Of a stretch of 64,000 nucleotides of DNA, positions 1 through 64,000 are shown piece after piece (position 1 is the first letter of the stretch; each line of letters starts with the position of its first letter). Made by a program: the position numbers and the translations under genes. Below the pieces are notes generated by a model. The model was not told the origin of the DNA and made no database searches. It saw nothing but the letters and a program-made list of their open reading frames with translations. Origin of the DNA: Motilimonas sp. E26 (GTDB taxonomy: Bacteria > Pseudomonadota > Gammaproteobacteria > Enterobacterales > CBDFNC01); NCBI RefSeq assembly GCF_021278025.1, contig NZ_JAIBHJ010000005.1, positions 124,001-188,000 of the forward strand. Reading direction: 5' to 3'.

Positions 1-260
1 TCAACTTGATACTGCTGAAAACCGCTGGTGCCAATAACAGGACGAGCGCCGGCATTTAATATGGTTTGAGTATTGTTAAATCCTGCTGACGCTGCCGTCA
101 GATCAACCACCACTTCAGCTTGGCATTGCACAATTTTTGCCGCTAAATCATCACCAAAGTCAGCTTCTCCAACTAAAGTTAACTCTGGATCGTTATTAAT
201 CGCTTTAACCGCTTCGCTGCCCATACGGCCTTTAGCACCGTTTACTAATACTTTAACCAC
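1..260 (-). CDS. dapB: 4-hydroxy-tetrahydrodipicolinate reductase, N-terminal part (cut by window edge)
   Basis: N-terminal part of DapB, which reduces the dihydrodipicolinate precursor in the lysine/diaminopimelate pathway using NAD(P)H in the cytoplasm. The minus strand reads VVKVLVNGAKGRMG, the Rossmann glycine motif of the family, and about 65 residues later GTSGF, matching the conserved GTTGF loop; the gene then runs off the left edge. I start it at GTG 260 because a GGAG sits about 7 bases upstream and no ATG lies nearby in frame. It lies downstream of yrdB on the same strand with a 115-base gap, so it may have its own promoter. Identity rests on these two motifs and the reading frame. 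Confidence 0.85.
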   Translation of the reverse strand, partial: MVKVLVNGAKGRMGSEAVKAINNDPELTLVGEADFGDDLAAKIVQCQAEVVVDLTAASAGFNNTQTILNAGARPVIGTSGFQQYQV

Positions 261-375
261 ACTACTCTCCTCAACTGCTGTATTTGCTTCACTGCATCTT
301 TCATTTTGCTCAGGTTAATAATCTTAAGCTAACTTGTCTATAACGCTTATCCCCCACGGCGCTCAAATATTGTTA

Positions 376-639
376 TCACGTTAAGTTAATGTCGCCATTA
401 GTATCAAAGTCTTCATTAGCTATTTTTTCTTCGGCTAATTCTTCTAAGTCAAAACGTAACTGCTCGAATAAAGCTAATACACTGGCGGATGATGAATCCG
501 CTAGCTCACCGTGCTGCGTCAAAAAATTCAGGCTTACATGACATTGAATAAGCTGCCCGCCATTTAACGCGGGGAACACGACCATGCCTTTCGCTTGGTG
601 CCATTGCTGTTGATCTGGAAATTGAATACTTTGGTTCAT
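376..639 (-). CDS. yrdB: DUF1488 family protein, YrdB-like
   Basis: An 87-residue cytoplasmic protein of the DUF1488 family. The N-terminus (MNQSIQFPD then W, then VVFPALNGGQLIQC) and an acidic, helical C-terminal half with FDLEELAEE fit the E. coli YrdB family in length and pattern. It follows aroE by 13 bases on the same strand, exactly as yrdB follows aroE in E. coli, so it is very likely co-transcribed. The biochemical role of the family is unknown and I see no catalytic motif. Confidence 0.8.
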   Translation of the reverse strand: MNQSIQFPDQQQWHQAKGMVVFPALNGGQLIQCHVSLNFLTQHGELADSSSASVLALFEQLRFDLEELAEEKIANEDFDTNGDINLT

Positions 640-652
640 CTCAATTCACCTG

Positions 653-1471
653 CTAAAGCGCTAAGTTACGACGCAACTCAGCCATCACTTGCTTGCTGCC
701 AGGGCGAATACCGCGCCATACCGCAAAGCTTTCTGCCGCCTGACCCACCAACATGCCTAAACCATCAAGTGTTAAACGTGAACCGGCCGCTTTCGCCCAT
801 GCTAAAAACACAGTATCACCCGCGCCATACATCATGTCATAAACCGCTGTTTCAGGACGCACAAGGCTAGACTCAATCGGCGGTAAATCGCCCGATAAGC
901 TCGCTGACGTGGAGTTAATGATTAAATCAAAGTCGCCACTTAAACTAGAAAATTCTGCGGCGCTAATATTGCCTTTCTCGGCAAAGATGTCAGCTAAGGT
1001 TTGCGCCTTACTAAAAGTGCGATTAGCAATGATTAACTCGGCGGGTTGCTCATCTAATAAAGGACCACATACGCCACGCGCTGCGCCGCCAGCCCCTAAC
1101 AGTAAAATACGCGCACCTTGGATATTAACATGAAAGTTCTTTAAATCTTGAACCAAGCCAGCCCCGTCGGTGTTATCACCAATGACGAGGTTATCGTCGG
1201 TTAGTTTTAACGTATTGACCGCACCTGCTAACTGAGCACGAGGGGTGAGAATATCCGCCGCAGCAAACGCTTGCTCCTTGAACGGCACCGTCACATTACA
1301 ACCTTTGCCACCGGCGGCAAAGAAACGCTTTAACTCACCCGCAAAGTCATCTAAAGGTGCCGCGATGGCTTGATAACTGATATCCTCATGTGTCTGACGA
1401 GCAAACAAAGTGTGAATAAAAGGTGACTTACTGTGACCGATGGGATTACCAAATACTGCGTACTTATCCAT
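653..1471 (-). CDS. aroE: shikimate dehydrogenase
   Basis: AroE reduces 3-dehydroshikimate to shikimate with NADPH in aromatic amino-acid synthesis. At 272 residues it is full length. Visible motifs: the substrate loop [13 protein letters not shown] near the start, the catalytic lysine in NVTVPFKEQ (about residue 66), DNTDGAGLV (about 102), the NADP-binding GAGGAARG (about 127), and the conserved C-terminal QAAESFAVW. The start ATG is preceded by AAGGTAGA. It heads the aroE-yrdB pair on the minus strand. A plus-strand haemoglobin gene separates it from hemF. Confidence 0.97.
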
Positions 1472-1596
1472 GTTCTACCTTTTTGGTCGTTAATTCGAGA
1501 TTCGATAGCTTGATGCTGATGAGCCGATAATCGATAAATCTGGTGCGGCTAAACCGCTACTGCCGTTATTATTCCATTTACAGCAAAATGTTAACA

Positions 1597-2025
1597 ATGA
1601 ATTTGATAAAAAAACTGTTTCCAAAAAAAGTCGAAACAACACCTATTGAACCATTAACTGCCTATCAATTACTCGGCGGAGAAGCAGGAGTGCGCGCACT
1701 GGCCAATGATTTTTATGACATTATGGAATCAGCACCAGAAGCAGCGGACTTATATGCTATCCACCCATTACCTTTAGATGCCATTAGACAAAAGTTCTTT
1801 GAATTTTTATCGGGCTGGACCGGCGGACCACCGTTGTTTGAAGAAAAATATGGCCATCCACGCTTAAGAGCGCGCCACTTACCCTTTAAAGTCGACTGCA
1901 AGATGCGTGATCAATGGATGTTTTGTATGAACAAGGCGCTTGATCGCCAAGTCGGTAATGTTGAAGTACGAGAGCAAATGCGCGCCTCGTTAGATCAGCT
2001 CGCTAGCCATATGCGTAATCAATAA
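1597..2025 (+). CDS. group II truncated haemoglobin
   Basis: A haem protein of the 2/2 (truncated) haemoglobin group II, probably involved in oxygen, NO or peroxide chemistry in the cytoplasm. The sequence shows YQLLGGEAGVRALANDFYD, the FFEFLSGWTGGPP turn, the proximal histidine in RLRARHLPF and the group-II tryptophan in DQWMFCM. About 142 residues from ATG 1597; ATG 1588 is an equal candidate and neither has a clear ribosome site. It is the only plus-strand gene between the hemF and aroE transcription units, which are otherwise all on the minus strand, so it looks inserted into an old housekeeping cluster. The exact ligand role cannot be read from sequence. Confidence 0.88.
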   Translation: MNLIKKLFPKKVETTPIEPLTAYQLLGGEAGVRALANDFYDIMESAPEAADLYAIHPLPLDAIRQKFFEFLSGWTGGPPLFEEKYGHPRLRARHLPFKVDCKMRDQWMFCMNKALDRQVGNVEVREQMRASLDQLASHMRNQ

Positions 2026-2070
2026 TATTCAGCTAGGTAGGTTAATTTAAGGACGCGTTAGAGACTGCGA

Positions 2071-2102
2071 CGTGTTTTGCTGCGATTTAGCGAAAAAACA
2101 CG
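2071..2102. other. inverted repeat between convergent genes
   Basis: CGTGTTTT at 2071-2078 pairs perfectly with AAAACACG at 2095-2102, enclosing a short GCT/AGC extension. It lies between the convergent ends of the haemoglobin gene and hemF, where a bidirectional terminator would be expected. No run of T follows on either strand, so termination is only an inference. Confidence 0.35.
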
Positions 2103-2128
2103 CCGTGTTCGATATTTGTTAGCAACTG

Positions 2129-3034
<906 letters not shown>

Positions 3035-3128
3035 TTACAACTGTCCTTCTTTTTCAATACGGCGTCGAGGTTTTAATCAATATTTTTTCTAACGGCAAAC
3101 TCGCAACGCACTCTTTCATTATGGCGGG

Positions 3129-3683
3129 TTAAAGGGTTTCGCTTTTATACTTACATGATTTTTGAGGACACACTAAACGCAGTCCAGCAGCGGTTTTTTT
3201 CTCAGTCAAGATGCCCCAGCCACAATCTGGACAAGGCTGCGCCACAGGTTTTTCATTCACCGCATACTTACACTTAGGGTAGCTGTCGCAAGCATAAAAT
3301 AGCTTACCAAAGCGAGATTTTCGCTGCACTAAACGACCGGATTTGCAATTGGGGCAAGTGATATCGGTTTTATCCGCATGGGCTAATGATTCAATGTGAT
3401 GGCAGTCAGGAAAAGCAGTACAGCCAATGAACATGCCATAGCGCCCTTGCTTGATGGCTAATTCACTATGACACTCAGGGCAATCACTGCCAACAAGCAC
3501 TTTCGTAATATCGCCATGATGGTGCAAAGCTCGCTTATAATCACACTGCGGATAATTACTACACCCAAGGAAAGGTCCATGTTTACTGTTTTTCATCTGC
3601 AGTAAGTTGCCGCATTCAGGGCAAGCTTCTTTTTCTAGAGCATGTTCATGTGCAGAAAATAACGAGTGATCGATTTTGGACAC
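3129..3683 (-). CDS. yrdD: topoisomerase-type C4 zinc-finger protein YrdD
   Basis: A 184-residue protein made of four zinc-finger modules like those at the C-terminus of DNA topoisomerase I; it probably binds single-stranded DNA or RNA. Each module has the pattern CPxC followed by GxFxGC or CDSYPxCxY: CPECGNLL with CSNYPQCDY, CPECHSEL with CTAFPDCHH, CPNCKSGR with CDSYPKCKY, and CPDCGWGI with CPQKSCKY. There is no topoisomerase catalytic domain, so it is a stand-alone accessory protein. It follows smg on the same strand, as in E. coli (smf-smg-yrdD), after a 159-base gap that contains a strong hairpin. Confidence 0.9.
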   Translation of the reverse strand: MSKIDHSLFSAHEHALEKEACPECGNLLQMKNSKHGPFLGCSNYPQCDYKRALHHHGDITKVLVGSDCPECHSELAIKQGRYGMFIGCTAFPDCHHIESLAHADKTDITCPNCKSGRLVQRKSRFGKLFYACDSYPKCKYAVNEKPVAQPCPDCGWGILTEKKTAAGLRLVCPQKSCKYKSETL

Positions 3684-3798
3684 TTAAGCCTCATTAGTGA
3701 ATAAAAAACATGCAGATTCTAACAAACTAAGATTAACTCTGGCAGTCAATTTTTTGAGATAGTGCAATTAGATCCTAGCGGAGGAGAGCAAGCTGGGA

Positions 3799-3834
3799 CG
3801 GGTAAGGGAAAGGCTGACCTTTCCTCTACACCCG
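3799..3834 (-). other. stable hairpin in the smg-yrdD gap
   Basis: Two nested stems: GGAAAGG (3807-3813) with CCTTTCC (3818-3824) around a CTGA loop, enclosed by CGGGT (3799-3803) with ACCCG (3830-3834). It lies just after the smg stop in the direction of transcription. There is no T-run after it on the minus strand, so it looks like an RNA-processing or stability element, or a weak terminator, rather than a classical intrinsic terminator. Confidence 0.5.
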
Positions 3835-3842
3835 GAAGTTAA

Positions 3843-4316
3843 TTAATGTAAAGGACCTTCATTAACATCGAACAACAAGTCTTCCATTTGTTGATAAGCG
3901 TTTTCACTGCCAGGCACATTAAATAGCACCATCAGTACAACCCACTTAAGATCTTCAAGATCAAATTCGTTGTTATCTAACTCCATCACTCTATCAATAA
4001 CCATCTCTCTGGTTACAGAATTTAGGAGTTTTATCTGTTCCAAATATAATAAGAATCCTCGGCATTGAGTATCAAGGCGAGTCATCTCTTCCTGAGTGTA
4101 AATACGAATTGAGTTTTGTACATCACGACAAAGATATGGATTTTCGTCATTGTTTTGCAAGTCAGCTAATTTTTCTAGCCAATCCAATGCCTTGTATATC
4201 TCTTCTTGATGAAAACCCGCACGGGTTAATTCTTCGGTAAGTTCCTCCTGATCCACTAATAATTCAGCATCACTGTGTATATATGTTTCAAAAAGGTACA
4301 TGAGGATGTCGAACAT
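3843..4316 (-). CDS. smg: Smg family protein (DUF494)
   Basis: A 157-residue acidic cytoplasmic protein of the Smg/DUF494 family. It starts [16 protein letters not shown] and contains [11 protein letters not shown] and [10 protein letters not shown], all typical of the family. I start it at ATG 4316, not further upstream, because GAGGAGGGA lies 8 bases before it and the family begins at MFD. It directly follows dprA (smf), the universal neighbour, with the dprA stop next to this start, so the two are probably translationally coupled. Its function is not established in general. Confidence 0.9.
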
Positions 4317-4318
4317 AA

Positions 4319-5449
4319 TTAATCCCTCCTCAGTCTGACATATCCTTCGGGCACTTGTGCAATCCAACCCTCGAGTTCCAATTCCAGCAGTTGACTTTGT
4401 ACTTGTTGCACAGGCTCTCCGCTACGTTCCACCACCAAGTCAATCGAGGTGGCTTCAAAACCTACACTATCCAACAATCTTGGAAATGGCAACGTATTTC
4501 CCGTGTTTTTCTCCTCTAGTAAAGCCAGCTGAACTGGCGGTGGGCTTACTATTAATTGTAGCTCATCTATTATATCGGCCAGCTCAGTGACAAGTTTAGC
4601 GCCTTGTTTAATTAGCCAATGACAGCCGCAGGCTTGAACATTATCCACCGATCCAGGTAGCGCAAATACCTCTCTGTTTTGCTCTAGCGCATACTTTGCG
4701 GTGATCAACGAACCACTTTTAATCGATGCTTCAATCACTAACGTGCCAAGAGACAAACCAGAGATAATTCGGTTACGTCGTGGAAAGTTTTTTGCAAGAG
4801 GGGGAGTCTTGGGTAAAAACTCTGATAACAATAACCCCTGCTCTTTAATCTTTTGGGCTAAGCCAAGGTTGCGTTTTGGATAAATGTTACCCAGCCCAGA
4901 GCCTAATACAGCAATAGTTTCACCACTGCCCTGCAATGCCCCTTGATGGGCACAAGTGTCCACCCCTAACGCTAAGCCACTAGTAATAACTAATCCTACC
5001 TGACTTAATTGCTGTGCGAACTCGGTCGCCTTATCTCGGCCATAATAAGTTGCATTACGACTGCCGATAACCGCTATTTGAGGTTGCGCCAATAAAGCCA
5101 AATTACCTTGGGCAAACAACACTAAAGGCGGGCTAGCAATTTCTCTCAAAATAGCTGGGTATGTTTCATCACCATAACAAATAATGGCGCACTTGTTCTC
5201 GCTTGCCCAAGCAATGGTTGCATCAATAGCACGCCAATCAGGATGGAGAATACTGTTAACTTGAATAGGATTTAAATTGAAAGGCTGGAGCGCTAAGATA
5301 CTGAGTTGAAAAAGTTGCTCAATACCACAGTGAGCAACTATTTTGAGGGCTTTGGCATTACCCAGCCCTGGCGTGGCTTGAAGTGCCAACCAGAGCCGAG
5401 TGTAAGCAGGATTAGAAGTCGACTCCTTCAATATCAAAGTGCTGACCAA
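4319..5449 (-). CDS. dprA: DNA processing protein DprA
   Basis: DprA (Smf) binds incoming single-stranded DNA and loads RecA during natural transformation. About 376 residues. The Rossmann-like core is clear: [61 protein letters not shown] and [24 protein letters not shown]-terminal winged-helix-like segment follows (about residues 315-376). The start is uncertain: only TTG codons (5449, 5437 or 5431) fit, and all overlap the end of the upstream LysM gene. A GAAGGAG lies in that overlap but has no in-frame start at the right distance. Coupled translation from the LysM gene is the likely route. Confidence 0.94.
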
Positions 5450-6503
5450 CTAATTCTCTACCACGAACAATAATCGCAAGACTCGATTTTTCATATACTT
5501 TAAACACCATCATCATGCCAATAGTCTCTTCTGGTAGTGTTAAACTGTCGTCACCAGAGAGAAATATTTTTTCAAAAGTATTTGCATCTTCTTTATAAAC
5601 AACCTTTTCACCGCGCTCAACTATCTGCGCTCCAGGGCGCTTAATACTAAAGATAGCACCTGGTTCAATTTGTTCACGGCGACCTTGATTAATCACCACA
5701 ATATCGCCACGACTAAGTGCTGTTCTTTCAGATAACGAATCAACAATGTAACCACGCATATCTTTCGGTGTAGAGCTTGGGATAAAAAATGCCGGCAGCA
5801 CATCGTATTCAGGAATCGGCAGTATAATGTCACCCAACTTGGCTTCAGTATCGCTCTTCGTTACTAACATCGGCGTAACACGCTCGGTAGTAGTCACATC
5901 TTTAGACTGACTAACTTGAGCCGATGCAATATAACTTAATTTAGAACCTAATACTTCTTTGGTAGTTTTATCTGTGTAAGTTGCACCGACACGATATATA
6001 CCGTAGTGAACATTGGCATCATACTGCCCTTCTCCGTAAAAAATATCGCCTTTCATGATACGGGTACTTTTACTGTTTTGCCCCATCACTCGCGGCGCAT
6101 CTTTCAGCAAGCTCTCATCGATAATGTGATCTTTAGTTAAGAAAGGTTCAATAATGTTCAGTGGAATGGTCGGCACCGCCGAACGTTTTTCATCAATACG
6201 CGGTTTAGGCGACATTTTTTTAAGACGTTTACGCCCCAGTTGAGGCTGACCATCCACCCAAGTTAGGTATAATTTATCGCCAGGATAGATTAAATGTGGA
6301 TTTTTAACCTGAGGGTTGGTTTGCCACAATCTTGGCCACAGCCATGGCGAATCTAAGAAATAGGCTGAAATGTCCCACAGGGTATCGCCTTTTTTGACGA
6401 TATAGCTATCGGGATGACCTTCCTTTAATTTTAAAGTATCGGCCGTGACGGAAAACGACAGCAAAGCCCCAAATAAGACTGCCGCAGCTTGTTTAAATTT
6501 CAT
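5412..6503 (-). CDS. exported LysM-domain protein
   Basis: A 363-residue protein with a signal peptide (MKFKQAAAVLFGALLSFSVTA) and one LysM domain at about residues 32-80 (YIVKKGDTLWDISAYFL and the closing NPHLIYPGDKLYL), so it should bind peptidoglycan in the periplasm. The remainder contains beta-rich segments such as GDIVVINQG and is not assignable to an enzyme. The start is well supported by GGGAGAG 6 bases upstream. It heads the LysM-dprA-smg-yrdD run and is divergent from def, an arrangement common in gammaproteobacteria. A role in cell-envelope maintenance is inferred only from the LysM domain and export signal. Confidence 0.88.
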   Translation of the reverse strand: MKFKQAAAVLFGALLSFSVTADTLKLKEGHPDSYIVKKGDTLWDISAYFLDSPWLWPRLWQTNPQVKNPHLIYPGDKLYLTWVDGQPQLGRKRLKKMSPKPRIDEKRSAVPTIPLNIIEPFLTKDHIIDESLLKDAPRVMGQNSKSTRIMKGDIFYGEGQYDANVHYGIYRVGATYTDKTTKEVLGSKLSYIASAQVSQSKDVTTTERVTPMLVTKSDTEAKLGDIILPIPEYDVLPAFFIPSSTPKDMRGYIVDSLSERTALSRGDIVVINQGRREQIEPGAIFSIKRPGAQIVERGEKVVYKEDANTFEKIFLSGDDSLTLPEETIGMMMVFKVYEKSSLAIIVRGRELVGQHFDIEGVDF

Positions 6504-6605
6504 AACTCTCCCTGTGTAGGCATTTAGTCTGTCAATTCGTCGAAGAAGTGTCTAGAATTGAAACAATCCATATAATCACATTTATAGTTGTATCAAGATA
6601 ATAAC

Positions 6606-7106
6606 ATGGCTTTGCTCGAAGTATTACATTTTCCAGACGAACGTCTAAGAACAGTTGCGAAACCTGTTGCACAGGTCACACCTCAAATAAAACAAATTGT
6701 TGAGGATATGTTTGACACTATGTACGAGGAGGAAGGCATCGGCCTTGCCGCAACCCAAGTTAATATACATCAACGCATTGTAGTGATTGATGTGTCAGAA
6801 GAACGCAATGAACGCTTAGTGCTAATCAATCCTGAAATCATCGAAACATCAGGGATTGAGACTATGGAAGAAGGTTGCCTTTCGGTGCCAGACACCCGCG
6901 CAGATGTTCAACGAGCGGATCACATCAAAGTTCGCGCTTTAAATGTTGATGGTGAAACCATCGAATTTGAAGCAGATGAACTACTGGCTGTTTGTATTCA
7001 GCATGAAATAGATCACCTCAATGGCAAATTGTTTATTGATTACTTGTCGCCACTAAAGCGTCAACGCATCAGAAGCAAAATCGAAAAAGCGATGCGCCGA
7101 GGCTAA
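6606..7106 (+). CDS. def: peptide deformylase
   Basis: Removes the N-formyl group from nascent proteins. At 166 residues it has the three metal/catalytic motifs: [10 protein letters not shown] (about residue 43), EEGCLSVP (about 88) and [16 protein letters not shown] (about 131, HExxH). The ATG at 6606 matches the family start [15 protein letters not shown]; a TTG 18 bases upstream is less likely. It opens the def-fmt-rsmB-trkA-trkH series and is divergent from the LysM-dprA unit, so a promoter must lie within the roughly 100 bases before it. Confidence 0.97.
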
Positions 7107-7207
7107 TCAACCTTGCTGTCACTATGATATTCACTGTCGCCGCCCCGTCAGCTAGCTGAAAGGTTGCGGTGCAGTTTGACCTGCCAATTTACTAAGATGG
7201 AAATGCC

Positions 7208-8152
7208 TTGAAATCACTTAATATTGTTTTTGCCGGCACCCCTGATTTTGCCGCACGCCATTTAGCCGCCTTGATCCAAGCAGATTGCAATATTGTTGGT
7301 GTTTACACGCAACCGGATAGACCCGCGGGGCGCGGAAAAAAACTCACTCCCAGCGCCGTCAAAAGCCTCGCTGTTGAACACAATCTACCTGTGTTTCAAC
7401 CTGAAAACTTTAAGTCTGAAGAAGCGAAAGCGGAGCTAGCGTCCCTCAATGCTGATTTAATGATAGTGGTTGCTTATGGCTTACTTCTGCCATTAGCGGT
7501 ACTAAACACCCCAAAAATGGGCTGTATTAATGTACATGGCTCGCTACTACCTCGCTGGCGCGGCGCGGCGCCGATTCAACGTGCCATTTGGGCTGGCGAT
7601 GCCACTACCGGCGTAACCATTATGCAGATGGACGAAGGCTTAGACACAGGCGCTATGCTTAGTAAGAGCGAGTTACCCATCCTTGCCGGCGATACTAGCG
7701 CAAGTATGTATGACAAGCTCGCAGAGTTAGGACCGAATGCATTACTAGATACTGTTGCAGCGATTGCTAATCAAACAGCACAAGCGCAGCCGCAAGACGA
7801 TGCTTTAGCTAACTACGCGAAGAAACTGTCCAAAGAAGAAGCATTAATCAACTGGCAAGACAGCGCTGAATTTATAGAGCGTTGCGTGCGAGCGTTTAAT
7901 CCTTGGCCATGTTCGTATTTTCAGCTTGACGGCCAAAATATTAAAGTTTGGCAAGCCACTGTTATCAAGCAAAACGCTAATGTTGCCGCAGGTACGATTA
8001 TTTCTGCTGATAAACATGGCATACAAGTCGCCACGGGTGACGGTATTTTGAACTTACAACAGATACAGATTCCAGGGAAAAAAGCCATGGCGGTACAAGA
8101 CGTATTAAATGCAAAACAAGACTGGTTCACAGTGGGGCGTCAACTTGGCTAA
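7208..8152 (+). CDS. fmt: methionyl-tRNA formyltransferase
   Basis: Formylates initiator Met-tRNA using 10-formyl-tetrahydrofolate. At 314 residues it is full length. Motifs: [17 protein letters not shown] at the start, the [18 protein letters not shown] loop, the catalytic [20 protein letters not shown] (Asn-His region near residue 107), and [13 protein letters not shown] (Asp near 143). The only sensible start is TTG 7208, which gives [14 protein letters not shown]; no ATG fits. The 3-prime end overlaps the likely rsmB start by 8 bases. Confidence 0.97.
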
Positions 8153-9446
8153 TCAAAATGTCAGAGCGGCAGCAGCTCAAGTATTAAACAATGTAGTAGA
8201 GCGTGGGGAATCACTGAGTAATGCTCTACCTCTAGCGCAGCAAAATGTTGCGGCAAGAGATAAAGCTTTGTTACAAGAGCTTTGCTACGGCGTATTACGC
8301 TGGCTTCCCCGATTAGATTTTTTCTGCAAAAGTCTGATGGACAAGCCGTTAACCGGTAAAAAGCGGCCATTGCATTACTTAGTTCTAGTGGGAATTTATC
8401 AACTGCTTTATACCCGAATTCCCGCTCATGCCGCAGTCGCCGACACAGTCAACGGGGTAAAAGAGCTCAAAGCTCCAGCCCTTAAAGGTTTAATAAACGC
8501 AGTATTACGCAATTTTCAGCGTCAAGAAGAAAGCTTAATAGCACAAGTAGAAAATAACATTACACTAACTTACTGCTACCCAAGCTGGATTGTAAAACGC
8601 TTACAGGCTAATTACCCAAGTAATTATCAAGCCATTCTTGAAGCGGGTAATGAGCGTGCACCAATGTGGCTAAGGGTTAACCGTCGTCATTACTCACCCG
8701 AGCAATACCAAACTTTATTAGCAGAAAGCGACATTACCAGTAAAACCTCGACTATCTCAAGCCAAGCGCTGCGCTTAGATAAACCCGTTGATGTCAGCAA
8801 ACTCACTGGTTTTGACCAAGGTGCGAGCTCGGTACAAGACGCTGCCGCGCAAATGGCCGCCTTGTTACTTGATGCTCAGCCGGGTGAGCGGATCTTAGAT
8901 GCCTGTGCCGCACCAGGCGGCAAGACGGCGCACATTTTAGAAAATCAGCCCGATCTGCAAGCCATGACAGCAATCGACTTTGATCAAAAACGCCTACTGC
9001 GCGTACAAGATAATTTGGATCGCATCGGGTTAAATGCAAGCTTGATCCATGGTGATGCCAGCCTGCCGGAGACTTGGTGGGATGAACAGCTATTCGATCG
9101 TATTTTACTTGACGCTCCGTGTAGTGCAACGGGGGTGATAAGGCGTCATCCTGATATTAAGTGGTTACGGCGTGATTCGGACATTGCCGAGCTAGTGCAG
9201 CTACAAAAAGCCATATTAAAAGCCAACTGGGCACTACTTAAATCAGGTGGAACCTTGCTTTATGCCACTTGCTCAATTTTAGCCGATGAAAACACACAAC
9301 AAATCAAAGGCTTTTTAGCCGAAAATAAAGACGCTATACTGCTACCCATCAATCCTGACGACACCCCAGAAAATCCGGGTTGGCAGATTTTGCCGGGGCA
9401 AGAACACATGGATGGGTTTTATTATGCTAAGTTGCGTAAAGCCTAG
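8145..9446 (+). CDS. rsmB: 16S rRNA (cytosine-967-C5)-methyltransferase
   Basis: RsmB (Sun) methylates C967 of 16S rRNA using S-adenosylmethionine. An N-terminal NusB-like RNA-binding domain (about residues 1-140, with [17 protein letters not shown]) is followed by the methyltransferase domain: [14 protein letters not shown] (SAM binding), [20 protein letters not shown] (first catalytic cysteine) and LLYATCSI (second catalytic cysteine). I prefer TTG 8145, overlapping the fmt stop, because GGGG lies 8 bases before it; an ATG at 8109 would add 12 atypical residues. The fmt-rsmB-trkA order is conserved in gammaproteobacteria. Confidence 0.96.
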
Positions 9447-9475
9447 ATTGCTTAAAGCTTAGTTATTCGTTGAAC

Positions 9476-9490
9476 CGGCCCGATGGGCCG
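9476..9490 (+). other. GC-rich hairpin before trkA
   Basis: CGGCCC (9476-9481) and GGGCCG (9485-9490) form a tight hairpin with a GAT loop, followed by only three T, then the trkA ribosome site AAAGGG. It lies between rsmB and trkA and could reduce read-through or stabilise the trkA message end. Its function is inferred. Confidence 0.45.
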
Positions 9491-9505
9491 TTTAAAGGGT
9501 CAGTA

Positions 9506-10882
9506 ATGAAGATTATTATTCTCGGTGCCGGTCAAGTAGGTGGAACACTAGCTGAAAACTTAGTTGGCGAAAACAATGACATTACCATCGTTGACCAAAA
9601 TGAAGAAAACCTGAGAGATTTACAAGATAAATTTGATCTTCGCGTAGTGCAAGGCCATGCCGCTCACCCTCATGTGTTACGAGAAGCAGGTGCAGAAGAT
9701 GCCGATATGTTAGTCGCGGTGACCAACAGCGACGAAACCAATATGGTTGCCTGTCAGATTGCTTATACCCTATTTAATACCCCAAACAAAATCGCTCGGA
9801 TCCGCTCAGCCGCGCTCCTACGCGAAAAAGATCGCTTATTTAATAATGAAAACGTTCCCATCGATCACTTAATCGCGCCCGAGCAATTAGTCACAGACTA
9901 TATTAAACGCTTAATTGACTATCCAGGCGCACTGCAAGTGGTGGACTTTGCCGAAGGAAAAGTTGGTTTGGTGGGTCTAAAAGCCTATTATGGCGGGCCT
10001 TTAGTGGGTAATGCGCTGGCTGCTCTTAAACAACACATGCCCAACATCGAAACCCGCGTAGCGGCGATCTTTCGTCAAGGTAACGCCATTCGCCCGCAAG
10101 GCACCACTATTATCGAGGCGGACGATGAAGTGTTTTTTGTTGCGGCAAGTGCCCATATTCGAGCCGTAATGAGTGAGCTGCAAAAACTAGAGCGCCCTTA
10201 TTTGCGCATTATGATTGTTGGCGGCGGTAATATCGGTGCGGGCTTAGCGAAAGCTCTCGAAAAAAGCTATAGCGTTAAGCTGATTGAGCGAAACCATAAA
10301 CGTGCCGAACGCTTATCTGAATTATTGGATAACACCATCGTATTTTGTGGTGATGCCTCCGATCATGAATTATTAACAGAAGAGCACATAGACCAAACCG
10401 ACGTATTTATTGCCGTGACCAACGATGATGAAGCCAATATTATGTCGGCCATGCTCGCCAAACAGCTTGGCGCGAAAAAAGTGATGGTATTAATCCAGCG
10501 TGGCGCCTATGTTGACTTAGTTCAAGGTGGCCCAATTGATATTGCCATATCGCCGCAACAAGCCACCATCTCAGCTCTACTCACCCATGTTCGAAAAGCT
10601 GACTTAGCCAACGTTTATTCATTACGCCGCGGCGCAGCAGAAGCGATTGAGGCTATCGCCCATGGTGATAAAATCACCTCGAAAGTGGTGGGTCGAAAAC
10701 TCAGTGAACTCAAACTGCCACCTGGGACAACCATTGGCGCGATAGTACGCGGTGACGAAGTGTTGATTGCCCATGACAACACCGAGATAGAGCAAGATGA
10801 TCACGTGGTGATGTTTTTAGTGAATAAGAAATTTATTCCTGAGGTGGAACGCCTATTCCAGCCTAGTCCATTCTTCCTCTAA
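9506..10882 (+). CDS. trkA: Trk potassium uptake regulatory subunit TrkA
   Basis: Peripheral NAD(H)-binding subunit that gates the Trk potassium channel. About 458 residues, with two RCK units: [17 protein letters not shown] at the start and [17 protein letters not shown] near residue 233. Each is followed by a TrkA-C-type segment; the second ends with [25 protein letters not shown] 9506 is preceded by AAAGGG, and the family begins [12 protein letters not shown]. It lies 20 bases before trkH, its membrane partner. Confidence 0.97.
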
Positions 10883-10902
10883 GCCAATAAAGAGCTAGCA
10901 AG

Positions 10903-12348
10903 ATGCTAAACTATAAGCCGCTTTTTTTTATCACTGGATTGATATTATCTAAGCTTGCCTTGTTTATGTATATCCCTATGCTGCTGGCGTTATTTACCGC
11001 AGGCATCGGCACGCAAGAATTTTTCCTCTCCATAGTGTTAGGCCATACCGCCTCATTCTTACTGCTTCATTTCGGCCGCGTACAACACTTTCGTTTAGGT
11101 GTACGGGAAATGTTTTTGCTCACCACCTTAGTGTGGGTGGTAGGTAGCGCATTTGCTGCACTGCCCTTTATGCTGATTGAACACATAAGCTATACCGATG
11201 CCTATTTTGAAACCATGTCTGGGATCACAACCACTGGCAGTACTGTTCTTAGTGGTCTAGATACCATGCCTCATAGCGTACTAATCTGGCGCTCAATTCT
11301 ACAATGGCTTGGCGGTATTGGATTTATTGTAATGGGCGTGGCAATTTTGCCCTTTTTAAACGTGGGGGGGATGCGTTTATTCCAAACCGAGTCGTCCGAA
11401 TGGTCCGATAAAAGCACCCCCAAAACGCAGCAACTGGCATGGCAAATATTACAGGTTTATCTCGTACTCACTATTTGTTGTTACTTCGGTTACCTTGCCT
11501 CTGGTATGACCCAGTTTGAAGCAATTAATCACGCGATGACCACCCTCTCCACTGGCGGTTACTCCACATCTGACAGCTCTATGTCACATTTCAGTCCTGC
11601 TGCACACTGGAATGCCAGCTTATTTATGTTCTTGGGCGGCTTACCTTTTTTATTGCTCATCCATGCCTTTAAAAAACGCAGTACCAAGCACATTTATCGC
11701 GATGCTCAAATACTTGGCTTTGTTAAGCTAGTGCTCGTTAGCACCGTATTAATTACGTTATTTCTGTGGTGGCATAACACATTCACATTTGCAGACGCGG
11801 TGCGAATTAGTTTATTTAACGTTATCTCAGTGATCACGACCACTGGCTTTGGTTTGTCAGATTTCAGCGCCTGGGGGAACTTTTCTACACTTATCTTTTT
11901 CTTCTTGATGTTTGCCGGTGCTTGCTCTGGTTCAACTTCTGGTGGCATTAAAATATTCCGCTTCCAAATTGCCGCCACACTACTAAAAAAACAAACTCAA
12001 CAGCTACTACATCCACGCGGCGTATTCCCACAAAACTATAATAAACGCCGCGTTAATGACGCTATTATTCGCTCGTTAGTCGCATTCATCCTATCCTATT
12101 TCATCACTATCTTGGTCACGGCCGCAATATTGGCCGCTTTTGGCTCTGACGTTGTCGTCTCTTTAACGGGGGCTATCACTGCTGTGTCTAATGTTGGCCC
12201 AGGCTTAGGTGAACTGATTGGACCATCAGGCAACTTCGCTAGTTTACCTGATGGCTCAAAGTGGGCACTTAGTGTCGCTATGTTGATGGGAAGGCTCGAG
12301 ATTTTGACGGTTACCGTATTATTTTTTCCCGCATTTTGGCGAGGCTAG
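10903..12348 (+). CDS. trkH: Trk potassium uptake channel TrkH
   Basis: Integral membrane potassium-translocating subunit working with TrkA. 481 residues with many hydrophobic helices in the MPM fold. The four selectivity-filter segments are recognisable: ITTTGSTVLSGL, STGGYSTSDSS, VITTTGFGLSDF and VSNVGPGLGELIG. It is co-directional with trkA (20-base gap) and the phosphodiesterase (1-base gap), so these three are probably one transcript. Confidence 0.96.
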   Translation: MLNYKPLFFITGLILSKLALFMYIPMLLALFTAGIGTQEFFLSIVLGHTASFLLLHFGRVQHFRLGVREMFLLTTLVWVVGSAFAALPFMLIEHISYTDAYFETMSGITTTGSTVLSGLDTMPHSVLIWRSILQWLGGIGFIVMGVAILPFLNVGGMRLFQTESSEWSDKSTPKTQQLAWQILQVYLVLTICCYFGYLASGMTQFEAINHAMTTLSTGGYSTSDSSMSHFSPAAHWNASLFMFLGGLPFLLLIHAFKKRSTKHIYRDAQILGFVKLVLVSTVLITLFLWWHNTFTFADAVRISLFNVISVITTTGFGLSDFSAWGNFSTLIFFFLMFAGACSGSTSGGIKIFRFQIAATLLKKQTQQLLHPRGVFPQNYNKRRVNDAIIRSLVAFILSYFITILVTAAILAAFGSDVVVSLTGAITAVSNVGPGLGELIGPSGNFASLPDGSKWALSVAMLMGRLEILTVTVLFFPAFWRG

Positions 12349-12349
12349 T

Positions 12350-13078
12350 ATGAGCAATAACATCACTTTTCCCCCTTTAATTGGACACCGGGGAGTGAAA
12401 GAGCTAGCGCCAGAAAACACCTTCGCTGGGTTTGAACGCGCTGCTGAGTTGGGTTTAACTTGGATTGAAATTGACACAACGCTATGCGGATCAGGTGAAT
12501 GTGTCATCATGCACGATGACACATTGGACCGATGTAGCAACGGCAATGGCGCCTTAACAGACTTCAATTTTAAGCAATTACAACAGTTAGACGTTGGCAA
12601 CTGGTTTGCAGCTAGTTTTCAAGGAGAGCAGCTGCCAAGCCTGAGCCAAGCGCTGATTTACATTGATCGCTTAGGTTTAAATCTAAACCTGGAAATCAAA
12701 ACCTATCAACAATCTCCCAAACACATGGCTCAAGCGGTTTGCCACGCATTAAGCCAAGTGGAATTTAGCCACAGCCTAGTCATTAGTAGCTTTTGTCATG
12801 ACACCTTGGCAGAACTAAAGGCACTGCGCCCTGATGTGGCTATAGGCGTATTATTTGAAGACGTTCCCTCGGGCTGGCTTGGCATTATGCAACGCCTTAA
12901 TGCCGTGAGTTTACATTGTGATAGCGATTTAATTAACGAGGTACAAGCAAAGGCGATCACTGCAGCAGGCTACCCGTTGCTGTGCTACACAGTAAATAAC
13001 AAAAAACAAGCGCAGCGATTATGGCAAATGGGCGCCACAAGTATTTTCACCGACAATCCGCTTATTTTTAGTCAATAA
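12350..13078 (+). CDS. glycerophosphodiester phosphodiesterase
   Basis: Cytoplasmic GDPD that hydrolyses glycerophosphodiesters to glycerol-3-phosphate and an alcohol. 242 residues with no signal peptide, like UgpQ. Motifs: IGHRGVKELAPENTFAGF (catalytic His-Arg and Glu-Asn), WIEIDTTL (metal-binding Glu and Asp), MHDDTLDRCSNGNG (second catalytic His) and LNLEIK. It starts one base after the trkH stop with GAGG upstream, so it is translationally linked to trkH although unrelated in function. Confidence 0.93.
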   Translation: MSNNITFPPLIGHRGVKELAPENTFAGFERAAELGLTWIEIDTTLCGSGECVIMHDDTLDRCSNGNGALTDFNFKQLQQLDVGNWFAASFQGEQLPSLSQALIYIDRLGLNLNLEIKTYQQSPKHMAQAVCHALSQVEFSHSLVISSFCHDTLAELKALRPDVAIGVLFEDVPSGWLGIMQRLNAVSLHCDSDLINEVQAKAITAAGYPLLCYTVNNKKQAQRLWQMGATSIFTDNPLIFSQ

Positions 13079-13088
13079 CACCAAGCTG

Positions 13089-13106
13089 CTAACTAAGCTT
13101 AGTTAG
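13089..13106. repeat. perfect 18-bp palindrome
   Basis: CTAACTAAGCTTAGTTAG reads the same on both strands. It lies 10 bases after the phosphodiesterase stop. With no spacer it would form a poor hairpin, and no T-run follows, so it is more like a dimeric protein-binding site than a terminator. The role is not known. Confidence 0.45.
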
Positions 13107-13279
13107 AGTCGTAGCCATGATCGACATTGCTTACTTTGCTATAGAAAACAAAACATCATTAAACGGCAAGCCACGCCCTAGATGTAATAATATGACATGA
13201 AAAAAGGCTTATTAGGCCAAACTATGTTATAAGTTCAGTGAAGTAATATGCTGTACTAGCTTAAAAAAGATAATAAATA

Positions 13280-13471
13280 ATGAAACAAATATTAATAATT
13301 GGCTCTCTTATCGTCCTATTTAATCCTGTAAGTTTGCTTTATGGGCAGTGCTTTCTAGTCTCGCAACTACTGGGGGGGACAAAATCTCCTATCGACATAG
13401 TACGCACACCAGCACCCGAGCTACCACTGCAAGCTAAACTAGAAGCATTACAATCACTAGAGCGTGAATAA
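13280..13471 (+). CDS. small secreted or membrane protein, unknown
   Basis: A possible 63-residue protein. The first 22 residues (MKQILIIGSLIVLFNPVSLLYG) look like a signal peptide or single membrane anchor; the rest is short and ends in a charged helix (LQAKLEALQSLERE). The cysteine after the hydrophobic stretch is preceded by Gln, so it does not fit a lipobox. There is no strong ribosome site, though an AT-rich promoter-like stretch lies upstream. I do not recognise a family. It is flanked by about 200-base gaps and is probably monocistronic if real. Confidence 0.5.
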   Translation: MKQILIIGSLIVLFNPVSLLYGQCFLVSQLLGGTKSPIDIVRTPAPELPLQAKLEALQSLERE

Positions 13472-13657
13472 GCGGCTACACTTTGGTTCCGTTTGTGCCG
13501 CCCTTAAGCATAACTAGCCTCAGTTTTACTTAAGCCAATTACGAGCGGATACCGTATATTTTACCGCAAAGCTTAGAGGGATATATTTACCGCGTTTTTG
13601 CAGAAAAATGTACTGTTTTGCTCATCAAGCACCTGGGTTAACTACGTCAAAACCGGC

Positions 13658-15046
13658 TTATTCAGACACCTTAAATAATGGCGTTCTTGCTGCCATTACA
13701 CCTTCCTCCCCCGCCTCAGCAAGTAACTGAGAAGGTAGCGATTTATTAACTTCAGCGCCTAGACTCTTTAACTGCTCCGCTTGTTGCACGACATTTCCTC
13801 GCCCTTGAGAAAAACGCTTAAACGAACGCTGATAAGAAACTTGCGCCTTATCAATAGATGCCCCAACTTCAAGTAAATCTTCACTGAATAGCCTAAGTTT
13901 TTCATATAGCTTACCGGCTTTTTGCGCAATGAGCTGAGAGTTGTCCTCTTGCCTTTGGTAACGCCAAAGGTTCTCTATGGTGCGCAGCGCGATCATTAGA
14001 TTAGCCGGACTGGCGAGCAAAATATTATTGTCTAATGCCGTTTTAACTAAACTCGGGTCTTCTTGCACAGCCAGTAAAAAAGCGGGTTCAACGGCAATAA
14101 ATAACAGCACATAATCTAATGTCCTGACCCCTTTAAGCTTATGATAATCCTTTTGCCCAAGCCCCTTGATATGTGACCGTACCGATTGTACATGTTCGCT
14201 CAATGCCTGCTTCTTAGCTATTTCTGAATCGGCATTAAAAAAGCGTTCATAAGCCGTTAAGGAGACTTTCGAGTCCACGACTATATCTTTACCTTTTGGC
14301 AAATGGACAATGACATCAGGTTGATAGCGACGCCCATATTCATTTTTTAAACTTTGTTGCACATGGTACTCATGGCCTTCTCGCAAACCTGAGTCTTCTA
14401 AAATACGTTGTAAGATAACTTCGCCCCAGTTACCTTGCTGTTTGTTGTCCCCTTTTAATGCCTGCGTTAAGTTGGCAGCTTCTTCGACCATGCGCTGGTT
14501 AAGGTTAGCCAATTTCTCCACTTCAACTTTTAGGCTAAAGCGTTCTTTGGCTTCGTTATTGTAGGTTTCGGTTACTTGAGATTTAAAACCAGCCAATTGC
14601 TGCTGTAAAGGGTTAAGCAACAGCTCCAAGCTGTCTCTATTTAATGATTTAAACTTCGCCGTTTCTTCGGCATAAATACGCTGCGATAAACGTTCAAATT
14701 GCTCGGTTAACTTTTGCTCCGATAACGCTTGTTGAGCAAGCCGCTCTTCACCTCGCTGGCGCTCGTTATGTAACTGCACCTGCGCCTCACGATAACGTGT
14801 TGTCAGCTTGGTAATATGTTCTTGTTGTAAATCATTTTTAACTTGCAGCTCTTTAAGAGCTAATTGCAACTCTGATTTATCGTTACCGATATCTTCTAAA
14901 CGTTGCGCCAAAAGAGCGTTTTCAGTACTTAGTTGGGTACAAGCCTGTTGATGGCGCTGATTTAACACTATGACCACAATAAAACCGATTAACCCTGAGA
15001 TAACCAGCGTGAGCAACGGGTAAAAAATATGTGACTCTAAAACCAT
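13658..15046 (-). CDS. rmuC: DNA recombination protein RmuC
   Basis: RmuC family protein, linked to limiting inverted-repeat recombination. 462 residues: an N-terminal membrane helix (about residues 8-28), a long coiled coil (about 35-140), then the nuclease-like RmuC domain with NWGEVILQRILEDSGLREG, DSKVSLTAYERF and VEPAFLLAVQEDPSL. The start ATG shares bases with the stop of the upstream 77-residue membrane protein gene (TAATG), so it is co-transcribed with the two small membrane genes before it. Confidence 0.94.
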   Translation of the reverse strand: MVLESHIFYPLLTLVISGLIGFIVVIVLNQRHQQACTQLSTENALLAQRLEDIGNDKSELQLALKELQVKNDLQQEHITKLTTRYREAQVQLHNERQRGEERLAQQALSEQKLTEQFERLSQRIYAEETAKFKSLNRDSLELLLNPLQQQLAGFKSQVTETYNNEAKERFSLKVEVEKLANLNQRMVEEAANLTQALKGDNKQQGNWGEVILQRILEDSGLREGHEYHVQQSLKNEYGRRYQPDVIVHLPKGKDIVVDSKVSLTAYERFFNADSEIAKKQALSEHVQSVRSHIKGLGQKDYHKLKGVRTLDYVLLFIAVEPAFLLAVQEDPSLVKTALDNNILLASPANLMIALRTIENLWRYQRQEDNSQLIAQKAGKLYEKLRLFSEDLLEVGASIDKAQVSYQRSFKRFSQGRGNVVQQAEQLKSLGAEVNKSLPSQLLAEAGEEGVMAARTPLFKVSE

Positions 15047-15279
15047 TATCGTCTCCGGCTTAATAAGCGCAGCACTTTGGGGTTAAGCCACCACCAAACG
15101 AGGATCAGTACAAAATACAACGCAAATATAATCATCTTGTGAATATTTGTCCCTGCATCCAGCTGAACAAAACTTAAGCCCGTCCCTTTTAAATAGCCCC
15201 AAACTAATAATGGAAATGCAGCCAGAATAAGTAACTTCCAAATGACCCTTAACACGGGTAAACGATATTCAATGTCCAT
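15046..15279 (-). CDS. small membrane protein, unknown
   Basis: A 77-residue protein starting MDIEYRLPVLRV, chosen because GGGAGC lies a few bases upstream of ATG 15279. It has two predicted membrane helices (about residues 13-31 and 43-62) and ends with arginines (LLSRRR), suggesting a cytoplasmic C-terminus. It overlaps the 3-prime end of the SirB2-like gene and the 5-prime end of rmuC, so the three form one translationally coupled unit. I do not recognise the family. Confidence 0.75.
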   Translation of the reverse strand: MDIEYRLPVLRVIWKLLILAAFPLLVWGYLKGTGLSFVQLDAGTNIHKMIIFALYFVLILVWWWLNPKVLRLLSRRR

Positions 15280-15664
15280 AAAGCTCCCACCAAGAGTAGA
15301 CAGATTTTGATATAGCAACCCCGGCTATGTAGATATAAATTCCAGTCGCACCAGCTGCAGCCAGTAAACAAGCCGCTCTGGAACTGGTCACTTTTAAGCA
15401 ATAGCTCGCAACGCCGATGTATGCCAGTAAAGCCGCTAGCTTTACCTGCAACCATGGTAACTGCCAAGGCCATGAAGTAAGTAAATAGCACATCCATATC
15501 CCAGCCACCAATAGTAAGGAATCGTTAACATGAGGAAGGACCCTTAGCCACTTAGACTGCAACCATTTACGGTGAGTCAGCCGCAATATCACGCGCAGCC
15601 AAAACAGTAACAGACTAAAAACGGCTAAAAATTGATGCCATTGTTTAACATATACATAATCCAT
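15269..15664 (-). CDS. SirB2 family membrane protein
   Basis: A 131-residue integral membrane protein with four hydrophobic helices and the SirB2-like opening YVKQWHQFLAVFSLLLFWLR, followed by a PHVNDSLLL turn typical of the family. I start it at ATG 15664 (MDYVYVKQW) because SirB2 proteins begin there; a longer frame would add 17 unlikely residues. The function of SirB2 proteins is not established. It is first in the SirB2-small membrane protein-rmuC unit, with 10 bases of overlap to the next gene. Confidence 0.75.
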   Translation of the reverse strand: MDYVYVKQWHQFLAVFSLLLFWLRVILRLTHRKWLQSKWLRVLPHVNDSLLLVAGIWMCYLLTSWPWQLPWLQVKLAALLAYIGVASYCLKVTSSRAACLLAAAGATGIYIYIAGVAISKSVYSWWELYGH

Positions 15665-15838
15665 GATTGCTAACTTAACACTCCAGCTAGGCGAAGCCTG
15701 CGACACTCCATCCACGTTTCCCCATTTGATTTATTGCCGTGATTTAACTGGAAAATATATTTTATCCAATGTTTTTGTGGCCATGCTCAGGTAGAATACA
15801 CACGTCCGGTTGCTATAGGAAATTCTCAAGGAAGAATT

Positions 15839-16048
15839 ATGTTTAAGGTATTGTTCGTTTACCCACTTGTCGCCTTTATTTTACTGTGGATTTGCAGTGA
15901 TACAAAAATCGGTGCATCTCTATACAAGTTTGAAGATAACTATGTAGAAATCCATTTTCCACGTCAGGAATGGTCAGAAGAATATCTTTTAGAATTCGTT
16001 TGGAACGCCCAAGAAATTCACGAAGATGTAAAACAAATCAATAAGTAG
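15839..16048 (+). CDS. small membrane-anchored protein, unknown
   Basis: A 69-residue protein with one N-terminal hydrophobic segment (about residues 5-21, VLFVYPLVAFILLWIC) and a charged soluble tail (EIHFPRQEWSEEYLLEFVW and a Lys/Glu-rich end). The ribosome site AAGGAAG is 5 bases before ATG, supporting real translation. It is divergent from the SirB2-like gene and followed 24 bases later by another small membrane protein. I do not recognise the family. Confidence 0.65.
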   Translation: MFKVLFVYPLVAFILLWICSDTKIGASLYKFEDNYVEIHFPRQEWSEEYLLEFVWNAQEIHEDVKQINK

Positions 16049-16072
16049 CCCTCTATATAGAACGTAAATAAG

Positions 16073-16237
16073 ATGAAAAGCTTTGTCGTTTTGTGTCTAT
16101 TTTTATTTACGCTTATGCCTGCAGGGTTTTACTTTGCTAATGCACTTCACCTATTGCTCAATATCGGACCTTGGATAGCCGCCGCCTCTATTGCTTTATG
16201 GCTTTTTTATGACCTTTATTCAGGGTCTAAACAATAA
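16073..16237 (+). CDS. 54-residue membrane protein, unknown
   Basis: A short open frame beginning MKSFVVLCLFLFTLMPAG and ending LYDLYSGSKQ-like text (ALWLFYDLYSGSKQ). It is almost wholly hydrophobic, with two helices (about residues 3-22 and 29-48) separated by a short loop. It starts 24 bases after the 69-residue membrane protein, so the two may be a small bicistronic unit. The ribosome site is weak (AATAAG). Composition and position argue for a real small protein, but no family is recognised. Confidence 0.55.
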   Translation: MKSFVVLCLFLFTLMPAGFYFANALHLLLNIGPWIAAASIALWLFYDLYSGSKQ

Positions 16238-16437
16238 AGTTATCTATTTCCATTTATCTGCATCAGTTACCAACTATCTGAGTAGCTTTACTTTCTGTCG
16301 CATTGGCATAGTCAGCCAAATCATTTGCTATATATTAATCTTAGTTTTTTTGAAAACTGTCTAAAACAAACTTTGTGCGCCTACACACTCTTAATTACGA
16401 AGCTCCCTGCATGCGTTGAGTGACTTAATAGGCATAT

Positions 16438-16479
16438 GCCATCACTAGTTAAGGCCCATACTAGTGATGGCTTTTTTTT
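16438..16479 (+). terminator. rho-independent terminator
   Basis: GCCATCACTAGT (16438-16449) pairs perfectly with ACTAGTGATGGC (16460-16471), a 12-bp stem with a 10-base loop, followed by eight T. This is a textbook plus-strand terminator. It lies 200 bases after the 54-residue gene and 70 before the histidine kinase. Apart from this element I see no gene in 16238-16549. The distance leaves room for an untranslated 3-prime tail or a small RNA ending here. Confidence 0.92.
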
Positions 16480-16549
16480 AAGATAGTTTTACGAAATAAC
16501 ATCATGATAACAAATCATCAGTAAGCATTGATTCAGGGCAACTTAAGCT

Positions 16550-17614
16550 ATGTCACAATTTTCTCATACATCTGCTGCCAGCTTAAAGCTACTGTTGCAA
16601 AGAACAGGGCTTGCCATGCTTATATTCTCATTGATTGGACTCTCTGGTTCTATTTTTAACGTTATCTCAACTCCTATTTGGACCAGTTTGCTAATTTCCA
16701 ATGCCGTGGGACTAATAGTCATTATTCCGTTGTTTTGGTTACCATCACGTAAAGGGAACGGTTTGCGGATCAGTCGAATAGCACTTCCTTGGTTACTCTG
16801 TTTACCTTTTGGCATCATCATAGGATTTTGGGTCCATCATCTCGCCTATAGCGACGGTCTAAACATTGCTATCTTTGCTAGCATCAAAGTCTTCATCGCC
16901 GCCACACTATTTAGCTTGGTCATAGCTTGGTATTTTTATGCCAGAGAGTCTTCATTTAAAATTAAAGAGCAACTGAAACAAGCCCAGTTAGATAAGTCAC
17001 AACATGAAAAAGAACTGATCCTCAGTCAGCTTCAGCTACTACAAAGCCAAGTAGAGCCGCACTTTTTGTTTAATACCTTGGCCAATTTGCAAGCAGTGAT
17101 CCCATCCGATCCCGATAAAGCCCTCGAACTACTTAATTTGCTCACAAAATTACTCAGACAAAGTCTCACTGGGTCACGAAAAAAATTAGTTAGCCTCAAA
17201 GATGAGCTTAACTTTATCAGTGCTTATCTATCTATTCATAAAATTCGCCTAGGCGAACGGTTAGACTACCATATCGCGGTTAATCCAAAACTGGATGACG
17301 AGTTGCTCATTCCACCGCTACTACTACAGCCTTGGATCGAAAATGCTATTATTTACGGCATTGAACCCGCCTTAGAAGGCGGTACAATTGATATAGAAAT
17401 AACAGGTCTGTGTGAAAACAATCAGCTCCACAAGTTGAAAGTAATTATTAGCGATAATGGCGCAGCAGGTCGATGTGAGCGTTTATCTGGGCTGAGTATC
17501 CATAACACTAAACAACGACTATTAAGCCTATTCGATGGCAATAGTGCGTTACATTTTCAAGAGCTTTCGCAAGGTGGGTTTAAATTAGAAATGGAAATAC
17601 CTTATGCACAATGA
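16550..17614 (+). CDS. LytS-type membrane sensor histidine kinase
   Basis: 354-residue sensor kinase of the LytS/YpdA/AlgZ class. Four membrane helices (about residues 17-130) and a short coiled coil lead to the His_kinase domain, with the phosphorylated histidine in SQVEPHFLFNTL (His171). The ATPase part has LLLQPWIENAIIYGIEP and GLSIHNTKQRLL. There is no separate ligand-binding domain, so the membrane region is the probable sensor. It overlaps the response-regulator gene by 11 bases, so they form a two-component pair. The signal is unknown. Confidence 0.92.
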   Translation: MSQFSHTSAASLKLLLQRTGLAMLIFSLIGLSGSIFNVISTPIWTSLLISNAVGLIVIIPLFWLPSRKGNGLRISRIALPWLLCLPFGIIIGFWVHHLAYSDGLNIAIFASIKVFIAATLFSLVIAWYFYARESSFKIKEQLKQAQLDKSQHEKELILSQLQLLQSQVEPHFLFNTLANLQAVIPSDPDKALELLNLLTKLLRQSLTGSRKKLVSLKDELNFISAYLSIHKIRLGERLDYHIAVNPKLDDELLIPPLLLQPWIENAIIYGIEPALEGGTIDIEITGLCENNQLHKLKVIISDNGAAGRCERLSGLSIHNTKQRLLSLFDGNSALHFQELSQGGFKLEMEIPYAQ

Positions 17615-18380
17615 AATCACTGCATTAATTGTTGATGATGAGCCACTACTTCGTATTTACCTTGATAAACTACTTGGGGATAATTGGCCAGAGCTGAGCA
17701 TTGTTGGCAGTGCTGGTGACGGCAACAAAGCCCTCGAAATGGTCGAAGAACTCAACCCTGATATTATTTTTCTCGATATTCGTATGCCGGGAATAGATGG
17801 CATCGAAGTCGCGCGCAGATTAAGCCAACAACCAAATTCACCTTTGATCGTGTTCACTACGGCTTATGATCAGTATGCTGTAGAAGCATTTGAGCATGAA
17901 GCGGTTGATTACCTACTCAAGCCCATCTCGGAAGATCGTCTGGTTCGTTCAATTGAAAAAGTCAAATTGCGCTTGCAGTCAAAGCAAAACGACCCCGAGC
18001 CTGAAAAAGAGAACCTTAACAAACTGATTGCAAAGTTAAGTAACCCAAACGGCAATTATCTTGAGTGGCTTAAGGCAAGTCGTAAAGATAATATTCACAT
18101 CATCGCCATTGCCGATGTGCTTTGCTTCCATGCCGAGGACAAATACACTACTGCCATTACCCATGAAGGTGAGTTTGTCATTCGCACCCCAATCAAGGAT
18201 TTAGCTCAACAGCTGGACCCGCAAAACTTCTGGCAAGTGCATCGCAGCAGTATCGTTAATGTATCGGCCATCAAGCATGTTAATAAAGATATTACAGGTA
18301 AGATGGTGGTACATCTAAACAACGTGAAGCGTCCTGTTGCTGTCAGTCGTAGCTTCCAAACCTTATTTAAACAAATGTGA
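17604..18380 (+). CDS. LytTR-type response regulator
   Basis: 258-residue partner of the LytS-type kinase. The receiver domain (about residues 5-120) has the acidic pair in IVDDEPLL (Asp11, Asp12), the phosphoacceptor in IIFLDIRMPG (Asp58), the TTAYDQYAVEAFEHEAVDYLLKP-type switch region with Thr and Lys, and a linker. The C-terminal LytTR DNA-binding domain (about 150-257) contains FWQVHRSSIVNVSAI and VAVSRSF. It ends 9 bases from the convergent LysR gene. Targets are unknown; LytTR sites are not obvious nearby. Confidence 0.93.
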   Translation: MHNEITALIVDDEPLLRIYLDKLLGDNWPELSIVGSAGDGNKALEMVEELNPDIIFLDIRMPGIDGIEVARRLSQQPNSPLIVFTTAYDQYAVEAFEHEAVDYLLKPISEDRLVRSIEKVKLRLQSKQNDPEPEKENLNKLIAKLSNPNGNYLEWLKASRKDNIHIIAIADVLCFHAEDKYTTAITHEGEFVIRTPIKDLAQQLDPQNFWQVHRSSIVNVSAIKHVNKDITGKMVVHLNNVKRPVAVSRSFQTLFKQM

Positions 18381-18389
18381 TTTGTTGCT

Positions 18390-19310
18390 CTAACGCACGC
18401 TACGCATTAATGGCTGCAATGACTCATGATTGCTGAAATGTTGGCTGAAGAAGTCTAAAAAGCTGGTGATCTTATTCGCCAGCTGGCGCCGACTTGAATA
18501 AACACCGTAAACTTTAATTGGCTCTAATGGATAATCAGCCAACACTCTGCGCAGTTCGCCAGATTGCAGTTCTTCATGGCAAACGGATTCTGTTAGCATT
18601 GCAATACCCACGCCCGCTTTTGTCATTTGCTTCAACACTGTATTACTGTTTACTCGCACTTTACGTTCAAACTGCACCATGGTTTTTTCTGCGCCAACGC
18701 CGATTGGCCAAATCGCCGATGAGCGTGGCGTTCCTAATAGCAGCCCTTGATGGCTGGCTAACTCTGTGGGTGTCGCAGGAGCGCCATGGGCTTTCAAATA
18801 TTTGGCACTGGCCACTAACACTGGCTGCCGTTCAACTAATAACCGAGCAATTAAGTCAGACGCATCTAACGGACCATATTTGATAGCGATATCATAACCC
18901 TCACCAATTAGGCTTACTTCCGCATCAATAAACTGAATATCTAAATCAACTTTGGGGTATTTGCGCAAAAAGCCACTGCATAAGGTCGCAATGGCATCTT
19001 GATGAAACGACACCGGCAGTGCGATGCGCAACATGCCACTGATATCTTGATGAGTATTTTCTATCGTAGCTAAGGCTTCTTCCATCTCTTGGACAATATT
19101 GGCGCAATGCTGATAATAAAGCGCACCAACATGAGTAAGACTCAAACCGCGCGTGTTACGCTGCAACAACCGAACACCTAACGTTTCTTCTAATTGAGAA
19201 ATTTTTCGGCTAATAGTCGACTTAGGTAATCCCGTTAAGCGCGACGCTTGAGAATACCCTTTTGCTTCAACTACCTTGGCAAAAATTGCCATACCATTCA
19301 GATCTGTCAC
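18390..19310 (-). CDS. LysR family transcriptional regulator
   Basis: 306-residue LysR-type regulator: an N-terminal winged HTH (AIFAKVVEAKGYSQASRLTGLPKSTISRKI region, about residues 8-38, with LEETLGVRLLQRNTRGLSLT) and a periplasmic-binding-like effector domain (about 90-295). It is most like the family whose HTH is followed by a VGALYYQHC helix. It is divergent from the carboxylase-like gene, with a good inverted repeat in the shared 119-base gap, so it probably regulates that gene and itself. The effector is not predictable. Confidence 0.93.
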   Translation of the reverse strand: MTDLNGMAIFAKVVEAKGYSQASRLTGLPKSTISRKISQLEETLGVRLLQRNTRGLSLTHVGALYYQHCANIVQEMEEALATIENTHQDISGMLRIALPVSFHQDAIATLCSGFLRKYPKVDLDIQFIDAEVSLIGEGYDIAIKYGPLDASDLIARLLVERQPVLVASAKYLKAHGAPATPTELASHQGLLLGTPRSSAIWPIGVGAEKTMVQFERKVRVNSNTVLKQMTKAGVGIAMLTESVCHEELQSGELRRVLADYPLEPIKVYGVYSSRRQLANKITSFLDFFSQHFSNHESLQPLMRSVR

Positions 19311-19322
19311 ACTTTTCCTTGC

Positions 19323-19340
19323 TGTTCCATATTTGGAACA
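19323..19340. promoter_or_regulatory. candidate LysR operator
   Basis: TGTTCCATATTTGGAACA is a perfect 7-4-7 inverted repeat containing a T-N11-A core, the classical LysR box. It lies 12 bases before the LysR start codon and about 90 before the carboxylase-like gene, where autoregulation and divergent control would be expected. Binding is inferred from position and symmetry. Confidence 0.65.
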
Positions 19341-19429
19341 TGCTGTTTAATAGCAAACCATAGTAACACATTTAACTTTGATGTAGATTATGCCACCTAT
19401 ATACGTATATGAAAAAATAAGGATAATGT

Positions 19430-22400
19430 ATGGCTGGTAAACCAACATCCTCGTTTCTGGAAATGAGCAAAGGCGCAGACCCTTTATTTATCCAGGCCGA
19501 ACATTTAGCGAAAGACTTCTCCCTGTTTCCTGACGACAGCTTGCCTTCTGTTGTAGCCCAACTAGACGGGCTTATTGCTGACGATAAAATTCAGTCGAAT
19601 CTAAAAGCCATCAAAAAATTGGATGTTGATGCCTACATTGCCCGTACAGTGCAGCCAGCTGAAGACAACAAGCGCCCAAGTGCGAAAGATGTTATCTCTG
19701 GCTTCAACGGTAAAATCATCAGTGAAACCAGCAAGGGCCCATTTTACTGTGCTGAAATGGACTTAGACTTTGGTGGTTACACACGCCGCGTCGGTTTAAT
19801 TGCACAAGAGCGTAGCACTAATAACGGCGCTTGGATGCCAGAGCATCACAAAGCTGCTAGCAAAGCCATTCGTAAATACTCAGAAATGGCACTGCCCATT
19901 GTTTACTTAATTGACACACCGGGAGCCGATGCTGGCGAAGCCGCGAATGCTGGCAATCAAGCCCACAGCATTTCGCAAATGATTGCAGAAAGTGCCAATG
20001 TCGATGTACCAACTGTGGGTATTATTATCGGTGTTGGTTACTCAGGTGGCGCAATCCCACTGGCAACAGCTAACATTCTATTATCGGTTCGCGATGGTAT
20101 CTTCAATACTATTCAACCAAAAGGCTTACAAAGCATTGCGCGTAAATACAACCTATCTTGGCAAGAGTGTGCCAAATTCGTTGGTGTGTCTCCGGAAGAG
20201 CTTTACACCAATGGTTGTATTGATGGCATCATCGACTTCTCACCGGTTGATGAAGATGAACGTCAGCGTAACTTGCAAAAAGCCATTGTTTCATCAATCA
20301 ACTCGATTGAAAGTGCTTCCATTGAGTTTGTTCGCAAATACCCTGATATTCTCGAACATTACCACCGCAGTTTAACGCGTTACTTAAACCCGTCGAAGCA
20401 CCTACAAGCAGTTGAAGATGCATCTTCATTCCATTTAGCGAAAAACCCAACGGTACATAACAATGCCTTTGGTTTAGCTTACCGCTACATGCGTTACCTT
20501 ACTTTACGCTCGCGTATTCATTCGATCCCTGAAGATCAATATGGCCGTTTATCTAAACTAGAAGTGCCAGAAGGGGATTTAAAAGCGCGAATTAAAGAAG
20601 ACCAAAAACGCGTTTTCGCATCTTGGTTAGACGCGCCAGATAACATTAAATACGATGACCAACTTAGCAAAGACTGGAAAAATTTCATCGCTAAGCGCGA
20701 AGAGATTGGCACAGAGCGTAACGTACTAACTAAGCTAATCCTTGGTGAACCAAAAGAAAACTTTGAAAAAGCCAAACAAGCCTTACTGTTTAACTTAAGC
20801 TTGTCGCTGTACAACCGTTGGAAATCAAGTGCAACAAATAACTTCCGTGCGCTAATTCGCTATTTGCAAGATGATAAAGCGAACCCTATCACCAAAGGCT
20901 GGCCTGATCTTAATGAGCTGACTGTCGTTGATGTTATTGTGCATAAAGAGTTACGTGAAGACTTCATCCAAGAATGTCGCAACATTTTGATCTTCAACCA
21001 ACTTTACGATATCACCATCGGTAACTTAGCCAGCATTGCGAAAGAAGCGATGGATAACCAAGCGCTATCGCGTACCGCTGTATCTAAACTAATGAACGAA
21101 TCATTAGAAGCTGCGCTAGAAAAAGTGGGTAAAGGCGATCCGGTTGAACAAAAAGCCGCATTTAATCACTGGTTGAAGTTCTTCCTTGCGCAGTCACACC
21201 GTGGCGATCTATTGTCAAAAGTAGAGCAGTGGAAAAGCATTGGTTTCCCACAGCTAAACGACAGTTTATTTGTAATTCTCACTTACTTCTTCGAACGTCT
21301 ATTGCCTGAGTACTATCAGACTGAAACAGACAAAGCGAGTTACAAAGGTGCTATTAACCCAATGCGTATCGGTCGTCGTAAAGACTTCTGGAACCGCTTA
21401 ACCATGGGTTACCAAGACTTGTTAATTCAAGGCCTGTTGCGCGATGAAAAACGTAAAAATAACAAAAACTACGATCAAATCATCGCCAAGTTCTTTACCA
21501 ACTTTAAAGAGATTAACGGCAACCAAATCACAGCAAACATGTTGGATTTCCCAGGTTTTCGTCTATCGGTAGAAGATGCTCTCGATAAAGGCATTAAGCC
21601 TTGTGGTTTAGTGACCGGTTTTGCAGACTTCCAACTAAGCGAAGGCAAAAACCAGCGCGTTGGTATCGCCGTATCAAACACCGCCTTCCAAGCCGGCGCC
21701 TTTGACATGGCAAGTGCCGAGAAATTCTGTGCTCTACTTGTAGAATGTGCTAAGCAACACCTGCCAGTCATTGCATTTATCAGTTCAGGCGGGATGCAAA
21801 CCAAAGAAGGTGCGGCCGCACTATTCTCAATGGCAGTCGTAAACGATCGTATCACGCGTTTTGTGCGCGATAACGAGTTACCTATCGTCATGTTTGGTTA
21901 TGGTGACTGTACTGGTGGAGCACAAGCTAGCTTTGTAACTCATCCATTAGCACAAACTTACTACTTGTCTGGCACTAACATGCCATTTGCTGGTCAAATG
22001 GTAGTGCCAGCGTACTTGCCATCAACGGCAACCCTATCGAACTACTTGTCTGTGACACCAGGCTCAATGGCTGGCTTGGTTAAAAACCCATTCTCAGACG
22101 ATTTGGACCATAAACTACGTGATATTGACGTGGCCATGCCAATGCCGACCAATACCATAGAAGAAGTGGTCAACCGTGCTCTTTCTGGCTTTGTACCACA
22201 ACCGGATGCTGAGCTTAATGAAGTGAAGCAAATCGATCCTGTTGAGTTAATGAAACCAGTCAAACGCACCTTGATCCATGCTCGTGGCTGTACCGCAGTA
22301 AAACTAATTCGCAAAGCACAAGAAAACAACATTGATGTGGTCTTAGTTGCTTCAGATCCAGACATGACCTCTGTACCAGCTGATATGCTACGCCCGAACG

Positions 22401-23995
22401 ACCGCTTAGTTTGTTTAGGGGGTAACACGTCTGATGAAAGTTACTTAAACGGTTACTCGGTATTGCGTGTGGCAGAGCATGAACAAGTTGACTCATTGCA
22501 CCCTGGTATCGGCTTCCTATCTGAGAGTCCACAATTTGCCAGCATGTGTGTGAATCACGGCATCAACTTTATTGGTCCAAGTACACAAAGCATGTCAACC
22601 ATGGGTAACAAGTCAAACGCAATTAAAACCGCGCAAGACAATAATGTACCTGTGGTGCCAGGCTCACACGGTATTCTAAGTAGCGCCGAGCAAGCTGAAG
22701 ACATCGCTGAGAAAATTGGTTACCCAGTACTATTAAAAGCCGTTAATGGCGGTGGTGGTAAAGGTATCCAAGTCGTGACTCAAGCAGAAGATATGTACGA
22801 GCTATACCATCAAATTACCGCAGAAGCACGTGCGGCATTTGGTAACGGCGACTTGTACCTAGAGAAATACGTGACTTCACTACGCCACATCGAAGTCCAG
22901 TTACTGCGCGATAAATTTGGTAACACCCGTGTTCTCGGCTTGCGTGATTGTTCGGTACAACGCAACAACCAGAAAGTGGTGGAAGAGTCAGCCTCAACCA
23001 TGCTGCCAAAAGATCTGGAAGATCGCGTCTACAAATACACCGCTGCGATTGCAGATGCGGTAAATTACTTTGGCGCGGGCACCGTTGAGTTTATCTACGA
23101 CTTAGACGCAAACGATGTCTACTTCATGGAAATGAATACTCGTCTACAGGTAGAGCACCCTGTCACTGAAGCGACTTCAGGTGTTGATATTGTATCCGCC
23201 CAATACCAAATCGCATCGGGCGAAAGCATTGAAGACATGAAACCAGTACCAAATGGTTATGCTATCGAAGTACGTGTTACCGCAGAAAAAGCGGCAATGG
23301 ACTCAAACGGTATCATGCAACTAGTGCCTAACCCAGGCCTAGTGACTGAATGCGTATTACCTGAGCGCGATGATGTTGAAATCATGGCAATGATCGCAGA
23401 AGGCAAAGAAGTATCGCCTTATTACGACAGCTTGATCGCACAAATTATCATCAAGGGTAAAGATCGCGAAGACACGGTTGAGAAGCTATACGCTTATCTT
23501 GATTCAGTGGTGATCAAAGGGATTGCAACAAACATCCCACTACTTAAACGCATCTTGAAAGATGAAACCTTCCGTCAAGGCGTTTACGATACCAACTACT
23601 TACCTAAGTTAATGGCTGAGCTAGATCAAGATGCCTTAATCGCTGAAATGGAAGCGGCGGCAATTGTTGCTGGTGCTTCAACCGCCGATTCAATTAAGGT
23701 AGAAGGCTCAGACGAGCTGAAAGTAATAGCACAAAGTGCGGGTATCTTCTATACCGCTTCATCACCAAGCGAGCCTGATTTTGTTAAAGAGGGTGATCTC
23801 GTGAGTGTGAATCAAACCCTAGGTTTGATGGAAGCGATGAAGATGTTCTCGAAAGTCACTTTGGCTGGCTTTAACCGTAAAGATGCAGTGATTTATCCTG
23901 CTGATCAAAAATACCGCATAGAGCGTATTATGAACACCAGTGGTCAGCAAGTATCGACGGGTGATCTACTGTATATCGTCAAGCCAGTTAAGTAA
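19430..23995 (+). CDS. single-chain acetyl-CoA-carboxylase-like biotin enzyme
   Basis: A 1521-residue biotin-dependent carboxylase with all parts on one chain. Order: an AccA-like carboxyltransferase half (about residues 85-300, with IDTPGADAGEAAN and GVGYSGGAIPLA), a linker of about 400 residues, an AccD-like half (about 705-900, with ISSGGMQTKEGAA and GDCTGGAQASF but no zinc-finger cysteines), biotin carboxylase (about 942-1390, GGGGKGI near 1106 and MEMNTRLQVEHP near 1232), and a biotin carrier end with EAMKMF (Lys near 1469). A similar large protein is known in Shewanella beside a LysR gene. The carboxylated substrate is unproven; acetyl-CoA is only the family default. The start has AAGGA 6 bases upstream. 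Confidence 0.92.
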   Translation: MAGKPTSSFLEMSKGADPLFIQAEHLAKDFSLFPDDSLPSVVAQLDGLIADDKIQSNLKAIKKLDVDAYIARTVQPAEDNKRPSAKDVISGFNGKIISETSKGPFYCAEMDLDFGGYTRRVGLIAQERSTNNGAWMPEHHKAASKAIRKYSEMALPIVYLIDTPGADAGEAANAGNQAHSISQMIAESANVDVPTVGIIIGVGYSGGAIPLATANILLSVRDGIFNTIQPKGLQSIARKYNLSWQECAKFVGVSPEELYTNGCIDGIIDFSPVDEDERQRNLQKAIVSSINSIESASIEFVRKYPDILEHYHRSLTRYLNPSKHLQAVEDASSFHLAKNPTVHNNAFGLAYRYMRYLTLRSRIHSIPEDQYGRLSKLEVPEGDLKARIKEDQKRVFASWLDAPDNIKYDDQLSKDWKNFIAKREEIGTERNVLTKLILGEPKENFEKAKQALLFNLSLSLYNRWKSSATNNFRALIRYLQDDKANPITKGWPDLNELTVVDVIVHKELREDFIQECRNILIFNQLYDITIGNLASIAKEAMDNQALSRTAVSKLMNESLEAALEKVGKGDPVEQKAAFNHWLKFFLAQSHRGDLLSKVEQWKSIGFPQLNDSLFVILTYFFERLLPEYYQTETDKASYKGAINPMRIGRRKDFWNRLTMGYQDLLIQGLLRDEKRKNNKNYDQIIAKFFTNFKEINGNQITANMLDFPGFRLSVEDALDKGIKPCGLVTGFADFQLSEGKNQRVGIAVSNTAFQAGAFDMASAEKFCALLVECAKQHLPVIAFISSGGMQTKEGAAALFSMAVVNDRITRFVRDNELPIVMFGYGDCTGGAQASFVTHPLAQTYYLSGTNMPFAGQMVVPAYLPSTATLSNYLSVTPGSMAGLVKNPFSDDLDHKLRDIDVAMPMPTNTIEEVVNRALSGFVPQPDAELNEVKQIDPVELMKPVKRTLIHARGCTAVKLIRKAQENNIDVVLVASDPDMTSVPADMLRPNDRLVCLGGNTSDESYLNGYSVLRVAEHEQVDSLHPGIGFLSESPQFASMCVNHGINFIGPSTQSMSTMGNKSNAIKTAQDNNVPVVPGSHGILSSAEQAEDIAEKIGYPVLLKAVNGGGGKGIQVVTQAEDMYELYHQITAEARAAFGNGDLYLEKYVTSLRHIEVQLLRDKFGNTRVLGLRDCSVQRNNQKVVEESASTMLPKDLEDRVYKYTAAIADAVNYFGAGTVEFIYDLDANDVYFMEMNTRLQVEHPVTEATSGVDIVSAQYQIASGESIEDMKPVPNGYAIEVRVTAEKAAMDSNGIMQLVPNPGLVTECVLPERDDVEIMAMIAEGKEVSPYYDSLIAQIIIKGKDREDTVEKLYAYLDSVVIKGIATNIPLLKRILKDETFRQGVYDTNYLPKLMAELDQDALIAEMEAAAIVAGASTADSIKVEGSDELKVIAQSAGIFYTASSPSEPDFVKEGDLVSVNQTLGLMEAMKMFSKVTLAGFNRKDAVIYPADQKYRIERIMNTSGQQVSTGDLLYIVKPVK

Positions 23996-24014
23996 TTAAC
24001 TCGGTATCGAAAAT

Positions 24015-24043
24015 AAAAAGCACAGCTTCGGCTGTGCTTTTTT
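24015..24043. terminator. bidirectional rho-independent terminator
   Basis: AAAAAGCACAGC (24015-24026) and GCTGTGCTTTTT (24031-24042) form a 12-bp stem around a TTCG tetraloop. T-runs follow on both strands, so it should stop both the carboxylase-like gene and the convergent HD-domain gene. Confidence 0.93.
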
Positions 24044-24077
24044 ATGTTTACTGATGAATGCGCTCAGGTCAAAGCGA

Positions 24078-24659
24078 TTACTTAAGCAGCCCATCGTCTA
24101 TGGCACCTTGCAATTTCTCCTCAAGCACTTGCCATAAGGGTTCACTGCCTTTGGCAATGCGACTATTGACTTTAAACACTTGTTCCTTGGTTACCTTGTT
24201 GTCTCTCCAGCTATGACCCTCGCCGTGTAAGTTATGTAATAGCGGCGGCACGCGATCGATGGCTTTGGCAAACTTTGCATCATTACTTTCACCAGCCTCA
24301 AATTCACGCCAGAGTTCGATATATTGTTCACCTTGGCCTTCAGGCAGTAACGCCATCATGCGCCTTATACCCGCTAGCTCTAAGGCTTTATTTTCAGGTG
24401 TTTCACTGGCATAAATAATAGTATCGCCAGCATCAATTTCACCTAAATCATGGATTAGCAGCATTTTAATCACGCGGTCTATATTCACAGGCTCATTAGC
24501 ATATTGTTGTAGCATCAGAGCCGATAAACACACATGCCAGCTATGCTCGGCCGAGTTTTCATATCGCGTCAGTCCTACAGGCTTGGTTTTACGATGCACA
24601 TTTTTGAGCTTCTCAATTTCCATTATAAAACTTAATACTTGTTCAATTTGCTGAATCAT
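24078..24659 (-). CDS. HD-domain phosphohydrolase (HDDC2/YfbR-like)
   Basis: 193-residue cytoplasmic protein of the HD superfamily, probably a metal-dependent nucleotidase. The metal motif is complete: histidines in ENSAEHSWHV (about residues 39-42) and the HD pair in LLIHDLGEIDAGDT (His70, Asp71), with a later AIDRVPPLLHN (Asp near 133). It is most like the HDDC2/5-prime-deoxynucleotidase group. It is monocistronic and convergent with the carboxylase-like gene. Substrate specificity cannot be told from the sequence. Confidence 0.85.
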   Translation of the reverse strand: MIQQIEQVLSFIMEIEKLKNVHRKTKPVGLTRYENSAEHSWHVCLSALMLQQYANEPVNIDRVIKMLLIHDLGEIDAGDTIIYASETPENKALELAGIRRMMALLPEGQGEQYIELWREFEAGESNDAKFAKAIDRVPPLLHNLHGEGHSWRDNKVTKEQVFKVNSRIAKGSEPLWQVLEEKLQGAIDDGLLK

Positions 24660-24793
24660 CTACACCCCTGAATATATTTTAACCACCCGAACACAGCCGC
24701 TAAACAGTAGCATCGCCATGATAACATATGGAAAAATCGCATAACTCTAGATAAATAAAAGGGAATTTATCTCGTTTAATAAAATTATATTTG

Positions 24794-24821
24794 TTTACTT
24801 TAGGTTTAACTGTGCTATTGT
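24794..24821 (+). promoter_or_regulatory. probable cold-shock gene promoter with long leader
   Basis: TTTACT (24794-24799) and TATTGT (24816-24821) are 16 bases apart, and TGC just before the second gives an extended minus-10. A start near 24828 would leave a leader of about 190 bases before the csp ATG, the long structured 5-prime UTR typical of cold-induced csp genes. Otherwise 24660-25017 holds no gene that I can see. Confidence 0.6.
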
Positions 24822-25017
24822 CGCACTCGGCCTGTCAGACAGTCCTTTGTTTATATGTAACATCGTAATTTTATGCTTTAGAAACCTTCGCTCCATCTGT
24901 ATTACAGTTAGTGTCATGAAGTCTTTCCTTTCATACTTTTCGCAACACATAAATAATTATTCTCTGGCTACTACAACGCATTTTATGCAAATTATTTTTT
25001 AAAAGTTAGGAGACATC

Positions 25018-25227
25018 ATGTCTAACACTACTGGTATCGTTAAATGGTTCAACGAAGATAAAGGTTTCGGATTTATCACTCAAGATAACGGCGGCGCTGA
25101 CGTATTCGTACATTTTCGCGCAATCGCTTCTGAAGGTTTCAAAACTTTAGCTGAAGGTCAAAAAGTTTCTTTTGACCTAGAGCAAGGTCAAAAAGGCCCT
25201 CAAGCTGCTAACGTAATTGGTCTTTAA
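25018..25227 (+). CDS. cold-shock protein, CspA family
   Basis: 69-residue single cold-shock domain that binds RNA and single-stranded DNA and melts secondary structure. RNP1 is KGFGFI and RNP2 is VFVHF, preceded by [20 protein letters not shown]-like text. The closing [14 protein letters not shown] is typical of Shewanella and relatives. The ribosome site TTAGGAG is well placed. It has a long leader and its own terminator, so it is monocistronic. Confidence 0.96.
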
Positions 25228-25247
25228 TTAGAACTTTACTTAGTAAA

Positions 25248-25274
25248 AATGCTGGTTTCGGCCAGCATTATTTT
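25248..25274 (+). terminator. rho-independent terminator after csp
   Basis: AATGCTGG (25248-25255) pairs with CCAGCATT (25262-25269) around a TTTCGG loop, followed by ATTTT. It is 20 bases after the csp stop. Confidence 0.85.
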
Positions 25275-25406
25275 ACCCAACACTTTTTATTGCTTTCATT
25301 TATACCTCCGAACACTTCTTACCTTCGTCCTCCGTTGTATCTAAGTCTTCCGTCGATAAACGCTCAATAATCCCCTACACGCTACACATTTATTTTGGAT
25401 AACACT

Positions 25407-25505
25407 ATGGCTAGAACTACTGGCAGAAAACGTTTTTGGTTTTATCAATCGCACAGCGATGCAACAAAATCGCAATCTAACACGCCCACGAAACAAACTG
25501 CATAA
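25407..25505 (+). pseudogene. probable decayed cold-shock gene fragment
   Basis: A 32-codon open frame begins MARTTGRKRFWF. Its first codons match a csp start (M-x-x-TTG), and the following bases line up with the KGFGFI region of the intact csp upstream if a deletion of about 12 codons and one extra T are allowed; the shifted reading then gives K-RFGFI. It lies about 180 bases after csp. A weak hairpin (GTGGCATTA / TAGTGCCAC, about 25514-25540) follows. I infer a degenerate second csp copy. It could instead be a small basic peptide gene. Apart from this and the csp terminator, 25228-25640 shows no gene. Confidence 0.45.
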
Positions 25506-25640
25506 TTAGCAATGGGTGGCATTAACAACAACTAGTGCCACTTATATTCCTATATCTCTCGTTTAAAATTCCAACACCATTAGCCCTAGGCTGACTAGAC
25601 TTGTAACAACGCTGTTTTTTTTGTTGTGCAAGGATGCTTA

Positions 25641-28600
25641 ATGAAGCCGACTCTCAATTCCGCTGACGCTCAATTAAAAACGCCACTTTGGCCGCTGGTT
25701 CAATACCAGATCCTGCACTTACTACCACTGTTTGCCGCTTTCATTGCTTTGCTGTTTTTTCTGCCTTATCTCCCTGTAGGAAAAAACCTCAACGAGCTCA
25801 TTGCACAATCTAATATTATCGGCTTAAGTTTCGCGATAGTTGCCACCCTTTACTTAGTGTTTGTGTTTCCGATTAGCTTATTACGCGCTTCAATCTCGAT
25901 TGCGTCCTTGCTCGGCTACTTACTGATCAGTCATTGCTTACTCTGGTTAATCTTAAGCAGCCAAGTAGCAGCTGAAAGCTTATTTGATATTCTTGGTAAC
26001 CCCATTTATCAGTGGCCGTGGGAAACCGAGTTAATGATGCGGTTTTTTGCTTGGCTTTGGCTTATTCAGCTAAGTTGGTTATTGGCCACATTAAACAACC
26101 CATTAAAATGGCTTTGGCTGGCCCTTTGTCCTTTTATTTACAGCTTTAGTTACTTAGTTATTATTACCTTTGCCGCTACCGACAACATTACCGAACTATT
26201 ACAATCACCTTTTGGCCTGATTGGTATCACCGCGGCACTATTTATACTCTTTTTCACTGCAGATTTACTTAGCCATCCTAATCGCTTAGGCCGACGCATC
26301 TTGGTTTATTTTATTGCTTGGTTATTTAGCTTTGGTTTAATCTGGCTCAGCACCGCAAGTCAAGTAGAAAAGTACGGCAGTCAATACTCCGCTTTAAGCT
26401 TTATGCTGGGCTTTGATCGCCAACAACAGGTTTCAATGGCACTTATTACCCTATTATCATTGCTTCCTTACATAGTGCTAATGATGGGTCTGATACAATT
26501 GCGCAAACTCAGTGTGCAAAGTATCTCACTCACACCTAAATCCTCTGCATCAGCGTCATCACACTCGTTACACATTAGTGCATGGCCATTAACTTTATAC
26601 GCCATTCTAATCACTTACGGCACCTTATACCCTTTTAGCCAGTGGCAGAGCATCCCCTTACCAAACTTGTTGTCAGTGCTTAGCAGCCAACCAGCAGGGC
26701 TAAGCAGTACCGATATTTTAGTAAACAGCATCATCTATTTACCTTTTGGTTTTATGCTGCATCAACACTTTTATGGCGCCGTGATTAAGCGCCATTTATG
26801 GGTGCTGCTCTGGGCATTTTTGCTCAGCTATAGCTTGGAATATTTACAATATTTTTTACCTGAACGAAATACTTCCCAGCTGGATTTATTACTCAACACC
26901 TTAGGTGGCGGGCTAGGCAGTTTAATCGCCGCTCGCTACCATCCAGACAGCAACTACTTAGAAAAAATAAACCGCCTGTATCAGCATTATATAGTTGATA
27001 GACCGAGTAGTTTGTTAGGTATGCTAAGTCTAGTTTGTATACTCATTGGCTACTTTAGCCCACTGCAACCAAACCTCAGCCCGTTCGGTGTATGGCAAAG
27101 TATTAAGCCCTTGTTCGCGCCTCACTTATACGACTTTAGCGCTTTCAAACTGGTGAGTTTTTTCCTACAACACCTGATTATGGGGTTATTACTACGGGCT
27201 ATTTTATTAGCGCCAAAACGCTGGTTAGCTTGGTTTACCCCCTTAGCCCTAACCTTATTGCACCCCTTTATCTTGTATCACTGGTTGAGTTTGGATTTAG
27301 TACTCGGCAGCATCAGTGCCAGCCTCATTCTGCTGTTTGCTTGCCAACAACAGCAAACCAGTCAACGGCAATATTCCGTCATAGCAGGGATAGTATTAGC
27401 TTGGTTACTCATCAAGGCGCTAATGCCCAGTACAGGTGAGATACAAGAATTTAACTGGGTACCTTTCTTTTATCAATTACAAAACTTAGCCTTTGCCACC
27501 ACTATGTTCAACGTGGTGTGGCCAGTATTTGCATTGGCTTTTTGTGCCATGCAACGCCATGCAAATTGGTTTGTTAAGCGAGAACTGATTTGTGCCATTG
27601 CGATAGCGTTACTTTTTATTGCCTTAGAGGCTCTGCAAGTCGGTCAGCCGGGTCGCTATCCCGATATTACCGATGCGATTATCGCCACTATAAGCTGGAT
27701 CTTTATTGTTCATTTTTGGCGCAATCGTTATGTTGCCTTAACTCAAAACCAACAGGAAGCTCACGTTCCTTATTGGCCCATCGCCGTATTTTCTTTGTGC
27801 TTACTGTTAGTTGGCGCCATGTTAAGCATTCATCAATTCAGCCAAATAACAACGCCAGCTCAAGCCGCACCCAATAGCTATCAATTTGACGTTAACAAAT
27901 TTAATTCACTGCGCCCTAGACTACCTTCACCTAATGTTGAAGAAATAGTGGCGTTGAAAAATGATGGCCAATACTTACGCTCCCTAGCAAGGCTTAGCCA
28001 GCGAGGTAAGTTAGAAAGCCAAGTACAGCTCGCTTATTTCACCCCAGAATCAGTGGATTTAGCGCAGCTGCATCAAAGCTTAATGGCACTTAAATTTAGT
28101 GGCCGCGGCAATGTACAAGTAAAACCCCTCGCCCTTGCTTATGACTGGCTTTATACCCGTTGGAGTCAGCAACAACTAATTGAGTTAAGGGCTAAGTTAC
28201 TGGAAGGTTGTCAATTTACCCAAAATTATATTGTCACCGAACAACTCTCTCCCTATAACGTATATTTGTATAACAGCCCATTGCAAGCCCTTATGGCCTG
28301 CGCTATTGCTGGCTATCAAGAATCACCAGAGTTTGATGCGGTGATGAATTTTACGGCTTACACTTGGCTAGAGCAGGTATTGCCAGTTTGGCGTCAGGTT
28401 ATGGGGCAACATGGCGGCTGGCATGAAGGTGCCGAATATGTCGGAATAGGCATTGGCCAAGCCATCTATCAATTACCTGCAATGTGGCGCAAAGCAACTG
28501 GTGACAATTTTTTCAACGACCCCAGCATCCGAGGCTTTGCCGATTTTCTACTGTATCGTATTCGGCCAGATGATAGTCAGATTCGCTGGGGTGATGGCCG

Positions 28601-29879
28601 CTTTTTCAACCGAGGCATACCCGATCAACTAGCCTTAGCACTTGAGCTTAACCACCAAGCTAGCTTAGATAGGATCAGTCATCGCGACCTAGCTCCTACC
28701 TCATGGCCTTGGGGACCGTTGGCTGGAGAGATGATCCCCGCCGCTCAACCCGCGCCACTGCCTTGGGCTAAATGGTTTGACGGTATTGGGCATTTAATCG
28801 CGCGTAGCAGTGACGATGATCAAGCCACCATGGTCAATTTTCGTGCAGGTGATAACTACTGGTCACACCAACATTTAGATCAAGGCAGCTTCACCCTATA
28901 CAAAGGTAGCCCTCTTGCTATCGACAGTGGCTTCTACGGCCCCGGCTATGGCGCTGATCACCATTTAAACTACAGCTATCAAACCATTGCCCATAACACC
29001 CTGACTATCACCGATCCCAAAGACAACCAGCCGATGCCCGCAAAAAACTCAGGCCAAGCCGAACGTGAAATAGCCAATGATGGTGGGCAAAGGCGTATTG
29101 GCTCTGGCTGGGGCAGCGCCGCGCCAGTTAGCCTAGCGCAATGGCAGCAACAAAGAGATACTTATCATACTGCTAAGGTGCTAGAGCAAGTCCAAACCAA
29201 TGATTTTGTATTAGTCTACGCAGATCTGACCCCTGCCTATACCAATCTAGCGTCCGGCCGAGGCGAATTTTCGGCCCGAACGCGTCGAGTAGAGTCCATC
29301 AAGCGGCTGTTTATTTATGATAAATTTTTAGACAGTGCCATTGTGTACGATCTGGTGCTAGCCACTCACAGCGCATTTACCAAACGCTGGTTACTCCATA
29401 CCAGCCAAGTTCCTCGCCAACAAGAAAATGGTGACTGGTTAGTACAAAATTATCCCCAATATGAACGCCAGCAAGAGGCTAACTTATGGGTATCACCCTT
29501 GCTACCACAAAAATCATACGTGCTTACCTTAGGCGGCCCAGAATTTGACTTTTATGTCGACGGAAAAAACTACGATGAAGCAGGAAAGATCAACACTATC
29601 ATCAACCAACAACGCCAACCAAAACCCGAGCCGGGTCAATGGCGATTAGAGATAATCCCTGAAAAGCAGCAACTTAACGATGAATTTTTGGTAGTTCTCA
29701 AGCCCGAGCTAGCCAATCGAACCAATATAACAAAGCACACTTTTTTCACCGAGCAGGGACGCCATCAGCTCGCCCTCTCGCGACTCAATTACCAGCTCAG
29801 TTTAATCATTACACCGACACAAATAGAGCTCAAACAGCGACAGGCGCAACAGGTGAAAACTTGGCACATAAAGAAATAG
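25641..29879 (+). CDS. VanZ-VanZ-heparinase II/III fusion protein
   Basis: A 1412-residue protein with an unusual architecture. Residues 1-300 are about eight membrane helices. About 317-437 is a VanZ-like unit (INSIIYLPFGFML-type text: VNSIIYLPFGFML, then YSLEYLQYFLPERNTSQLDLLLNTLGG). A second VanZ-like unit lies at about 600-695 (ALEALQVGQPGRYPDITDAI). One more helix is followed by a soluble heparinase II/III-type region from about 746, with alpha-barrel text and the conserved WSHQHLDQGSFTLYKGSP (about 1070) and AHNTLTI. The soluble part should lie in the periplasm. ATG 25641 follows AAGGA by 6 bases. It opens the polysaccharide island. Lyase action on a uronate-containing polymer is inferred. 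Confidence 0.85.
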   Translation: MKPTLNSADAQLKTPLWPLVQYQILHLLPLFAAFIALLFFLPYLPVGKNLNELIAQSNIIGLSFAIVATLYLVFVFPISLLRASISIASLLGYLLISHCLLWLILSSQVAAESLFDILGNPIYQWPWETELMMRFFAWLWLIQLSWLLATLNNPLKWLWLALCPFIYSFSYLVIITFAATDNITELLQSPFGLIGITAALFILFFTADLLSHPNRLGRRILVYFIAWLFSFGLIWLSTASQVEKYGSQYSALSFMLGFDRQQQVSMALITLLSLLPYIVLMMGLIQLRKLSVQSISLTPKSSASASSHSLHISAWPLTLYAILITYGTLYPFSQWQSIPLPNLLSVLSSQPAGLSSTDILVNSIIYLPFGFMLHQHFYGAVIKRHLWVLLWAFLLSYSLEYLQYFLPERNTSQLDLLLNTLGGGLGSLIAARYHPDSNYLEKINRLYQHYIVDRPSSLLGMLSLVCILIGYFSPLQPNLSPFGVWQSIKPLFAPHLYDFSAFKLVSFFLQHLIMGLLLRAILLAPKRWLAWFTPLALTLLHPFILYHWLSLDLVLGSISASLILLFACQQQQTSQRQYSVIAGIVLAWLLIKALMPSTGEIQEFNWVPFFYQLQNLAFATTMFNVVWPVFALAFCAMQRHANWFVKRELICAIAIALLFIALEALQVGQPGRYPDITDAIIATISWIFIVHFWRNRYVALTQNQQEAHVPYWPIAVFSLCLLLVGAMLSIHQFSQITTPAQAAPNSYQFDVNKFNSLRPRLPSPNVEEIVALKNDGQYLRSLARLSQRGKLESQVQLAYFTPESVDLAQLHQSLMALKFSGRGNVQVKPLALAYDWLYTRWSQQQLIELRAKLLEGCQFTQNYIVTEQLSPYNVYLYNSPLQALMACAIAGYQESPEFDAVMNFTAYTWLEQVLPVWRQVMGQHGGWHEGAEYVGIGIGQAIYQLPAMWRKATGDNFFNDPSIRGFADFLLYRIRPDDSQIRWGDGRFFNRGIPDQLALALELNHQASLDRISHRDLAPTSWPWGPLAGEMIPAAQPAPLPWAKWFDGIGHLIARSSDDDQATMVNFRAGDNYWSHQHLDQGSFTLYKGSPLAIDSGFYGPGYGADHHLNYSYQTIAHNTLTITDPKDNQPMPAKNSGQAEREIANDGGQRRIGSGWGSAAPVSLAQWQQQRDTYHTAKVLEQVQTNDFVLVYADLTPAYTNLASGRGEFSARTRRVESIKRLFIYDKFLDSAIVYDLVLATHSAFTKRWLLHTSQVPRQQENGDWLVQNYPQYERQQEANLWVSPLLPQKSYVLTLGGPEFDFYVDGKNYDEAGKINTIINQQRQPKPEPGQWRLEIIPEKQQLNDEFLVVLKPELANRTNITKHTFFTEQGRHQLALSRLNYQLSLIITPTQIELKQRQAQQVKTWHIKK

Positions 29880-30084
29880 CGATCTAGCGGCCGCCATGAA
29901 AGCTAGCAATGATCTGGAGCTGTTTACCTTGGTGGTTGAACTTGTTTGCGTCACCTCGCGCAAGGATCAGCAACAAAAAGTCACTTATTCCTTACCACCT
30001 AAAGTATGAAAATAAACAGATTTACCCTAACAAATTTATTTTTGACTACACTTAAAAAACGTTCAATTTGGCAGGAAAACGCGC

Positions 30085-31893
30085 ATGGATGCAATGGTTG
30101 GCATTTCAGGGTCCCCCAAGATTCGGGTTAACCAAGCACGGCAATTAACCCTGATTGATAGGCCCAACCTAAGCCTTGCCACCCAGCAACCTGAATTAAG
30201 CTTTACTTCAAACCAACTTGGTTTTTACTGCTTAATAGGCCACCCAAAGTGGCTGCAAACGGCATTAACCCAGCCAAGCGCACAGCAACAATTCAGCCAT
30301 CAGTTTATACAGTCACCGCAACAGGCGCTCAATCAACTTAACGGGCGCTTTGCTTTAGTTTATAGCGATACCAAGCAATCTATTGTCGCCAGCGATCCAT
30401 TCGCTAGCCAGTGTATTTATTACACCCAAGTAGAGCAGCAACTTATATTCGCCACCAGTATGAATATGCTCTTACTGCAATTACAGCAAGCCCCTGCTAT
30501 TGATCACCAAGCCATATTTAATTACCTCTACTTTCATATGATCCCTAGCCCGCAAACGATCTTCAAAGGGATTTACAAGCTAAAACCTGGTGAAATGCTG
30601 CGCTTTAGGGATGGCCAACTCACACACCAACAATATTTTGTCCCGCAATTCAGCGAAGACAAAAAGCAAAGTCAGCAGGAATTGCAACAAGCGTTATTCA
30701 CCACCTTACAAGAGGCCGTACAACGCCAGCTACCTGAGTCTGCCGAGCAAGTAGGTAGCTTTTTAAGTGGCGGTTTAGACAGCTCGACCATTACCGGCTT
30801 ACTCAACCAAATAAAAGCCAATAGCCCAAGCTTTTCGATTGGCTTTCATGTCGAAAAATACAATGAACTACCTTGGGCTGAGCTATGTGCGAAGCATTTT
30901 TCTAGCCCTATGCAGCAATTAAAAATCGAGGCCGATGAAACCGCCGACGTGATCGACAAGATCACCGCATGGCAAGATGAGCCATTTGGTAATTCCTCTG
31001 TCGTGCCCACCTATTTTTGTGCCCGCCTAGCTAAGCAGCATGGCATGAACACCCTATTAGCAGGTGATGGCGGCGATGAGCTGTTTGCCGGAAATGCCCG
31101 CTATGCCAAGCAGCAAATTTTTGAAATTTATCAACAACTACCAACGGCTATACAAAAAAACGTATGCGACCCGTTACTGCAATCTTCTACTTTAAAGCAA
31201 TGGCGCTTAGGGCAAAAAATACAAAGCTATCTCAACCAAGCCAAAATAAAGCTACCGACGCGATTAGAAAGCTACAACTTTATACATCGCCTTGGCCCAG
31301 AGCATTTTTTCACCCCTGAATTCTTAGCACAAGTGGATGTAGAGCAGCCCGAACAACAGAACCAAACTTGGTTTGATATACCAGAGCCTGCCAGCCAACT
31401 TAACCGAATGCTCTGGCTCGATTGGAAACATACCTTAGCCGATAATGACTTACGTAAAGTGAGTAGCATGTGCCAACTGGCAAACATAGACGTTCGCTTC
31501 CCGATGTTAGACCGTGAAGTAGTCGATCTTAGCTGTCGCATCCCCAGTCAGTGGAAGTTACCCTTTGGAAAGCTGCGTCATTTCTACAAGCAAAGCTTTA
31601 GAACCTTTCTGCCTCATGAGCTGCAAAAGAAACCTAAACATGGCTTTGGCTTACCCTTTGGTATTTGGACCAAAGAAAACCAAGCACTGCAAGATTTAGC
31701 CAGCACCGGTATCAATACGCTTTCTGGCCTTAATATTTTTTCGCCTCAGCTACTCAGCCAAGTTCAACAACTGCATCAACAGGAGCATGCTGAATACTAT
31801 GGCGAGCTAATTTGGATCCTGATGATGCTGGGGTTGTGGCTAAAAGCACACCAACAGCTGAAACTAAAAACCAACAAGGAAGCTGCTGCATGA
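30085..31893 (+). CDS. asparagine-synthase-like amidotransferase lacking the glutaminase cysteine
   Basis: 602-residue member of the AsnB family. The synthetase half is intact: the PP-loop SGGLDSS near residue 229 and GDGGDELFAGNARY near 328. The N-terminal glutaminase-like domain keeps its fold (LNGRFALVYSD, SDPFASQCIYY) but the catalytic Cys2 is missing: the start reads MDAMVGISG, or MVGISG from ATG 30094, where MCGIAG is expected. It must therefore use free ammonia, a partner, or another acceptor. AGGAAA precedes ATG 30085. It opens the main operon and overlaps the next gene by 4 bases (ATGA). I infer amidation or another adenylating step on a sugar acid, not asparagine synthesis. Confidence 0.88.
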   Translation: MDAMVGISGSPKIRVNQARQLTLIDRPNLSLATQQPELSFTSNQLGFYCLIGHPKWLQTALTQPSAQQQFSHQFIQSPQQALNQLNGRFALVYSDTKQSIVASDPFASQCIYYTQVEQQLIFATSMNMLLLQLQQAPAIDHQAIFNYLYFHMIPSPQTIFKGIYKLKPGEMLRFRDGQLTHQQYFVPQFSEDKKQSQQELQQALFTTLQEAVQRQLPESAEQVGSFLSGGLDSSTITGLLNQIKANSPSFSIGFHVEKYNELPWAELCAKHFSSPMQQLKIEADETADVIDKITAWQDEPFGNSSVVPTYFCARLAKQHGMNTLLAGDGGDELFAGNARYAKQQIFEIYQQLPTAIQKNVCDPLLQSSTLKQWRLGQKIQSYLNQAKIKLPTRLESYNFIHRLGPEHFFTPEFLAQVDVEQPEQQNQTWFDIPEPASQLNRMLWLDWKHTLADNDLRKVSSMCQLANIDVRFPMLDREVVDLSCRIPSQWKLPFGKLRHFYKQSFRTFLPHELQKKPKHGFGLPFGIWTKENQALQDLASTGINTLSGLNIFSPQLLSQVQQLHQQEHAEYYGELIWILMMLGLWLKAHQQLKLKTNKEAAA

Positions 31894-33125
31894 TATTGCT
31901 TTCATTGGAAATTATATTTTTATGGCTAATAGTGGGTAACCTAATTTTATTACTTAGCTACCGCCACTCCCTGAGACAGTTTTGGTTAGAGCCCATGATT
32001 AAGCAGCCCATTATTATCTTTGAAAGTGACGATTGGGGGCCGGGCCCAATCGAGCACGCTCAAACACTGCATAAGATCCAGCAGCTACTCAGTGAATTTA
32101 GAGACTATCGAGGCCATTGCGCTCATATGACCATAGGCACCGTCTTATCCATTCCGGATGCTGAGAAAATTCAGCAGAGTCAGTACCAAGAGTATGCTGG
32201 CCTCGACTTATGTCTGCCGCAATTTTCCGATATTCTCAGTAGCCTAAAACAAGGTCAGCAAGCGGGTGTATTTTCATTGCAATTACATGGTCGCGAGCAT
32301 TATTGGCCAAGTAAGCTACTCTCGGGAATACAGAAAAATAATGAATTAAAAGAATGGCTTGAACATGATAGCGCCTACACCGAAAAACTGCCATCGCCAC
32401 TACAAAGTCGCTGGAACCCAGCGCTAAACATTGCTGACATTGCGGTAGCGGTAAAGCAAGAGGTAGACTTATTTAAACGTTGTTTTGGTTTTGCCCCTGA
32501 AGTTGTAGTGCCACCGACTTTCGTCTGGAGCGAAGAGGTGGAAATCAGTTGGCGCAGTCATGGTATTCATACCATCATCACACCCGGACAGCGCTTTATC
32601 AAACGAACTGATAGCCATTTTAGTTCTGACAAAAAACGCATCGTTAATCATCAAACTTCTGCCACAGGGCAAACATACTTAGTAAGAAACCAATATTTTG
32701 AGCCCGAATTTGGTCACCAATGGCAAGAAGCGCTAGACAAAGTGTGTAACAGCATTGGATTGGCACGTCCCTGCCTATTTGAAACCCATCGATTTAATTT
32801 TGTTAATTCACCAGAGGGCAGCCAAAACAGCTTGAGCCAAATACGAAACCTATTGGAGCAAGCCATTAAAACATGGCCAGATTGTTGCTTCCTATCAAGT
32901 CTCGAGTTAGTACGTTTGCCACAACATGATCCCGATAAACTTCTGATCCATAACTGGCGCCATCGCTTACAGTGCTGGCGAAATCGCGCTTTTACGCTCC
33001 CAAAGTTTCGCCACCTTGCTACTTTAACTGGGCTGAACTTTATCTGCTGGCTCATCATACAGATGAAACCAATAGCCGATTTTAACTTGTGGCAACACCA
33101 AAACCAGAAAACGAGACCAAACTAA
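31890..33125 (+). CDS. membrane-anchored deacetylase-like protein (ESDDWG family)
   Basis: 411 residues with one N-terminal membrane helix (about 5-25) and a soluble domain starting IIIFESDDWGPGPIEH (about residue 41). The acidic ESDDW motif, the later LQLHGREH (about 132) and the ETHRFNF (about 297) have the spacing of a polysaccharide-deacetylase-like barrel, with Asp and His residues for a metal. The start is ATG 31890, overlapping the previous stop as ATGA, with GGAAG upstream; a longer frame from 31812 is unlikely. Similar proteins are usually annotated only as hypothetical or deacetylase-like. Substrate unknown; island context suggests a sugar. Confidence 0.65.
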   Translation: MILLSLEIIFLWLIVGNLILLLSYRHSLRQFWLEPMIKQPIIIFESDDWGPGPIEHAQTLHKIQQLLSEFRDYRGHCAHMTIGTVLSIPDAEKIQQSQYQEYAGLDLCLPQFSDILSSLKQGQQAGVFSLQLHGREHYWPSKLLSGIQKNNELKEWLEHDSAYTEKLPSPLQSRWNPALNIADIAVAVKQEVDLFKRCFGFAPEVVVPPTFVWSEEVEISWRSHGIHTIITPGQRFIKRTDSHFSSDKKRIVNHQTSATGQTYLVRNQYFEPEFGHQWQEALDKVCNSIGLARPCLFETHRFNFVNSPEGSQNSLSQIRNLLEQAIKTWPDCCFLSSLELVRLPQHDPDKLLIHNWRHRLQCWRNRAFTLPKFRHLATLTGLNFICWLIIQMKPIADFNLWQHQNQKTRPN

Positions 33126-33168
33126 AAAAAGTAATAAAATCATTAGTAGACACAAGGACGCGGACACC

Positions 33169-34104
33169 ATGGCCAGCAACATCTTGCACAAGCTCACCAG
33201 CGCAGACTACCTGCATAAAAACCTGACAGCATTAAAGCAGGAGCTTAAAGGTCAATGGTGGCAAATCACTCAACCCAACACTCCTGACCCAATTTTCATC
33301 ATAGGTTGCTCACGTAGTGGCACTACGGTCACCTTTGAAACACTAGGCGAATCAAATGAAGTGGTCTCATTAGGCTATGAAACCCCACAACTATGGCATA
33401 AGCTACACGGACCTCAGCATAATCAATGGCATTCCGAAGCCGCCACTGCAGAAGACGCCCAACCCGCTCATAGAAATGCTTATTTTAAACACTATTACCA
33501 ACGACTTAGCCACGGCCAAATTTTAGATAAAACCTGTATCAACATTTTGCGCTTACCCTATCTTTATCAGCTATTTCCCAATGCCAAATTTGTATTTTTA
33601 TACCGTAACGGGCGTGACAATATCAGCTCATTAATGGATGGATGGCGTAACCACAACCACTTTGGTCTCAACCAATTTCTTGGTGCAAGCCCTGAGCCAG
33701 TCAACATCGAGCATGGCGAATTCAATCAGTGGCACTTTTTTTTACCACCACAATGGCGTGACTACAATCAAAGTAGCCTTGCCGAAGTGTGTGCAATGCA
33801 ATGGCTCAGTGCCAACAATTTAGCATTAGAAGCAAAGCAGCTCATTCCCCCTCAGCAATGGGTTGAGCTGCAGTATGAGCAATTTATTGCACAACCCGTG
33901 GCACAGATAAATCGCGTTTGCCAGCAACTTGAGTTGAATTTCAACCCGCAGATACAACGCCACTGTGAACAACTATCATCAAGGCCCACCAGCATGGTTT
34001 CAGGTAAGCCCGAGCCAGAGAAATGGAAAAAACGTAACTACGACGCGATAGTGTCCATCCAAGATACCATTGCCCCACTAATGCAGAAGCTTGGCTATGA
34101 GTAA
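33169..34104 (+). CDS. sulfotransferase family protein
   Basis: 311-residue protein with the PAPS 5-prime-phosphosulfate loop IIGCSRSGTTVTFETL (about residue 43) and the 3-prime-phosphate segment VFLYRNGRDNISSLMDGW (about 144), where Arg and Ser bind the nucleotide. There is no signal peptide, so it should act in the cytoplasm, where PAPS is made, on a lipid-linked or nucleotide sugar. AAGGACG precedes the start. Its end overlaps the next glycosyltransferase gene by 8 bases. Acceptor unknown; sulfation of the island polymer is inferred. Confidence 0.85.
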   Translation: MASNILHKLTSADYLHKNLTALKQELKGQWWQITQPNTPDPIFIIGCSRSGTTVTFETLGESNEVVSLGYETPQLWHKLHGPQHNQWHSEAATAEDAQPAHRNAYFKHYYQRLSHGQILDKTCINILRLPYLYQLFPNAKFVFLYRNGRDNISSLMDGWRNHNHFGLNQFLGASPEPVNIEHGEFNQWHFFLPPQWRDYNQSSLAEVCAMQWLSANNLALEAKQLIPPQQWVELQYEQFIAQPVAQINRVCQQLELNFNPQIQRHCEQLSSRPTSMVSGKPEPEKWKKRNYDAIVSIQDTIAPLMQKLGYE

Positions 34105-35101
34105 CCCCTTTGATAACCTCGCCCCGACCAAAAAATCATCAGAGACAGTCAAGACTGTCACTGACGCCCAATACCAACCTAAGTTTTCAGTGATAGTGCC
34201 GTTTTATAATGCAGCCGAAACCTTAGCCAAAGCGATCCATTCTATCTTGCAGCAAAGCTGGCCTGCTTATGAAATTATTCTGGTGGATGATGGGTCGACT
34301 GATGACAGCGCCGAGATCGCCAAAGCATTTACATCACACCAGGTACATTACTACTACCAAGAAAATCAAGGCGTTTCCGCAGCTCGAAATTTTGGCGTGG
34401 CGAAATCTGGGGGAGATTGGCTGTGTTTTTTAGATGCCGACGATTGGTATTACCCTGACCGTCTTCAATTACACGGTGAATGGCTCCAGCAACAACCTAG
34501 CATAGATATCCTAACGGGGGATTTTGAATACTGGGTTGATGGCGACAATGCCATTAAGCGATCTTTAGCACAAACCCCAGCTGGCCAATATTTATTGGGC
34601 AAGTACCCAAGTCAAACTCAGCTAACTTTTGACGAACACGCCCTGACCCTTTTTGTCGGTAAGCATTTCGGTGATACCCACACTCTCAGTGTGCGTAAAA
34701 CCTTATTTTTACAAAGTGGTGGTTACCCCACTGAGTTCAAGGTATGTGAAGATGTTAGCCTGCTGATCCGCCTTTGCCAGCACAGCCACAATATTGGCGC
34801 TGTGACCCAACCCCTAGCGGCATATTATGTACACCCAAGTAGTGCAACTCGCACCAATCCTCTATTTGCCCAGCAACAAACACTGGCCGCCTACAAAAAA
34901 TTAATTCAAGAGCCCTTCAAACCCGCTATCCATGCTGGAGTAAAAATTGCGTTGCGTTCAGCCTATTTAGACTTGGCTTATTGCCAACTCAATCAAGGTC
35001 TTCGCTGGGCTGCACTGAAAGATATTGTCCGAGGCTATTGCCATCACGAAGTCACATTGCGTGATTTGCTATCTGTTACTAAATCGGCAATAGGGAGCTG
35101 A
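34097..35101 (+). CDS. GT2 family glycosyltransferase
   Basis: 334-residue GT-A fold enzyme. After about 25 variable residues: FSVIVPFYNAAETLAKAI, ILVDDGSTDDSAEI, NQGVSAARNFGVAKSGG and the metal-binding CFLDADDWYYPDRL (DxD near residue 117). There are no membrane helices, so it acts at the cytoplasmic face on a lipid-linked acceptor. ATG 34097 overlaps the sulfotransferase stop. The donor sugar cannot be predicted. Confidence 0.92.
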   Translation: MSNPFDNLAPTKKSSETVKTVTDAQYQPKFSVIVPFYNAAETLAKAIHSILQQSWPAYEIILVDDGSTDDSAEIAKAFTSHQVHYYYQENQGVSAARNFGVAKSGGDWLCFLDADDWYYPDRLQLHGEWLQQQPSIDILTGDFEYWVDGDNAIKRSLAQTPAGQYLLGKYPSQTQLTFDEHALTLFVGKHFGDTHTLSVRKTLFLQSGGYPTEFKVCEDVSLLIRLCQHSHNIGAVTQPLAAYYVHPSSATRTNPLFAQQQTLAAYKKLIQEPFKPAIHAGVKIALRSAYLDLAYCQLNQGLRWAALKDIVRGYCHHEVTLRDLLSVTKSAIGS

Positions 35102-35103
35102 GC

Positions 35104-36246
35104 ATGACAAGAAAAAAAGGCATTCTAGTGTTAAGTGAATTGTTTTTACCGACCAAGGGCGGAACCGCCGTCTGGTTTGACCAAGTTTATCGGCGCTTAG
35201 GCGGTAAAGAGCATCACATCATTACCGCAGATGTGGCAGGGGCTGCGCAACATGATAGTACTCACCCCAACACAGTGCATCGCATCAGCCTCACTCGAGT
35301 AAGCTGGCTAAAACCAGAGTCACTTTGGATGTACTTGAACCTATTGTTCCACAGCTGCTGGGTTTGCATACACTATCGCAGTCGAGCCATACACGCTGGC
35401 CGCGTACTACCCGAAGGCGCAATCGCCTTACTCTGCAGTAAAGTCTTTCGCATTCCATGTGTCATTTATGCTCATGGCGAAGAGATCACAACCTGGCGAC
35501 AAAAAAACAAATTTAAAGCCATGGTCTACGTTTATCAACACTGCGACACCATTATTGCCAACAGTGAATTTACTCGCGAAGAGCTATTAAAACTTGGCAT
35601 CGCCAAAGAAAAAATCACCTTGATCCATCCAGGAGTTGATACCAGCACCTTCAAACCTAAGTTGCCTTGCCAAGATTTAAAGCAGCAAATTGGCTTACAA
35701 CCGAAAGAGCAGTTATTACTCTCTGTTGGTCGGCTCAGTCGGCGTAAAGGCTTTGATAATGTGATTCGCGCCTTACCATTACTCCGTGAACAAGGCATCA
35801 ATGTACGTTATGCCATAATAGGAATCGGCGAAGACGAGGCTTATCTCAAACAGCTTGCCGACGAATTAAAAGTGAGAGAGCAAGTTAGTTTTCTTGGCCA
35901 TGTCAACGTTGACGATCTACCACGTTGGTATAATGCCTGTGACATTTTCGTTATGCCTAATCGAGAAATTAATGGTGATACCGAAGGCTTTGGCATGGTC
36001 TTTATAGAAGCCGCGGCCTGCGGTAAAACGTCTTTGTCAGGTATTGTCGGCGGCCCGCCGAACGCCGTGTTACATGAAAAAACCGGCCTAAATGTTGATG
36101 GCGAGGATATTGCCGCATTAAGCCAAGCCCTGATCCGCTTACTTCAAGACCATCAATCTTTCGCCAGTCACGCCTATCAACGAGTACTAGATGAACTAAG
36201 CTGGGAAAAGGTAGCGCAGCAAACCCAACAACTTGAAGGGGTATAA
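35104..36246 (+). CDS. GT4 family glycosyltransferase
   Basis: 380-residue GT-B fold enzyme. N-terminal acceptor domain: LVLSELFLPTKGGTAVWFDQVY. C-terminal donor domain: LLSVGRLSRRKGFDNVI (about residue 202), and NGDTEGFGMVFIEAAACG (about 290) with the GT4 glutamates. It starts 2 bases after the previous stop and is followed by the TPR protein gene after one base, so it is within the operon. Sugar unknown. Confidence 0.92.
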   Translation: MTRKKGILVLSELFLPTKGGTAVWFDQVYRRLGGKEHHIITADVAGAAQHDSTHPNTVHRISLTRVSWLKPESLWMYLNLLFHSCWVCIHYRSRAIHAGRVLPEGAIALLCSKVFRIPCVIYAHGEEITTWRQKNKFKAMVYVYQHCDTIIANSEFTREELLKLGIAKEKITLIHPGVDTSTFKPKLPCQDLKQQIGLQPKEQLLLSVGRLSRRKGFDNVIRALPLLREQGINVRYAIIGIGEDEAYLKQLADELKVREQVSFLGHVNVDDLPRWYNACDIFVMPNREINGDTEGFGMVFIEAAACGKTSLSGIVGGPPNAVLHEKTGLNVDGEDIAALSQALIRLLQDHQSFASHAYQRVLDELSWEKVAQQTQQLEGV

Positions 36247-36247
36247 A

Positions 36248-36853
36248 ATGAAATGGCTTTGGTGTTTATTAGTTTTCTCTTGCTCCGCACTGGCGGCGGT
36301 AAAAAGCATCTCTCCCGACGCGAATGAACTGGCGTCCCTGCCAGGCTATTGCAAAGCCAAGATTGGACTACAGTCCGATCACCCTACCACCTTGTATTGG
36401 AAAAATGTCATTGGCAAAGATTTTGTACACATACATCATCATTGCTTTGCCTTGGCCGACTTAAATCGCTTTTATACCAGCCCCCATGCTGGCGAGCGCC
36501 AAGACTATCTCAATCGGGCAAAAAACAATATTGATTACATGATGGAGCACGCTGGTAAACAGTACCCACTTTGGTACGACACTTATTTACTCAATGCTAA
36601 AATCGCACACTTCGATAAACGCCATGACGACGCCTTAAAGTCATTACAGCATGCCCTAACATACAAACCGAAAGACATAAGAGCACAGTTGCTCGAAGTG
36701 GATATTTATACTGAAATTGGGGAGTTCACTTTAGCGCAAGCTAAATTAGATGAAGTAAAACAACTCGCTCCTAAACTTCGCACGATCAAGCCACGACAAG
36801 ATCGAATTCAAGCTTTACAAACCGAGCAGCCCCATGCCACTAACGCACAGTAA
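36248..36853 (+). CDS. exported TPR-like protein
   Basis: 201-residue protein with a signal peptide (MKWLWCLLVFSCSALAA). The mature part begins with a conserved-looking block around LPGYCKAKIGL and FVHIHHHCFALADLNRFY, then TPR-like helices (about residues 95-175, with LNAKIAHFDKRHDDALKSLQHALTYKP-type spacing). GAAGGGG is well placed before ATG 36248. Tandem placement between a glycosyltransferase and the flippase suggests a periplasmic scaffold or regulator of polymer assembly. The His/Cys-rich motif could bind metal, but I cannot show that. Confidence 0.7.
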   Translation: MKWLWCLLVFSCSALAAVKSISPDANELASLPGYCKAKIGLQSDHPTTLYWKNVIGKDFVHIHHHCFALADLNRFYTSPHAGERQDYLNRAKNNIDYMMEHAGKQYPLWYDTYLLNAKIAHFDKRHDDALKSLQHALTYKPKDIRAQLLEVDIYTEIGEFTLAQAKLDEVKQLAPKLRTIKPRQDRIQALQTEQPHATNAQ

Positions 36854-36902
36854 ATGGCAAGCTAAAGTGCACGCTTATTTCTTGATAGTGTTGGCTTAAC
36901 TA

Positions 36903-38408
36903 ATGAGTTCTTCAAGTACTCTACGCAAAAGCGCATCTTGGGTTGCCCTAGGGAATTTAAGCTGCCGCGTGATTGAGTTTGGTTTTTCCATTGCTCTGGC
37001 TCGTATTTTATTACCCGAACACTTTGGCCAAGTCGTCACAGTACAAATATTTACTGGCTTCGCCTCCTTGCTGGTCGGAGGTGGATTAGGTCAAGCTCTC
37101 GTACGTCAGCACCAGATAACAGAGGATGACAGGCGCACCGTTTTTACGATACAACTGCTAACAGGTTTAGGATTTTTTACTGCTTTTACCGCTGTCAGCC
37201 CAAGCTTTGCTGATTTTTTTAAACAAGATATTTACCTCAGTCTGATGCCGCTCGCGGCCGCCACCTTCATCGCTCGACCTTGGGTCAATATTCAAGGTGT
37301 ACTGCTACAACGTGATTATCAGTATCACCACATTACCCGAATTAAAATCATCACTTTAATCGCCAGTTCAACCATTAGCTTGGTACTGGCTTTGGTCTAC
37401 CGCAATCCCCACAGCTTAATCATTGGCGGTTTGGTCAGTAGCTTAATCTCATTTCCATTGCTCACCCGCTGCAGTCACTGGATACCAAGACTTGGTTTGA
37501 AGCGCGCTTCGGTCAACAAGTTAGCCAACTTTGGCGCTACTTTTACCGGCAACAATTTACTGTTTTACGTTCGGAATCAAATCCCTCGTTTTCTGGTTGG
37601 CAGCTTGTTAGGCCCTAGCTCTCTAGGCTTGATGAACAAAGCCGATAGCTTAGCCGAAACCCCTTTGATGGTATTTGTGAATGCTTTAGCACAACCTAAC
37701 TTTCGCCGCATGTCGGAACTCCGGGATCAACCCCAAGCCTATCAAGATCTCTTTATCAAAGTTTGTAGTGTGTTATTGCTTTATATTGGCCCCATCTACA
37801 TTAGCCTTGCACTCCTGTCTAAGCCGTTTATCTCTCTCGTCTTTGGTGAAAACTGGGCAATATCAGGCGAGCTACTGGGCATCCTTGCTTGGAGTGGCTT
37901 TATCCGCTTAATGATAAACCCTGCCAGTACCGTGCTTTCTAGCAAAGCAAAACTGCTAAAAGACATGAGAATAAATATAGAGATTATTATTTTACTGGGT
38001 ATTTATTGTATTGCGTTTTGGCAAAGAGATCTCAGCAGCTTGTGTTATGCATTAGTTGCTGCCAGTGCTTATAACTTAGTGAGAGCACAAAGCTATGCCC
38101 TGCCTTTAGTAAATTTATCGCTGCAACAGTGGTTACGCCAACTGAGTGGTGTTTTTGTTTTTTTACTCGGCTATTTGGGCCTTTCTCTTCTACTCTTAAA
38201 AGGGATGAATATGGCTAACATGGATGTCAACACGCCCTCTGGCTTTATCCTTTGTTTAGTCTGCTCACCATTATTGGCACTAATTTTGTTTTTTACTCTG
38301 CCTTCTACTGCAATTGCTGCAGAACGAAGCAGATTTTTGATGGCAGCAAAACTCGCCATTAAAAAATATAAAACGAAATTCGCCATTGGCTGCAACATGA
38401 AAGGATAG
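36903..38408 (+). CDS. Wzx-type oligosaccharide flippase
   Basis: 501-residue polytopic membrane protein of the polysaccharide biosynthesis (PST/MATE-like) family. About 12 helices, starting WVALGNLSCRVIEFGFSIALARIL, with a GLVSSLISFPLLTR loop and a conserved first-helix pattern typical of lipid-linked oligosaccharide flippases. It should move undecaprenyl-linked repeat units to the periplasm. It is the only flippase in the window and lies inside the plus-strand operon, so that operon builds its own repeat unit. The start has no clear ribosome site and follows the TPR gene by 49 bases. Confidence 0.9.
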   Translation: MSSSSTLRKSASWVALGNLSCRVIEFGFSIALARILLPEHFGQVVTVQIFTGFASLLVGGGLGQALVRQHQITEDDRRTVFTIQLLTGLGFFTAFTAVSPSFADFFKQDIYLSLMPLAAATFIARPWVNIQGVLLQRDYQYHHITRIKIITLIASSTISLVLALVYRNPHSLIIGGLVSSLISFPLLTRCSHWIPRLGLKRASVNKLANFGATFTGNNLLFYVRNQIPRFLVGSLLGPSSLGLMNKADSLAETPLMVFVNALAQPNFRRMSELRDQPQAYQDLFIKVCSVLLLYIGPIYISLALLSKPFISLVFGENWAISGELLGILAWSGFIRLMINPASTVLSSKAKLLKDMRINIEIIILLGIYCIAFWQRDLSSLCYALVAASAYNLVRAQSYALPLVNLSLQQWLRQLSGVFVFLLGYLGLSLLLLKGMNMANMDVNTPSGFILCLVCSPLLALILFFTLPSTAIAAERSRFLMAAKLAIKKYKTKFAIGCNMKG

Positions 38409-38412
38409 CCGG

Positions 38413-39198
38413 ATGATTAACCCACTATTTGCCGCTAATCTTTTAGATCGCCCACGTAAGATAGTGCTGATGTATCACAGCGTGCCAACACTATCGCAGC
38501 AAGCCACCCAATACGACAGCACACTCGCCCAATTTAAGCAGCATCTCGCTTTATTAGCTCAGCTAAATAGCCAAGTTGTCACCCTTAATACGTTAATGAC
38601 AACCCGAGATAGCCAAGGCCTGCAAATTGCGATTACCTTTGATGATGGCTACCTTGATAATTTAACCAATGCGTTACCGGCACTCACTGAGTATCAATTT
38701 CCGGCTACCTTATTTATGGTCACTCGTGCCGCGCCTGCTGTGAGTCAATGGAGCCCGAATCCTAAGCCATTGCTCTCGCCCCAACAATTGCAAAAGCTTG
38801 ATGAACAAGGTTGGGAAATTGGTGGCCACACTTGCCACCATCTTGATTTAACTCGCCTTTCAGCTTCGCAGTCGCAACAACAAATAAACAACTGTAAAGA
38901 TGATTTGGAGCAGCAGCTAGGCAAAGCCGTTAATAGTTTTGCTTACCCCTTTGGCCGCTATCAACAGCATCATGAGGAACAACTGGCTGCGGCTGGATTT
39001 GAGTACGCTTGCACCACGCGTGCAGGCGCTGTGCAACCCCATACTCAACCACTGACGATCCCTCGTATCACCGTTTTCGCCAATGATTGCGCCCCTACGT
39101 TGCTACGTAAGCTGACATTTATAAGTAATAAAATGAGCTGGTTTGACGTCGCGGGTTACTATGCCTCGCGCATTTTAAAAACCAAGGTGGCCTCATGA
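38413..39198 (+). CDS. polysaccharide deacetylase (NodB family)
   Basis: 261-residue NodB-domain enzyme (carbohydrate esterase 4). Motifs: ITFDDGYLDN (catalytic Asp and metal Asp, about residue 75), GGHTCHHLDL (metal histidines, about 138-142) and FAYPFGRY. There is no signal peptide, so it may act on a cytoplasmic lipid-linked intermediate, though a membrane association via the N-terminal helix is possible. AAGGA lies 7 bases before the start. Its stop overlaps the next start as ATGA. It probably removes an N-acetyl group from a repeat-unit sugar. Confidence 0.88.
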   Translation: MINPLFAANLLDRPRKIVLMYHSVPTLSQQATQYDSTLAQFKQHLALLAQLNSQVVTLNTLMTTRDSQGLQIAITFDDGYLDNLTNALPALTEYQFPATLFMVTRAAPAVSQWSPNPKPLLSPQQLQKLDEQGWEIGGHTCHHLDLTRLSASQSQQQINNCKDDLEQQLGKAVNSFAYPFGRYQQHHEEQLAAAGFEYACTTRAGAVQPHTQPLTIPRITVFANDCAPTLLRKLTFISNKMSWFDVAGYYASRILKTKVAS

Positions 39199-40115
39199 TA
39201 GTGTCGGTGATCATGCCTGTGTTCAATGCCGAAAAAACCTTAATTGAAAGCGTCAATTCAGTGTTGGCGCAAAGCTTAACCGATTTCGAATTAATCTTGA
39301 TTAACGACGGCTCAACCGATAGCAGCCCAACGATCGCACAGCAATTAATGACCCAAGAGCCTCGAATTCTACTGTTGACTCAAACCAATCAGGGGGCACC
39401 AAGTGCACGTAATTACGGCATTAGCCAAGCAAAAGGGCAATACCTGTGCTTTCTAGATGCAGATGATCGCTGGCGTAATGACTTTTTACAAAAGATGAGC
39501 CAAGCGCTCGAAAGGGAGCAACAAGATTTTGCTTATTGTGGCTGGCAAAACGTGGGCACCCAACAAGGCGAACCTTTTGTACCGCCCGATTACCAAGCCA
39601 TGCCAGATAAAAAATTAAAGCTTATCCAAAGCACTCGTTGGCCAATCCATGGCGTGATGGTTAATCGCGAGCTGGTAATTGAAAATGGTATGTTTAACAC
39701 TCACTATCGAACCTGTGAAGACTTTGCGCTATGGCTACGTCTAACTCTTAATCGCGACATCGTCAGAGTGCCTGAAGTACTCGCTTATTACGTTCACCAT
39801 TCACATGGCCAACAAACCGATAATCGAGCGCAAATCTTACTCGATCATTTTCAGATCCAACAAGATTACTTCAAGCAACATCCCGAACTTGTCAATGAAC
39901 TGGGCCAAGGGCTATTAACCCAGCTCAGTGAGGGCCACTTATATACACAAGCCATGACAGCCTATTGGCAAGGTGACTTAAATGCTGCCCGCCAAGTATT
40001 TCGTCAATTGATGAAACGACGCTACGGCAAAATAAAACAATGGCTTTATATGTTACCTAGCTGGCTACCTATTCGACTGCATCAGCAGCTACTGGCTTTA
40101 AAACGAGGGCATTAA
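39195..40115 (+). CDS. GT2 family glycosyltransferase
   Basis: 306-residue GT-A enzyme. VSVIMPVFNAEKTLIESVNSVL at the start, LINDGSTDSSPTI, NQGAPSARNYGISQAKG, and CFLDADDRWRNDFL with the DxD near residue 94. The C-terminal third is helical and basic, likely for membrane contact. Starts by ATGA overlap with the deacetylase gene and ends one base before the next GT2, so translation is coupled. Sugar unknown. Confidence 0.92.
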   Translation: MIVSVIMPVFNAEKTLIESVNSVLAQSLTDFELILINDGSTDSSPTIAQQLMTQEPRILLLTQTNQGAPSARNYGISQAKGQYLCFLDADDRWRNDFLQKMSQALEREQQDFAYCGWQNVGTQQGEPFVPPDYQAMPDKKLKLIQSTRWPIHGVMVNRELVIENGMFNTHYRTCEDFALWLRLTLNRDIVRVPEVLAYYVHHSHGQQTDNRAQILLDHFQIQQDYFKQHPELVNELGQGLLTQLSEGHLYTQAMTAYWQGDLNAARQVFRQLMKRRYGKIKQWLYMLPSWLPIRLHQQLLALKRGH

Positions 40116-40116
40116 T

Positions 40117-41049
40117 ATGACGGCATCAGTCACACTGGCTTTTTGTACCTACAATCGCGCTTGGCGGCTGCCCAAATTACTTGCCTCTATTAGAGCGCAA
40201 ACCTGTAGCGTCCCCTTTGATATTTTAGCCGTCAATAACAACAGCCAGGACAACACCTTAGAAGTTCTCAGTGAATTACAAAATTTACCGGGTGCAGAGC
40301 TCAAAGTGGTAACCGAAACCCAGCAGGGCATAACCTTCGCTCGTAACCGTGCGATTAAAGAATGCTTAAATAAAGGCGTGATGATATTCATTGATGATGA
40401 CGAGCTGCCCTTACCAGGATTAATTGAGGCCGCCAGCAAATCGATTTACCAAGATGGCTTTAATATTGTGGGCGGAAAAGTCATATTGGAGCTTGATTGC
40501 CCCAGACCCAAATGGCTGACTGATATGTATTTACCTTTCTTAGCGGCGGTAGATTATGGCGAAGAAGCATTTGTAATAACAGATACAACATCTGCACTGT
40601 GGACAGCTAACATTGCTTATGACATGTCCCTATTTCGCGACCATGCAAACTTAAGATTCGATCCCAGATTCAATCGTATCGGCAGTGATATTGGCGGCGG
40701 TGAAGACATGCAGTTATTTAAGCAATGCCTAGCATTACCCAATATTAGAATACGCTATGAGCCTCAAATGCAAGTGCAACATCATATTGAAGCTTGGCGC
40801 GTAAAGCGCCTATATTTCCTAAAATTACATTATCGCTGTGGCTATAAACAAGCCAAGTTCAACCAAGCTGAGTATCAAGGCAAGACCTTGTTTGGCATTC
40901 CCGGCTTCTTATTTATTCAAGTACTTAAACAGAGTTGGCATAGTTTGATTATACAATTAAAAGGCCAACCTGAAGCATTGCGGCAATGGATGAACGCCTG
41001 CCATACCTTAGGCATGCTTAAAGGCTACCGAGCCAAAAATAGCAGCTGA
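40117..41049 (+). CDS. GT2 family glycosyltransferase
   Basis: 310-residue GT-A enzyme: VTLAFCTYNRAWRLPKLL, NNNSQDNTLEVL, QQGITFARNRAIKE and IFIDDDELPLPGLI (acidic triad near residue 92). A GGGEDMQLFKQC segment near 195 matches the ED base-like motif of GT2 enzymes. GAGGG precedes the start. It ends 53 bases before the second sulfotransferase. No membrane helices. Confidence 0.9.
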   Translation: MTASVTLAFCTYNRAWRLPKLLASIRAQTCSVPFDILAVNNNSQDNTLEVLSELQNLPGAELKVVTETQQGITFARNRAIKECLNKGVMIFIDDDELPLPGLIEAASKSIYQDGFNIVGGKVILELDCPRPKWLTDMYLPFLAAVDYGEEAFVITDTTSALWTANIAYDMSLFRDHANLRFDPRFNRIGSDIGGGEDMQLFKQCLALPNIRIRYEPQMQVQHHIEAWRVKRLYFLKLHYRCGYKQAKFNQAEYQGKTLFGIPGFLFIQVLKQSWHSLIIQLKGQPEALRQWMNACHTLGMLKGYRAKNSS

Positions 41050-41102
41050 AATGACAATAATTGGCGCTCAAAAAGATCGTACAAAATACAGCAGGAGCTA
41101 AT

Positions 41103-42302
41103 ATGAAAGCCATTTTGCACATCGGTACTGAAAAAACGGGCACCACTTCTCTACAGCATTTTTTCAGCAACAACCGACAAGTGTTAAGCCAACAAGGCAT
41201 ACTGTATGCACGCTCTCCTGGTGATGAAAACCACCTAAAGTTGTACACCTATGCCCTTGATGATGACAAACAGGACGATGCTTACATTTATCGCGGATTA
41301 CAAGAACTAAGCAAGCGCCAACAATGGCGCGCAACCTTTCAACATGAACTTAAACAAGAGATAAAACACGCTGCGCAACAAGGTATTCATACGGTTATTT
41401 TTTCTAACGAACACTGCCATTCAAGACTCACTCGCGAGAATGAAATTCAACGCCTAAAAGAGTTACTCGAACCACTCTTTTCAGAAATCGCTGTTAGCGT
41501 TTACCTTCGGCGTCAAGATCAACTTGCTGTTAGTTTATATAGTACTAAGCTCAAATATAACGAACCGAGACAAAACTATTTTTGCCCTGAAGATCCACAA
41601 GATGCCTTTTTTAATTACGCATTGTTGCTAGAAAAATGGTCCAAAGTATTTGGCTATGCCCACATAGAGCCCGCTATTTTTTGCCCGACTAAATTAGCCA
41701 AGGGCGATCTTATCTATGATTTTTGCCAGCGTTATGAAATAGATTTTCAATTGTGCCAGCAAACCCTAATGCAAAACGAATCCCTCGACGCCAAAGGACA
41801 ACATTTTTTACAACAGTTCAATCAGTTCTTGCCTATGTATGTAAACAACCAATTAAACCCCGACCGCTTTGGGATACTAGAAGCAATGGAAGCCCTTTTT
41901 AGTGGCCCAGCCGCACTGCCACCTCGTGCTGAAGCAAAAGCCTATTATCAACAGTTTGCAGCATCCAATGCTCATGTTGCCGACACTTGGTTTGGCGGAC
42001 ATACCATGTTTACACTCGATTTTGCACGCTACCCTGAGCAAGCCCCTCAGGTGCACTTATCGGAGTCCGAGCTGATCGCCATTGCAGCCCAGTTATGGCT
42101 GCAACAAAAAAGTCAGCGCCAACAAGCTGAATCGAATTTACTCACACAATTAAAAGAAAGCAGCAATGACCAAGTCCGCTATCAAAAATTAGCCGAATAT
42201 TTTGCCCCTAGCCATCACGACTTAGGGAAATTTTTAATGGACTGCGCCCTCGATAAACGCTCATTAACCGATAAAATAAGCCAAAAGATAAAGCGGGCAT
42301 AA
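41103..42302 (+). CDS. sulfotransferase-like protein, last gene of the plus-strand operon
   Basis: 399-residue protein with a P-loop at the very N-terminus, LHIGTEKTGTTSLQHFF (about residues 5-20), which matches the 5-prime PAPS loop. SVYLRRQDQLAVSLYSTK (about 132) fits the 3-prime PAPS region with Arg and Ser. The remainder is a helical domain of about 200 residues with no family that I recognise. AGGAGC precedes ATG 41103; the longer frame from 41061 lacks this. It is convergent with the sulfatase-like gene, with only 12 bases between. Acceptor unknown. Confidence 0.72.
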   Translation: MKAILHIGTEKTGTTSLQHFFSNNRQVLSQQGILYARSPGDENHLKLYTYALDDDKQDDAYIYRGLQELSKRQQWRATFQHELKQEIKHAAQQGIHTVIFSNEHCHSRLTRENEIQRLKELLEPLFSEIAVSVYLRRQDQLAVSLYSTKLKYNEPRQNYFCPEDPQDAFFNYALLLEKWSKVFGYAHIEPAIFCPTKLAKGDLIYDFCQRYEIDFQLCQQTLMQNESLDAKGQHFLQQFNQFLPMYVNNQLNPDRFGILEAMEALFSGPAALPPRAEAKAYYQQFAASNAHVADTWFGGHTMFTLDFARYPEQAPQVHLSESELIAIAAQLWLQQKSQRQQAESNLLTQLKESSNDQVRYQKLAEYFAPSHHDLGKFLMDCALDKRSLTDKISQKIKRA

Positions 42303-42314
42303 AATACATTTTAG

Positions 42315-44342
42315 TTACAACATCGATTGTAACTTGTTAACTAACTCGGGGTGTTGCGACGCTAAATTCGTAGTAAAGCTCGGATCGCTGACAAAGTTAT
42401 ATAACTGATACTGATAACCTGAGTTCATGGCTAAACGTGCCAACGCCCAATCTTGATGTAACAACATTTTATCCCGAGCTTGCTCGACCGCTAGTTGATA
42501 TTGCAATTTGATTGCCAACGTACCTGTTTGTTTATCGGGAATTTCCAATAACTCAGTCAACTCAGGATAACGCAAATGCTGTTCAGGCATGGCCGGTGGC
42601 GGCGCTAGCCAAAGTCCCGTTTCATAATAAACACAGCTCTGCTCAATATGCTGCTGTAGCACTCGTCCTTGTACCGAAGTGGGAATAGGCAAATCCAGTA
42701 AACTCAATAACGAAGGCATCAAGTCGACACTGCTGCAAAGTTGCTGGTTATATTCTGGCTGTGGCTGGCGAGGATCAAAAATAAGCAATGGCACTCGAGC
42801 ACTGGCCGTACCAAAAATATCATTACCTTGGCCCCAGCAATTGCGCTCAAAAAAATCGATGCCGTGGTCACTGTATATCACCAACAAGGTGTTTTCCGTT
42901 AAGCCAAGCTGATCTAATTGCTGTTTTATTCGGCGTACTTGATCGTCAAAACAGCGTACGCAACCATCATAAAGGTGCAATATCTGTGATAAATCAAACG
43001 CAGACTCAGGCTCTTTTTGGCTGCGAATAATATCTTCAGGCTCATTCAGCTTACACATGCCAAATTTTGAATTACCCAAATATTCAGCCGAACCATAAGC
43101 ACTGTAATAGGGATATTCACAGCTAAACGGAGGATGCGTGGCGCCAATAAACATATTGAGAAAAAACGGCTGGTCCGGCTTGCGCTCACAAGCTAACCAA
43201 TGACAGACATCTTGAGTCACCGCCTGATTTAAAGGCACGCCAGGTAAATAATACAACTCCGGCAAACACCGTTTAAATAAGCGGTTCTGTGAAAAAAGAG
43301 CCAGTAACATACGAAAATGTTTAGGCCCTTGACGCAGCAAGTATTTCAAATTCCATTGATCATCAGGCGCTTGAATTTTATCAAACCCCATCGCCATTTT
43401 TTTGAAATCGGAACCGGTCCAATCGGTAAACACCGCGGTCTGATAACCAGCACGGCCCAATTCTGACGCCAAATCACTGACTTTAAGCTTGGCCGTCTCA
43501 TCAGAAACAAAGTTTGTTTTAACGCCGTGCTTATCAGGGTAGGTTCCGGTAAACCAAGAGGCCAGTGACGGTGCGGTACGCGGGATAGGCGTATAACAGC
43601 GTGAATAGTAGCAACTATGCTTCGCTAAGGTATCAATGGCTGGCGATAACTGCCGTTCACAGCCATCAATGCCTAAACAATCCGCTCGTAAGGTATCACA
43701 GCCTAAGGTAATCACATTCATTTTGGCCTGCTGCCCAGCCGCAACGGGCCAGCATCGCGCAGGGAAACACAGTGCTGGCCAATAAGCAATTAACACCGGC
43801 AAGGCAAGCAAACAACATAGCAATATGTAGCTAAGAGCCACATCGGCCAATAGCAAGCTGGTTTGCCAAGCTAGCCAACAGCAAGAGCCAACAAATAGCA
43901 ACGCAACCCAGCGCAGTCGACTGATACTTAAACGCCGCCATAACGGGATTAAGCGCGCCATACTGTAACTCGACGTAATTAATATAGCGCCGGGCTTGAT
44001 CAGCAAGCGATAACAAAATTGAAAGCCACAGCCGAGCAAAATCATTAATCCGGCGGATGCCATTAAAGCTGTAAAATTCAACTCCCTAACCGATACCTGT
44101 AGCAAACTGAAACCAATTAATGCCCCCGCCATCCCCAACCAAAAGAAAATAAGAAAACTCCAACTGCTTAAACGCAACATCACAGCAACAAAATACAGTG
44201 AAAAGTGTTGGGTTATTTCCGCTTTTACTTTAGGCCCCGAGTAAGCGCTATCTTGCACACTAAGCAGCAGCAACCCACAACTTGCCAGCGCAGCAGGAAT
44301 GGCTGCAGCCTTCAATAACATAACCAGTATAAGGCAGCTCAT
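42315..44342 (-). CDS. membrane sulfatase-superfamily protein without the formylglycine cysteine
   Basis: 675 residues: several N-terminal membrane helices (about 1-205), then an alkaline-phosphatase-fold domain starting MNVITLGCDTLRADCLG (metal Asp). The nucleophile loop reads RTAPSLASWFTGTYP: the position of the Cys/Ser of true sulfatases is Thr (about residue 256), and the following Arg is Leu. VIYSDHGIDFF gives the second metal site. This suggests a phospho- or sulfo-transfer enzyme, or a hydrolase using Thr, rather than a formylglycine sulfatase. ATG 42315-44342 overlaps the upstream glycosyltransferase stop as ATGA. The domain should face the periplasm. Confidence 0.82.
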   Translation of the reverse strand: MSCLILVMLLKAAAIPAALASCGLLLLSVQDSAYSGPKVKAEITQHFSLYFVAVMLRLSSWSFLIFFWLGMAGALIGFSLLQVSVRELNFTALMASAGLMILLGCGFQFCYRLLIKPGAILITSSYSMARLIPLWRRLSISRLRWVALLFVGSCCWLAWQTSLLLADVALSYILLCCLLALPVLIAYWPALCFPARCWPVAAGQQAKMNVITLGCDTLRADCLGIDGCERQLSPAIDTLAKHSCYYSRCYTPIPRTAPSLASWFTGTYPDKHGVKTNFVSDETAKLKVSDLASELGRAGYQTAVFTDWTGSDFKKMAMGFDKIQAPDDQWNLKYLLRQGPKHFRMLLALFSQNRLFKRCLPELYYLPGVPLNQAVTQDVCHWLACERKPDQPFFLNMFIGATHPPFSCEYPYYSAYGSAEYLGNSKFGMCKLNEPEDIIRSQKEPESAFDLSQILHLYDGCVRCFDDQVRRIKQQLDQLGLTENTLLVIYSDHGIDFFERNCWGQGNDIFGTASARVPLLIFDPRQPQPEYNQQLCSSVDLMPSLLSLLDLPIPTSVQGRVLQQHIEQSCVYYETGLWLAPPPAMPEQHLRYPELTELLEIPDKQTGTLAIKLQYQLAVEQARDKMLLHQDWALARLAMNSGYQYQLYNFVSDPSFTTNLASQHPELVNKLQSML

Positions 44343-45265
44343 TCTCGACGCTGCCGATAGTAGCCACACATTTCACCCGCCACAGCAGCGCAGCGCATCA
44401 TGTAGAAGCGGGTTTTAGGCCAATGCAATGAAAATAGTATGTGGAACAAATAGCTTAATAGCTTACGCCACAAATATTTAGGGATCGGACTGGATAACGG
44501 CGACGACAGCATCACCACCGAGCAAGAACGCTGAAAAGCCTTAGATAACAAATAAGTAAGCCGTAAACGTTCAGGATCAACATAATGGAATTGCACTATC
44601 TCAGGGGTGTATTGAATAATGCCTTGATGTGCCATTACTCGACTGACGAACTCACCATCCTCACCACCACATAAGTTGTGTCCGGTCGGGCCTAAATCTT
44701 CGGAAAAACCACCTACTTTGGCAAATAAACCTTGCCGTAACACTAAATTTCCACCACCCGGTAAGCGATGCTGATTCGCTAACACTAGCGGCTTAGCGCC
44801 CAGAGAGTAATCTGGAATCGGCAAAGGATAAATCGCATAATCACTTTTTAAATGCACCCAATTGGGCTCAGAACCATCCCAATCGGGTACGATGCGACCA
44901 CAAATCAAGTCGGCGTTAGGCCAAGCTAACAAGGCCTGCTCAATTTGCACTAAGTATTGACTGTCCACCCGATGATCATCATCCACCAAAGCAATATGCC
45001 AATCGGGCAGATGCGCTAACGCAAGATTAAGGGCAATAGATTTACCCGCGCGTGGTTCGTCCAACCAAATAAGTTTAATACTCCCAGGATGGTCTTGATG
45101 GTATCGCTCCAACATCTGCTGAGTGCCATCACTACAGGCATTGGCGACCACGCAAATTTGCAATTCAAGCAAGGGTCGCTGCGCTTGATTGAGATAGTCG
45201 AGGGTTTTTTGCAGCAGTATTTGGCGTTGATGGCTACAAATAACAACACATAGCTTATTTAACAA
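44339..45265 (-). CDS. GT2 family glycosyltransferase
   Basis: 308-residue GT-A enzyme with LCVVICSHQRQILLQKTL, ANACSDGTQQML, EPRAGKSIALNLAL and IALVDDDHRVD (acidic cluster near residue 96). RLPGGGNLVLRQGLF and the GGEDGEFVSRV base motif (about 210) match the family. The start is TTG, supported by AAGGAGGG about 6 bases before it. A hydrophobic or basic C-terminal tail suggests membrane association. It overlaps the membrane sulfatase-like gene, so the two act together. Confidence 0.9.
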   Translation of the reverse strand: MLNKLCVVICSHQRQILLQKTLDYLNQAQRPLLELQICVVANACSDGTQQMLERYHQDHPGSIKLIWLDEPRAGKSIALNLALAHLPDWHIALVDDDHRVDSQYLVQIEQALLAWPNADLICGRIVPDWDGSEPNWVHLKSDYAIYPLPIPDYSLGAKPLVLANQHRLPGGGNLVLRQGLFAKVGGFSEDLGPTGHNLCGGEDGEFVSRVMAHQGIIQYTPEIVQFHYVDPERLRLTYLLSKAFQRSCSVVMLSSPLSSPIPKYLWRKLLSYLFHILFSLHWPKTRFYMMRCAAVAGEMCGYYRQRRE

Positions 45266-45526
45266 GATCCACCCTCCTTATGAAAAAGCCCAAGCCAACA
45301 GCCGTAACAAGCATATTCCTAACGCTATCTGTTATTAAGGTTAAGTCACCTTAGTATTGCTTACCCAAGACTCGGCTTAAGTATAGTGGTGAATTTTTAG
45401 CTTAGCGCGTAAAAAAGGGGAAAAGAGCAAGCTAAGTGAAGCTGTACAAAGCAACACCGAACCTTGCTGCTTAACGTGCTCTCGACTAGAGTCATAGTAG
45501 GATATTTGCACTTCAGGGAAGAGATA

Positions 45527-46477
45527 ATGAACAAATTCTTTATTATTGGCCCACCACGCTCGGGCACAACCTTGTTGCAATTCATGCTTCGCAGCCACCC
45601 TAACATCTCAATCCCTACGGGTGAGTCCCACTTCTTTGTTCCTCTGTTAAAGGGATTCTCATCGCCCAAAACTCGCCAAGATATTACCAGTCTACTTAAT
45701 GATATCAGACACTTTAATATCGATTTTTTTGACACGGACTTACATGGTTTACCAGCCGATATAGCCCAAGTGGAGGAAGAGCTCAATCAACGAGATTACC
45801 ACTCCATGGCAGAGTTTATTGACGCCCTGTATCAACTCAATGCGCGAGGCGAAGGCAAGTCAGTTTGGGGAGAAAAAACGCCCTATTATATTCGTCACAT
45901 TCCATTACTAGCGCGCCATTTTCCCGATGCCAAATTTATTGCCATCGTACGAGATGGCCGCGATGTCGCCTTATCAATGATAGATCGTTGCCATGATTTT
46001 GGTGTTCACAATGTTTACACCGCCGCCAAGCATTGGAACTACTATTTAGAGCCACTCCGCTCAGCCCTCAATTCAGAATATAGCGATCGCATCATCACGC
46101 TAAATTATGAAGACCTAATCGCGCAGCCAAGCCAAATTCTCACCGAGGCCCTTAACTTCATCGGCCAAGATTTCCATCCCGATGTCATTAATAATTTTAA
46201 AGTTAAATCCAGCCAGCCAAACGAATTACAAACCCCAAAATTGGCCGCCGATATTGACAATAAAAATGCCAATAAGTGGATGAGTAAAATGACCAATCGC
46301 GACATTGCATTGTTCAACCAAGTTTGTCACGAAAACTTAAATTACTTTAACTACACCACTCAAGGCAACTTAGACGCGCCAGCGGCCCTTTATAAACCGC
46401 TATACAAATTAGAAAACTACCTCAAAACATTACTGCAACCCAGTCATAGTAAAATTAAGAAAAGCCATTTAAGTTGA
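45527..46477 (+). CDS. sulfotransferase family protein
   Basis: 316-residue protein with a classical P-loop, FFIIGPPRSGTTLLQFML (about residues 4-21), and the 3-prime region AKFIAIVRDGRDVALSMIDRC (about 126). The WGEKTPYYIRH segment between them is typical of carbohydrate/aryl sulfotransferases. ATG 45527 has AGGGAAGAG upstream; an upstream in-frame ATG at 45464 is less likely. It is a single-gene plus-strand unit divergent from the GT2-sulfatase-like pair. Acceptor unknown. Confidence 0.88.
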   Translation: MNKFFIIGPPRSGTTLLQFMLRSHPNISIPTGESHFFVPLLKGFSSPKTRQDITSLLNDIRHFNIDFFDTDLHGLPADIAQVEEELNQRDYHSMAEFIDALYQLNARGEGKSVWGEKTPYYIRHIPLLARHFPDAKFIAIVRDGRDVALSMIDRCHDFGVHNVYTAAKHWNYYLEPLRSALNSEYSDRIITLNYEDLIAQPSQILTEALNFIGQDFHPDVINNFKVKSSQPNELQTPKLAADIDNKNANKWMSKMTNRDIALFNQVCHENLNYFNYTTQGNLDAPAALYKPLYKLENYLKTLLQPSHSKIKKSHLS

Positions 46478-46636
46478 CGGTATTGCGTCGTATTCGACAT
46501 GATAAGTCTGTGTTAATAACTGGAGCAGCAAATAGTATGTTTGCCTGTAAACTGCTGTGAATATGTCCTGATAGGCTTTGGCTTTTCATCCCTGAAAACG
46601 AAATGTAGCCTGTACGGCTGATTTAAACTAAGGCCC

Positions 46637-46969
46637 TTAGTGCACGCTCGCTTTAGAAAACACATTGAGAACCACGACACCAGCAACAATCAGGGCCATG
46701 CCTACCATACTGGCAAAGTCCAGCTTTTGCCCATAAATCAACCAACCCGCAACAGAAATCAACACTATCCCCATTCCAGCCCAAATTGCATAAGCAATAC
46801 CAACAGGAATAGCTTTAAGAGACAGTGAAAGAAAGTAAAAAGCGATGGCGTATCCCAAAACCACCAACAAACTTGGCCAGAGTTTTGTAAACCCCTCGCT
46901 GGCCTTCAAGCCAGATGTCGCGAGTACCTCAGCAACAATAGCAACTGCAAGAAACAACCAATTTTTCAT
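46637..46969 (-). CDS. small multidrug resistance (SMR) family transporter
   Basis: 110-residue, four-helix proton-coupled exporter of the SMR family. The essential glutamate is in [17 protein letters not shown] (Glu14), with the core [16 protein letters not shown] (about residue 58) and a fourth helix ending VLNVF. Closest to the EmrE/QacE type. It works as a dimer. It lies alone in the polysaccharide island, with about 160 and 420 bases of noncoding DNA around it, so it looks like a separate insertion rather than a tailoring gene. Confidence 0.92.
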
Positions 46970-47387
46970 TTAAATGCACCAGAGTAAAAACCAAAGAGCA
47001 TGTTACCTAGAGGGGTAAAATATGTGTAGTCTTGTAAAATAAGAAAATGTGTGGGCAACTCTTAAGCTAAATGACCCTAGGGCAGTTTATCTTTGGTGGT
47101 TAATTTTTGTTCGATAGGGAACTCCTTGTCTAAAAGCGTTTTTATCGCGGCGGGCAGTGTGTAGCCTAGCATTCTAAGCAAATACTGCTCAACAAAGAGA
47201 AAAACGCTTTTACTGAAACCTCAGCGCCAGCGTTTGTTGGGTATTTCTACTGCGTTATCGCCTTTTCGCGTAGTTCACTATGTCACAAAGGTGCTGGCCA
47301 AAAAGGTGCTGGCCACAACGAACATTTTGTACAAATAACCAACAATTCGCTGCAAAAACATCACGAAAGATAAACCGCCCCTAGTAG
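46970..47387. other. noncoding gap with short repeats
   Basis: About 420 bases without a convincing gene. It contains a perfect 13-bp inverted repeat, TAAAAGCGTTTTT (47131-47143) and AAAAACGCTTTTA (47200-47212), 56 bases apart, and a 14-base tandem repeat AAAGGTGCTGGCCA (47287-47300 and 47302-47315). No transposase is present. The repeats could be the remains of a small mobile element or an integration scar beside the SMR gene. Confidence 0.5.
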
Positions 47388-48692
47388 TCAGTTATAGAAA
47401 TGCGGTTTTACATTTGGTTTGATGGCCGCTTCAGTTTCGGGCTCAGCAACAGGAGCTTGCTGGGTAAGAACATTAGCTATCACTATGATACATAGCAGGT
47501 GATAAGGTAAATCGAAGTAAGCCATACCCAAAAACGCCCCCCCAGAAAGGTAAGCAATAAAAGAGACCTGAACATGGCGCATCAACTGGTTGATGGAAGC
47601 AAGTTCCGAGCCTGGAGGGGCTTTATTCGTTGATTTAATAACACTTTGTGCCGAACGCCAAGCTAAAAACCATAGCAGTAAAAAGAAGAATAATGCGATG
47701 AAACCATGCTCACCCAGCACTTCAAAATAAATACTATGGGCGTCATGAACCATGTTAGGCTCAGGCGCATACAAATAAAAAGACTGACGTTGAAATGCTT
47801 CAAAGCCACCACCCATTACATTTTGACTCGATAAGTTCGACGCCATTTGCCAGGCATTGATCCGGCCCATGGCTGATTTATCTTCCTCAAAGGTCTCAAT
47901 GGTATTCATCCTTTCGGTCCACTCTTTAGGCACAAAATTAATTAATAACGCGCCGACTAACAAAGTGGAACAGAGGGACAACAAGGGTCGCTTACTCTTC
48001 AAACAAAGAAAAGCAGCCATGACCACACCACCCACTAATGCCCCGCGAGAGTGCGTACCCACGACCGCAAAAATGCACAAAAATGCCATTAAATTTAAAC
48101 TGATCTTCATCCATTTTTGTGATGCTTCAACCGCCAAAAAACGCACCAGCGGAATAATAATTAAAATGGCTAACCCGACTTCATTGTTACCGTAGAAAAA
48201 TGTATCTGCCGGCCCTTGCACGCGATAAACACCGCCTGTTGAAATGGTAAAGATCCCCCCTTTAACACCATAAAACCCAATTGACATGACAATAACCCAA
48301 ACCAGCGCTTTCAAGTCTTTGTAGCTGGTCAAAATATAGAGGCTCGCAAACACCATCACTTGAATTTTCATTACTTTTTCAAATTGGAGCCAAGCAACAT
48401 TAGGGTAAAAGGCATTAAATGTACTGATCACCATGCACAAAATAAACAGTAATAACACCCAAACCTTCGCGTCTTTCCAAGGCATAGTAAATTTTTCTTT
48501 ACTAACGAGTAATGCAATCAACATTAATATTGCAGTCGTTTGCGCAAACGGCAATGAATAAGCAAAGCCATAGACTAAGCGATGAGGATTCATATAGCTC
48601 AGCCAAGACCAAACCAAAATAGCCCACATTGGCCGTTTTAAACAAAAGGGAATTAAACCGAGATAAACTAAGCTGAGGGCGATATCACGCAT
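47388..48692 (-). CDS. O-antigen-ligase-type polymerase, exosortase A-associated
   Basis: 434-residue polytopic membrane protein of the Wzy/WaaL family. The N-terminus LVYLGLIPFCLKRPMWAILVW-type text and SYMNPHRLVYGFAYSLPFA strongly match the exosortase A-associated O-ligase subfamily (TIGR03097 as recalled). About 11 helices. A large periplasmic loop with MGRINAW and HDAHSIYFEVLGEHG is typical of the Wzy_C region. It would polymerise or transfer repeat units. It overlaps the adenylate-forming enzyme gene by 8 bases and is the last gene of the minus-strand XrtA unit. Confidence 0.9.
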   Translation of the reverse strand: MRDIALSLVYLGLIPFCLKRPMWAILVWSWLSYMNPHRLVYGFAYSLPFAQTTAILMLIALLVSKEKFTMPWKDAKVWVLLLFILCMVISTFNAFYPNVAWLQFEKVMKIQVMVFASLYILTSYKDLKALVWVIVMSIGFYGVKGGIFTISTGGVYRVQGPADTFFYGNNEVGLAILIIIPLVRFLAVEASQKWMKISLNLMAFLCIFAVVGTHSRGALVGGVVMAAFLCLKSKRPLLSLCSTLLVGALLINFVPKEWTERMNTIETFEEDKSAMGRINAWQMASNLSSQNVMGGGFEAFQRQSFYLYAPEPNMVHDAHSIYFEVLGEHGFIALFFFLLLWFLAWRSAQSVIKSTNKAPPGSELASINQLMRHVQVSFIAYLSGGAFLGMAYFDLPYHLLCIIVIANVLTQQAPVAEPETEAAIKPNVKPHFYN

Positions 48693-50040
48693 AATCCCAA
48701 GTGACCCCTACTTTGCTTTCTACGTATTTAAACTTACCTGATTTCTCACGTGGAATTTGTGTAACAAACTCAATATCAAGCTGTATGTCGCCTAGGCGTT
48801 GATGAAAATTACGACGAATAAAATCGATGCTGGCATTATCCACATCCGACTGCATCACCAACAACAGTCGCGTGTGGAACTGAGATTCTTGAATAATTTT
48901 GAACTCTGCCACATTAGACAATTCACGTAGTACATAGATAAGGGACAACGCATGCATAGTGGTGCCATCGGCAGCAATGATAAAATCAGTGGTACGGCCT
49001 TCAATGCTTTCAAGTAAAGGTAAATGGCGACCACACGGACATGGGTCAGTTGCTAAACAAGCCAAATCCCCGGTACGATAACGTACAAAGGGAAATTCTG
49101 CGGTAGCCAAATGGGTAACAACAACCTCCCCGACTTCCCCCGCGGGTAGCGGATTACCAAGCTTATCGATAATTTCAACTATGATGTCTTCTGCCGAAAT
49201 ATGCATCCCACCATGAGGACATTGATGAGCGATAAACCCCGCATCACGACCTCCGTAACCATTGGCAACGGGACAAGCAAACACTTCTGAAATCAACGTT
49301 TTTTGATTTTCAAACAAACGTTCTGAGGTTACAAACGCAACTTTTATTCCTAAGTCAGACAGAGTGATGTTATGTAGCTTGGCATAGCGCGCAATCAAAG
49401 ACAGCGAAGACGGGTAACCAAACAACATCGTTGGGGAAAAGCGGCGAATATCGTCAATATAGCCCTTTAAATGTTGCTCTGACATGGCAAAAGCGGGGAG
49501 TAACTGACTGCGAAATAAAGTATCTCGAAACTGTTTCATCCGGTCTTGAGCTTTTAACTCAATGGGCGAGCCCCATACCACTAATTCTTTGTCACCGATA
49601 TCAACATCCCACCAGCGCGTTGCTCGCCATTTGGCAGCAATATCATGACTTTTTCTTTGCTTGCCGACCATAAATTGCAAAGGTTGGCCACTTGAACCAC
49701 CAGTATTGAACAGGCTGAGTGGGCCAGCATTATCGGCCTGAAGTAATGGCCCTGCGTTGCGGATCGTTGCTTTATCGAGCAAAGGCAGCTGAGCGATTTC
49801 AGTGACGGATTTAAACTGGCCTGGAACCACACCAAGGTCGGCAAATAATCCTCGGTAGTAAGGCACATGCTGGCCAATACTCAGCATAAATTGGTTGAGT
49901 TTATATAATTGGATCGCAGCGAGCTTATCAGTATTAAACCACTGGCTCGATTCCAACTCACGCCGTAAAGCAACACTACTATGTCGCTTCAATTGTTCGT
50001 GTAAAGGAAACAGTACTGACGAAACCAATTTGGTATACAT
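48685..50040 (-). CDS. PaaK/CapK family adenylate-forming enzyme
   Basis: 451-residue member of the phenylacetate-CoA ligase (CapK) family, found in many polysaccharide clusters. The adenylate motif is SLFNTGGSSGQPLQFMVG (about residues 110-127). It also has MLFGYPSSLSLIA, NGYGGRDAGFIAHQCPHGGMH, and FVRYRTGDLACLA with a CPCGRHLPLLESIEGR closing segment. ATG 50040 follows AAGGAG. Its likely job is to activate a carboxylic acid for attachment to a sugar. Substrate unknown. Confidence 0.87.
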   Translation of the reverse strand: MYTKLVSSVLFPLHEQLKRHSSVALRRELESSQWFNTDKLAAIQLYKLNQFMLSIGQHVPYYRGLFADLGVVPGQFKSVTEIAQLPLLDKATIRNAGPLLQADNAGPLSLFNTGGSSGQPLQFMVGKQRKSHDIAAKWRATRWWDVDIGDKELVVWGSPIELKAQDRMKQFRDTLFRSQLLPAFAMSEQHLKGYIDDIRRFSPTMLFGYPSSLSLIARYAKLHNITLSDLGIKVAFVTSERLFENQKTLISEVFACPVANGYGGRDAGFIAHQCPHGGMHISAEDIIVEIIDKLGNPLPAGEVGEVVVTHLATAEFPFVRYRTGDLACLATDPCPCGRHLPLLESIEGRTTDFIIAADGTTMHALSLIYVLRELSNVAEFKIIQESQFHTRLLLVMQSDVDNASIDFIRRNFHQRLGDIQLDIEFVTQIPREKSGKFKYVESKVGVTWDYA

Positions 50041-50086
50041 GCCTTTCTCCTTGGATCAAGGTATCCCTGAGGGCTATCCCAATGGG

Positions 50087-50908
50087 CTACCCTTGGTAAT
50101 TTATCCGTGCACTTGAGGAATCTAACCTACTTAATAATGATAGACACAATTGCTCTATTTCGGGGCTAAAACTCGGCGCAGCATGCTTACTTATCGATCC
50201 ACTAAAAATATAATTAGTCATTTTATTTCCCAATGGTAGATCAACAAAATCAAGGGTTTGTTTTAATATTGATTGAGGCTCTGCAACTAACTGCTCGTAC
50301 TTAATTAATTTTACGTTTTGCTCACCTTCCAAGGCAGATTCAAAAAACATAATATTGCGTACATACCACTGCAACGCCGCAGCATCCGTATCGGTTAGAT
50401 CTGGAGTCACCAATGAACGCAATAATGCTAATGAGCCTGGTGACAACCCTCGCCCCCACCAAGAATCATCATGACCCGTTATTAGACGATGAACCTGCTG
50501 ACTTTGGTTGCTAAAAGATTTCAACATTGAGTTAACGACATCATGAAAATCTCGATAAATCCAAAGAATTTTAGCGGGTGCAAGTTCTTGCGCCAATTCT
50601 GGCAACAGCTCGAGTTCACATAAAGTTTTTAATACAAATACTGGGGCTCTGCTTTGTTTTTGTAATTGCTTAATGACCAACATATCGCGCATTTGGTATT
50701 GGTCAAACGCCCTGTTATCACGTTCATGAAAAACGTCGGTAGCTAAACTCAAATCAAGAATATCCATCAACATATTCGTGCCCGACCGCTGGCAACCCGC
50801 CACCAAAATCGTTCGCTCCGAATCTGTTGCCCTTACGTGCTGCACTAAATGTTTGACCAGCTGCTGCTGTCCTTGCTGAGTTTTCTCTATTACTTTGCGC
50901 ATGCTCAT
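50087..50908 (-). CDS. sulfotransferase family protein
   Basis: 273 residues with the PAPS loop ILVAGCQRSGTNMLMDIL (about 34-51) and the 3-prime segment ILWIYRDFHDVVNSMLKSF (about 110). There is no signal peptide. It starts directly after the GT4 stop and lies 46 bases before the CapK-like gene, so it is part of the XrtA unit. Its place inside that operon is the clearest argument that the XrtA polymer itself is sulfated. Acceptor unknown. Confidence 0.82.
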   Translation of the reverse strand: MSMRKVIEKTQQGQQQLVKHLVQHVRATDSERTILVAGCQRSGTNMLMDILDLSLATDVFHERDNRAFDQYQMRDMLVIKQLQKQSRAPVFVLKTLCELELLPELAQELAPAKILWIYRDFHDVVNSMLKSFSNQSQQVHRLITGHDDSWWGRGLSPGSLALLRSLVTPDLTDTDAAALQWYVRNIMFFESALEGEQNVKLIKYEQLVAEPQSILKQTLDFVDLPLGNKMTNYIFSGSISKHAAPSFSPEIEQLCLSLLSRLDSSSARINYQG

Positions 50909-52237
50909 TTAGCTAACCTCGCGACTTGAACGAAGAGACGCGAGTCTTTCTCGATCTAGCGCCATAAAATGATGCAGTAGTTGTTCCACGCGCAGATCCC
51001 AACTATTTTGTTGCGCGTAAGTTTGGATCCCATCATGATCCCATTGGTCACTCAGGGCTTGCTCAATACTATGTAGTAAAGCATTGGCATCTCCGTAGGT
51101 ATAAATCAAACCGAGTTGCTGATTAGCAATCACTTCACTATTGCCACCGACATCACTCGCTACCACAGGTAGCCGGCAAGCCATTGCTTCTAAAATCACA
51201 TTAGCCCACCCTTCATTCGCACTGGCCAATACAAAGACATCGGCTGCACTGAGGATTTTGTGTAATTCTGCCTTAGGTTTTGCCCCTAAAAATAACACCC
51301 TCTCACTCAGCTCAAGATCACGAACCAATTGCTCAAGCTGCCCTTGATAGTCACCTTCTGCACTGGCGCCGCCAACAATCAAATATTTAACGTCGTCAGG
51401 CAATAGCGGCAACGCTTTTATCACTTGGTGAAACCCTTTTCGAGGCACTAAACCAGCCACGGTGATCAGCACTTTATCAGACGACTTAAGCCCTAAGGCG
51501 GCACGAGCTTGAGACTTATTAATAGGAAAAAATGTTTGGCTATCAACGCCATTACCCACCACCGTTATTTTCCCTTCGGGGATGCCTTGCTGTCGCGCAA
51601 TTTGCTTTAGCGAATCAGATACAGCAAAAATTTGTTCCGCTTGCTGCCATGCCCAGCGCATCCAACGCGAAGTAAAAAAACCACGACTATGAGGCACTTC
51701 TGTCCCCCGCATGGTAATAGTATTCGGCTTATGCAAAATGCGTGATAGCACCCCAGCAGCCACGCCTTCAGGGTAACTAAAATGACTATCGATAATATCA
51801 AACTGCAGCTCAGGTCGACGCCGACAAAAACGATAAACCGCAAGTGCCATCATTAACCCATCAAAACAGCGACCGACCCCCGGCAAGGCAATAAATCGAG
51901 GGTAATAAACATCAATAAGAGCGCCATCAGGCGCCGTTTGCACTTCATATGCCGCAGGCCCAATCCGATAATGAGGCACAAAATATTGAATCGCAGATTG
52001 CAAGGGAAACCAAGGCACAGGGCTAACCACAAATAAAGGCAGCTCCGTGGCGACACGAAACATGCGCTCTTGAATAAATAAGCCTGCCGAGGGGCGACAC
52101 TGACTGGGAAATAATGAACTTAGCACCATCAAACTTGGCTTATCAACACTACGGCTAGGCTGACGCACAGGGGGATCAACATCATCGCGACCAGTGCTAA
52201 CTGTATCAATGATGGATTCAGTGGGAGGGTTTACCAT
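50909..52237 (-). CDS. GT4 family glycosyltransferase
   Basis: 442-residue GT-B enzyme. After about 30 variable residues, LMVLSSLFPSQCRPSAGLFIQERM opens the acceptor domain; the donor domain has VLITVAGLVPRKGFHQVIKAL (about 243) and ANEGWANVILEAMACRLPVVAS (about 340, GT4 glutamates). GGGGGAGC precedes ATG 52237, and the start overlaps the previous gene by 20 bases. It sits between two XrtA-type genes, so it probably adds a sugar to the same repeat unit. Confidence 0.9.
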   Translation of the reverse strand: MVNPPTESIIDTVSTGRDDVDPPVRQPSRSVDKPSLMVLSSLFPSQCRPSAGLFIQERMFRVATELPLFVVSPVPWFPLQSAIQYFVPHYRIGPAAYEVQTAPDGALIDVYYPRFIALPGVGRCFDGLMMALAVYRFCRRRPELQFDIIDSHFSYPEGVAAGVLSRILHKPNTITMRGTEVPHSRGFFTSRWMRWAWQQAEQIFAVSDSLKQIARQQGIPEGKITVVGNGVDSQTFFPINKSQARAALGLKSSDKVLITVAGLVPRKGFHQVIKALPLLPDDVKYLIVGGASAEGDYQGQLEQLVRDLELSERVLFLGAKPKAELHKILSAADVFVLASANEGWANVILEAMACRLPVVASDVGGNSEVIANQQLGLIYTYGDANALLHSIEQALSDQWDHDGIQTYAQQNSWDLRVEQLLHHFMALDRERLASLRSSREVS

Positions 52238-53453
52238 CTATTAGCTCCCCCATTTGTTGTGGTTGGGCTTGATATACATCCACGTAATTGGCGACACTAG
52301 CAGCCCAATTGCGTTCATGCTGGACAAAATGTAGGCCTTGTTGCCAGATATGAGGCCAAGTTTCAGGACTATTCAACACCCGAGCCAAGGTTTCGGCTAA
52401 ATCGGGTACGCTACCTTGTTTAAACAAATAGCCCGTTTCACCATCGCGAATAAGTTCATGATGTCCGCCAACATCGGAAGCCACTACGAGTTTACTTTGC
52501 GCCATGGCCTCTAAAGGTTTAAGAGGCGTTACAGTTTCGGTCAGTCTCATGCCAATACGCGGATAAACCAACACATCAACTAAACTGTAATAACGTGATA
52601 CCTGATCGTGGTTGACCCGGCCAACAAAAATGACTTTATCTTCTAACCCTAACTTTGCCACTTGCTGCTTTAAGGCAGACTCTTGCGGGCCGCCACCAAC
52701 TAACAAGAGGCACACATTTTGCTCTTGTAACGCCGTGTGACTCAGTGCTTCGACCAGCAAGTTCAAGCCCTCATAAGCGTAGAAAGAGCCGAGAAAACCT
52801 AACACCTTTTTATCGCCAAGATTAAGCTGTTGCTCTAGCGCTTGGTCTCGCTTAGTTAATGGTGTGAACTTGTCGATATCCACTGCATTGGGAATTAAGG
52901 TGATTTTGTCTGCCGCAATGCCCCGACTTTCCATGTCACTTTTTAAGCCTTGGCAGATGGTTGTTACAGCATGGGCATGTTTAAGTACAAAGGTTTCCAA
53001 CGCCTTGGTCAGCTTATAGCGCAAGCCATTTTCTACAGCAGTACCATGGTCAACGGCCGCATCCTCCCAAAAGGCGCGCACTTCGTAAACCAACGGCAAA
53101 CCACTTGTTCTTGCTTGCCACAAACCGACTAAGCCATTTAAAGCGGAAGAATGAGCATGAATAACATCGGGCTCAACTTGCTTTACCGCTTTGCTTAAAG
53201 CCCATTTTAAGCTCAGCAAAGTAAATAACTGCTGCAACACCGGCACCTTCATCATCCAAGCCAAGTAGGGACTGCGCATAAAAACTAAGTCTGTGTTCAT
53301 TTCTTGCCAATCTAACCTGGGCCCTTGTTTTGCTGAGGTTAAGTGAAAAGTTTGCCAGCCCCGAGCTCGTTGTTGCTGCAAAATAGCTAAGGTGCGAAAG
53401 CTATAGCCGCTATGTAGTGGCACCGAATGATCTAGGACATGAAGAATGCGCAT
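52218..53453 (-). CDS. GT4 glycosyltransferase, exosortase A-associated
   Basis: 411-residue GT-B enzyme. The opening MRILHVLDHSVPLHSGYSFR is the signature of the exosortase A-associated subfamily (TIGR04063 as recalled), with LVYEVRAFWEDAAVDHGT in the N domain and KVLGFLGSFYAYEGLNLLVEAL plus LKPLEAMAQSKLVVASDVGGH in the C domain. AGGAG precedes the start, and the gene follows the amidotransferase by 8 bases. Sugar unknown. Confidence 0.92.
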   Translation of the reverse strand: MRILHVLDHSVPLHSGYSFRTLAILQQQRARGWQTFHLTSAKQGPRLDWQEMNTDLVFMRSPYLAWMMKVPVLQQLFTLLSLKWALSKAVKQVEPDVIHAHSSALNGLVGLWQARTSGLPLVYEVRAFWEDAAVDHGTAVENGLRYKLTKALETFVLKHAHAVTTICQGLKSDMESRGIAADKITLIPNAVDIDKFTPLTKRDQALEQQLNLGDKKVLGFLGSFYAYEGLNLLVEALSHTALQEQNVCLLLVGGGPQESALKQQVAKLGLEDKVIFVGRVNHDQVSRYYSLVDVLVYPRIGMRLTETVTPLKPLEAMAQSKLVVASDVGGHHELIRDGETGYLFKQGSVPDLAETLARVLNSPETWPHIWQQGLHFVQHERNWAASVANYVDVYQAQPQQMGELIDGKPSH

Positions 53454-53461
53454 AAAGACTC

Positions 53462-55390
53462 CTAAGCAACTGACTCGACAGACTCAGTAATTTCATTACT
53501 GGCATTGCTAAGTTGTTTTTTTAAAAAGGCTTCAAACATCAGTAATGCCCAAAGTGCAGCACTGTGATCTCTTAGCCCTGAGCTATGCTGCTCAAACAGC
53601 TGTTGTATATAAGTCAGATTAAATAAATGACTTTGGGCAATATGGCCATCAAAAAGGGCTGCTTTCAACTTACTGTTAAGGGGCCCACGAAACCAACGGC
53701 ACAAAGGCACGGCAAAACCCATTTTTTGTCGGTAAAGTACATCATGTGGTAAATGAGGCTCGAGTGCAGTTTTCAAAATAGCCTTCGACACCCCATTCGC
53801 CAGTTTGGTCTTGGCCGGTAAACTGGCACTCCATTCGACAAATTCATGGTCTAAGATAGGCACTCGCACTTCTAAAGCATGAGCCATGCTAACGCGATCA
53901 ACCTTAGTGAGAATGTCGCCCGGCAGGTAGGTTTTCAGATCTAAATATTGCACCAAAGATAAAGGGTCATTGCCATCGAAGTTTTCGTAGTGCTCATTGA
54001 ACACGCTAATACTCCGGTAATCACCCAATGACGCCTTAAGTTCATCACTAAATAGCAAGGCTTTTTGCGCTTCGGTAAAGATAGAAAAATTGTGGAAGTA
54101 GCCTTCTATCGTGTCGCGAGCAATCGCCTGGAAGGTAGTTTTTGCGCGCAAGAATTTTGGCGCCCAATCCGCTTTTGGATACACTTTTCCCAGCAGTGAA
54201 AACACGGGCTTTCGCGCAACATCGGGGACAAGACGGCGAATTTTTTCTTCATGCATATGCCACTGATAGCGACGATAACCGGCGAAAAGCTCATCACCGC
54301 CATCACCAGAAAGTGCTACGGTGACGGTTTTTTTCGCCAACTCGCAGACTCGATAAGTCGGCATCGCCGAGCTATCAGCAAATGGCTCATCATAAAAATA
54401 AGCCAGTTTATCAAGCAAGGCAAAATCATCTGCCGCGATAGTCGAAACTTGATGGGTGGTTTGATAACGTTGCGCCACCATTTCGGCAAACTCGGTTTCA
54501 TTAAAATCGGCCACATCAAAACCTATAGCACAAGTGTTAACGGGCTCATCCTGCAACTCAGCCATCATCGCAACCACCGCACTAGAATCGACACCGCCCG
54601 ACAAAAAAGCTCCCAAGGGTACCTCTGCCACCAAACGAATATCGACCGCTTGTTTGAGCTTTTCGACCAACAGCTCAGCGGCTTGTTTTGGCTCATGTTG
54701 ATGAGCAAAAGATACATCCCAATATTGCTTTGACTGCGGCAAATTTTGCCCAACAGAAACGGTTAAGGTATGACCTGGGCGTAATTTGTATACCTGATTA
54801 AAAATAGTTTTAGGCTCTGGAATATAACCCAAGGAAAAATAGTCCGAGATGGCTTCAGGACAAAGCTCACGAGATAAACCTGGATGCACTTGTAACGCTT
54901 TTAGTTCACTGCCAAACACCAGTTCGCCAGAGGCTAGCATAGAATAATACAGCGGCTTAATACCCAGTCTATCTCGGGCTAAAAATAACTGTTGCCGCGT
55001 TTGGTCCCATATGGCAAAAGCAAACATCCCTCTTAACTTCGGGACAACCCCCGCGCCCCAAACTAGCCAGCCTTGTAAAATCACTTCCGTGTCACTGTGG
55101 GTGCTAAAGCAACAGCCAAGTTTGATTAACTCTTCACGTAATAGCTGATGGTTATAAATTTCACCGTTAAACACCAAACATGCTTGCTGATCGGCGCTAA
55201 CCATTGGTTGCTGCCCAGATGCCACATCAATAATCGACAGACGCCGGTGGCCTAAACCGATAGCCGAAGCGAAATAAACGCCGCCTTCATCAGGACCGCG
55301 ATGGAATTGAGCTTGGTTCATGGCTCTAATTAATTGCGGATCGACATCACCACAACCTTGTGAATCAAATATCCCTGCTATTCCGCACAT
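53462..55390 (-). CDS. asnB: asparagine-synthase-like amidotransferase, exosortase A-associated
   Basis: 642-residue class II amidotransferase with an intact glutaminase domain: MCGIAGIFDSQGCG gives the catalytic Cys2, with HRGPDEGGVY and FNGEIYNH. The synthetase half has SGGVDSSAVVAMM (about residue 264) and SGDGGDELFAGYRRY. It matches the exosortase A-associated amidotransferase subfamily (TIGR03108 as recalled), which is thought to amidate a sugar acid of the exopolysaccharide, not to make asparagine. GGAGG precedes the start. It differs from the paralogue at 30 kb, which lacks the cysteine. Confidence 0.93.
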   Translation of the reverse strand: MCGIAGIFDSQGCGDVDPQLIRAMNQAQFHRGPDEGGVYFASAIGLGHRRLSIIDVASGQQPMVSADQQACLVFNGEIYNHQLLREELIKLGCCFSTHSDTEVILQGWLVWGAGVVPKLRGMFAFAIWDQTRQQLFLARDRLGIKPLYYSMLASGELVFGSELKALQVHPGLSRELCPEAISDYFSLGYIPEPKTIFNQVYKLRPGHTLTVSVGQNLPQSKQYWDVSFAHQHEPKQAAELLVEKLKQAVDIRLVAEVPLGAFLSGGVDSSAVVAMMAELQDEPVNTCAIGFDVADFNETEFAEMVAQRYQTTHQVSTIAADDFALLDKLAYFYDEPFADSSAMPTYRVCELAKKTVTVALSGDGGDELFAGYRRYQWHMHEEKIRRLVPDVARKPVFSLLGKVYPKADWAPKFLRAKTTFQAIARDTIEGYFHNFSIFTEAQKALLFSDELKASLGDYRSISVFNEHYENFDGNDPLSLVQYLDLKTYLPGDILTKVDRVSMAHALEVRVPILDHEFVEWSASLPAKTKLANGVSKAILKTALEPHLPHDVLYRQKMGFAVPLCRWFRGPLNSKLKAALFDGHIAQSHLFNLTYIQQLFEQHSSGLRDHSAALWALLMFEAFLKKQLSNASNEITESVESVA

Positions 55391-55478
55391 ACCGCCTCCA
55401 GACTAAGCTTGCTACTAATGCTTAAGCCTATTTAGTGAGTCCAACTTGTTTTCTCTCTTGCTATATTTTGACTAAGCA

Positions 55479-56690
55479 CTAACTTCTCGACTTACTTGAT
55501 TTCACTTCGCGCGGCGGCGCCACACAAGGTAAAGACTTAGGGTGATGGTGCTGCGCTAATAAATCATGGTAGAAGCGAGTGTATTTTGCCACCATCGCCG
55601 ACAGAGAAAACTCATGCTCAACCCTAAGCCTAGCTGCTTCTGCATGTTTTAACAGCAAAGTCGGACGCAATAAGTAATTCAACATGGCACGCTCTAAATC
55701 GGCATCATTATCAGACTCGACTAAGGTACCCGTTTTACCATCGACAACCAGCTCGGCATTACCGCCGACATCAGTAGCAACCACAGTTTTACCCGCGGCC
55801 ATGGCTTCCAAAATCGTATTGCAAATACCTTCTCCAAGTGAGGGCAACACAAACAAATCCATACAATGCAGCCACTTATTAATGTCATCTTGCTGGCCAA
55901 GAAAAATCACAAATTGCGTTAAATGATGCTCCGCCACAAACGCCTTAAGCATCTCTTCACACTCACCACTGCCAATAATTAGCAAGCGTACTTTTTTGCC
56001 ATCACTTGCTGGATTATCAAGTAAAGAAGAAAAAGCCCGGAGTAAAAGTAACTGGTTTTTTACCAGTGCTAAGCGGCCGACCGTACCAATCACAAAGCAA
56101 TCTTTATCCACCAGCTCTTCCGGCAAAATTAAATGTTTCGCTGCTGGCTGAAAGCGTTCAGTATCAACACCATTACAAATATGACTGATCTTATGACGGC
56201 CGATCCCGACGCCTTGAATCAAGTAATCTAGGGTATGTTTTGACAGCGCGATATAAGCATCAACCCAATGGGAGTATAGCCAGCGGATAAAACGATACTT
56301 TAAACTACCGCCCGTTAAGTCCGTAACGTCCCAACCATGTTCACCATGGCAAGCAAGTGGTCGCGTTGCACACCAAGCTGGTAGTTGGTATTCCAACGCA
56401 GCTAAATTACGACTGTGTACAATATCAGGCTGATGACGCTTCACTAACTGCATAAAACGCCAGTAACAGGACCAATCCATGCCCGGCTTTTTATGTAAAT
56501 CAACCACTTCAACTGGCACTTTAATGCGCTCAATAAAGTCATCATGATCGGTTAAACAGACGATAATATGGCGCACCTTATCGGTCGGCATTTGGTTTAA
56601 AATATTGACCATGCCATTCTCTAAGCCTCCCGCATAAAATCGATAAACCACATGCATAATCAGAGGCCTAGCATCATTATCCATTTTCAT
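55479..56690 (-). CDS. GT4 glycosyltransferase, PEP-CTERM/XrtA system (type 2)
   Basis: 403-residue GT-B enzyme. IMHVVYRFYAGGLENGMVNI at the start, HSRNLAALEYQLPAWCA and HGEHGWDVTDL match the XrtA-associated sugar transferase subfamily (TIGR03088 as recalled). The donor domain has VIGTVGRLALVKNQLLLLRAF and SLGEGICNTILEAMAAGKTVVA. I start at ATG 56690 because AAGGAG lies 7 bases before it. It overlaps the end of the exosortase gene by 14 bases. Sugar unknown. Confidence 0.92.
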   Translation of the reverse strand: MKMDNDARPLIMHVVYRFYAGGLENGMVNILNQMPTDKVRHIIVCLTDHDDFIERIKVPVEVVDLHKKPGMDWSCYWRFMQLVKRHQPDIVHSRNLAALEYQLPAWCATRPLACHGEHGWDVTDLTGGSLKYRFIRWLYSHWVDAYIALSKHTLDYLIQGVGIGRHKISHICNGVDTERFQPAAKHLILPEELVDKDCFVIGTVGRLALVKNQLLLLRAFSSLLDNPASDGKKVRLLIIGSGECEEMLKAFVAEHHLTQFVIFLGQQDDINKWLHCMDLFVLPSLGEGICNTILEAMAAGKTVVATDVGGNAELVVDGKTGTLVESDNDADLERAMLNYLLRPTLLLKHAEAARLRVEHEFSLSAMVAKYTRFYHDLLAQHHHPKSLPCVAPPREVKSSKSRS

Positions 56691-58266
56691 TGGCAAGCTC
56701 CTTGGCAAAAACTCTGGCGCGACTTTGATTGATTGGTTGCGCCAACCAACGCCACAGCTCAGTTTGGTGAGTACGAAGAAAATCCATCACTAGCTGACGA
56801 TCATTTTGTTGCTCCACAGCAATGGCCACCACTTGACCAGACGAATAACCAAAAGGCGCATTCAACAGTTGGTTCAATTTAGTAGAAAAAGCTCCTAATG
56901 ATTGATAAGAACCAACCTGATACCAATAAAACACACTGATGCTGTGTTGGCCGTTTGCGAGTTTCAAGCGCCTAGTTACCAACTCCTGCTCACCAAAACT
57001 AAAGCGCTGAATATCCTGATCTTGCAATTGCCACAATTTTGCATCGTAGAAAATATTACTGACATTAATCAGCTCCTTTCCCTGGTGTTCAGTATGATAA
57101 TAAGCACTGAAAAGACTCAGTGAGGCGGACGATTTTTGGTAGTCTTGCTGCCAAGTCACATCAGCATTGGGAAACTCAGCCCGCCAAGTACTAAAATTGG
57201 CATTTATTGGCCCCTGCCAGCCTCCAGCGCTCGCAGGAAGAGCGTTAGCCTGTAATGCAATTTGCTGTTTGTCTTGCCCATATTGCCGCGACCATTGACC
57301 ATGTAGAGCGAAAGCAACAAAACCGACAGCAACCAAAGTTAGCGGTAAAAATTGTCCAGGTCCTTTTAACGAGTGACACTTAGCGCCAATACTAATACTG
57401 GCCGGCTTAAGCTCGGCTGGCTCAGAGAACCACCAACCAATAACAAATAGCACGGCGATCAAAAAAGAGAAGAAGAACCAACCATAAATTAGATGATCAA
57501 TATCACCAGCAATGCGCTGATCCACAAAGTGGTAAATCATAATAATCGACCATGCACGCAAACCATTAGCGATGATGGGCAATACAATCGACAGCAGCAC
57601 AAACAACAGCCGCTTGTAATAACGGGTAAAATGGATATAGGCAAACAAGCAACCCAAGCTTAGGGCAGCCAATAAGTAACGAATACCACTGCAGGTCCAA
57701 GCCACTTCAAACCGAGTCCCAGGAATAAAGATAAACATCCCTTCTTGATACACAGGCACACCACTAAAACGCAGTAAATACACGGTCATCTCTGCCGTCA
57801 CATATTGTAATTTGGGAATTAAGAACTCACCAAATGGCAAAGCAAAAAACACAAATAACAAAGGGAACAAGATCACTCGACACACTTGATTACCAAATGT
57901 TAGCCACACTAAGCTTGGCAGCATGGCCAGCACTGCAAATTGCTCCATCACTTGGATACCCAAACGTATCGCAACCAACCACAGCACAAACAGCCCAATG
58001 AGTAGCAATAAAGACCAAGGCTGAGTAGCGACGCTGACACAGCTTAATTGAAACCGCTTTTGCCAGATCAAATATAAACAAATAGGCAAAATGAAAAAGC
58101 AGTGGGCAAACGTTTCTATGCTATGCCAAATATGCACCATATTGAGCAAGGTAGAATAAAAAGAGACACTCCATAACAGCAATAGCCCAGCGAAACACGC
58201 ACTTCGTAACTGTTGCTGGGGCCGACTAAGCGTTAGCTCGTGTTGGTCAACTCCAGAGGCAGGCAT
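56677..58266 (-). CDS. xrtA: exosortase A with C-terminal EpsI domain
   Basis: Membrane cysteine transpeptidase of the exosortase family, which removes PEP-CTERM signals and anchors proteins at the surface. About 529 residues. Seven or eight N-terminal helices carry the triad: Cys in WTCSGIRYL (about 192), Arg in NGLRAWSIIMI (about 237) and His in DIDHLIYGW (about 258). From about residue 320 a periplasmic EpsI-type domain follows (AGGWQGPI, YHTEHQGKELIN, VFYWYQVG). The stretch of G before the start is the likely ribosome site for GTG 58269 or ATG 58266. It lies at the centre of the XrtA unit. Confidence 0.93.
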   Translation of the reverse strand: MPASGVDQHELTLSRPQQQLRSACFAGLLLLWSVSFYSTLLNMVHIWHSIETFAHCFFILPICLYLIWQKRFQLSCVSVATQPWSLLLLIGLFVLWLVAIRLGIQVMEQFAVLAMLPSLVWLTFGNQVCRVILFPLLFVFFALPFGEFLIPKLQYVTAEMTVYLLRFSGVPVYQEGMFIFIPGTRFEVAWTCSGIRYLLAALSLGCLFAYIHFTRYYKRLLFVLLSIVLPIIANGLRAWSIIMIYHFVDQRIAGDIDHLIYGWFFFSFLIAVLFVIGWWFSEPAELKPASISIGAKCHSLKGPGQFLPLTLVAVGFVAFALHGQWSRQYGQDKQQIALQANALPASAGGWQGPINANFSTWRAEFPNADVTWQQDYQKSSASLSLFSAYYHTEHQGKELINVSNIFYDAKLWQLQDQDIQRFSFGEQELVTRRLKLANGQHSISVFYWYQVGSYQSLGAFSTKLNQLLNAPFGYSSGQVVAIAVEQQNDRQLVMDFLRTHQTELWRWLAQPINQSRARVFAKELANENG

Positions 58267-58272
58267 CACCAG

Positions 58273-59460
58273 CTACCCCCCCGCCTGAAAAATTAGCTTG
58301 TCTAGACGGGCAAAACTAGTCTGCCAACTAAAGTTATCCTCTATCCAGCGTCTAGCTTGCACTTCTCCACTCGAGTCTAAGTGTTCAATGCAATGATTTA
58401 AAAACTCCTCTTCGTTGTCGGCAACATAAGTACATGGCATCAGTCCAATCCCCGTAAAAGCATGGCTACTGCCCACCACTTTTTTGTCCATTGCCAGGGC
58501 TTCTAACACCTTGTTTTGGATACCGCGACTGATCCTAAGGGGGGCCACAACTAAACGGGCATATTTCAAATAAGGACGAACGTCAGGCACCTTGCCCGTA
58601 ACCACTATGCCAGGGAGTTGAGCTAATTTAAGAATGCTTTTACTGGGGTTTGAGCCAACGATATAAAACTTAGCCTCGGGTTGATGGGCAAGCACGCCAG
58701 GCCAAACATGTTGAACAAACCAAACGACACCTTCAACGTTAGCCCAATAATCCATCGCCCCAGTAAAAACAACCACCGGCTCACCCTGCTTAAAAGGAGA
58801 GCTAACGTCCACCACAGCAGGGTCAAAATATTGAATATCAACCCCATTTTGCACCCAGTTAACCTCTTGTTGAGCACTGCTAGGTTGCCTATTTTGAAAG
58901 TCATCCGCTTCATTTTTAGATACGAATAAGCTTAGATTGAAAGCACTAGCAACCTGTGCCTCATACCTTGCTAACGCGTTGAATTCACGTCGATATAACC
59001 AAGACATAATGCCACTGGCTTGATTCGCGTATTGCAACCACTTGTCTGAATCTATATCAACAAAATCCATCACCCTAAATTGATTAGCATCATCAACATA
59101 TTGCGCCATCACAGACGAAAAAGTCAGCACCTTGATACCGGGGCATTCTTTAATGACTTGCTCAACCCAAGCTCGCATTTGCTGGCTTTGATAATACACT
59201 AAGCTCAATGGTCGGCCGTCTAACATGGCTCTTAAGCTTGCCACCTTATGCCAAAGAGGGTGGCGCTTTACCAAACAACAATCAGCCAAATCTTCTGCGA
59301 TTATTCCTTGATATTGCCAATCATCAGGATCATCAATAAAAGCACCTAACAACACTTGATATCGCTGCTTTAAATATTGCAACCAATGATAAGATCGGAT
59401 CTTATCGCCCTTATTAGGCGGATAAGGAACGCGATGGCATAAAAACAGAATTTTTTCCAT
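58273..59460 (-). CDS. GT4-like glycosyltransferase, PEP-CTERM/XrtA system (type 1)
   Basis: 395-residue GT-B enzyme. ILFLCHRVPYPPNKGDKIRSYH at the N-terminus, DFVDIDSDKWLQYA and LFVSKNEADDF match the first XrtA-associated sugar transferase subfamily (TIGR03087 as recalled). The C domain has VFTGAMDYWANVEGVVWF and PLRISRGIQNKVLEALAMDKKVV. The start ATG shares a base with the femAB stop (TAATG). The exosortase gene follows after about 6 bases. Sugar unknown. Confidence 0.93.
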   Translation of the reverse strand: MEKILFLCHRVPYPPNKGDKIRSYHWLQYLKQRYQVLLGAFIDDPDDWQYQGIIAEDLADCCLVKRHPLWHKVASLRAMLDGRPLSLVYYQSQQMRAWVEQVIKECPGIKVLTFSSVMAQYVDDANQFRVMDFVDIDSDKWLQYANQASGIMSWLYRREFNALARYEAQVASAFNLSLFVSKNEADDFQNRQPSSAQQEVNWVQNGVDIQYFDPAVVDVSSPFKQGEPVVVFTGAMDYWANVEGVVWFVQHVWPGVLAHQPEAKFYIVGSNPSKSILKLAQLPGIVVTGKVPDVRPYLKYARLVVAPLRISRGIQNKVLEALAMDKKVVGSSHAFTGIGLMPCTYVADNEEEFLNHCIEHLDSSGEVQARRWIEDNFSWQTSFARLDKLIFQAGG

Positions 59461-60482
59461 TACCCCAAGTCCTTCGCCAGCATTGGCCCTAACGCCCTAC
59501 TTATCGGTAAAGGCAGTTTTTTCCAAGCCTGAATAAACAATTGATACTTAGGGTTATTCGGACTGATATTCGGTAATTCTTGGCCATTCACCAGGTAATG
59601 TTCGTAAAACAAAGGGGTTGGCTGAAAACCCCAATGCTTTTTATAAGCGTGAGCACCACTGCCGATTTTACTACGGCCAAAGTCAAACTCTGTCATCCCT
59701 TGCTGCTGGGCATGGCACATCAACTGATAATACATATAGTCATTGCTCTTTAGGCTTCTTGCCACATTTGTTCCACCGCCATAAAAAGGTAAAACCTGAT
59801 TTTTATAATAAAAACTAAGTACACTCGACACCGCTTGTTCACCTGAAAAGACCGTCAATATGTCTACTTGACCATCAAAAACACGCTGCAAGGCTTTGAA
59901 ATAGGCTTTAGGGAAAACAGGCGTACCTAAGTTTCGGACACTTTCAGAATAAATAGCGAAGAAATTGTCACAATTAGACTCAATACGGTGGTTTAAGCCG
60001 TTAGCCAGCGACTGCCTGACAACTGCACGTTGTTTTTTCTTTATCTTAGCCAAAATGTCTTCGGCTGATGATGCCAATGTACAAGAGAAGTTTTCATGAC
60101 TGGCCTGAGAAGACCAAGTAGGACATTGTGGCTTGCGGTGGCGCAGCTCTAGGCAGTCCACTTTTAACTCTACTGCTAAGGTTTGTGCCTGCGCTATTAG
60201 CAAATCGGCTACCGCCTGACTATTTGCCAACACCCCAGCAGAAACGGCAAAAGGTAGCGAAATAAGTTTATTGCCAAATAGCCAACTTTTTATTTGAGCT
60301 AAAGGCAAAAGCCCGATAATTTCTCCCTGCTCTTCAACCAAGTAGAACCAGCAAGTATGACCATATACATCTTCAATCACTTGCTGCCAACCAGATAAGT
60401 GAAAAAACTCACCTTCGGGATGCTGCGCAACAAACTGATCCCATCGCTGACGTCGACTACTATCTAATAATAATATTTGCAC
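59460..60482 (-). CDS. FemAB-like protein, PEP-CTERM/XrtA system
   Basis: About 340 residues with an acyltransferase (GNAT-like/FemAB) fold: GEFFHLSGWQQVIEDVYGH, EEQGEIIGLLPLAQIKSW, and the C-terminal EFDFGRSKIGSGAHAYKKHWGF characteristic of the XrtA-associated FemAB subfamily (TIGR03019 as recalled). FemAB proteins transfer aminoacyl groups from tRNA, so this may add an amino acid to the polymer. I prefer GTG 60482, with AGGGA 7 bases before it; the frame extends to GTG 60509. It is coupled to the next glycosyltransferase. Confidence 0.9.
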   Translation of the reverse strand: MQILLLDSSRRQRWDQFVAQHPEGEFFHLSGWQQVIEDVYGHTCWFYLVEEQGEIIGLLPLAQIKSWLFGNKLISLPFAVSAGVLANSQAVADLLIAQAQTLAVELKVDCLELRHRKPQCPTWSSQASHENFSCTLASSAEDILAKIKKKQRAVVRQSLANGLNHRIESNCDNFFAIYSESVRNLGTPVFPKAYFKALQRVFDGQVDILTVFSGEQAVSSVLSFYYKNQVLPFYGGGTNVARSLKSNDYMYYQLMCHAQQQGMTEFDFGRSKIGSGAHAYKKHWGFQPTPLFYEHYLVNGQELPNISPNNPKYQLFIQAWKKLPLPISRALGPMLAKDLG

Positions 60483-60535
60483 AGACAATTCCCTCGCCTG
60501 AACGACCACATGGTCTAATAAATTTTAGGCCACTG

Positions 60536-61426
60536 CTAAATAAATGCCTGCTGAGTTTGTACTTGAGTTTGATGGCTCGGTTTTAAGAATAGCTCATCCA
60601 TTCGCTGCCATTGATATTGCTTTAGCAAGCGCTCCATACGTGGTTGAGTTTTCTCTAAATTAAGGTAGTGGCGAAACTTTGTTTTGCGGCTGATCTGAAA
60701 CGGCCTTGGCTGCTCTGGGTCTAACTCCCAAGGGTGAATATAAAAAATATAAGGATGCTGCTCCTGACGGTGAAATTGACGCAATGCCCAATGCATCAGC
60801 ATTTCAGGATACAAGCGAAAATAACCACCGCCCCCAATTGGGAAGTTTTTTCCTGCAATTTGTAAGGTTGAAATGGGGATTTCAAGTAATGCTGGATGAG
60901 CCAAAAATGCAAACCTTGGTAGTAACGGCGAGCCATAATGATCATGCTTTACTGGATACACACTGGAGCTGTAACGATAGCCCGCTTTTGCTAACACCTT
61001 ATAAGCCCATGGCGTTTGCTGATTAAACGAGAAACTTGGTGCACGATAACCTTTAACTTCTTGCCCCGAGATGTCTTCCAATAAGTGCTTACTACGCACA
61101 ACATCACTAACAAATTCTTGTTCAGTTAAGGTATTAACACGTTGATGGTCATAACCATGACTCGCAATTTCATGGCCCGACTTCGCAATGGCTTGCACAA
61201 CATCAGGATAACGTTCTGCAATCCAACCTAAGATAAAAAAAGTACTTTTTACTTGGTAGCGCTCAAATAAGGTTAATAATCTATCAGTATTGGCTTCGAT
61301 GCGACACTCAAACCGCTGCCAGTCTGCACGATCACTACATCCCTCAAAAGCCGAAACTTGAAAATAATCCTCTAAATCAACGGTCATCGCCGATGCCAAT
61401 GACGATTCACTGCAACTAGATGCCAT
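60536..61426 (-). CDS. polysaccharide deacetylase, PEP-CTERM/XrtA locus type
   Basis: 296-residue NodB-fold deacetylase. MTVDLEDYFQVSAFEGC (about residues 14-30) is the hallmark of the XrtA-locus subfamily (TIGR03006 as recalled). GHEIASHGYDHQRVN gives the metal histidines, and GYRAPSFSF and YIHPWELDPEQPRP follow. ATG 61426 overlaps the upstream stop as TAATG, with AGGGA 8 bases before it. It probably deacetylates an amino sugar of the exopolysaccharide. No signal peptide is visible. Confidence 0.92.
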   Translation of the reverse strand: MASSCSESSLASAMTVDLEDYFQVSAFEGCSDRADWQRFECRIEANTDRLLTLFERYQVKSTFFILGWIAERYPDVVQAIAKSGHEIASHGYDHQRVNTLTEQEFVSDVVRSKHLLEDISGQEVKGYRAPSFSFNQQTPWAYKVLAKAGYRYSSSVYPVKHDHYGSPLLPRFAFLAHPALLEIPISTLQIAGKNFPIGGGGYFRLYPEMLMHWALRQFHRQEQHPYIFYIHPWELDPEQPRPFQISRKTKFRHYLNLEKTQPRMERLLKQYQWQRMDELFLKPSHQTQVQTQQAFI

Positions 61427-62823
61427 TACCGAGATCCCTGAGCAAAACAAACAACTTCAATGGTTTGTACAAAGATAGCCAAATCAAACCAAAAGTTGCG
61501 ATGTTTAACGTAATAAAGATCGTATTGTAGTTTCTCTAATGCGTCCTTATCGCAAGCGCCATAGGGGTACTTAAGCTGCGCCCAACCAGCTAACCCTGGT
61601 TTAACATTATGGCGCTCGGCGTAATAGGGTAGCTGAGTACATAAACGCTCAACAAATTCAGGTTGTTCAGGTCTTGGACCTATGAATGACATTTCCCCCT
61701 TTAAAATATTAAATATTTGCGGTAATTCATCGATATGATATTTACGCATAAACTGACCGATTTTGGTGGCACGGCTGTCATTTTTTGCCGCCCACTGTGC
61801 GCCATTTTCTTGAGCATTAACCCGCATACTACGAAACTTAAGTATTTCAAATGGTTTACCGGCATAACCAATACGAGTTTGACGGTAGAAGATAGGGCCT
61901 TTGTCTTCTAAGTAAATGGCCAACATCACAAATAATAATAATGGCCAAAGTAGGCTAATGATGATCAAAGCTAGGCCGAGATTAAGCATGTTAGATGCAA
62001 TACTGCGTATACTGTCAGCACGAACAAAGCCATTAGAATAAACCAACCAGCTTGGATATAGCTGATTAACTGCGATTTGACCGGTTTCACGTTCGATAAA
62101 ATTCAGCACATCCATCACCTCAACACCATATAGCTTACAGGAAAATAAAGCTTGTAATGGGAGATGGCCGCGGCGCTCGTCACAAGCAACCACTATCTCA
62201 TCGATTCCGTGTTCTTTGACCATTTGAGTGAGCAAGTTAGGCTGATCTAAATCCATTGGCATTTTTAAATCCCCAAGCTCGATTTCGTCATCTCCAGCCA
62301 TAGGCACAAAACCAACGATAGTAAAGCCTTTTTTATCCGCTTCACGGCGCATTCGCTGACAGATAATCTCAGCTCGCTTCCCAGCACCTATCACGAGCAC
62401 CTTATGACGGAATGCTTCACCAAACTTTTGTGAGATAACATAACGAAATCCCATTAACATTAATAAAGAAGTAAATATCGACAGGCTGATGGCATGAAAG
62501 GAGGAACTGAGAGCGTTGAGGCCGGATAAAGATAAAGCTAATAATAATACCAAACTACAGATAATGATTAAGCGCCGACTTACTCCCTCGCCATCACAGC
62601 GCAGGCGAGGGTTATAGAGACCAAGACTTAACATTAGAATAATTATCACAAAAGGAATGACTAAAGCCTCAATGAGTACTTGTAATTGATTACTCTGCGC
62701 TTCATCGCCATACCAATAGAACCCTGCACTAACAAGCAAAAAGCCAAGATAAACAATAGTTAACTCTGAAATAACTAAAAGCCGACTCGCTTTACCTGTA
62801 CTTGCAAATGTGAAAGAACTCAT
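61426..62823 (-). CDS. priming sugar-phosphate transferase, PEP-CTERM/XrtA system
   Basis: 465-residue polyisoprenyl-phosphate sugar-1-phosphate transferase that begins repeat-unit assembly. Five N-terminal helices (about 10-140), a central Rossmann-like CoA-binding-type domain (HKVLVIGAGKRAEIIC, about 158), then the catalytic bacterial sugar transferase domain: GPIFYRQTRIGYAGKPFEILKFRSM and FIGPRPEQPEFVE. It belongs to the XrtA-associated subfamily (TIGR03013 as recalled). I start at ATG 62823 with AAGGA upstream. It is first in the minus-strand XrtA operon and divergent from the export gene. It is the only priming enzyme in the window. Confidence 0.93.
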   Translation of the reverse strand: MSSFTFASTGKASRLLVISELTIVYLGFLLVSAGFYWYGDEAQSNQLQVLIEALVIPFVIIILMLSLGLYNPRLRCDGEGVSRRLIIICSLVLLLALSLSGLNALSSSFHAISLSIFTSLLMLMGFRYVISQKFGEAFRHKVLVIGAGKRAEIICQRMRREADKKGFTIVGFVPMAGDDEIELGDLKMPMDLDQPNLLTQMVKEHGIDEIVVACDERRGHLPLQALFSCKLYGVEVMDVLNFIERETGQIAVNQLYPSWLVYSNGFVRADSIRSIASNMLNLGLALIIISLLWPLLLFVMLAIYLEDKGPIFYRQTRIGYAGKPFEILKFRSMRVNAQENGAQWAAKNDSRATKIGQFMRKYHIDELPQIFNILKGEMSFIGPRPEQPEFVERLCTQLPYYAERHNVKPGLAGWAQLKYPYGACDKDALEKLQYDLYYVKHRNFWFDLAIFVQTIEVVCFAQGSR

Positions 62824-63030
62824 GAGGCGATGTCCTTGTGCCCAACAAAACACTCCTTAAAAGATAGTTGAACTAAGCCACCTCGTGGGGTCAATAATTG
62901 GTCAAATAGCGAACAATTCAAGTTAATGCTGAAATTATTCCCATAAATCCACAACTTAATAAAATATTTAACTACTACAACCTGCAATTTTTGCGCGAAG
63001 ATAAAATCATGAACTATGCTGATAAAAGAT

Positions 63031-63044
63031 GAGGTTATAACCTC
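63031..63044. promoter_or_regulatory. perfect palindrome upstream of export gene
   Basis: GAGGTTATAACCTC is a perfect 14-bp palindrome, 32 bases before the export-protein ATG and about 208 before the priming-transferase start, in the 253-base gap between the two divergent units. Its symmetry and position suit a dimeric regulator acting on either or both. I see no clear sigma-54 promoter in the gap. No regulator gene is nearby in the window. Confidence 0.5.
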
Positions 63045-63076
63045 GACACCATCCACTTGCATAGAGAGAGAAAGCT

Positions 63077-63718
63077 ATGGACAGCATGTTAAAGCAATCC
63101 GTATGGCTATATTTTTTCATCATTTTTGGCTTGTTCGGCTGTAGTAACCAAAATAACGCCCCCTTAGCCAGCTCGGCCACTCTAACCCCTTCACAAACCA
63201 CGCAAGCCGACCAGTATCAATACCTTATTGGACCAGGTGACAATTTAAATATATTTGTTTGGCGAAATCCTGAAATCTCAGGCAGCTTTGTCGTTCGACC
63301 TGATGGCATGATAACAACGTCATTGGTTGAGGATATTCCCGTTAGCGGTAAAACTCCTACACAATTAGCAAGAGAAATTGAAGAAGTATTAGCAACTTAT
63401 TTACGAGAGCCCATAGTAACAGTGACAGTAGTAGGATTCAGCGGCCCTTATAGTGAACAAGTTCGAATTGTCGGCGAGGCAACTGAGCCTAAAGCTTTAA
63501 ATTATAGTCAATATATGACTGTTCTTGATGTCATGATTGCGGTTGGTGGTTTAACTGAATTTGCGGATGGTAACAACACTGCTTTGGTTCGTATTGAGGA
63601 TGGAAAACAGACCCAATACCGTGTACGCCTTGATGATTTAATCCGCAAAGGAGACGTCAGTGCCAATACCAATATCCTGCCTGGAGACATTTTAATTATT
63701 CCTGAAGCTTGGTTTTAG
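63077..63718 (+). CDS. polysaccharide export lipoprotein, PEP-CTERM/XrtA system
   Basis: 213-residue Wza-like outer-membrane export protein. The signal peptide ends in the lipobox LFGC (Cys near residue 22). The mature protein has the export motif YLIGPGDNLNIFVWRNPEISGSF (about 49-71) and the SLBB-like VRIVGEATEPKALNYSQYMTVLDVMIAVGG-type region. It is the XrtA-locus subfamily (TIGR03027 as recalled). It lies 44 bases before the chain-length gene on the same strand, so the two make the start of an export operon. Confidence 0.93.
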   Translation: MDSMLKQSVWLYFFIIFGLFGCSNQNNAPLASSATLTPSQTTQADQYQYLIGPGDNLNIFVWRNPEISGSFVVRPDGMITTSLVEDIPVSGKTPTQLAREIEEVLATYLREPIVTVTVVGFSGPYSEQVRIVGEATEPKALNYSQYMTVLDVMIAVGGLTEFADGNNTALVRIEDGKQTQYRVRLDDLIRKGDVSANTNILPGDILIIPEAWF

Positions 63719-63762
63719 TCTCTATCTTTGATCGATTTAAAACTTTGCCAGGAGGCCGATAA

Positions 63763-64000
63763 ATGAAGGAGCTAATTGAAAAAGCGCTCTACTACATCAA
63801 AGGGGTGTGGATGAAGCGGCGCTTCATCATCATTATTGCTTGGATTATCTGTCCTATTGGTTGGCTCTATGTGATGCAGATGCCGGATCAATATAAGGCC
63901 TCGGCACGTGTTTATGTTGACACAGATTCACTCCTCAAACCTTTATTAAGGGGGTTAACGGTAGAGACGTTTAAAGATCAACAACTTAACTTAATGGTAA
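63763..64000 (+). CDS. chain-length determinant, PEP-CTERM/XrtA system (cut by window edge)
   Basis: N-terminal 79 residues of a Wzz/BY-kinase-like membrane protein. After ATG 63763 (GGAGG upstream) come MKELIEKALYYIKGVWMKRR, a membrane helix (about residues 22-41, FIIIIAWIICPIGWLYVMQ), then PDQYKASARVYVDTDSLLKP and LLRGLTV, typical of the XrtA-locus chain-length family (TIGR03007 as recalled). It controls polymer length in the inner membrane. The rest lies beyond the right edge. Confidence 0.9.
   Translation, partial: MKELIEKALYYIKGVWMKRRFIIIIAWIICPIGWLYVMQMPDQYKASARVYVDTDSLLKPLLRGLTVETFKDQQLNLMV

Follow-up and report, generated by a model that had tools for sequence, protein, structure and literature searches.

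A probable two-block, XrtA-linked exopolysaccharide assembly line with a sulfotransferase and VanZ-heparinase cassette in a marine Motilimonas

Gene content of the locus

The window considered here is a stretch of 64,000 nucleotides from the genome of the marine bacterium Motilimonas sp. E26, in which the annotation and profile scans together reveal two convergent gene blocks, one on the plus strand (25626-42302) and one on the minus strand (47388-62853). The locus of the minus block runs on past 63.1 kb, beyond the window. Transcription units were predicted from gene spacing alone, as a search for promoters and terminators across 41.5-48 kb gave a signal no better than that of shuffled sequences. 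The genes are as follows.

25626..29879, plus: VanZ-heparinase II/III fusion, 1417 aa, with an N-terminal hydrophobic module, VanZ-like regions and a C-terminal lyase domain (Pfam VanZ, Hepar_II_III_C)
30085..31893, plus: asparagine-synthase-like protein without the glutaminase Cys; a second copy, outside the XrtA family (Pfam Asn_synthase, 237 bits)
31890..33125, plus: membrane-anchored deacetylase-like protein of NodB/CE4-GH57 fold (GH57, 24.0 bits, cut-off 21.2; start chosen by us, the listed ORF beginning at 31812)
33169..34104, plus: sulfotransferase 1, ST1 (Pfam Sulfotransfer_3, 96 bits)
34091..35101, plus: GT2 glycosyltransferase a (Pfam)
35104..36246, plus: GT4 glycosyltransferase a (Pfam)
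36233..36853, plus: TPR-like protein (weak TPR_19, under the Pfam cut-off)
36903..38408, plus: Wzx-type flippase (PF13440, 204 bits)
38413..39198, plus: CE4 polysaccharide deacetylase, deac2 (Polysacc_deac_1, 100 bits)
39195..40115, plus: GT2 glycosyltransferase b (Pfam)
40117..41049, plus: GT2 glycosyltransferase c (Pfam)
41103..42302, plus: putative sulfotransferase 2, by motif only (P-loop-like GTEKTGTTSLQ; start chosen by us, the ORF also being given as 41061-42302)
42315..44369, minus: membrane protein of the alkaline phosphatase superfamily ('sulfatase-like'), Thr at the formylglycine position (Pfam Sulfatase, 141 bits; alignment A4)
44339..45265, minus: GT2 glycosyltransferase d, between the blocks (Pfam)
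45464..46477, plus: sulfotransferase 3, ST3 (Sulfotransfer_3, 117 bits)
47388..48692, minus: Wzy/O-glycosylation-ligase-type polymerase (TIGR03097, 459 bits, cut-off 188)
48685..50040, minus: PaaK/CapK-like adenylate-forming (CoA-ligase-like) protein (NF045666, 142 bits, below the cut-off of 300)
50087..50908, minus: sulfotransferase 4, in the minus block (Sulfotransfer_3, 53 bits; Sulfotransfer_1, 44 bits)
50909..52237, minus: GT4 glycosyltransferase b (Pfam)
52218..53453, minus: stp3 glycosyltransferase (TIGR04063, 575 bits, cut-off 442)
53462..55390, minus: XrtA amidotransferase, intact MCG start (TIGR03108, 978 bits, cut-off 817)
55479..56708, minus: stp2 glycosyltransferase (TIGR03088, 423 bits, cut-off 409)
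56677..58269, minus: exosortase A with EpsI-type C-terminal domain (TIGR03109, 312 bits, cut-off 208)
58273..59460, minus: stp1 glycosyltransferase (TIGR03087, 473 bits, cut-off 317)
59460..60509, minus: FemAB-type XrtA protein (TIGR03019, 426 bits, cut-off 260)
60536..61450, minus: XrtA polysaccharide deacetylase (TIGR03006, 417 bits, cut-off 276)
61426..62853, minus: priming glycosyl-phosphate transferase, EpsB2-type (TIGR03013, 504 bits, cut-off 393)
63077..63718, plus: XrtA exopolysaccharide export protein (TIGR03027, 237 bits, cut-off 180)

Judged by its gene content, the minus block is a canonical XrtA/PEP-CTERM exopolysaccharide locus, with ten XrtA-specific NCBIfam families above cut-off within the window and six more just outside it. 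Past the window end lie chain length, kinase, OMP, ATPase, LacI, PrsR and PrsK genes; the first four match their XrtA families above cut-off, and the PrsK/PrsR regulators score 648 and 668 bits in the profile search. The first-pass annotation had given this half the priming transferase, exosortase A, a ligase-type polymerase and XrtA-subfamily glycosyltransferases but no flippase, and this is borne out by TIGR models over cut-off (for the glycosyltransferases, those of stp1-stp3) and by a profile scan of the minus block in which no flippase was matched. It was also right to place the sole flippase in the plus half, the gene at 36903-38408 being the only strong PF13440 match genome-wide (the runner-up reaches 34.7 bits), a comparison confined to that one flippase family. 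Profile matches likewise recovered the three deacetylase-type proteins and the heparinase-type fusion, in which VanZ and heparinase II/III fall in one gene. The count of plus-block glycosyltransferases needs correction, from three to four (beginning at 34091, 35104, 39195 and 40117); one more, on the minus strand (44339-45265), falls in the gap that separates the blocks.

Tailoring proteins

A profile of four fusion orthologues matched heparinase II (2fuq) with E 1e-38 over ~540 residues of the lyase domain, which is thus homologous to that enzyme but is joined here to membrane VanZ-like modules in a biosynthetic locus. Residues Y938, H1081, H1083, D1100 and H1123 align by eye with Y257, H406, H408, D425 and H451 of 2fuq, which include the catalytic Tyr/His of heparinase II; the region of His202/Glu205 aligns loosely, and N878 and N883 are invariant in the fusion. 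Fourteen hydrophobic segments precede the lyase domain. Single-ORF VanZ-heparinase fusions are also found in other families.

Of the four sulfotransferases originally proposed, three (33169-34104, 45464-46477 and 50087-50908) exceed Pfam cut-offs, and these sit inside a Wzx/Wzy locus. The fourth (41061-42302) carries the P-loop-like motif GTEKTGTTSLQ, but no sulfotransferase was matched in Pfam or in the PDB at E values as high as 10, and its predicted structure has a pLDDT of 36 (alignment A6, two rows 91% identical), and the count of four was therefore dropped. Protein-tyrosine sulfotransferases are the nearest solved relatives of both ST1 and ST3, a point against the glycosaminoglycan-like reading considered in the Discussion. 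They were the best matches of the ST1 profile (A8), and an NDST-like reading of ST1 was set aside; no NDST was among the 11 matches of this profile up to E 0.1, an absence which by itself excludes nothing. As for PAPS supply, APS kinase is present in 4/4 Motilimonas genomes, but 11 of the 14 genomes taken as controls have it too.

The other enzymes were only partly as first described. The membrane sulfatase-like protein does match Pfam Sulfatase, but it is encoded on the minus strand, in the interval separating the blocks, and all five aligned members (A4) carry T-A-P-S-L at the formylglycine site, with Thr in place of the Cys or Ser of the formylglycine sulfatase motif C/S-x-P-S-R. Two amidotransferase-like proteins had been proposed. 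Among ATG starts checked, the MCG start is present in 16 of 17 XrtA amidotransferases, including the minus-strand protein here, the remaining one being broken by a contig end, and is absent from 20/20 full copies of the plus-strand asparagine-synthase-like protein. The latter thus lacks the glutaminase Cys; it scores 242 bits against the XrtA amidotransferase model TIGR03108 (cut-off 817) and keeps the ATP-pyrophosphatase loop SGGxDSS as SGGLDSS. A sulfated, amide-bearing polymer is plausible from these predicted functions, with the amide and sulfatase parts of the proposal weakened because catalytic residues are missing.

For the GH57-like protein at 31890-33125, a PDB sequence search gave nothing useful and a fold search was used in its place. 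Its model (pLDDT 79) resembles polysaccharide deacetylase 3rxz (Z 17.6, rmsd 2.8 over 230 residues), and ESDDWG and HGxxH, corresponding to the NodB-type DD and HxxxH, occur in 4/4 aligned members. The model also matches human heparan-sulfate NDST1 in the deacetylase portion of that enzyme (8ccy; Z 15.2, with an rmsd of 3.8 over 233 residues), a score which many other NodB-fold structures equal or beat. The deacetylase-sulfotransferase neighbourhood recurs in three other genomes (G149, G226, G079).

Synteny and co-occurrence with xrtA

XrtA and the fusion are both present in 4/4 Motilimonas genomes searched, and synteny is complete across the stretch read in one of these comparisons (G002). 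Neighbour genes in relatives were located by tblastn. Two genomes carry the halves on separate contigs. In M. pumila (G003), contig C95 holds the CoA-ligase, Wzy, sulfatase-like, flippase, pyruvyltransferase, glycosyltransferase and tailoring genes, and contig C117 the initiator, stp genes, XrtA and export. In a genome of another order with long contigs (G119), C3 has Wzy, CoA-ligase, flippase and tailoring genes and C1 the XrtA core and export; two PF02397 initiators were found, both on C1 and the closer one ~40 kb from xrtA, with none on C3. The XrtA stretch read in either split genome yielded no Wzy_PEP. In a PF02397 scan, which covers initiators other than the WecA type, a short gene ~21 kb from the C95 block of M. 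pumila was found and no other initiator beside the split-off tailoring sets of the two genomes.

Elsewhere the halves are joined. A genome of another order (G180, single contig) has both in one locus and keeps the order deac2-GT2b-GT2c-GT2d-sulfatase-ST; in G149 the XrtA operon runs straight into Wzy-ST1-deacetylase-GT2a-GT4a; and in G139 XrtA, Wzy, the AsnB-like protein, the flippase and VanZ-HepII all fall inside 35 kb. Contig breaks interrupt the linkage in G079, G226 and G146. In five genomes with tailoring genes (G139, G146, G128, G204 and G257, three of them <90% complete) there is just a single PF02397 gene. Nor does the fusion always belong to the set, since G180 has no match to its profile (A5) at 1e-20 and G149 a VanZ-like match only.

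Across 229 genomes of the class, 45 of which have xrtA over cut-off, the deacetylase marker (A3) was found in nine, all with xrtA, the sulfatase-like marker (A4) in 11, ten of them with xrtA, and fusion/lyase relatives above 900 bits (A5) in nine, eight of them with xrtA; the hypergeometric p-values (2e-7, 3e-7 and 1e-5, respectively) are uncorrected for kinship among the genomes and are inflated by it. The 900-bit line was set after the scores were known, and the matches of all three profiles are partly by construction because the profiles include rows from XrtA loci (G149 in A3; G180 in A4; G139, G146 and G119 in A5). At E <= 1e-20, A5 matched 22 genomes: 17 with xrtA over cut-off, one with xrtA below it and four without (G110, G248, G254 and G281); weaker fusion relatives, mostly VanZ-only, occur in a few xrtA-less genomes. 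Among the genomes strongly positive for the markers, G110 alone has no xrtA match, and its locus breaks off at a contig end inside the XrtA-type amidotransferase. The case named beforehand as speaking against a single pathway, in which the plus-strand operon would be common in genomes lacking xrtA and would bring an initiator of its own, was not found among the 229 genomes.

Discussion

The conserved synteny, the co-occurrence with xrtA and the complementary way in which the halves part in M. pumila and G119 give good support to the earlier suggestion of one assembly line, and the two blocks very probably form a single XrtA-linked, Wzx/Wzy-type exopolysaccharide pathway written as two convergent halves. 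The plus set could instead be an independent surface glycan pathway that lies by chance beside the XrtA locus and borrows its initiator from elsewhere, given that the blocks are on opposite strands, that the genome has two further PF02397 genes (C78, C16) and two further Wzy_C genes, and that the sets are on separate contigs in two genomes. However, the XrtA-type Wzy and the CoA-ligase accompany the tailoring set in both of these, no PF02397 initiator was found beside the split-off sets save the short M. pumila gene 21 kb away, and the markers are nearly restricted to xrtA genomes; having tested initiator positions and xrtA co-occurrence, we do not favour this explanation and regard it as improbable. 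More improbable still is that the heparinase fusion and the sulfatase-like gene serve the degradation of foreign sulfated polysaccharides, as parts of a scavenging locus. Their homologies would suit such a role, but the scan of the two blocks recognised no gene for uptake or sugar catabolism, hydropathy places the fusion in the membrane, the Cys/Ser needed for formylglycine is missing from the sulfatase-like protein, and both genes track with biosynthetic genes and xrtA. This reading was rejected on gene context and the missing formylglycine residue.

Better placed, although still unlikely, is the idea that the product is a glycan on PEP-CTERM proteins. The TIGR03097 protein would then serve as O-glycosylation ligase, and the tailoring enzymes would decorate protein-linked glycans (or, for the sulfotransferases, proteins). 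The Wzy-like protein does fit a model named 'putative O-glycosylation ligase, exosortase A system-associated', and the tyrosine sulfotransferase kinship of ST1 and ST3 is in keeping with a protein target. Against this, genes for secreted-polymer export, chain length and a kinase adjoin, a simple regex found no PEP-CTERM-like tail in the contig at 104-207 kb, and in Rubrivivax and Thauera the biofilm and floc polymer is under the control of a cluster of similar make-up (PMC3684757, PMC4784049).

For the single exopolysaccharide assembly line, we infer the reaction order, the lyase role and sulfation as follows. The EpsB2-type priming transferase of the minus block would start a lipid-linked repeat unit, to which stp1-stp3 and GT4b would add conserved core sugars and which the minus-block amidotransferase, FemAB protein and deacetylase would modify. 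The plus block would act as a polymer-specific cassette, bringing extra glycosyltransferases, the Wzx flippase, deacetylases and sulfotransferases, with its asparagine-synthase-fold protein as a putative ATP-dependent ligase, and a candidate membrane phospho- or sulfo-ester enzyme sits between the blocks. Polymerisation, export and coupling to exosortase protein sorting would fall to the minus block and the divergent operon past 63 kb. AlgL, the alginate lyase, trims or clears alginate polymer in the periplasm, and by analogy the membrane-anchored heparinase-type lyase probably trims or clears periplasmic polymer.

One may go further and ask whether there is a widespread, so far unnamed XrtA 'second half' in Gammaproteobacteria that makes a glycosaminoglycan-like sulfated polymer. 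The NodB-fold N-deacetylase and the adjoining sulfotransferase would free and sulfate amino sugars, the glutaminase-less asparagine-synthase relative would form amide links from carboxylate and amine, and the dedicated membrane-tethered VanZ-heparinase would trim the chain during export. The NDST1 match of the deacetylase model and the recurring deacetylase-sulfotransferase neighbourhood speak for it, the tyrosine sulfotransferase kinship of ST1 and ST3 against it. We offer this tentatively and think it rather doubtful as a whole.

The locus shares with the XrtA/PEP-CTERM (EpsH) locus, as far as the excerpted description extends (PMC1569441), the XrtA core families and the chain length, kinase, OMP, ATPase, PrsR and PrsK genes, but differs from it in the extra convergent block with its flippase, sulfotransferases, VanZ-lyase fusion and Cys-less asparagine-synthase relative, no protein of which is over the cut-off of any XrtA-specific NCBIfam model. 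The two-block line itself does not appear to be new, since at the level of annotation table and gene order Rubrivivax gelatinosus psc1 and Thauera MZ1T EPS cluster 1 resemble it. In that table the first part of the cluster comprises export, ATPase, XrtA-type deacetylase, FemAB, glycosyltransferase, asparagine synthase, CapK and wzy genes and the distal part asparagine synthase, GT2, sulfatase, polysaccharide deacetylase and wzx genes, and Tn5 insertions in either part lower or abolish one aggregation phenotype (PMC3684757, PMC4784049). The earlier description of the present set as larger than a standard XrtA locus must be tempered accordingly, although the published gene lists, unlike ours, name no sulfotransferase, heparinase or VanZ. 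Sulfotransferases likewise occur within the Wzx/Wzy polysaccharide cluster xss (synechan) of Synechocystis, where the main text mentions no exosortase, in contrast to XrtA here, and whose authors in 2021 were aware of none in other bacterial EPS clusters (PMC8205485, excerpts).

The novelty lies in the sulfotransferase/VanZ-heparinase cassette and in its being inherited together with xrtA; no description of the cassette was found in the literature searched, which reaches few subscription journals. Those XrtA-specific NCBIfam models that the locus matches are limited to the core. Even where the two are unlinked, xrtA is accompanied by a second block that has a lyase fusion and sulfotransferases of its own, and this block offers candidate genes for sulfated exopolymers in bacteria other than cyanobacteria. 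Floc and biofilm polymers of several bacteria depend on clusters of this type (PMC3684757, PMC4784049, PMC9850573), and a 2023 paper describes sulfated glycoconjugates in sludge granules with few sulfotransferase genes to account for them (PMC10483923). The centre of the locus varies between species, which suggests the exchange of polymer-type cassettes on a fixed XrtA chassis.

Gene content of the island

The first-pass annotation had read the two halves of this island as one assembly line, and we consider the island real and that interpretation, of a line on a known chassis, largely correct, given the conserved synteny, the way in which the genes are split in Motilimonas pumila PLHSC7-2 (G003) and in a genome from outside the genus (G119), and the co-occurrence of its markers with xrtA, the gene for exosortase A (XrtA). 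The cassette carried on this XrtA chassis is unusual, exchangeable and probably related to sulfation. The window's own genome (G000; 4.6 Mb in 84 contigs, with the window at C45:124001-188000) very probably belongs to Motilimonas, a gammaproteobacterium; the parts of the island in it are as follows.

Parts of the island (window coordinates, strand and content; minus block from Pfam and NCBIfam scans)
25626-42302, plus: block of twelve genes
Between the blocks: membrane sulfatase-like gene and family 2 glycosyltransferase (GT2) on the minus strand, sulfotransferase on the plus strand
47388-62853, minus, first genes: TIGR03013 initiator, TIGR03006 deacetylase, TIGR03019 FemAB, stp1
47388-62853, minus, middle genes: XrtA, stp2, TIGR03108 amidotransferase, stp3
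47388-62853, minus, last genes: GT4, sulfotransferase, PaaK/CapK-like CoA-ligase-type protein, TIGR03097 Wzy/ligase

Ten XrtA-specific models score over cut-off within the window, with the export gene at 63077 counted in. The divergent operon continues beyond the window end (chain length, kinase, OMP, ATPase and LacI regulator), and after it the opposite strand carries PrsR, PrsK and an HprK-related kinase. In the plus block the first gap is 205 bases and the spacings from 30085 onward run from -14 to 53 bases, values that rest on start codons which we picked for two genes. When G000 was searched with PF13440, the sole strong gene was the window's flippase and the second match reached 34.7 bits. 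At the level of the order, 12 genomes, four of them Motilimonas, have xrtA over cut-off; eight of these have a PF13440 gene of >170 bits on the same contig at most 25 kb from xrtA, and no such gene was found within 25 kb of xrtA in G003, G018, G019 and G040. PAPS supply is available in Motilimonas, where APS kinase, a common gene, was present in all four genomes.

Two neighbouring features were also recorded. A 1521-residue carboxylase (19430-23995), with carboxyltransferase, biotin carboxylase and weak biotinyl domains, adjoins the island in G000, M. cestriensis MKS20 (G002) and G003, and none was found in M. eburnea YH6 (G001) up to about 14 kb from the fusion gene. HprK-related kinase A and a neighbour of unknown function (11656-13586 of stretch L001) accompany PrsK in this genome, and are also found near the tailoring loci of G119 and G146, on contigs other than that of xrtA.

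Comparison within and beyond the genus

All window genes tested are present in M. cestriensis, in mirrored order. M. eburnea keeps one end (VanZ-heparinase II (HepII) fusion, asparagine-synthase-like (AsnB-like) gene, deacetylase, ST1 sulfotransferase and GT4a) and the other (Wzy and CoA-ligase on into the XrtA core), and differs in its centre, with another flippase, a polysaccharide pyruvyl transferase, glycosyltransferases, and CARDB and HEAT-repeat proteins. As a separate observation, the island centre (window 36233-47387) is exchanged between species when set against stretches L027 and L029-L030: it holds a flippase, deacetylase, glycosyltransferases and a sulfotransferase in G000, and, in both M. 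eburnea and M. pumila, a flippase alongside polysaccharide pyruvyl transferase.

M. pumila is the informative species, as its genes lie on two contigs. Contig C95 carries CoA-ligase, Wzy, sulfatase-like, TPR, glycosyltransferases, pyruvyl transferase and flippase, then GT4a, GT2a, deacetylase, ST1-like, AsnB-like and VanZ-HepII genes; the set is bounded on one side by a UvrD-type helicase gene and on the other by the carboxylase gene found next to the island in G000. Contig C117 carries, at a distance from its ends, ST4, GT4b, stp3, amidotransferase, stp2, XrtA and stp1, with FemAB, deacetylase, initiator, export and regulator genes. As read, neither part would alone make and export a polymer. 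The split is probably not an assembly error. G119 is divided in the same way across two long contigs: the core and export genes are on C1, and C3 has Wzy, CoA-ligase and flippase together with the tailoring set. The two PF02397 genes of G119 also lie on C1, and the closer one is some 40 kb away from xrtA. A short PF02397 gene does lie on C95 of M. pumila, at 254 kb and about 21 kb from the tailoring block, and a similarly short one in G000 (C16) is unlinked to the island.

Of 55 genomes named with xrtA over cut-off, the four Motilimonas were set aside and 30 others, picked for their contig room, were read over 20 kb on each side of xrtA where contigs permitted. By tblastn these contained Wzy_PEP (21/30), CoA-ligase (13/30), AsnB-like (8/30) and window-type flippase (7/30) genes, and at least one sulfotransferase was present in nine, including G180 and G149, which supplied sequences to the profile. 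G180, of another order, has on a single contig a two-part locus closely resembling the window, with GT2, flippase, sulfotransferase, CE4 deacetylase, GT2b (49 %), GT2c (50 %), GT2d (43 %), sulfatase-like (44 %) and ST3 (40 %) genes, then Wzy and AsnB-like, on the plus strand and CoA-ligase through to export on the minus strand. The XrtA operon of G149 passes directly into Wzy, ST1, deacetylase, GT2a and GT4a, and G139 holds the core, CoA-ligase, Wzy, AsnB-like, GT4a, sulfatase-like, flippase, HepII and VanZ within 35 kb. In a Nitrospirota MAG, stp3, an amidotransferase and a heparinase domain share 13 kb with a CoA-ligase (52 %) and an XrtA-like gene (26 %).

Co-occurrence with xrtA

Co-occurrence of the tailoring markers with xrtA was examined across 229 class genomes, 45 of which have XrtA over cut-off. 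The deacetylase marker A3 (E <= 1e-10) occurs in nine genomes, all xrtA-positive; the sulfatase-like marker A4 (E <= 1e-30) in 11, ten of them positive; and fusion or lyase relatives matched by A5 above 900 bits, a line set after scores were seen, in nine, eight of them positive. Uncorrected hypergeometric values (A3 2e-7, A4 3e-7, A5 1e-5) are optimistic, since kinship is ignored and some A3-A5 rows were drawn from xrtA loci; once such rows and G000 are taken away, 7/7 (A3), 8/9 (A4) and 4/5 (A5, >900 bits) remain. At E <= 1e-20, A5 matches 22 of the class genomes, with xrtA over cut-off in 17, below it in one (G102) and no match in G110, G248, G254 and G281. G110 is the exception to both A4 and A5; the end of a contig cuts its locus within an XrtA-type amidotransferase gene, so its xrtA may fall in an assembly gap. 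Its VanZ-heparinase gene (L151, G110:C5:34655-38272) has three in-frame stops and looks interrupted or frameshifted.

Known and new features

Since the psc1 cluster of Rubrivivax gelatinosus, two-part and syntenic with that of Thauera MZ1T, has already been described (PMC3684757), the assembly line itself is known in kind, a resemblance that we judge by gene lists. In psc1, 25 Tn5 insertions from a loss-of-aggregation screen fall inside its 75 kb, hitting among others export, glycosyltransferase, asparagine synthase, CapK, wzy and wzx genes (PMC3684757). For Thauera, a distal-block deacetylase gene restores flocculation to a mutant, with FTIR consistent with EPS deacetylation (PMC4784049). Among evidence from elsewhere, these results speak most strongly, by analogy, for both blocks serving one polymer. 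The gene lists of psc1 and Thauera name neither sulfotransferase nor heparinase, whereas the window cluster has both, and no paper in the literature searched described an XrtA locus that carries a cassette of sulfotransferase and VanZ-heparinase. By term search, the words exopolysaccharide, PEP-CTERM and exosortase are absent from the main text of a 2026 Motilimonas genome paper (PMC13182010).

Enzymes whose names may mislead

The AsnB-like protein (30085-31893) keeps the ATP-pyrophosphatase loop, and the MCG glutaminase start was absent from all 20 full copies (ATG starts only, one partial copy left out), so its substrate is probably ammonia or some other amine. The cysteine of that start is likewise not known from lasso-peptide cyclases and beta-lactam synthetases, which share the fold. 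The XrtA amidotransferases have the MCG start in 16 of 17 cases, the remaining one being cut off. Because the sulfatase-like protein has threonine at the sulfatase Cys/Ser position, a phospho-transferase role would be no less likely than that of a sulfatase, although the closest relatives among solved structures are sulfatases and phosphonate monoester hydrolases. For the GH57-like protein, structure prediction gave a good model (pLDDT 79) of a NodB-fold deacetylase preceded by an N-terminal helix.

The lyase domain keeps Tyr and His aligned with what we take to be Tyr257 and His406 of heparinase II, and the region of the presumed His202 aligns loosely. The VanZ-HepII fusion is not confined to Motilimonas, as single reading frames with both parts also occur in G119, G139 and G146. 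For its N-terminal hydrophobic module of 310 residues (window 25626-26555) no Pfam family was found. Relatives of this module without the lyase occur in several MAGs and in Nitrosospira sp. NpAV, where about 5 kb separate the module from an XrtA-type amidotransferase and 8 kb separate it from XrtA.
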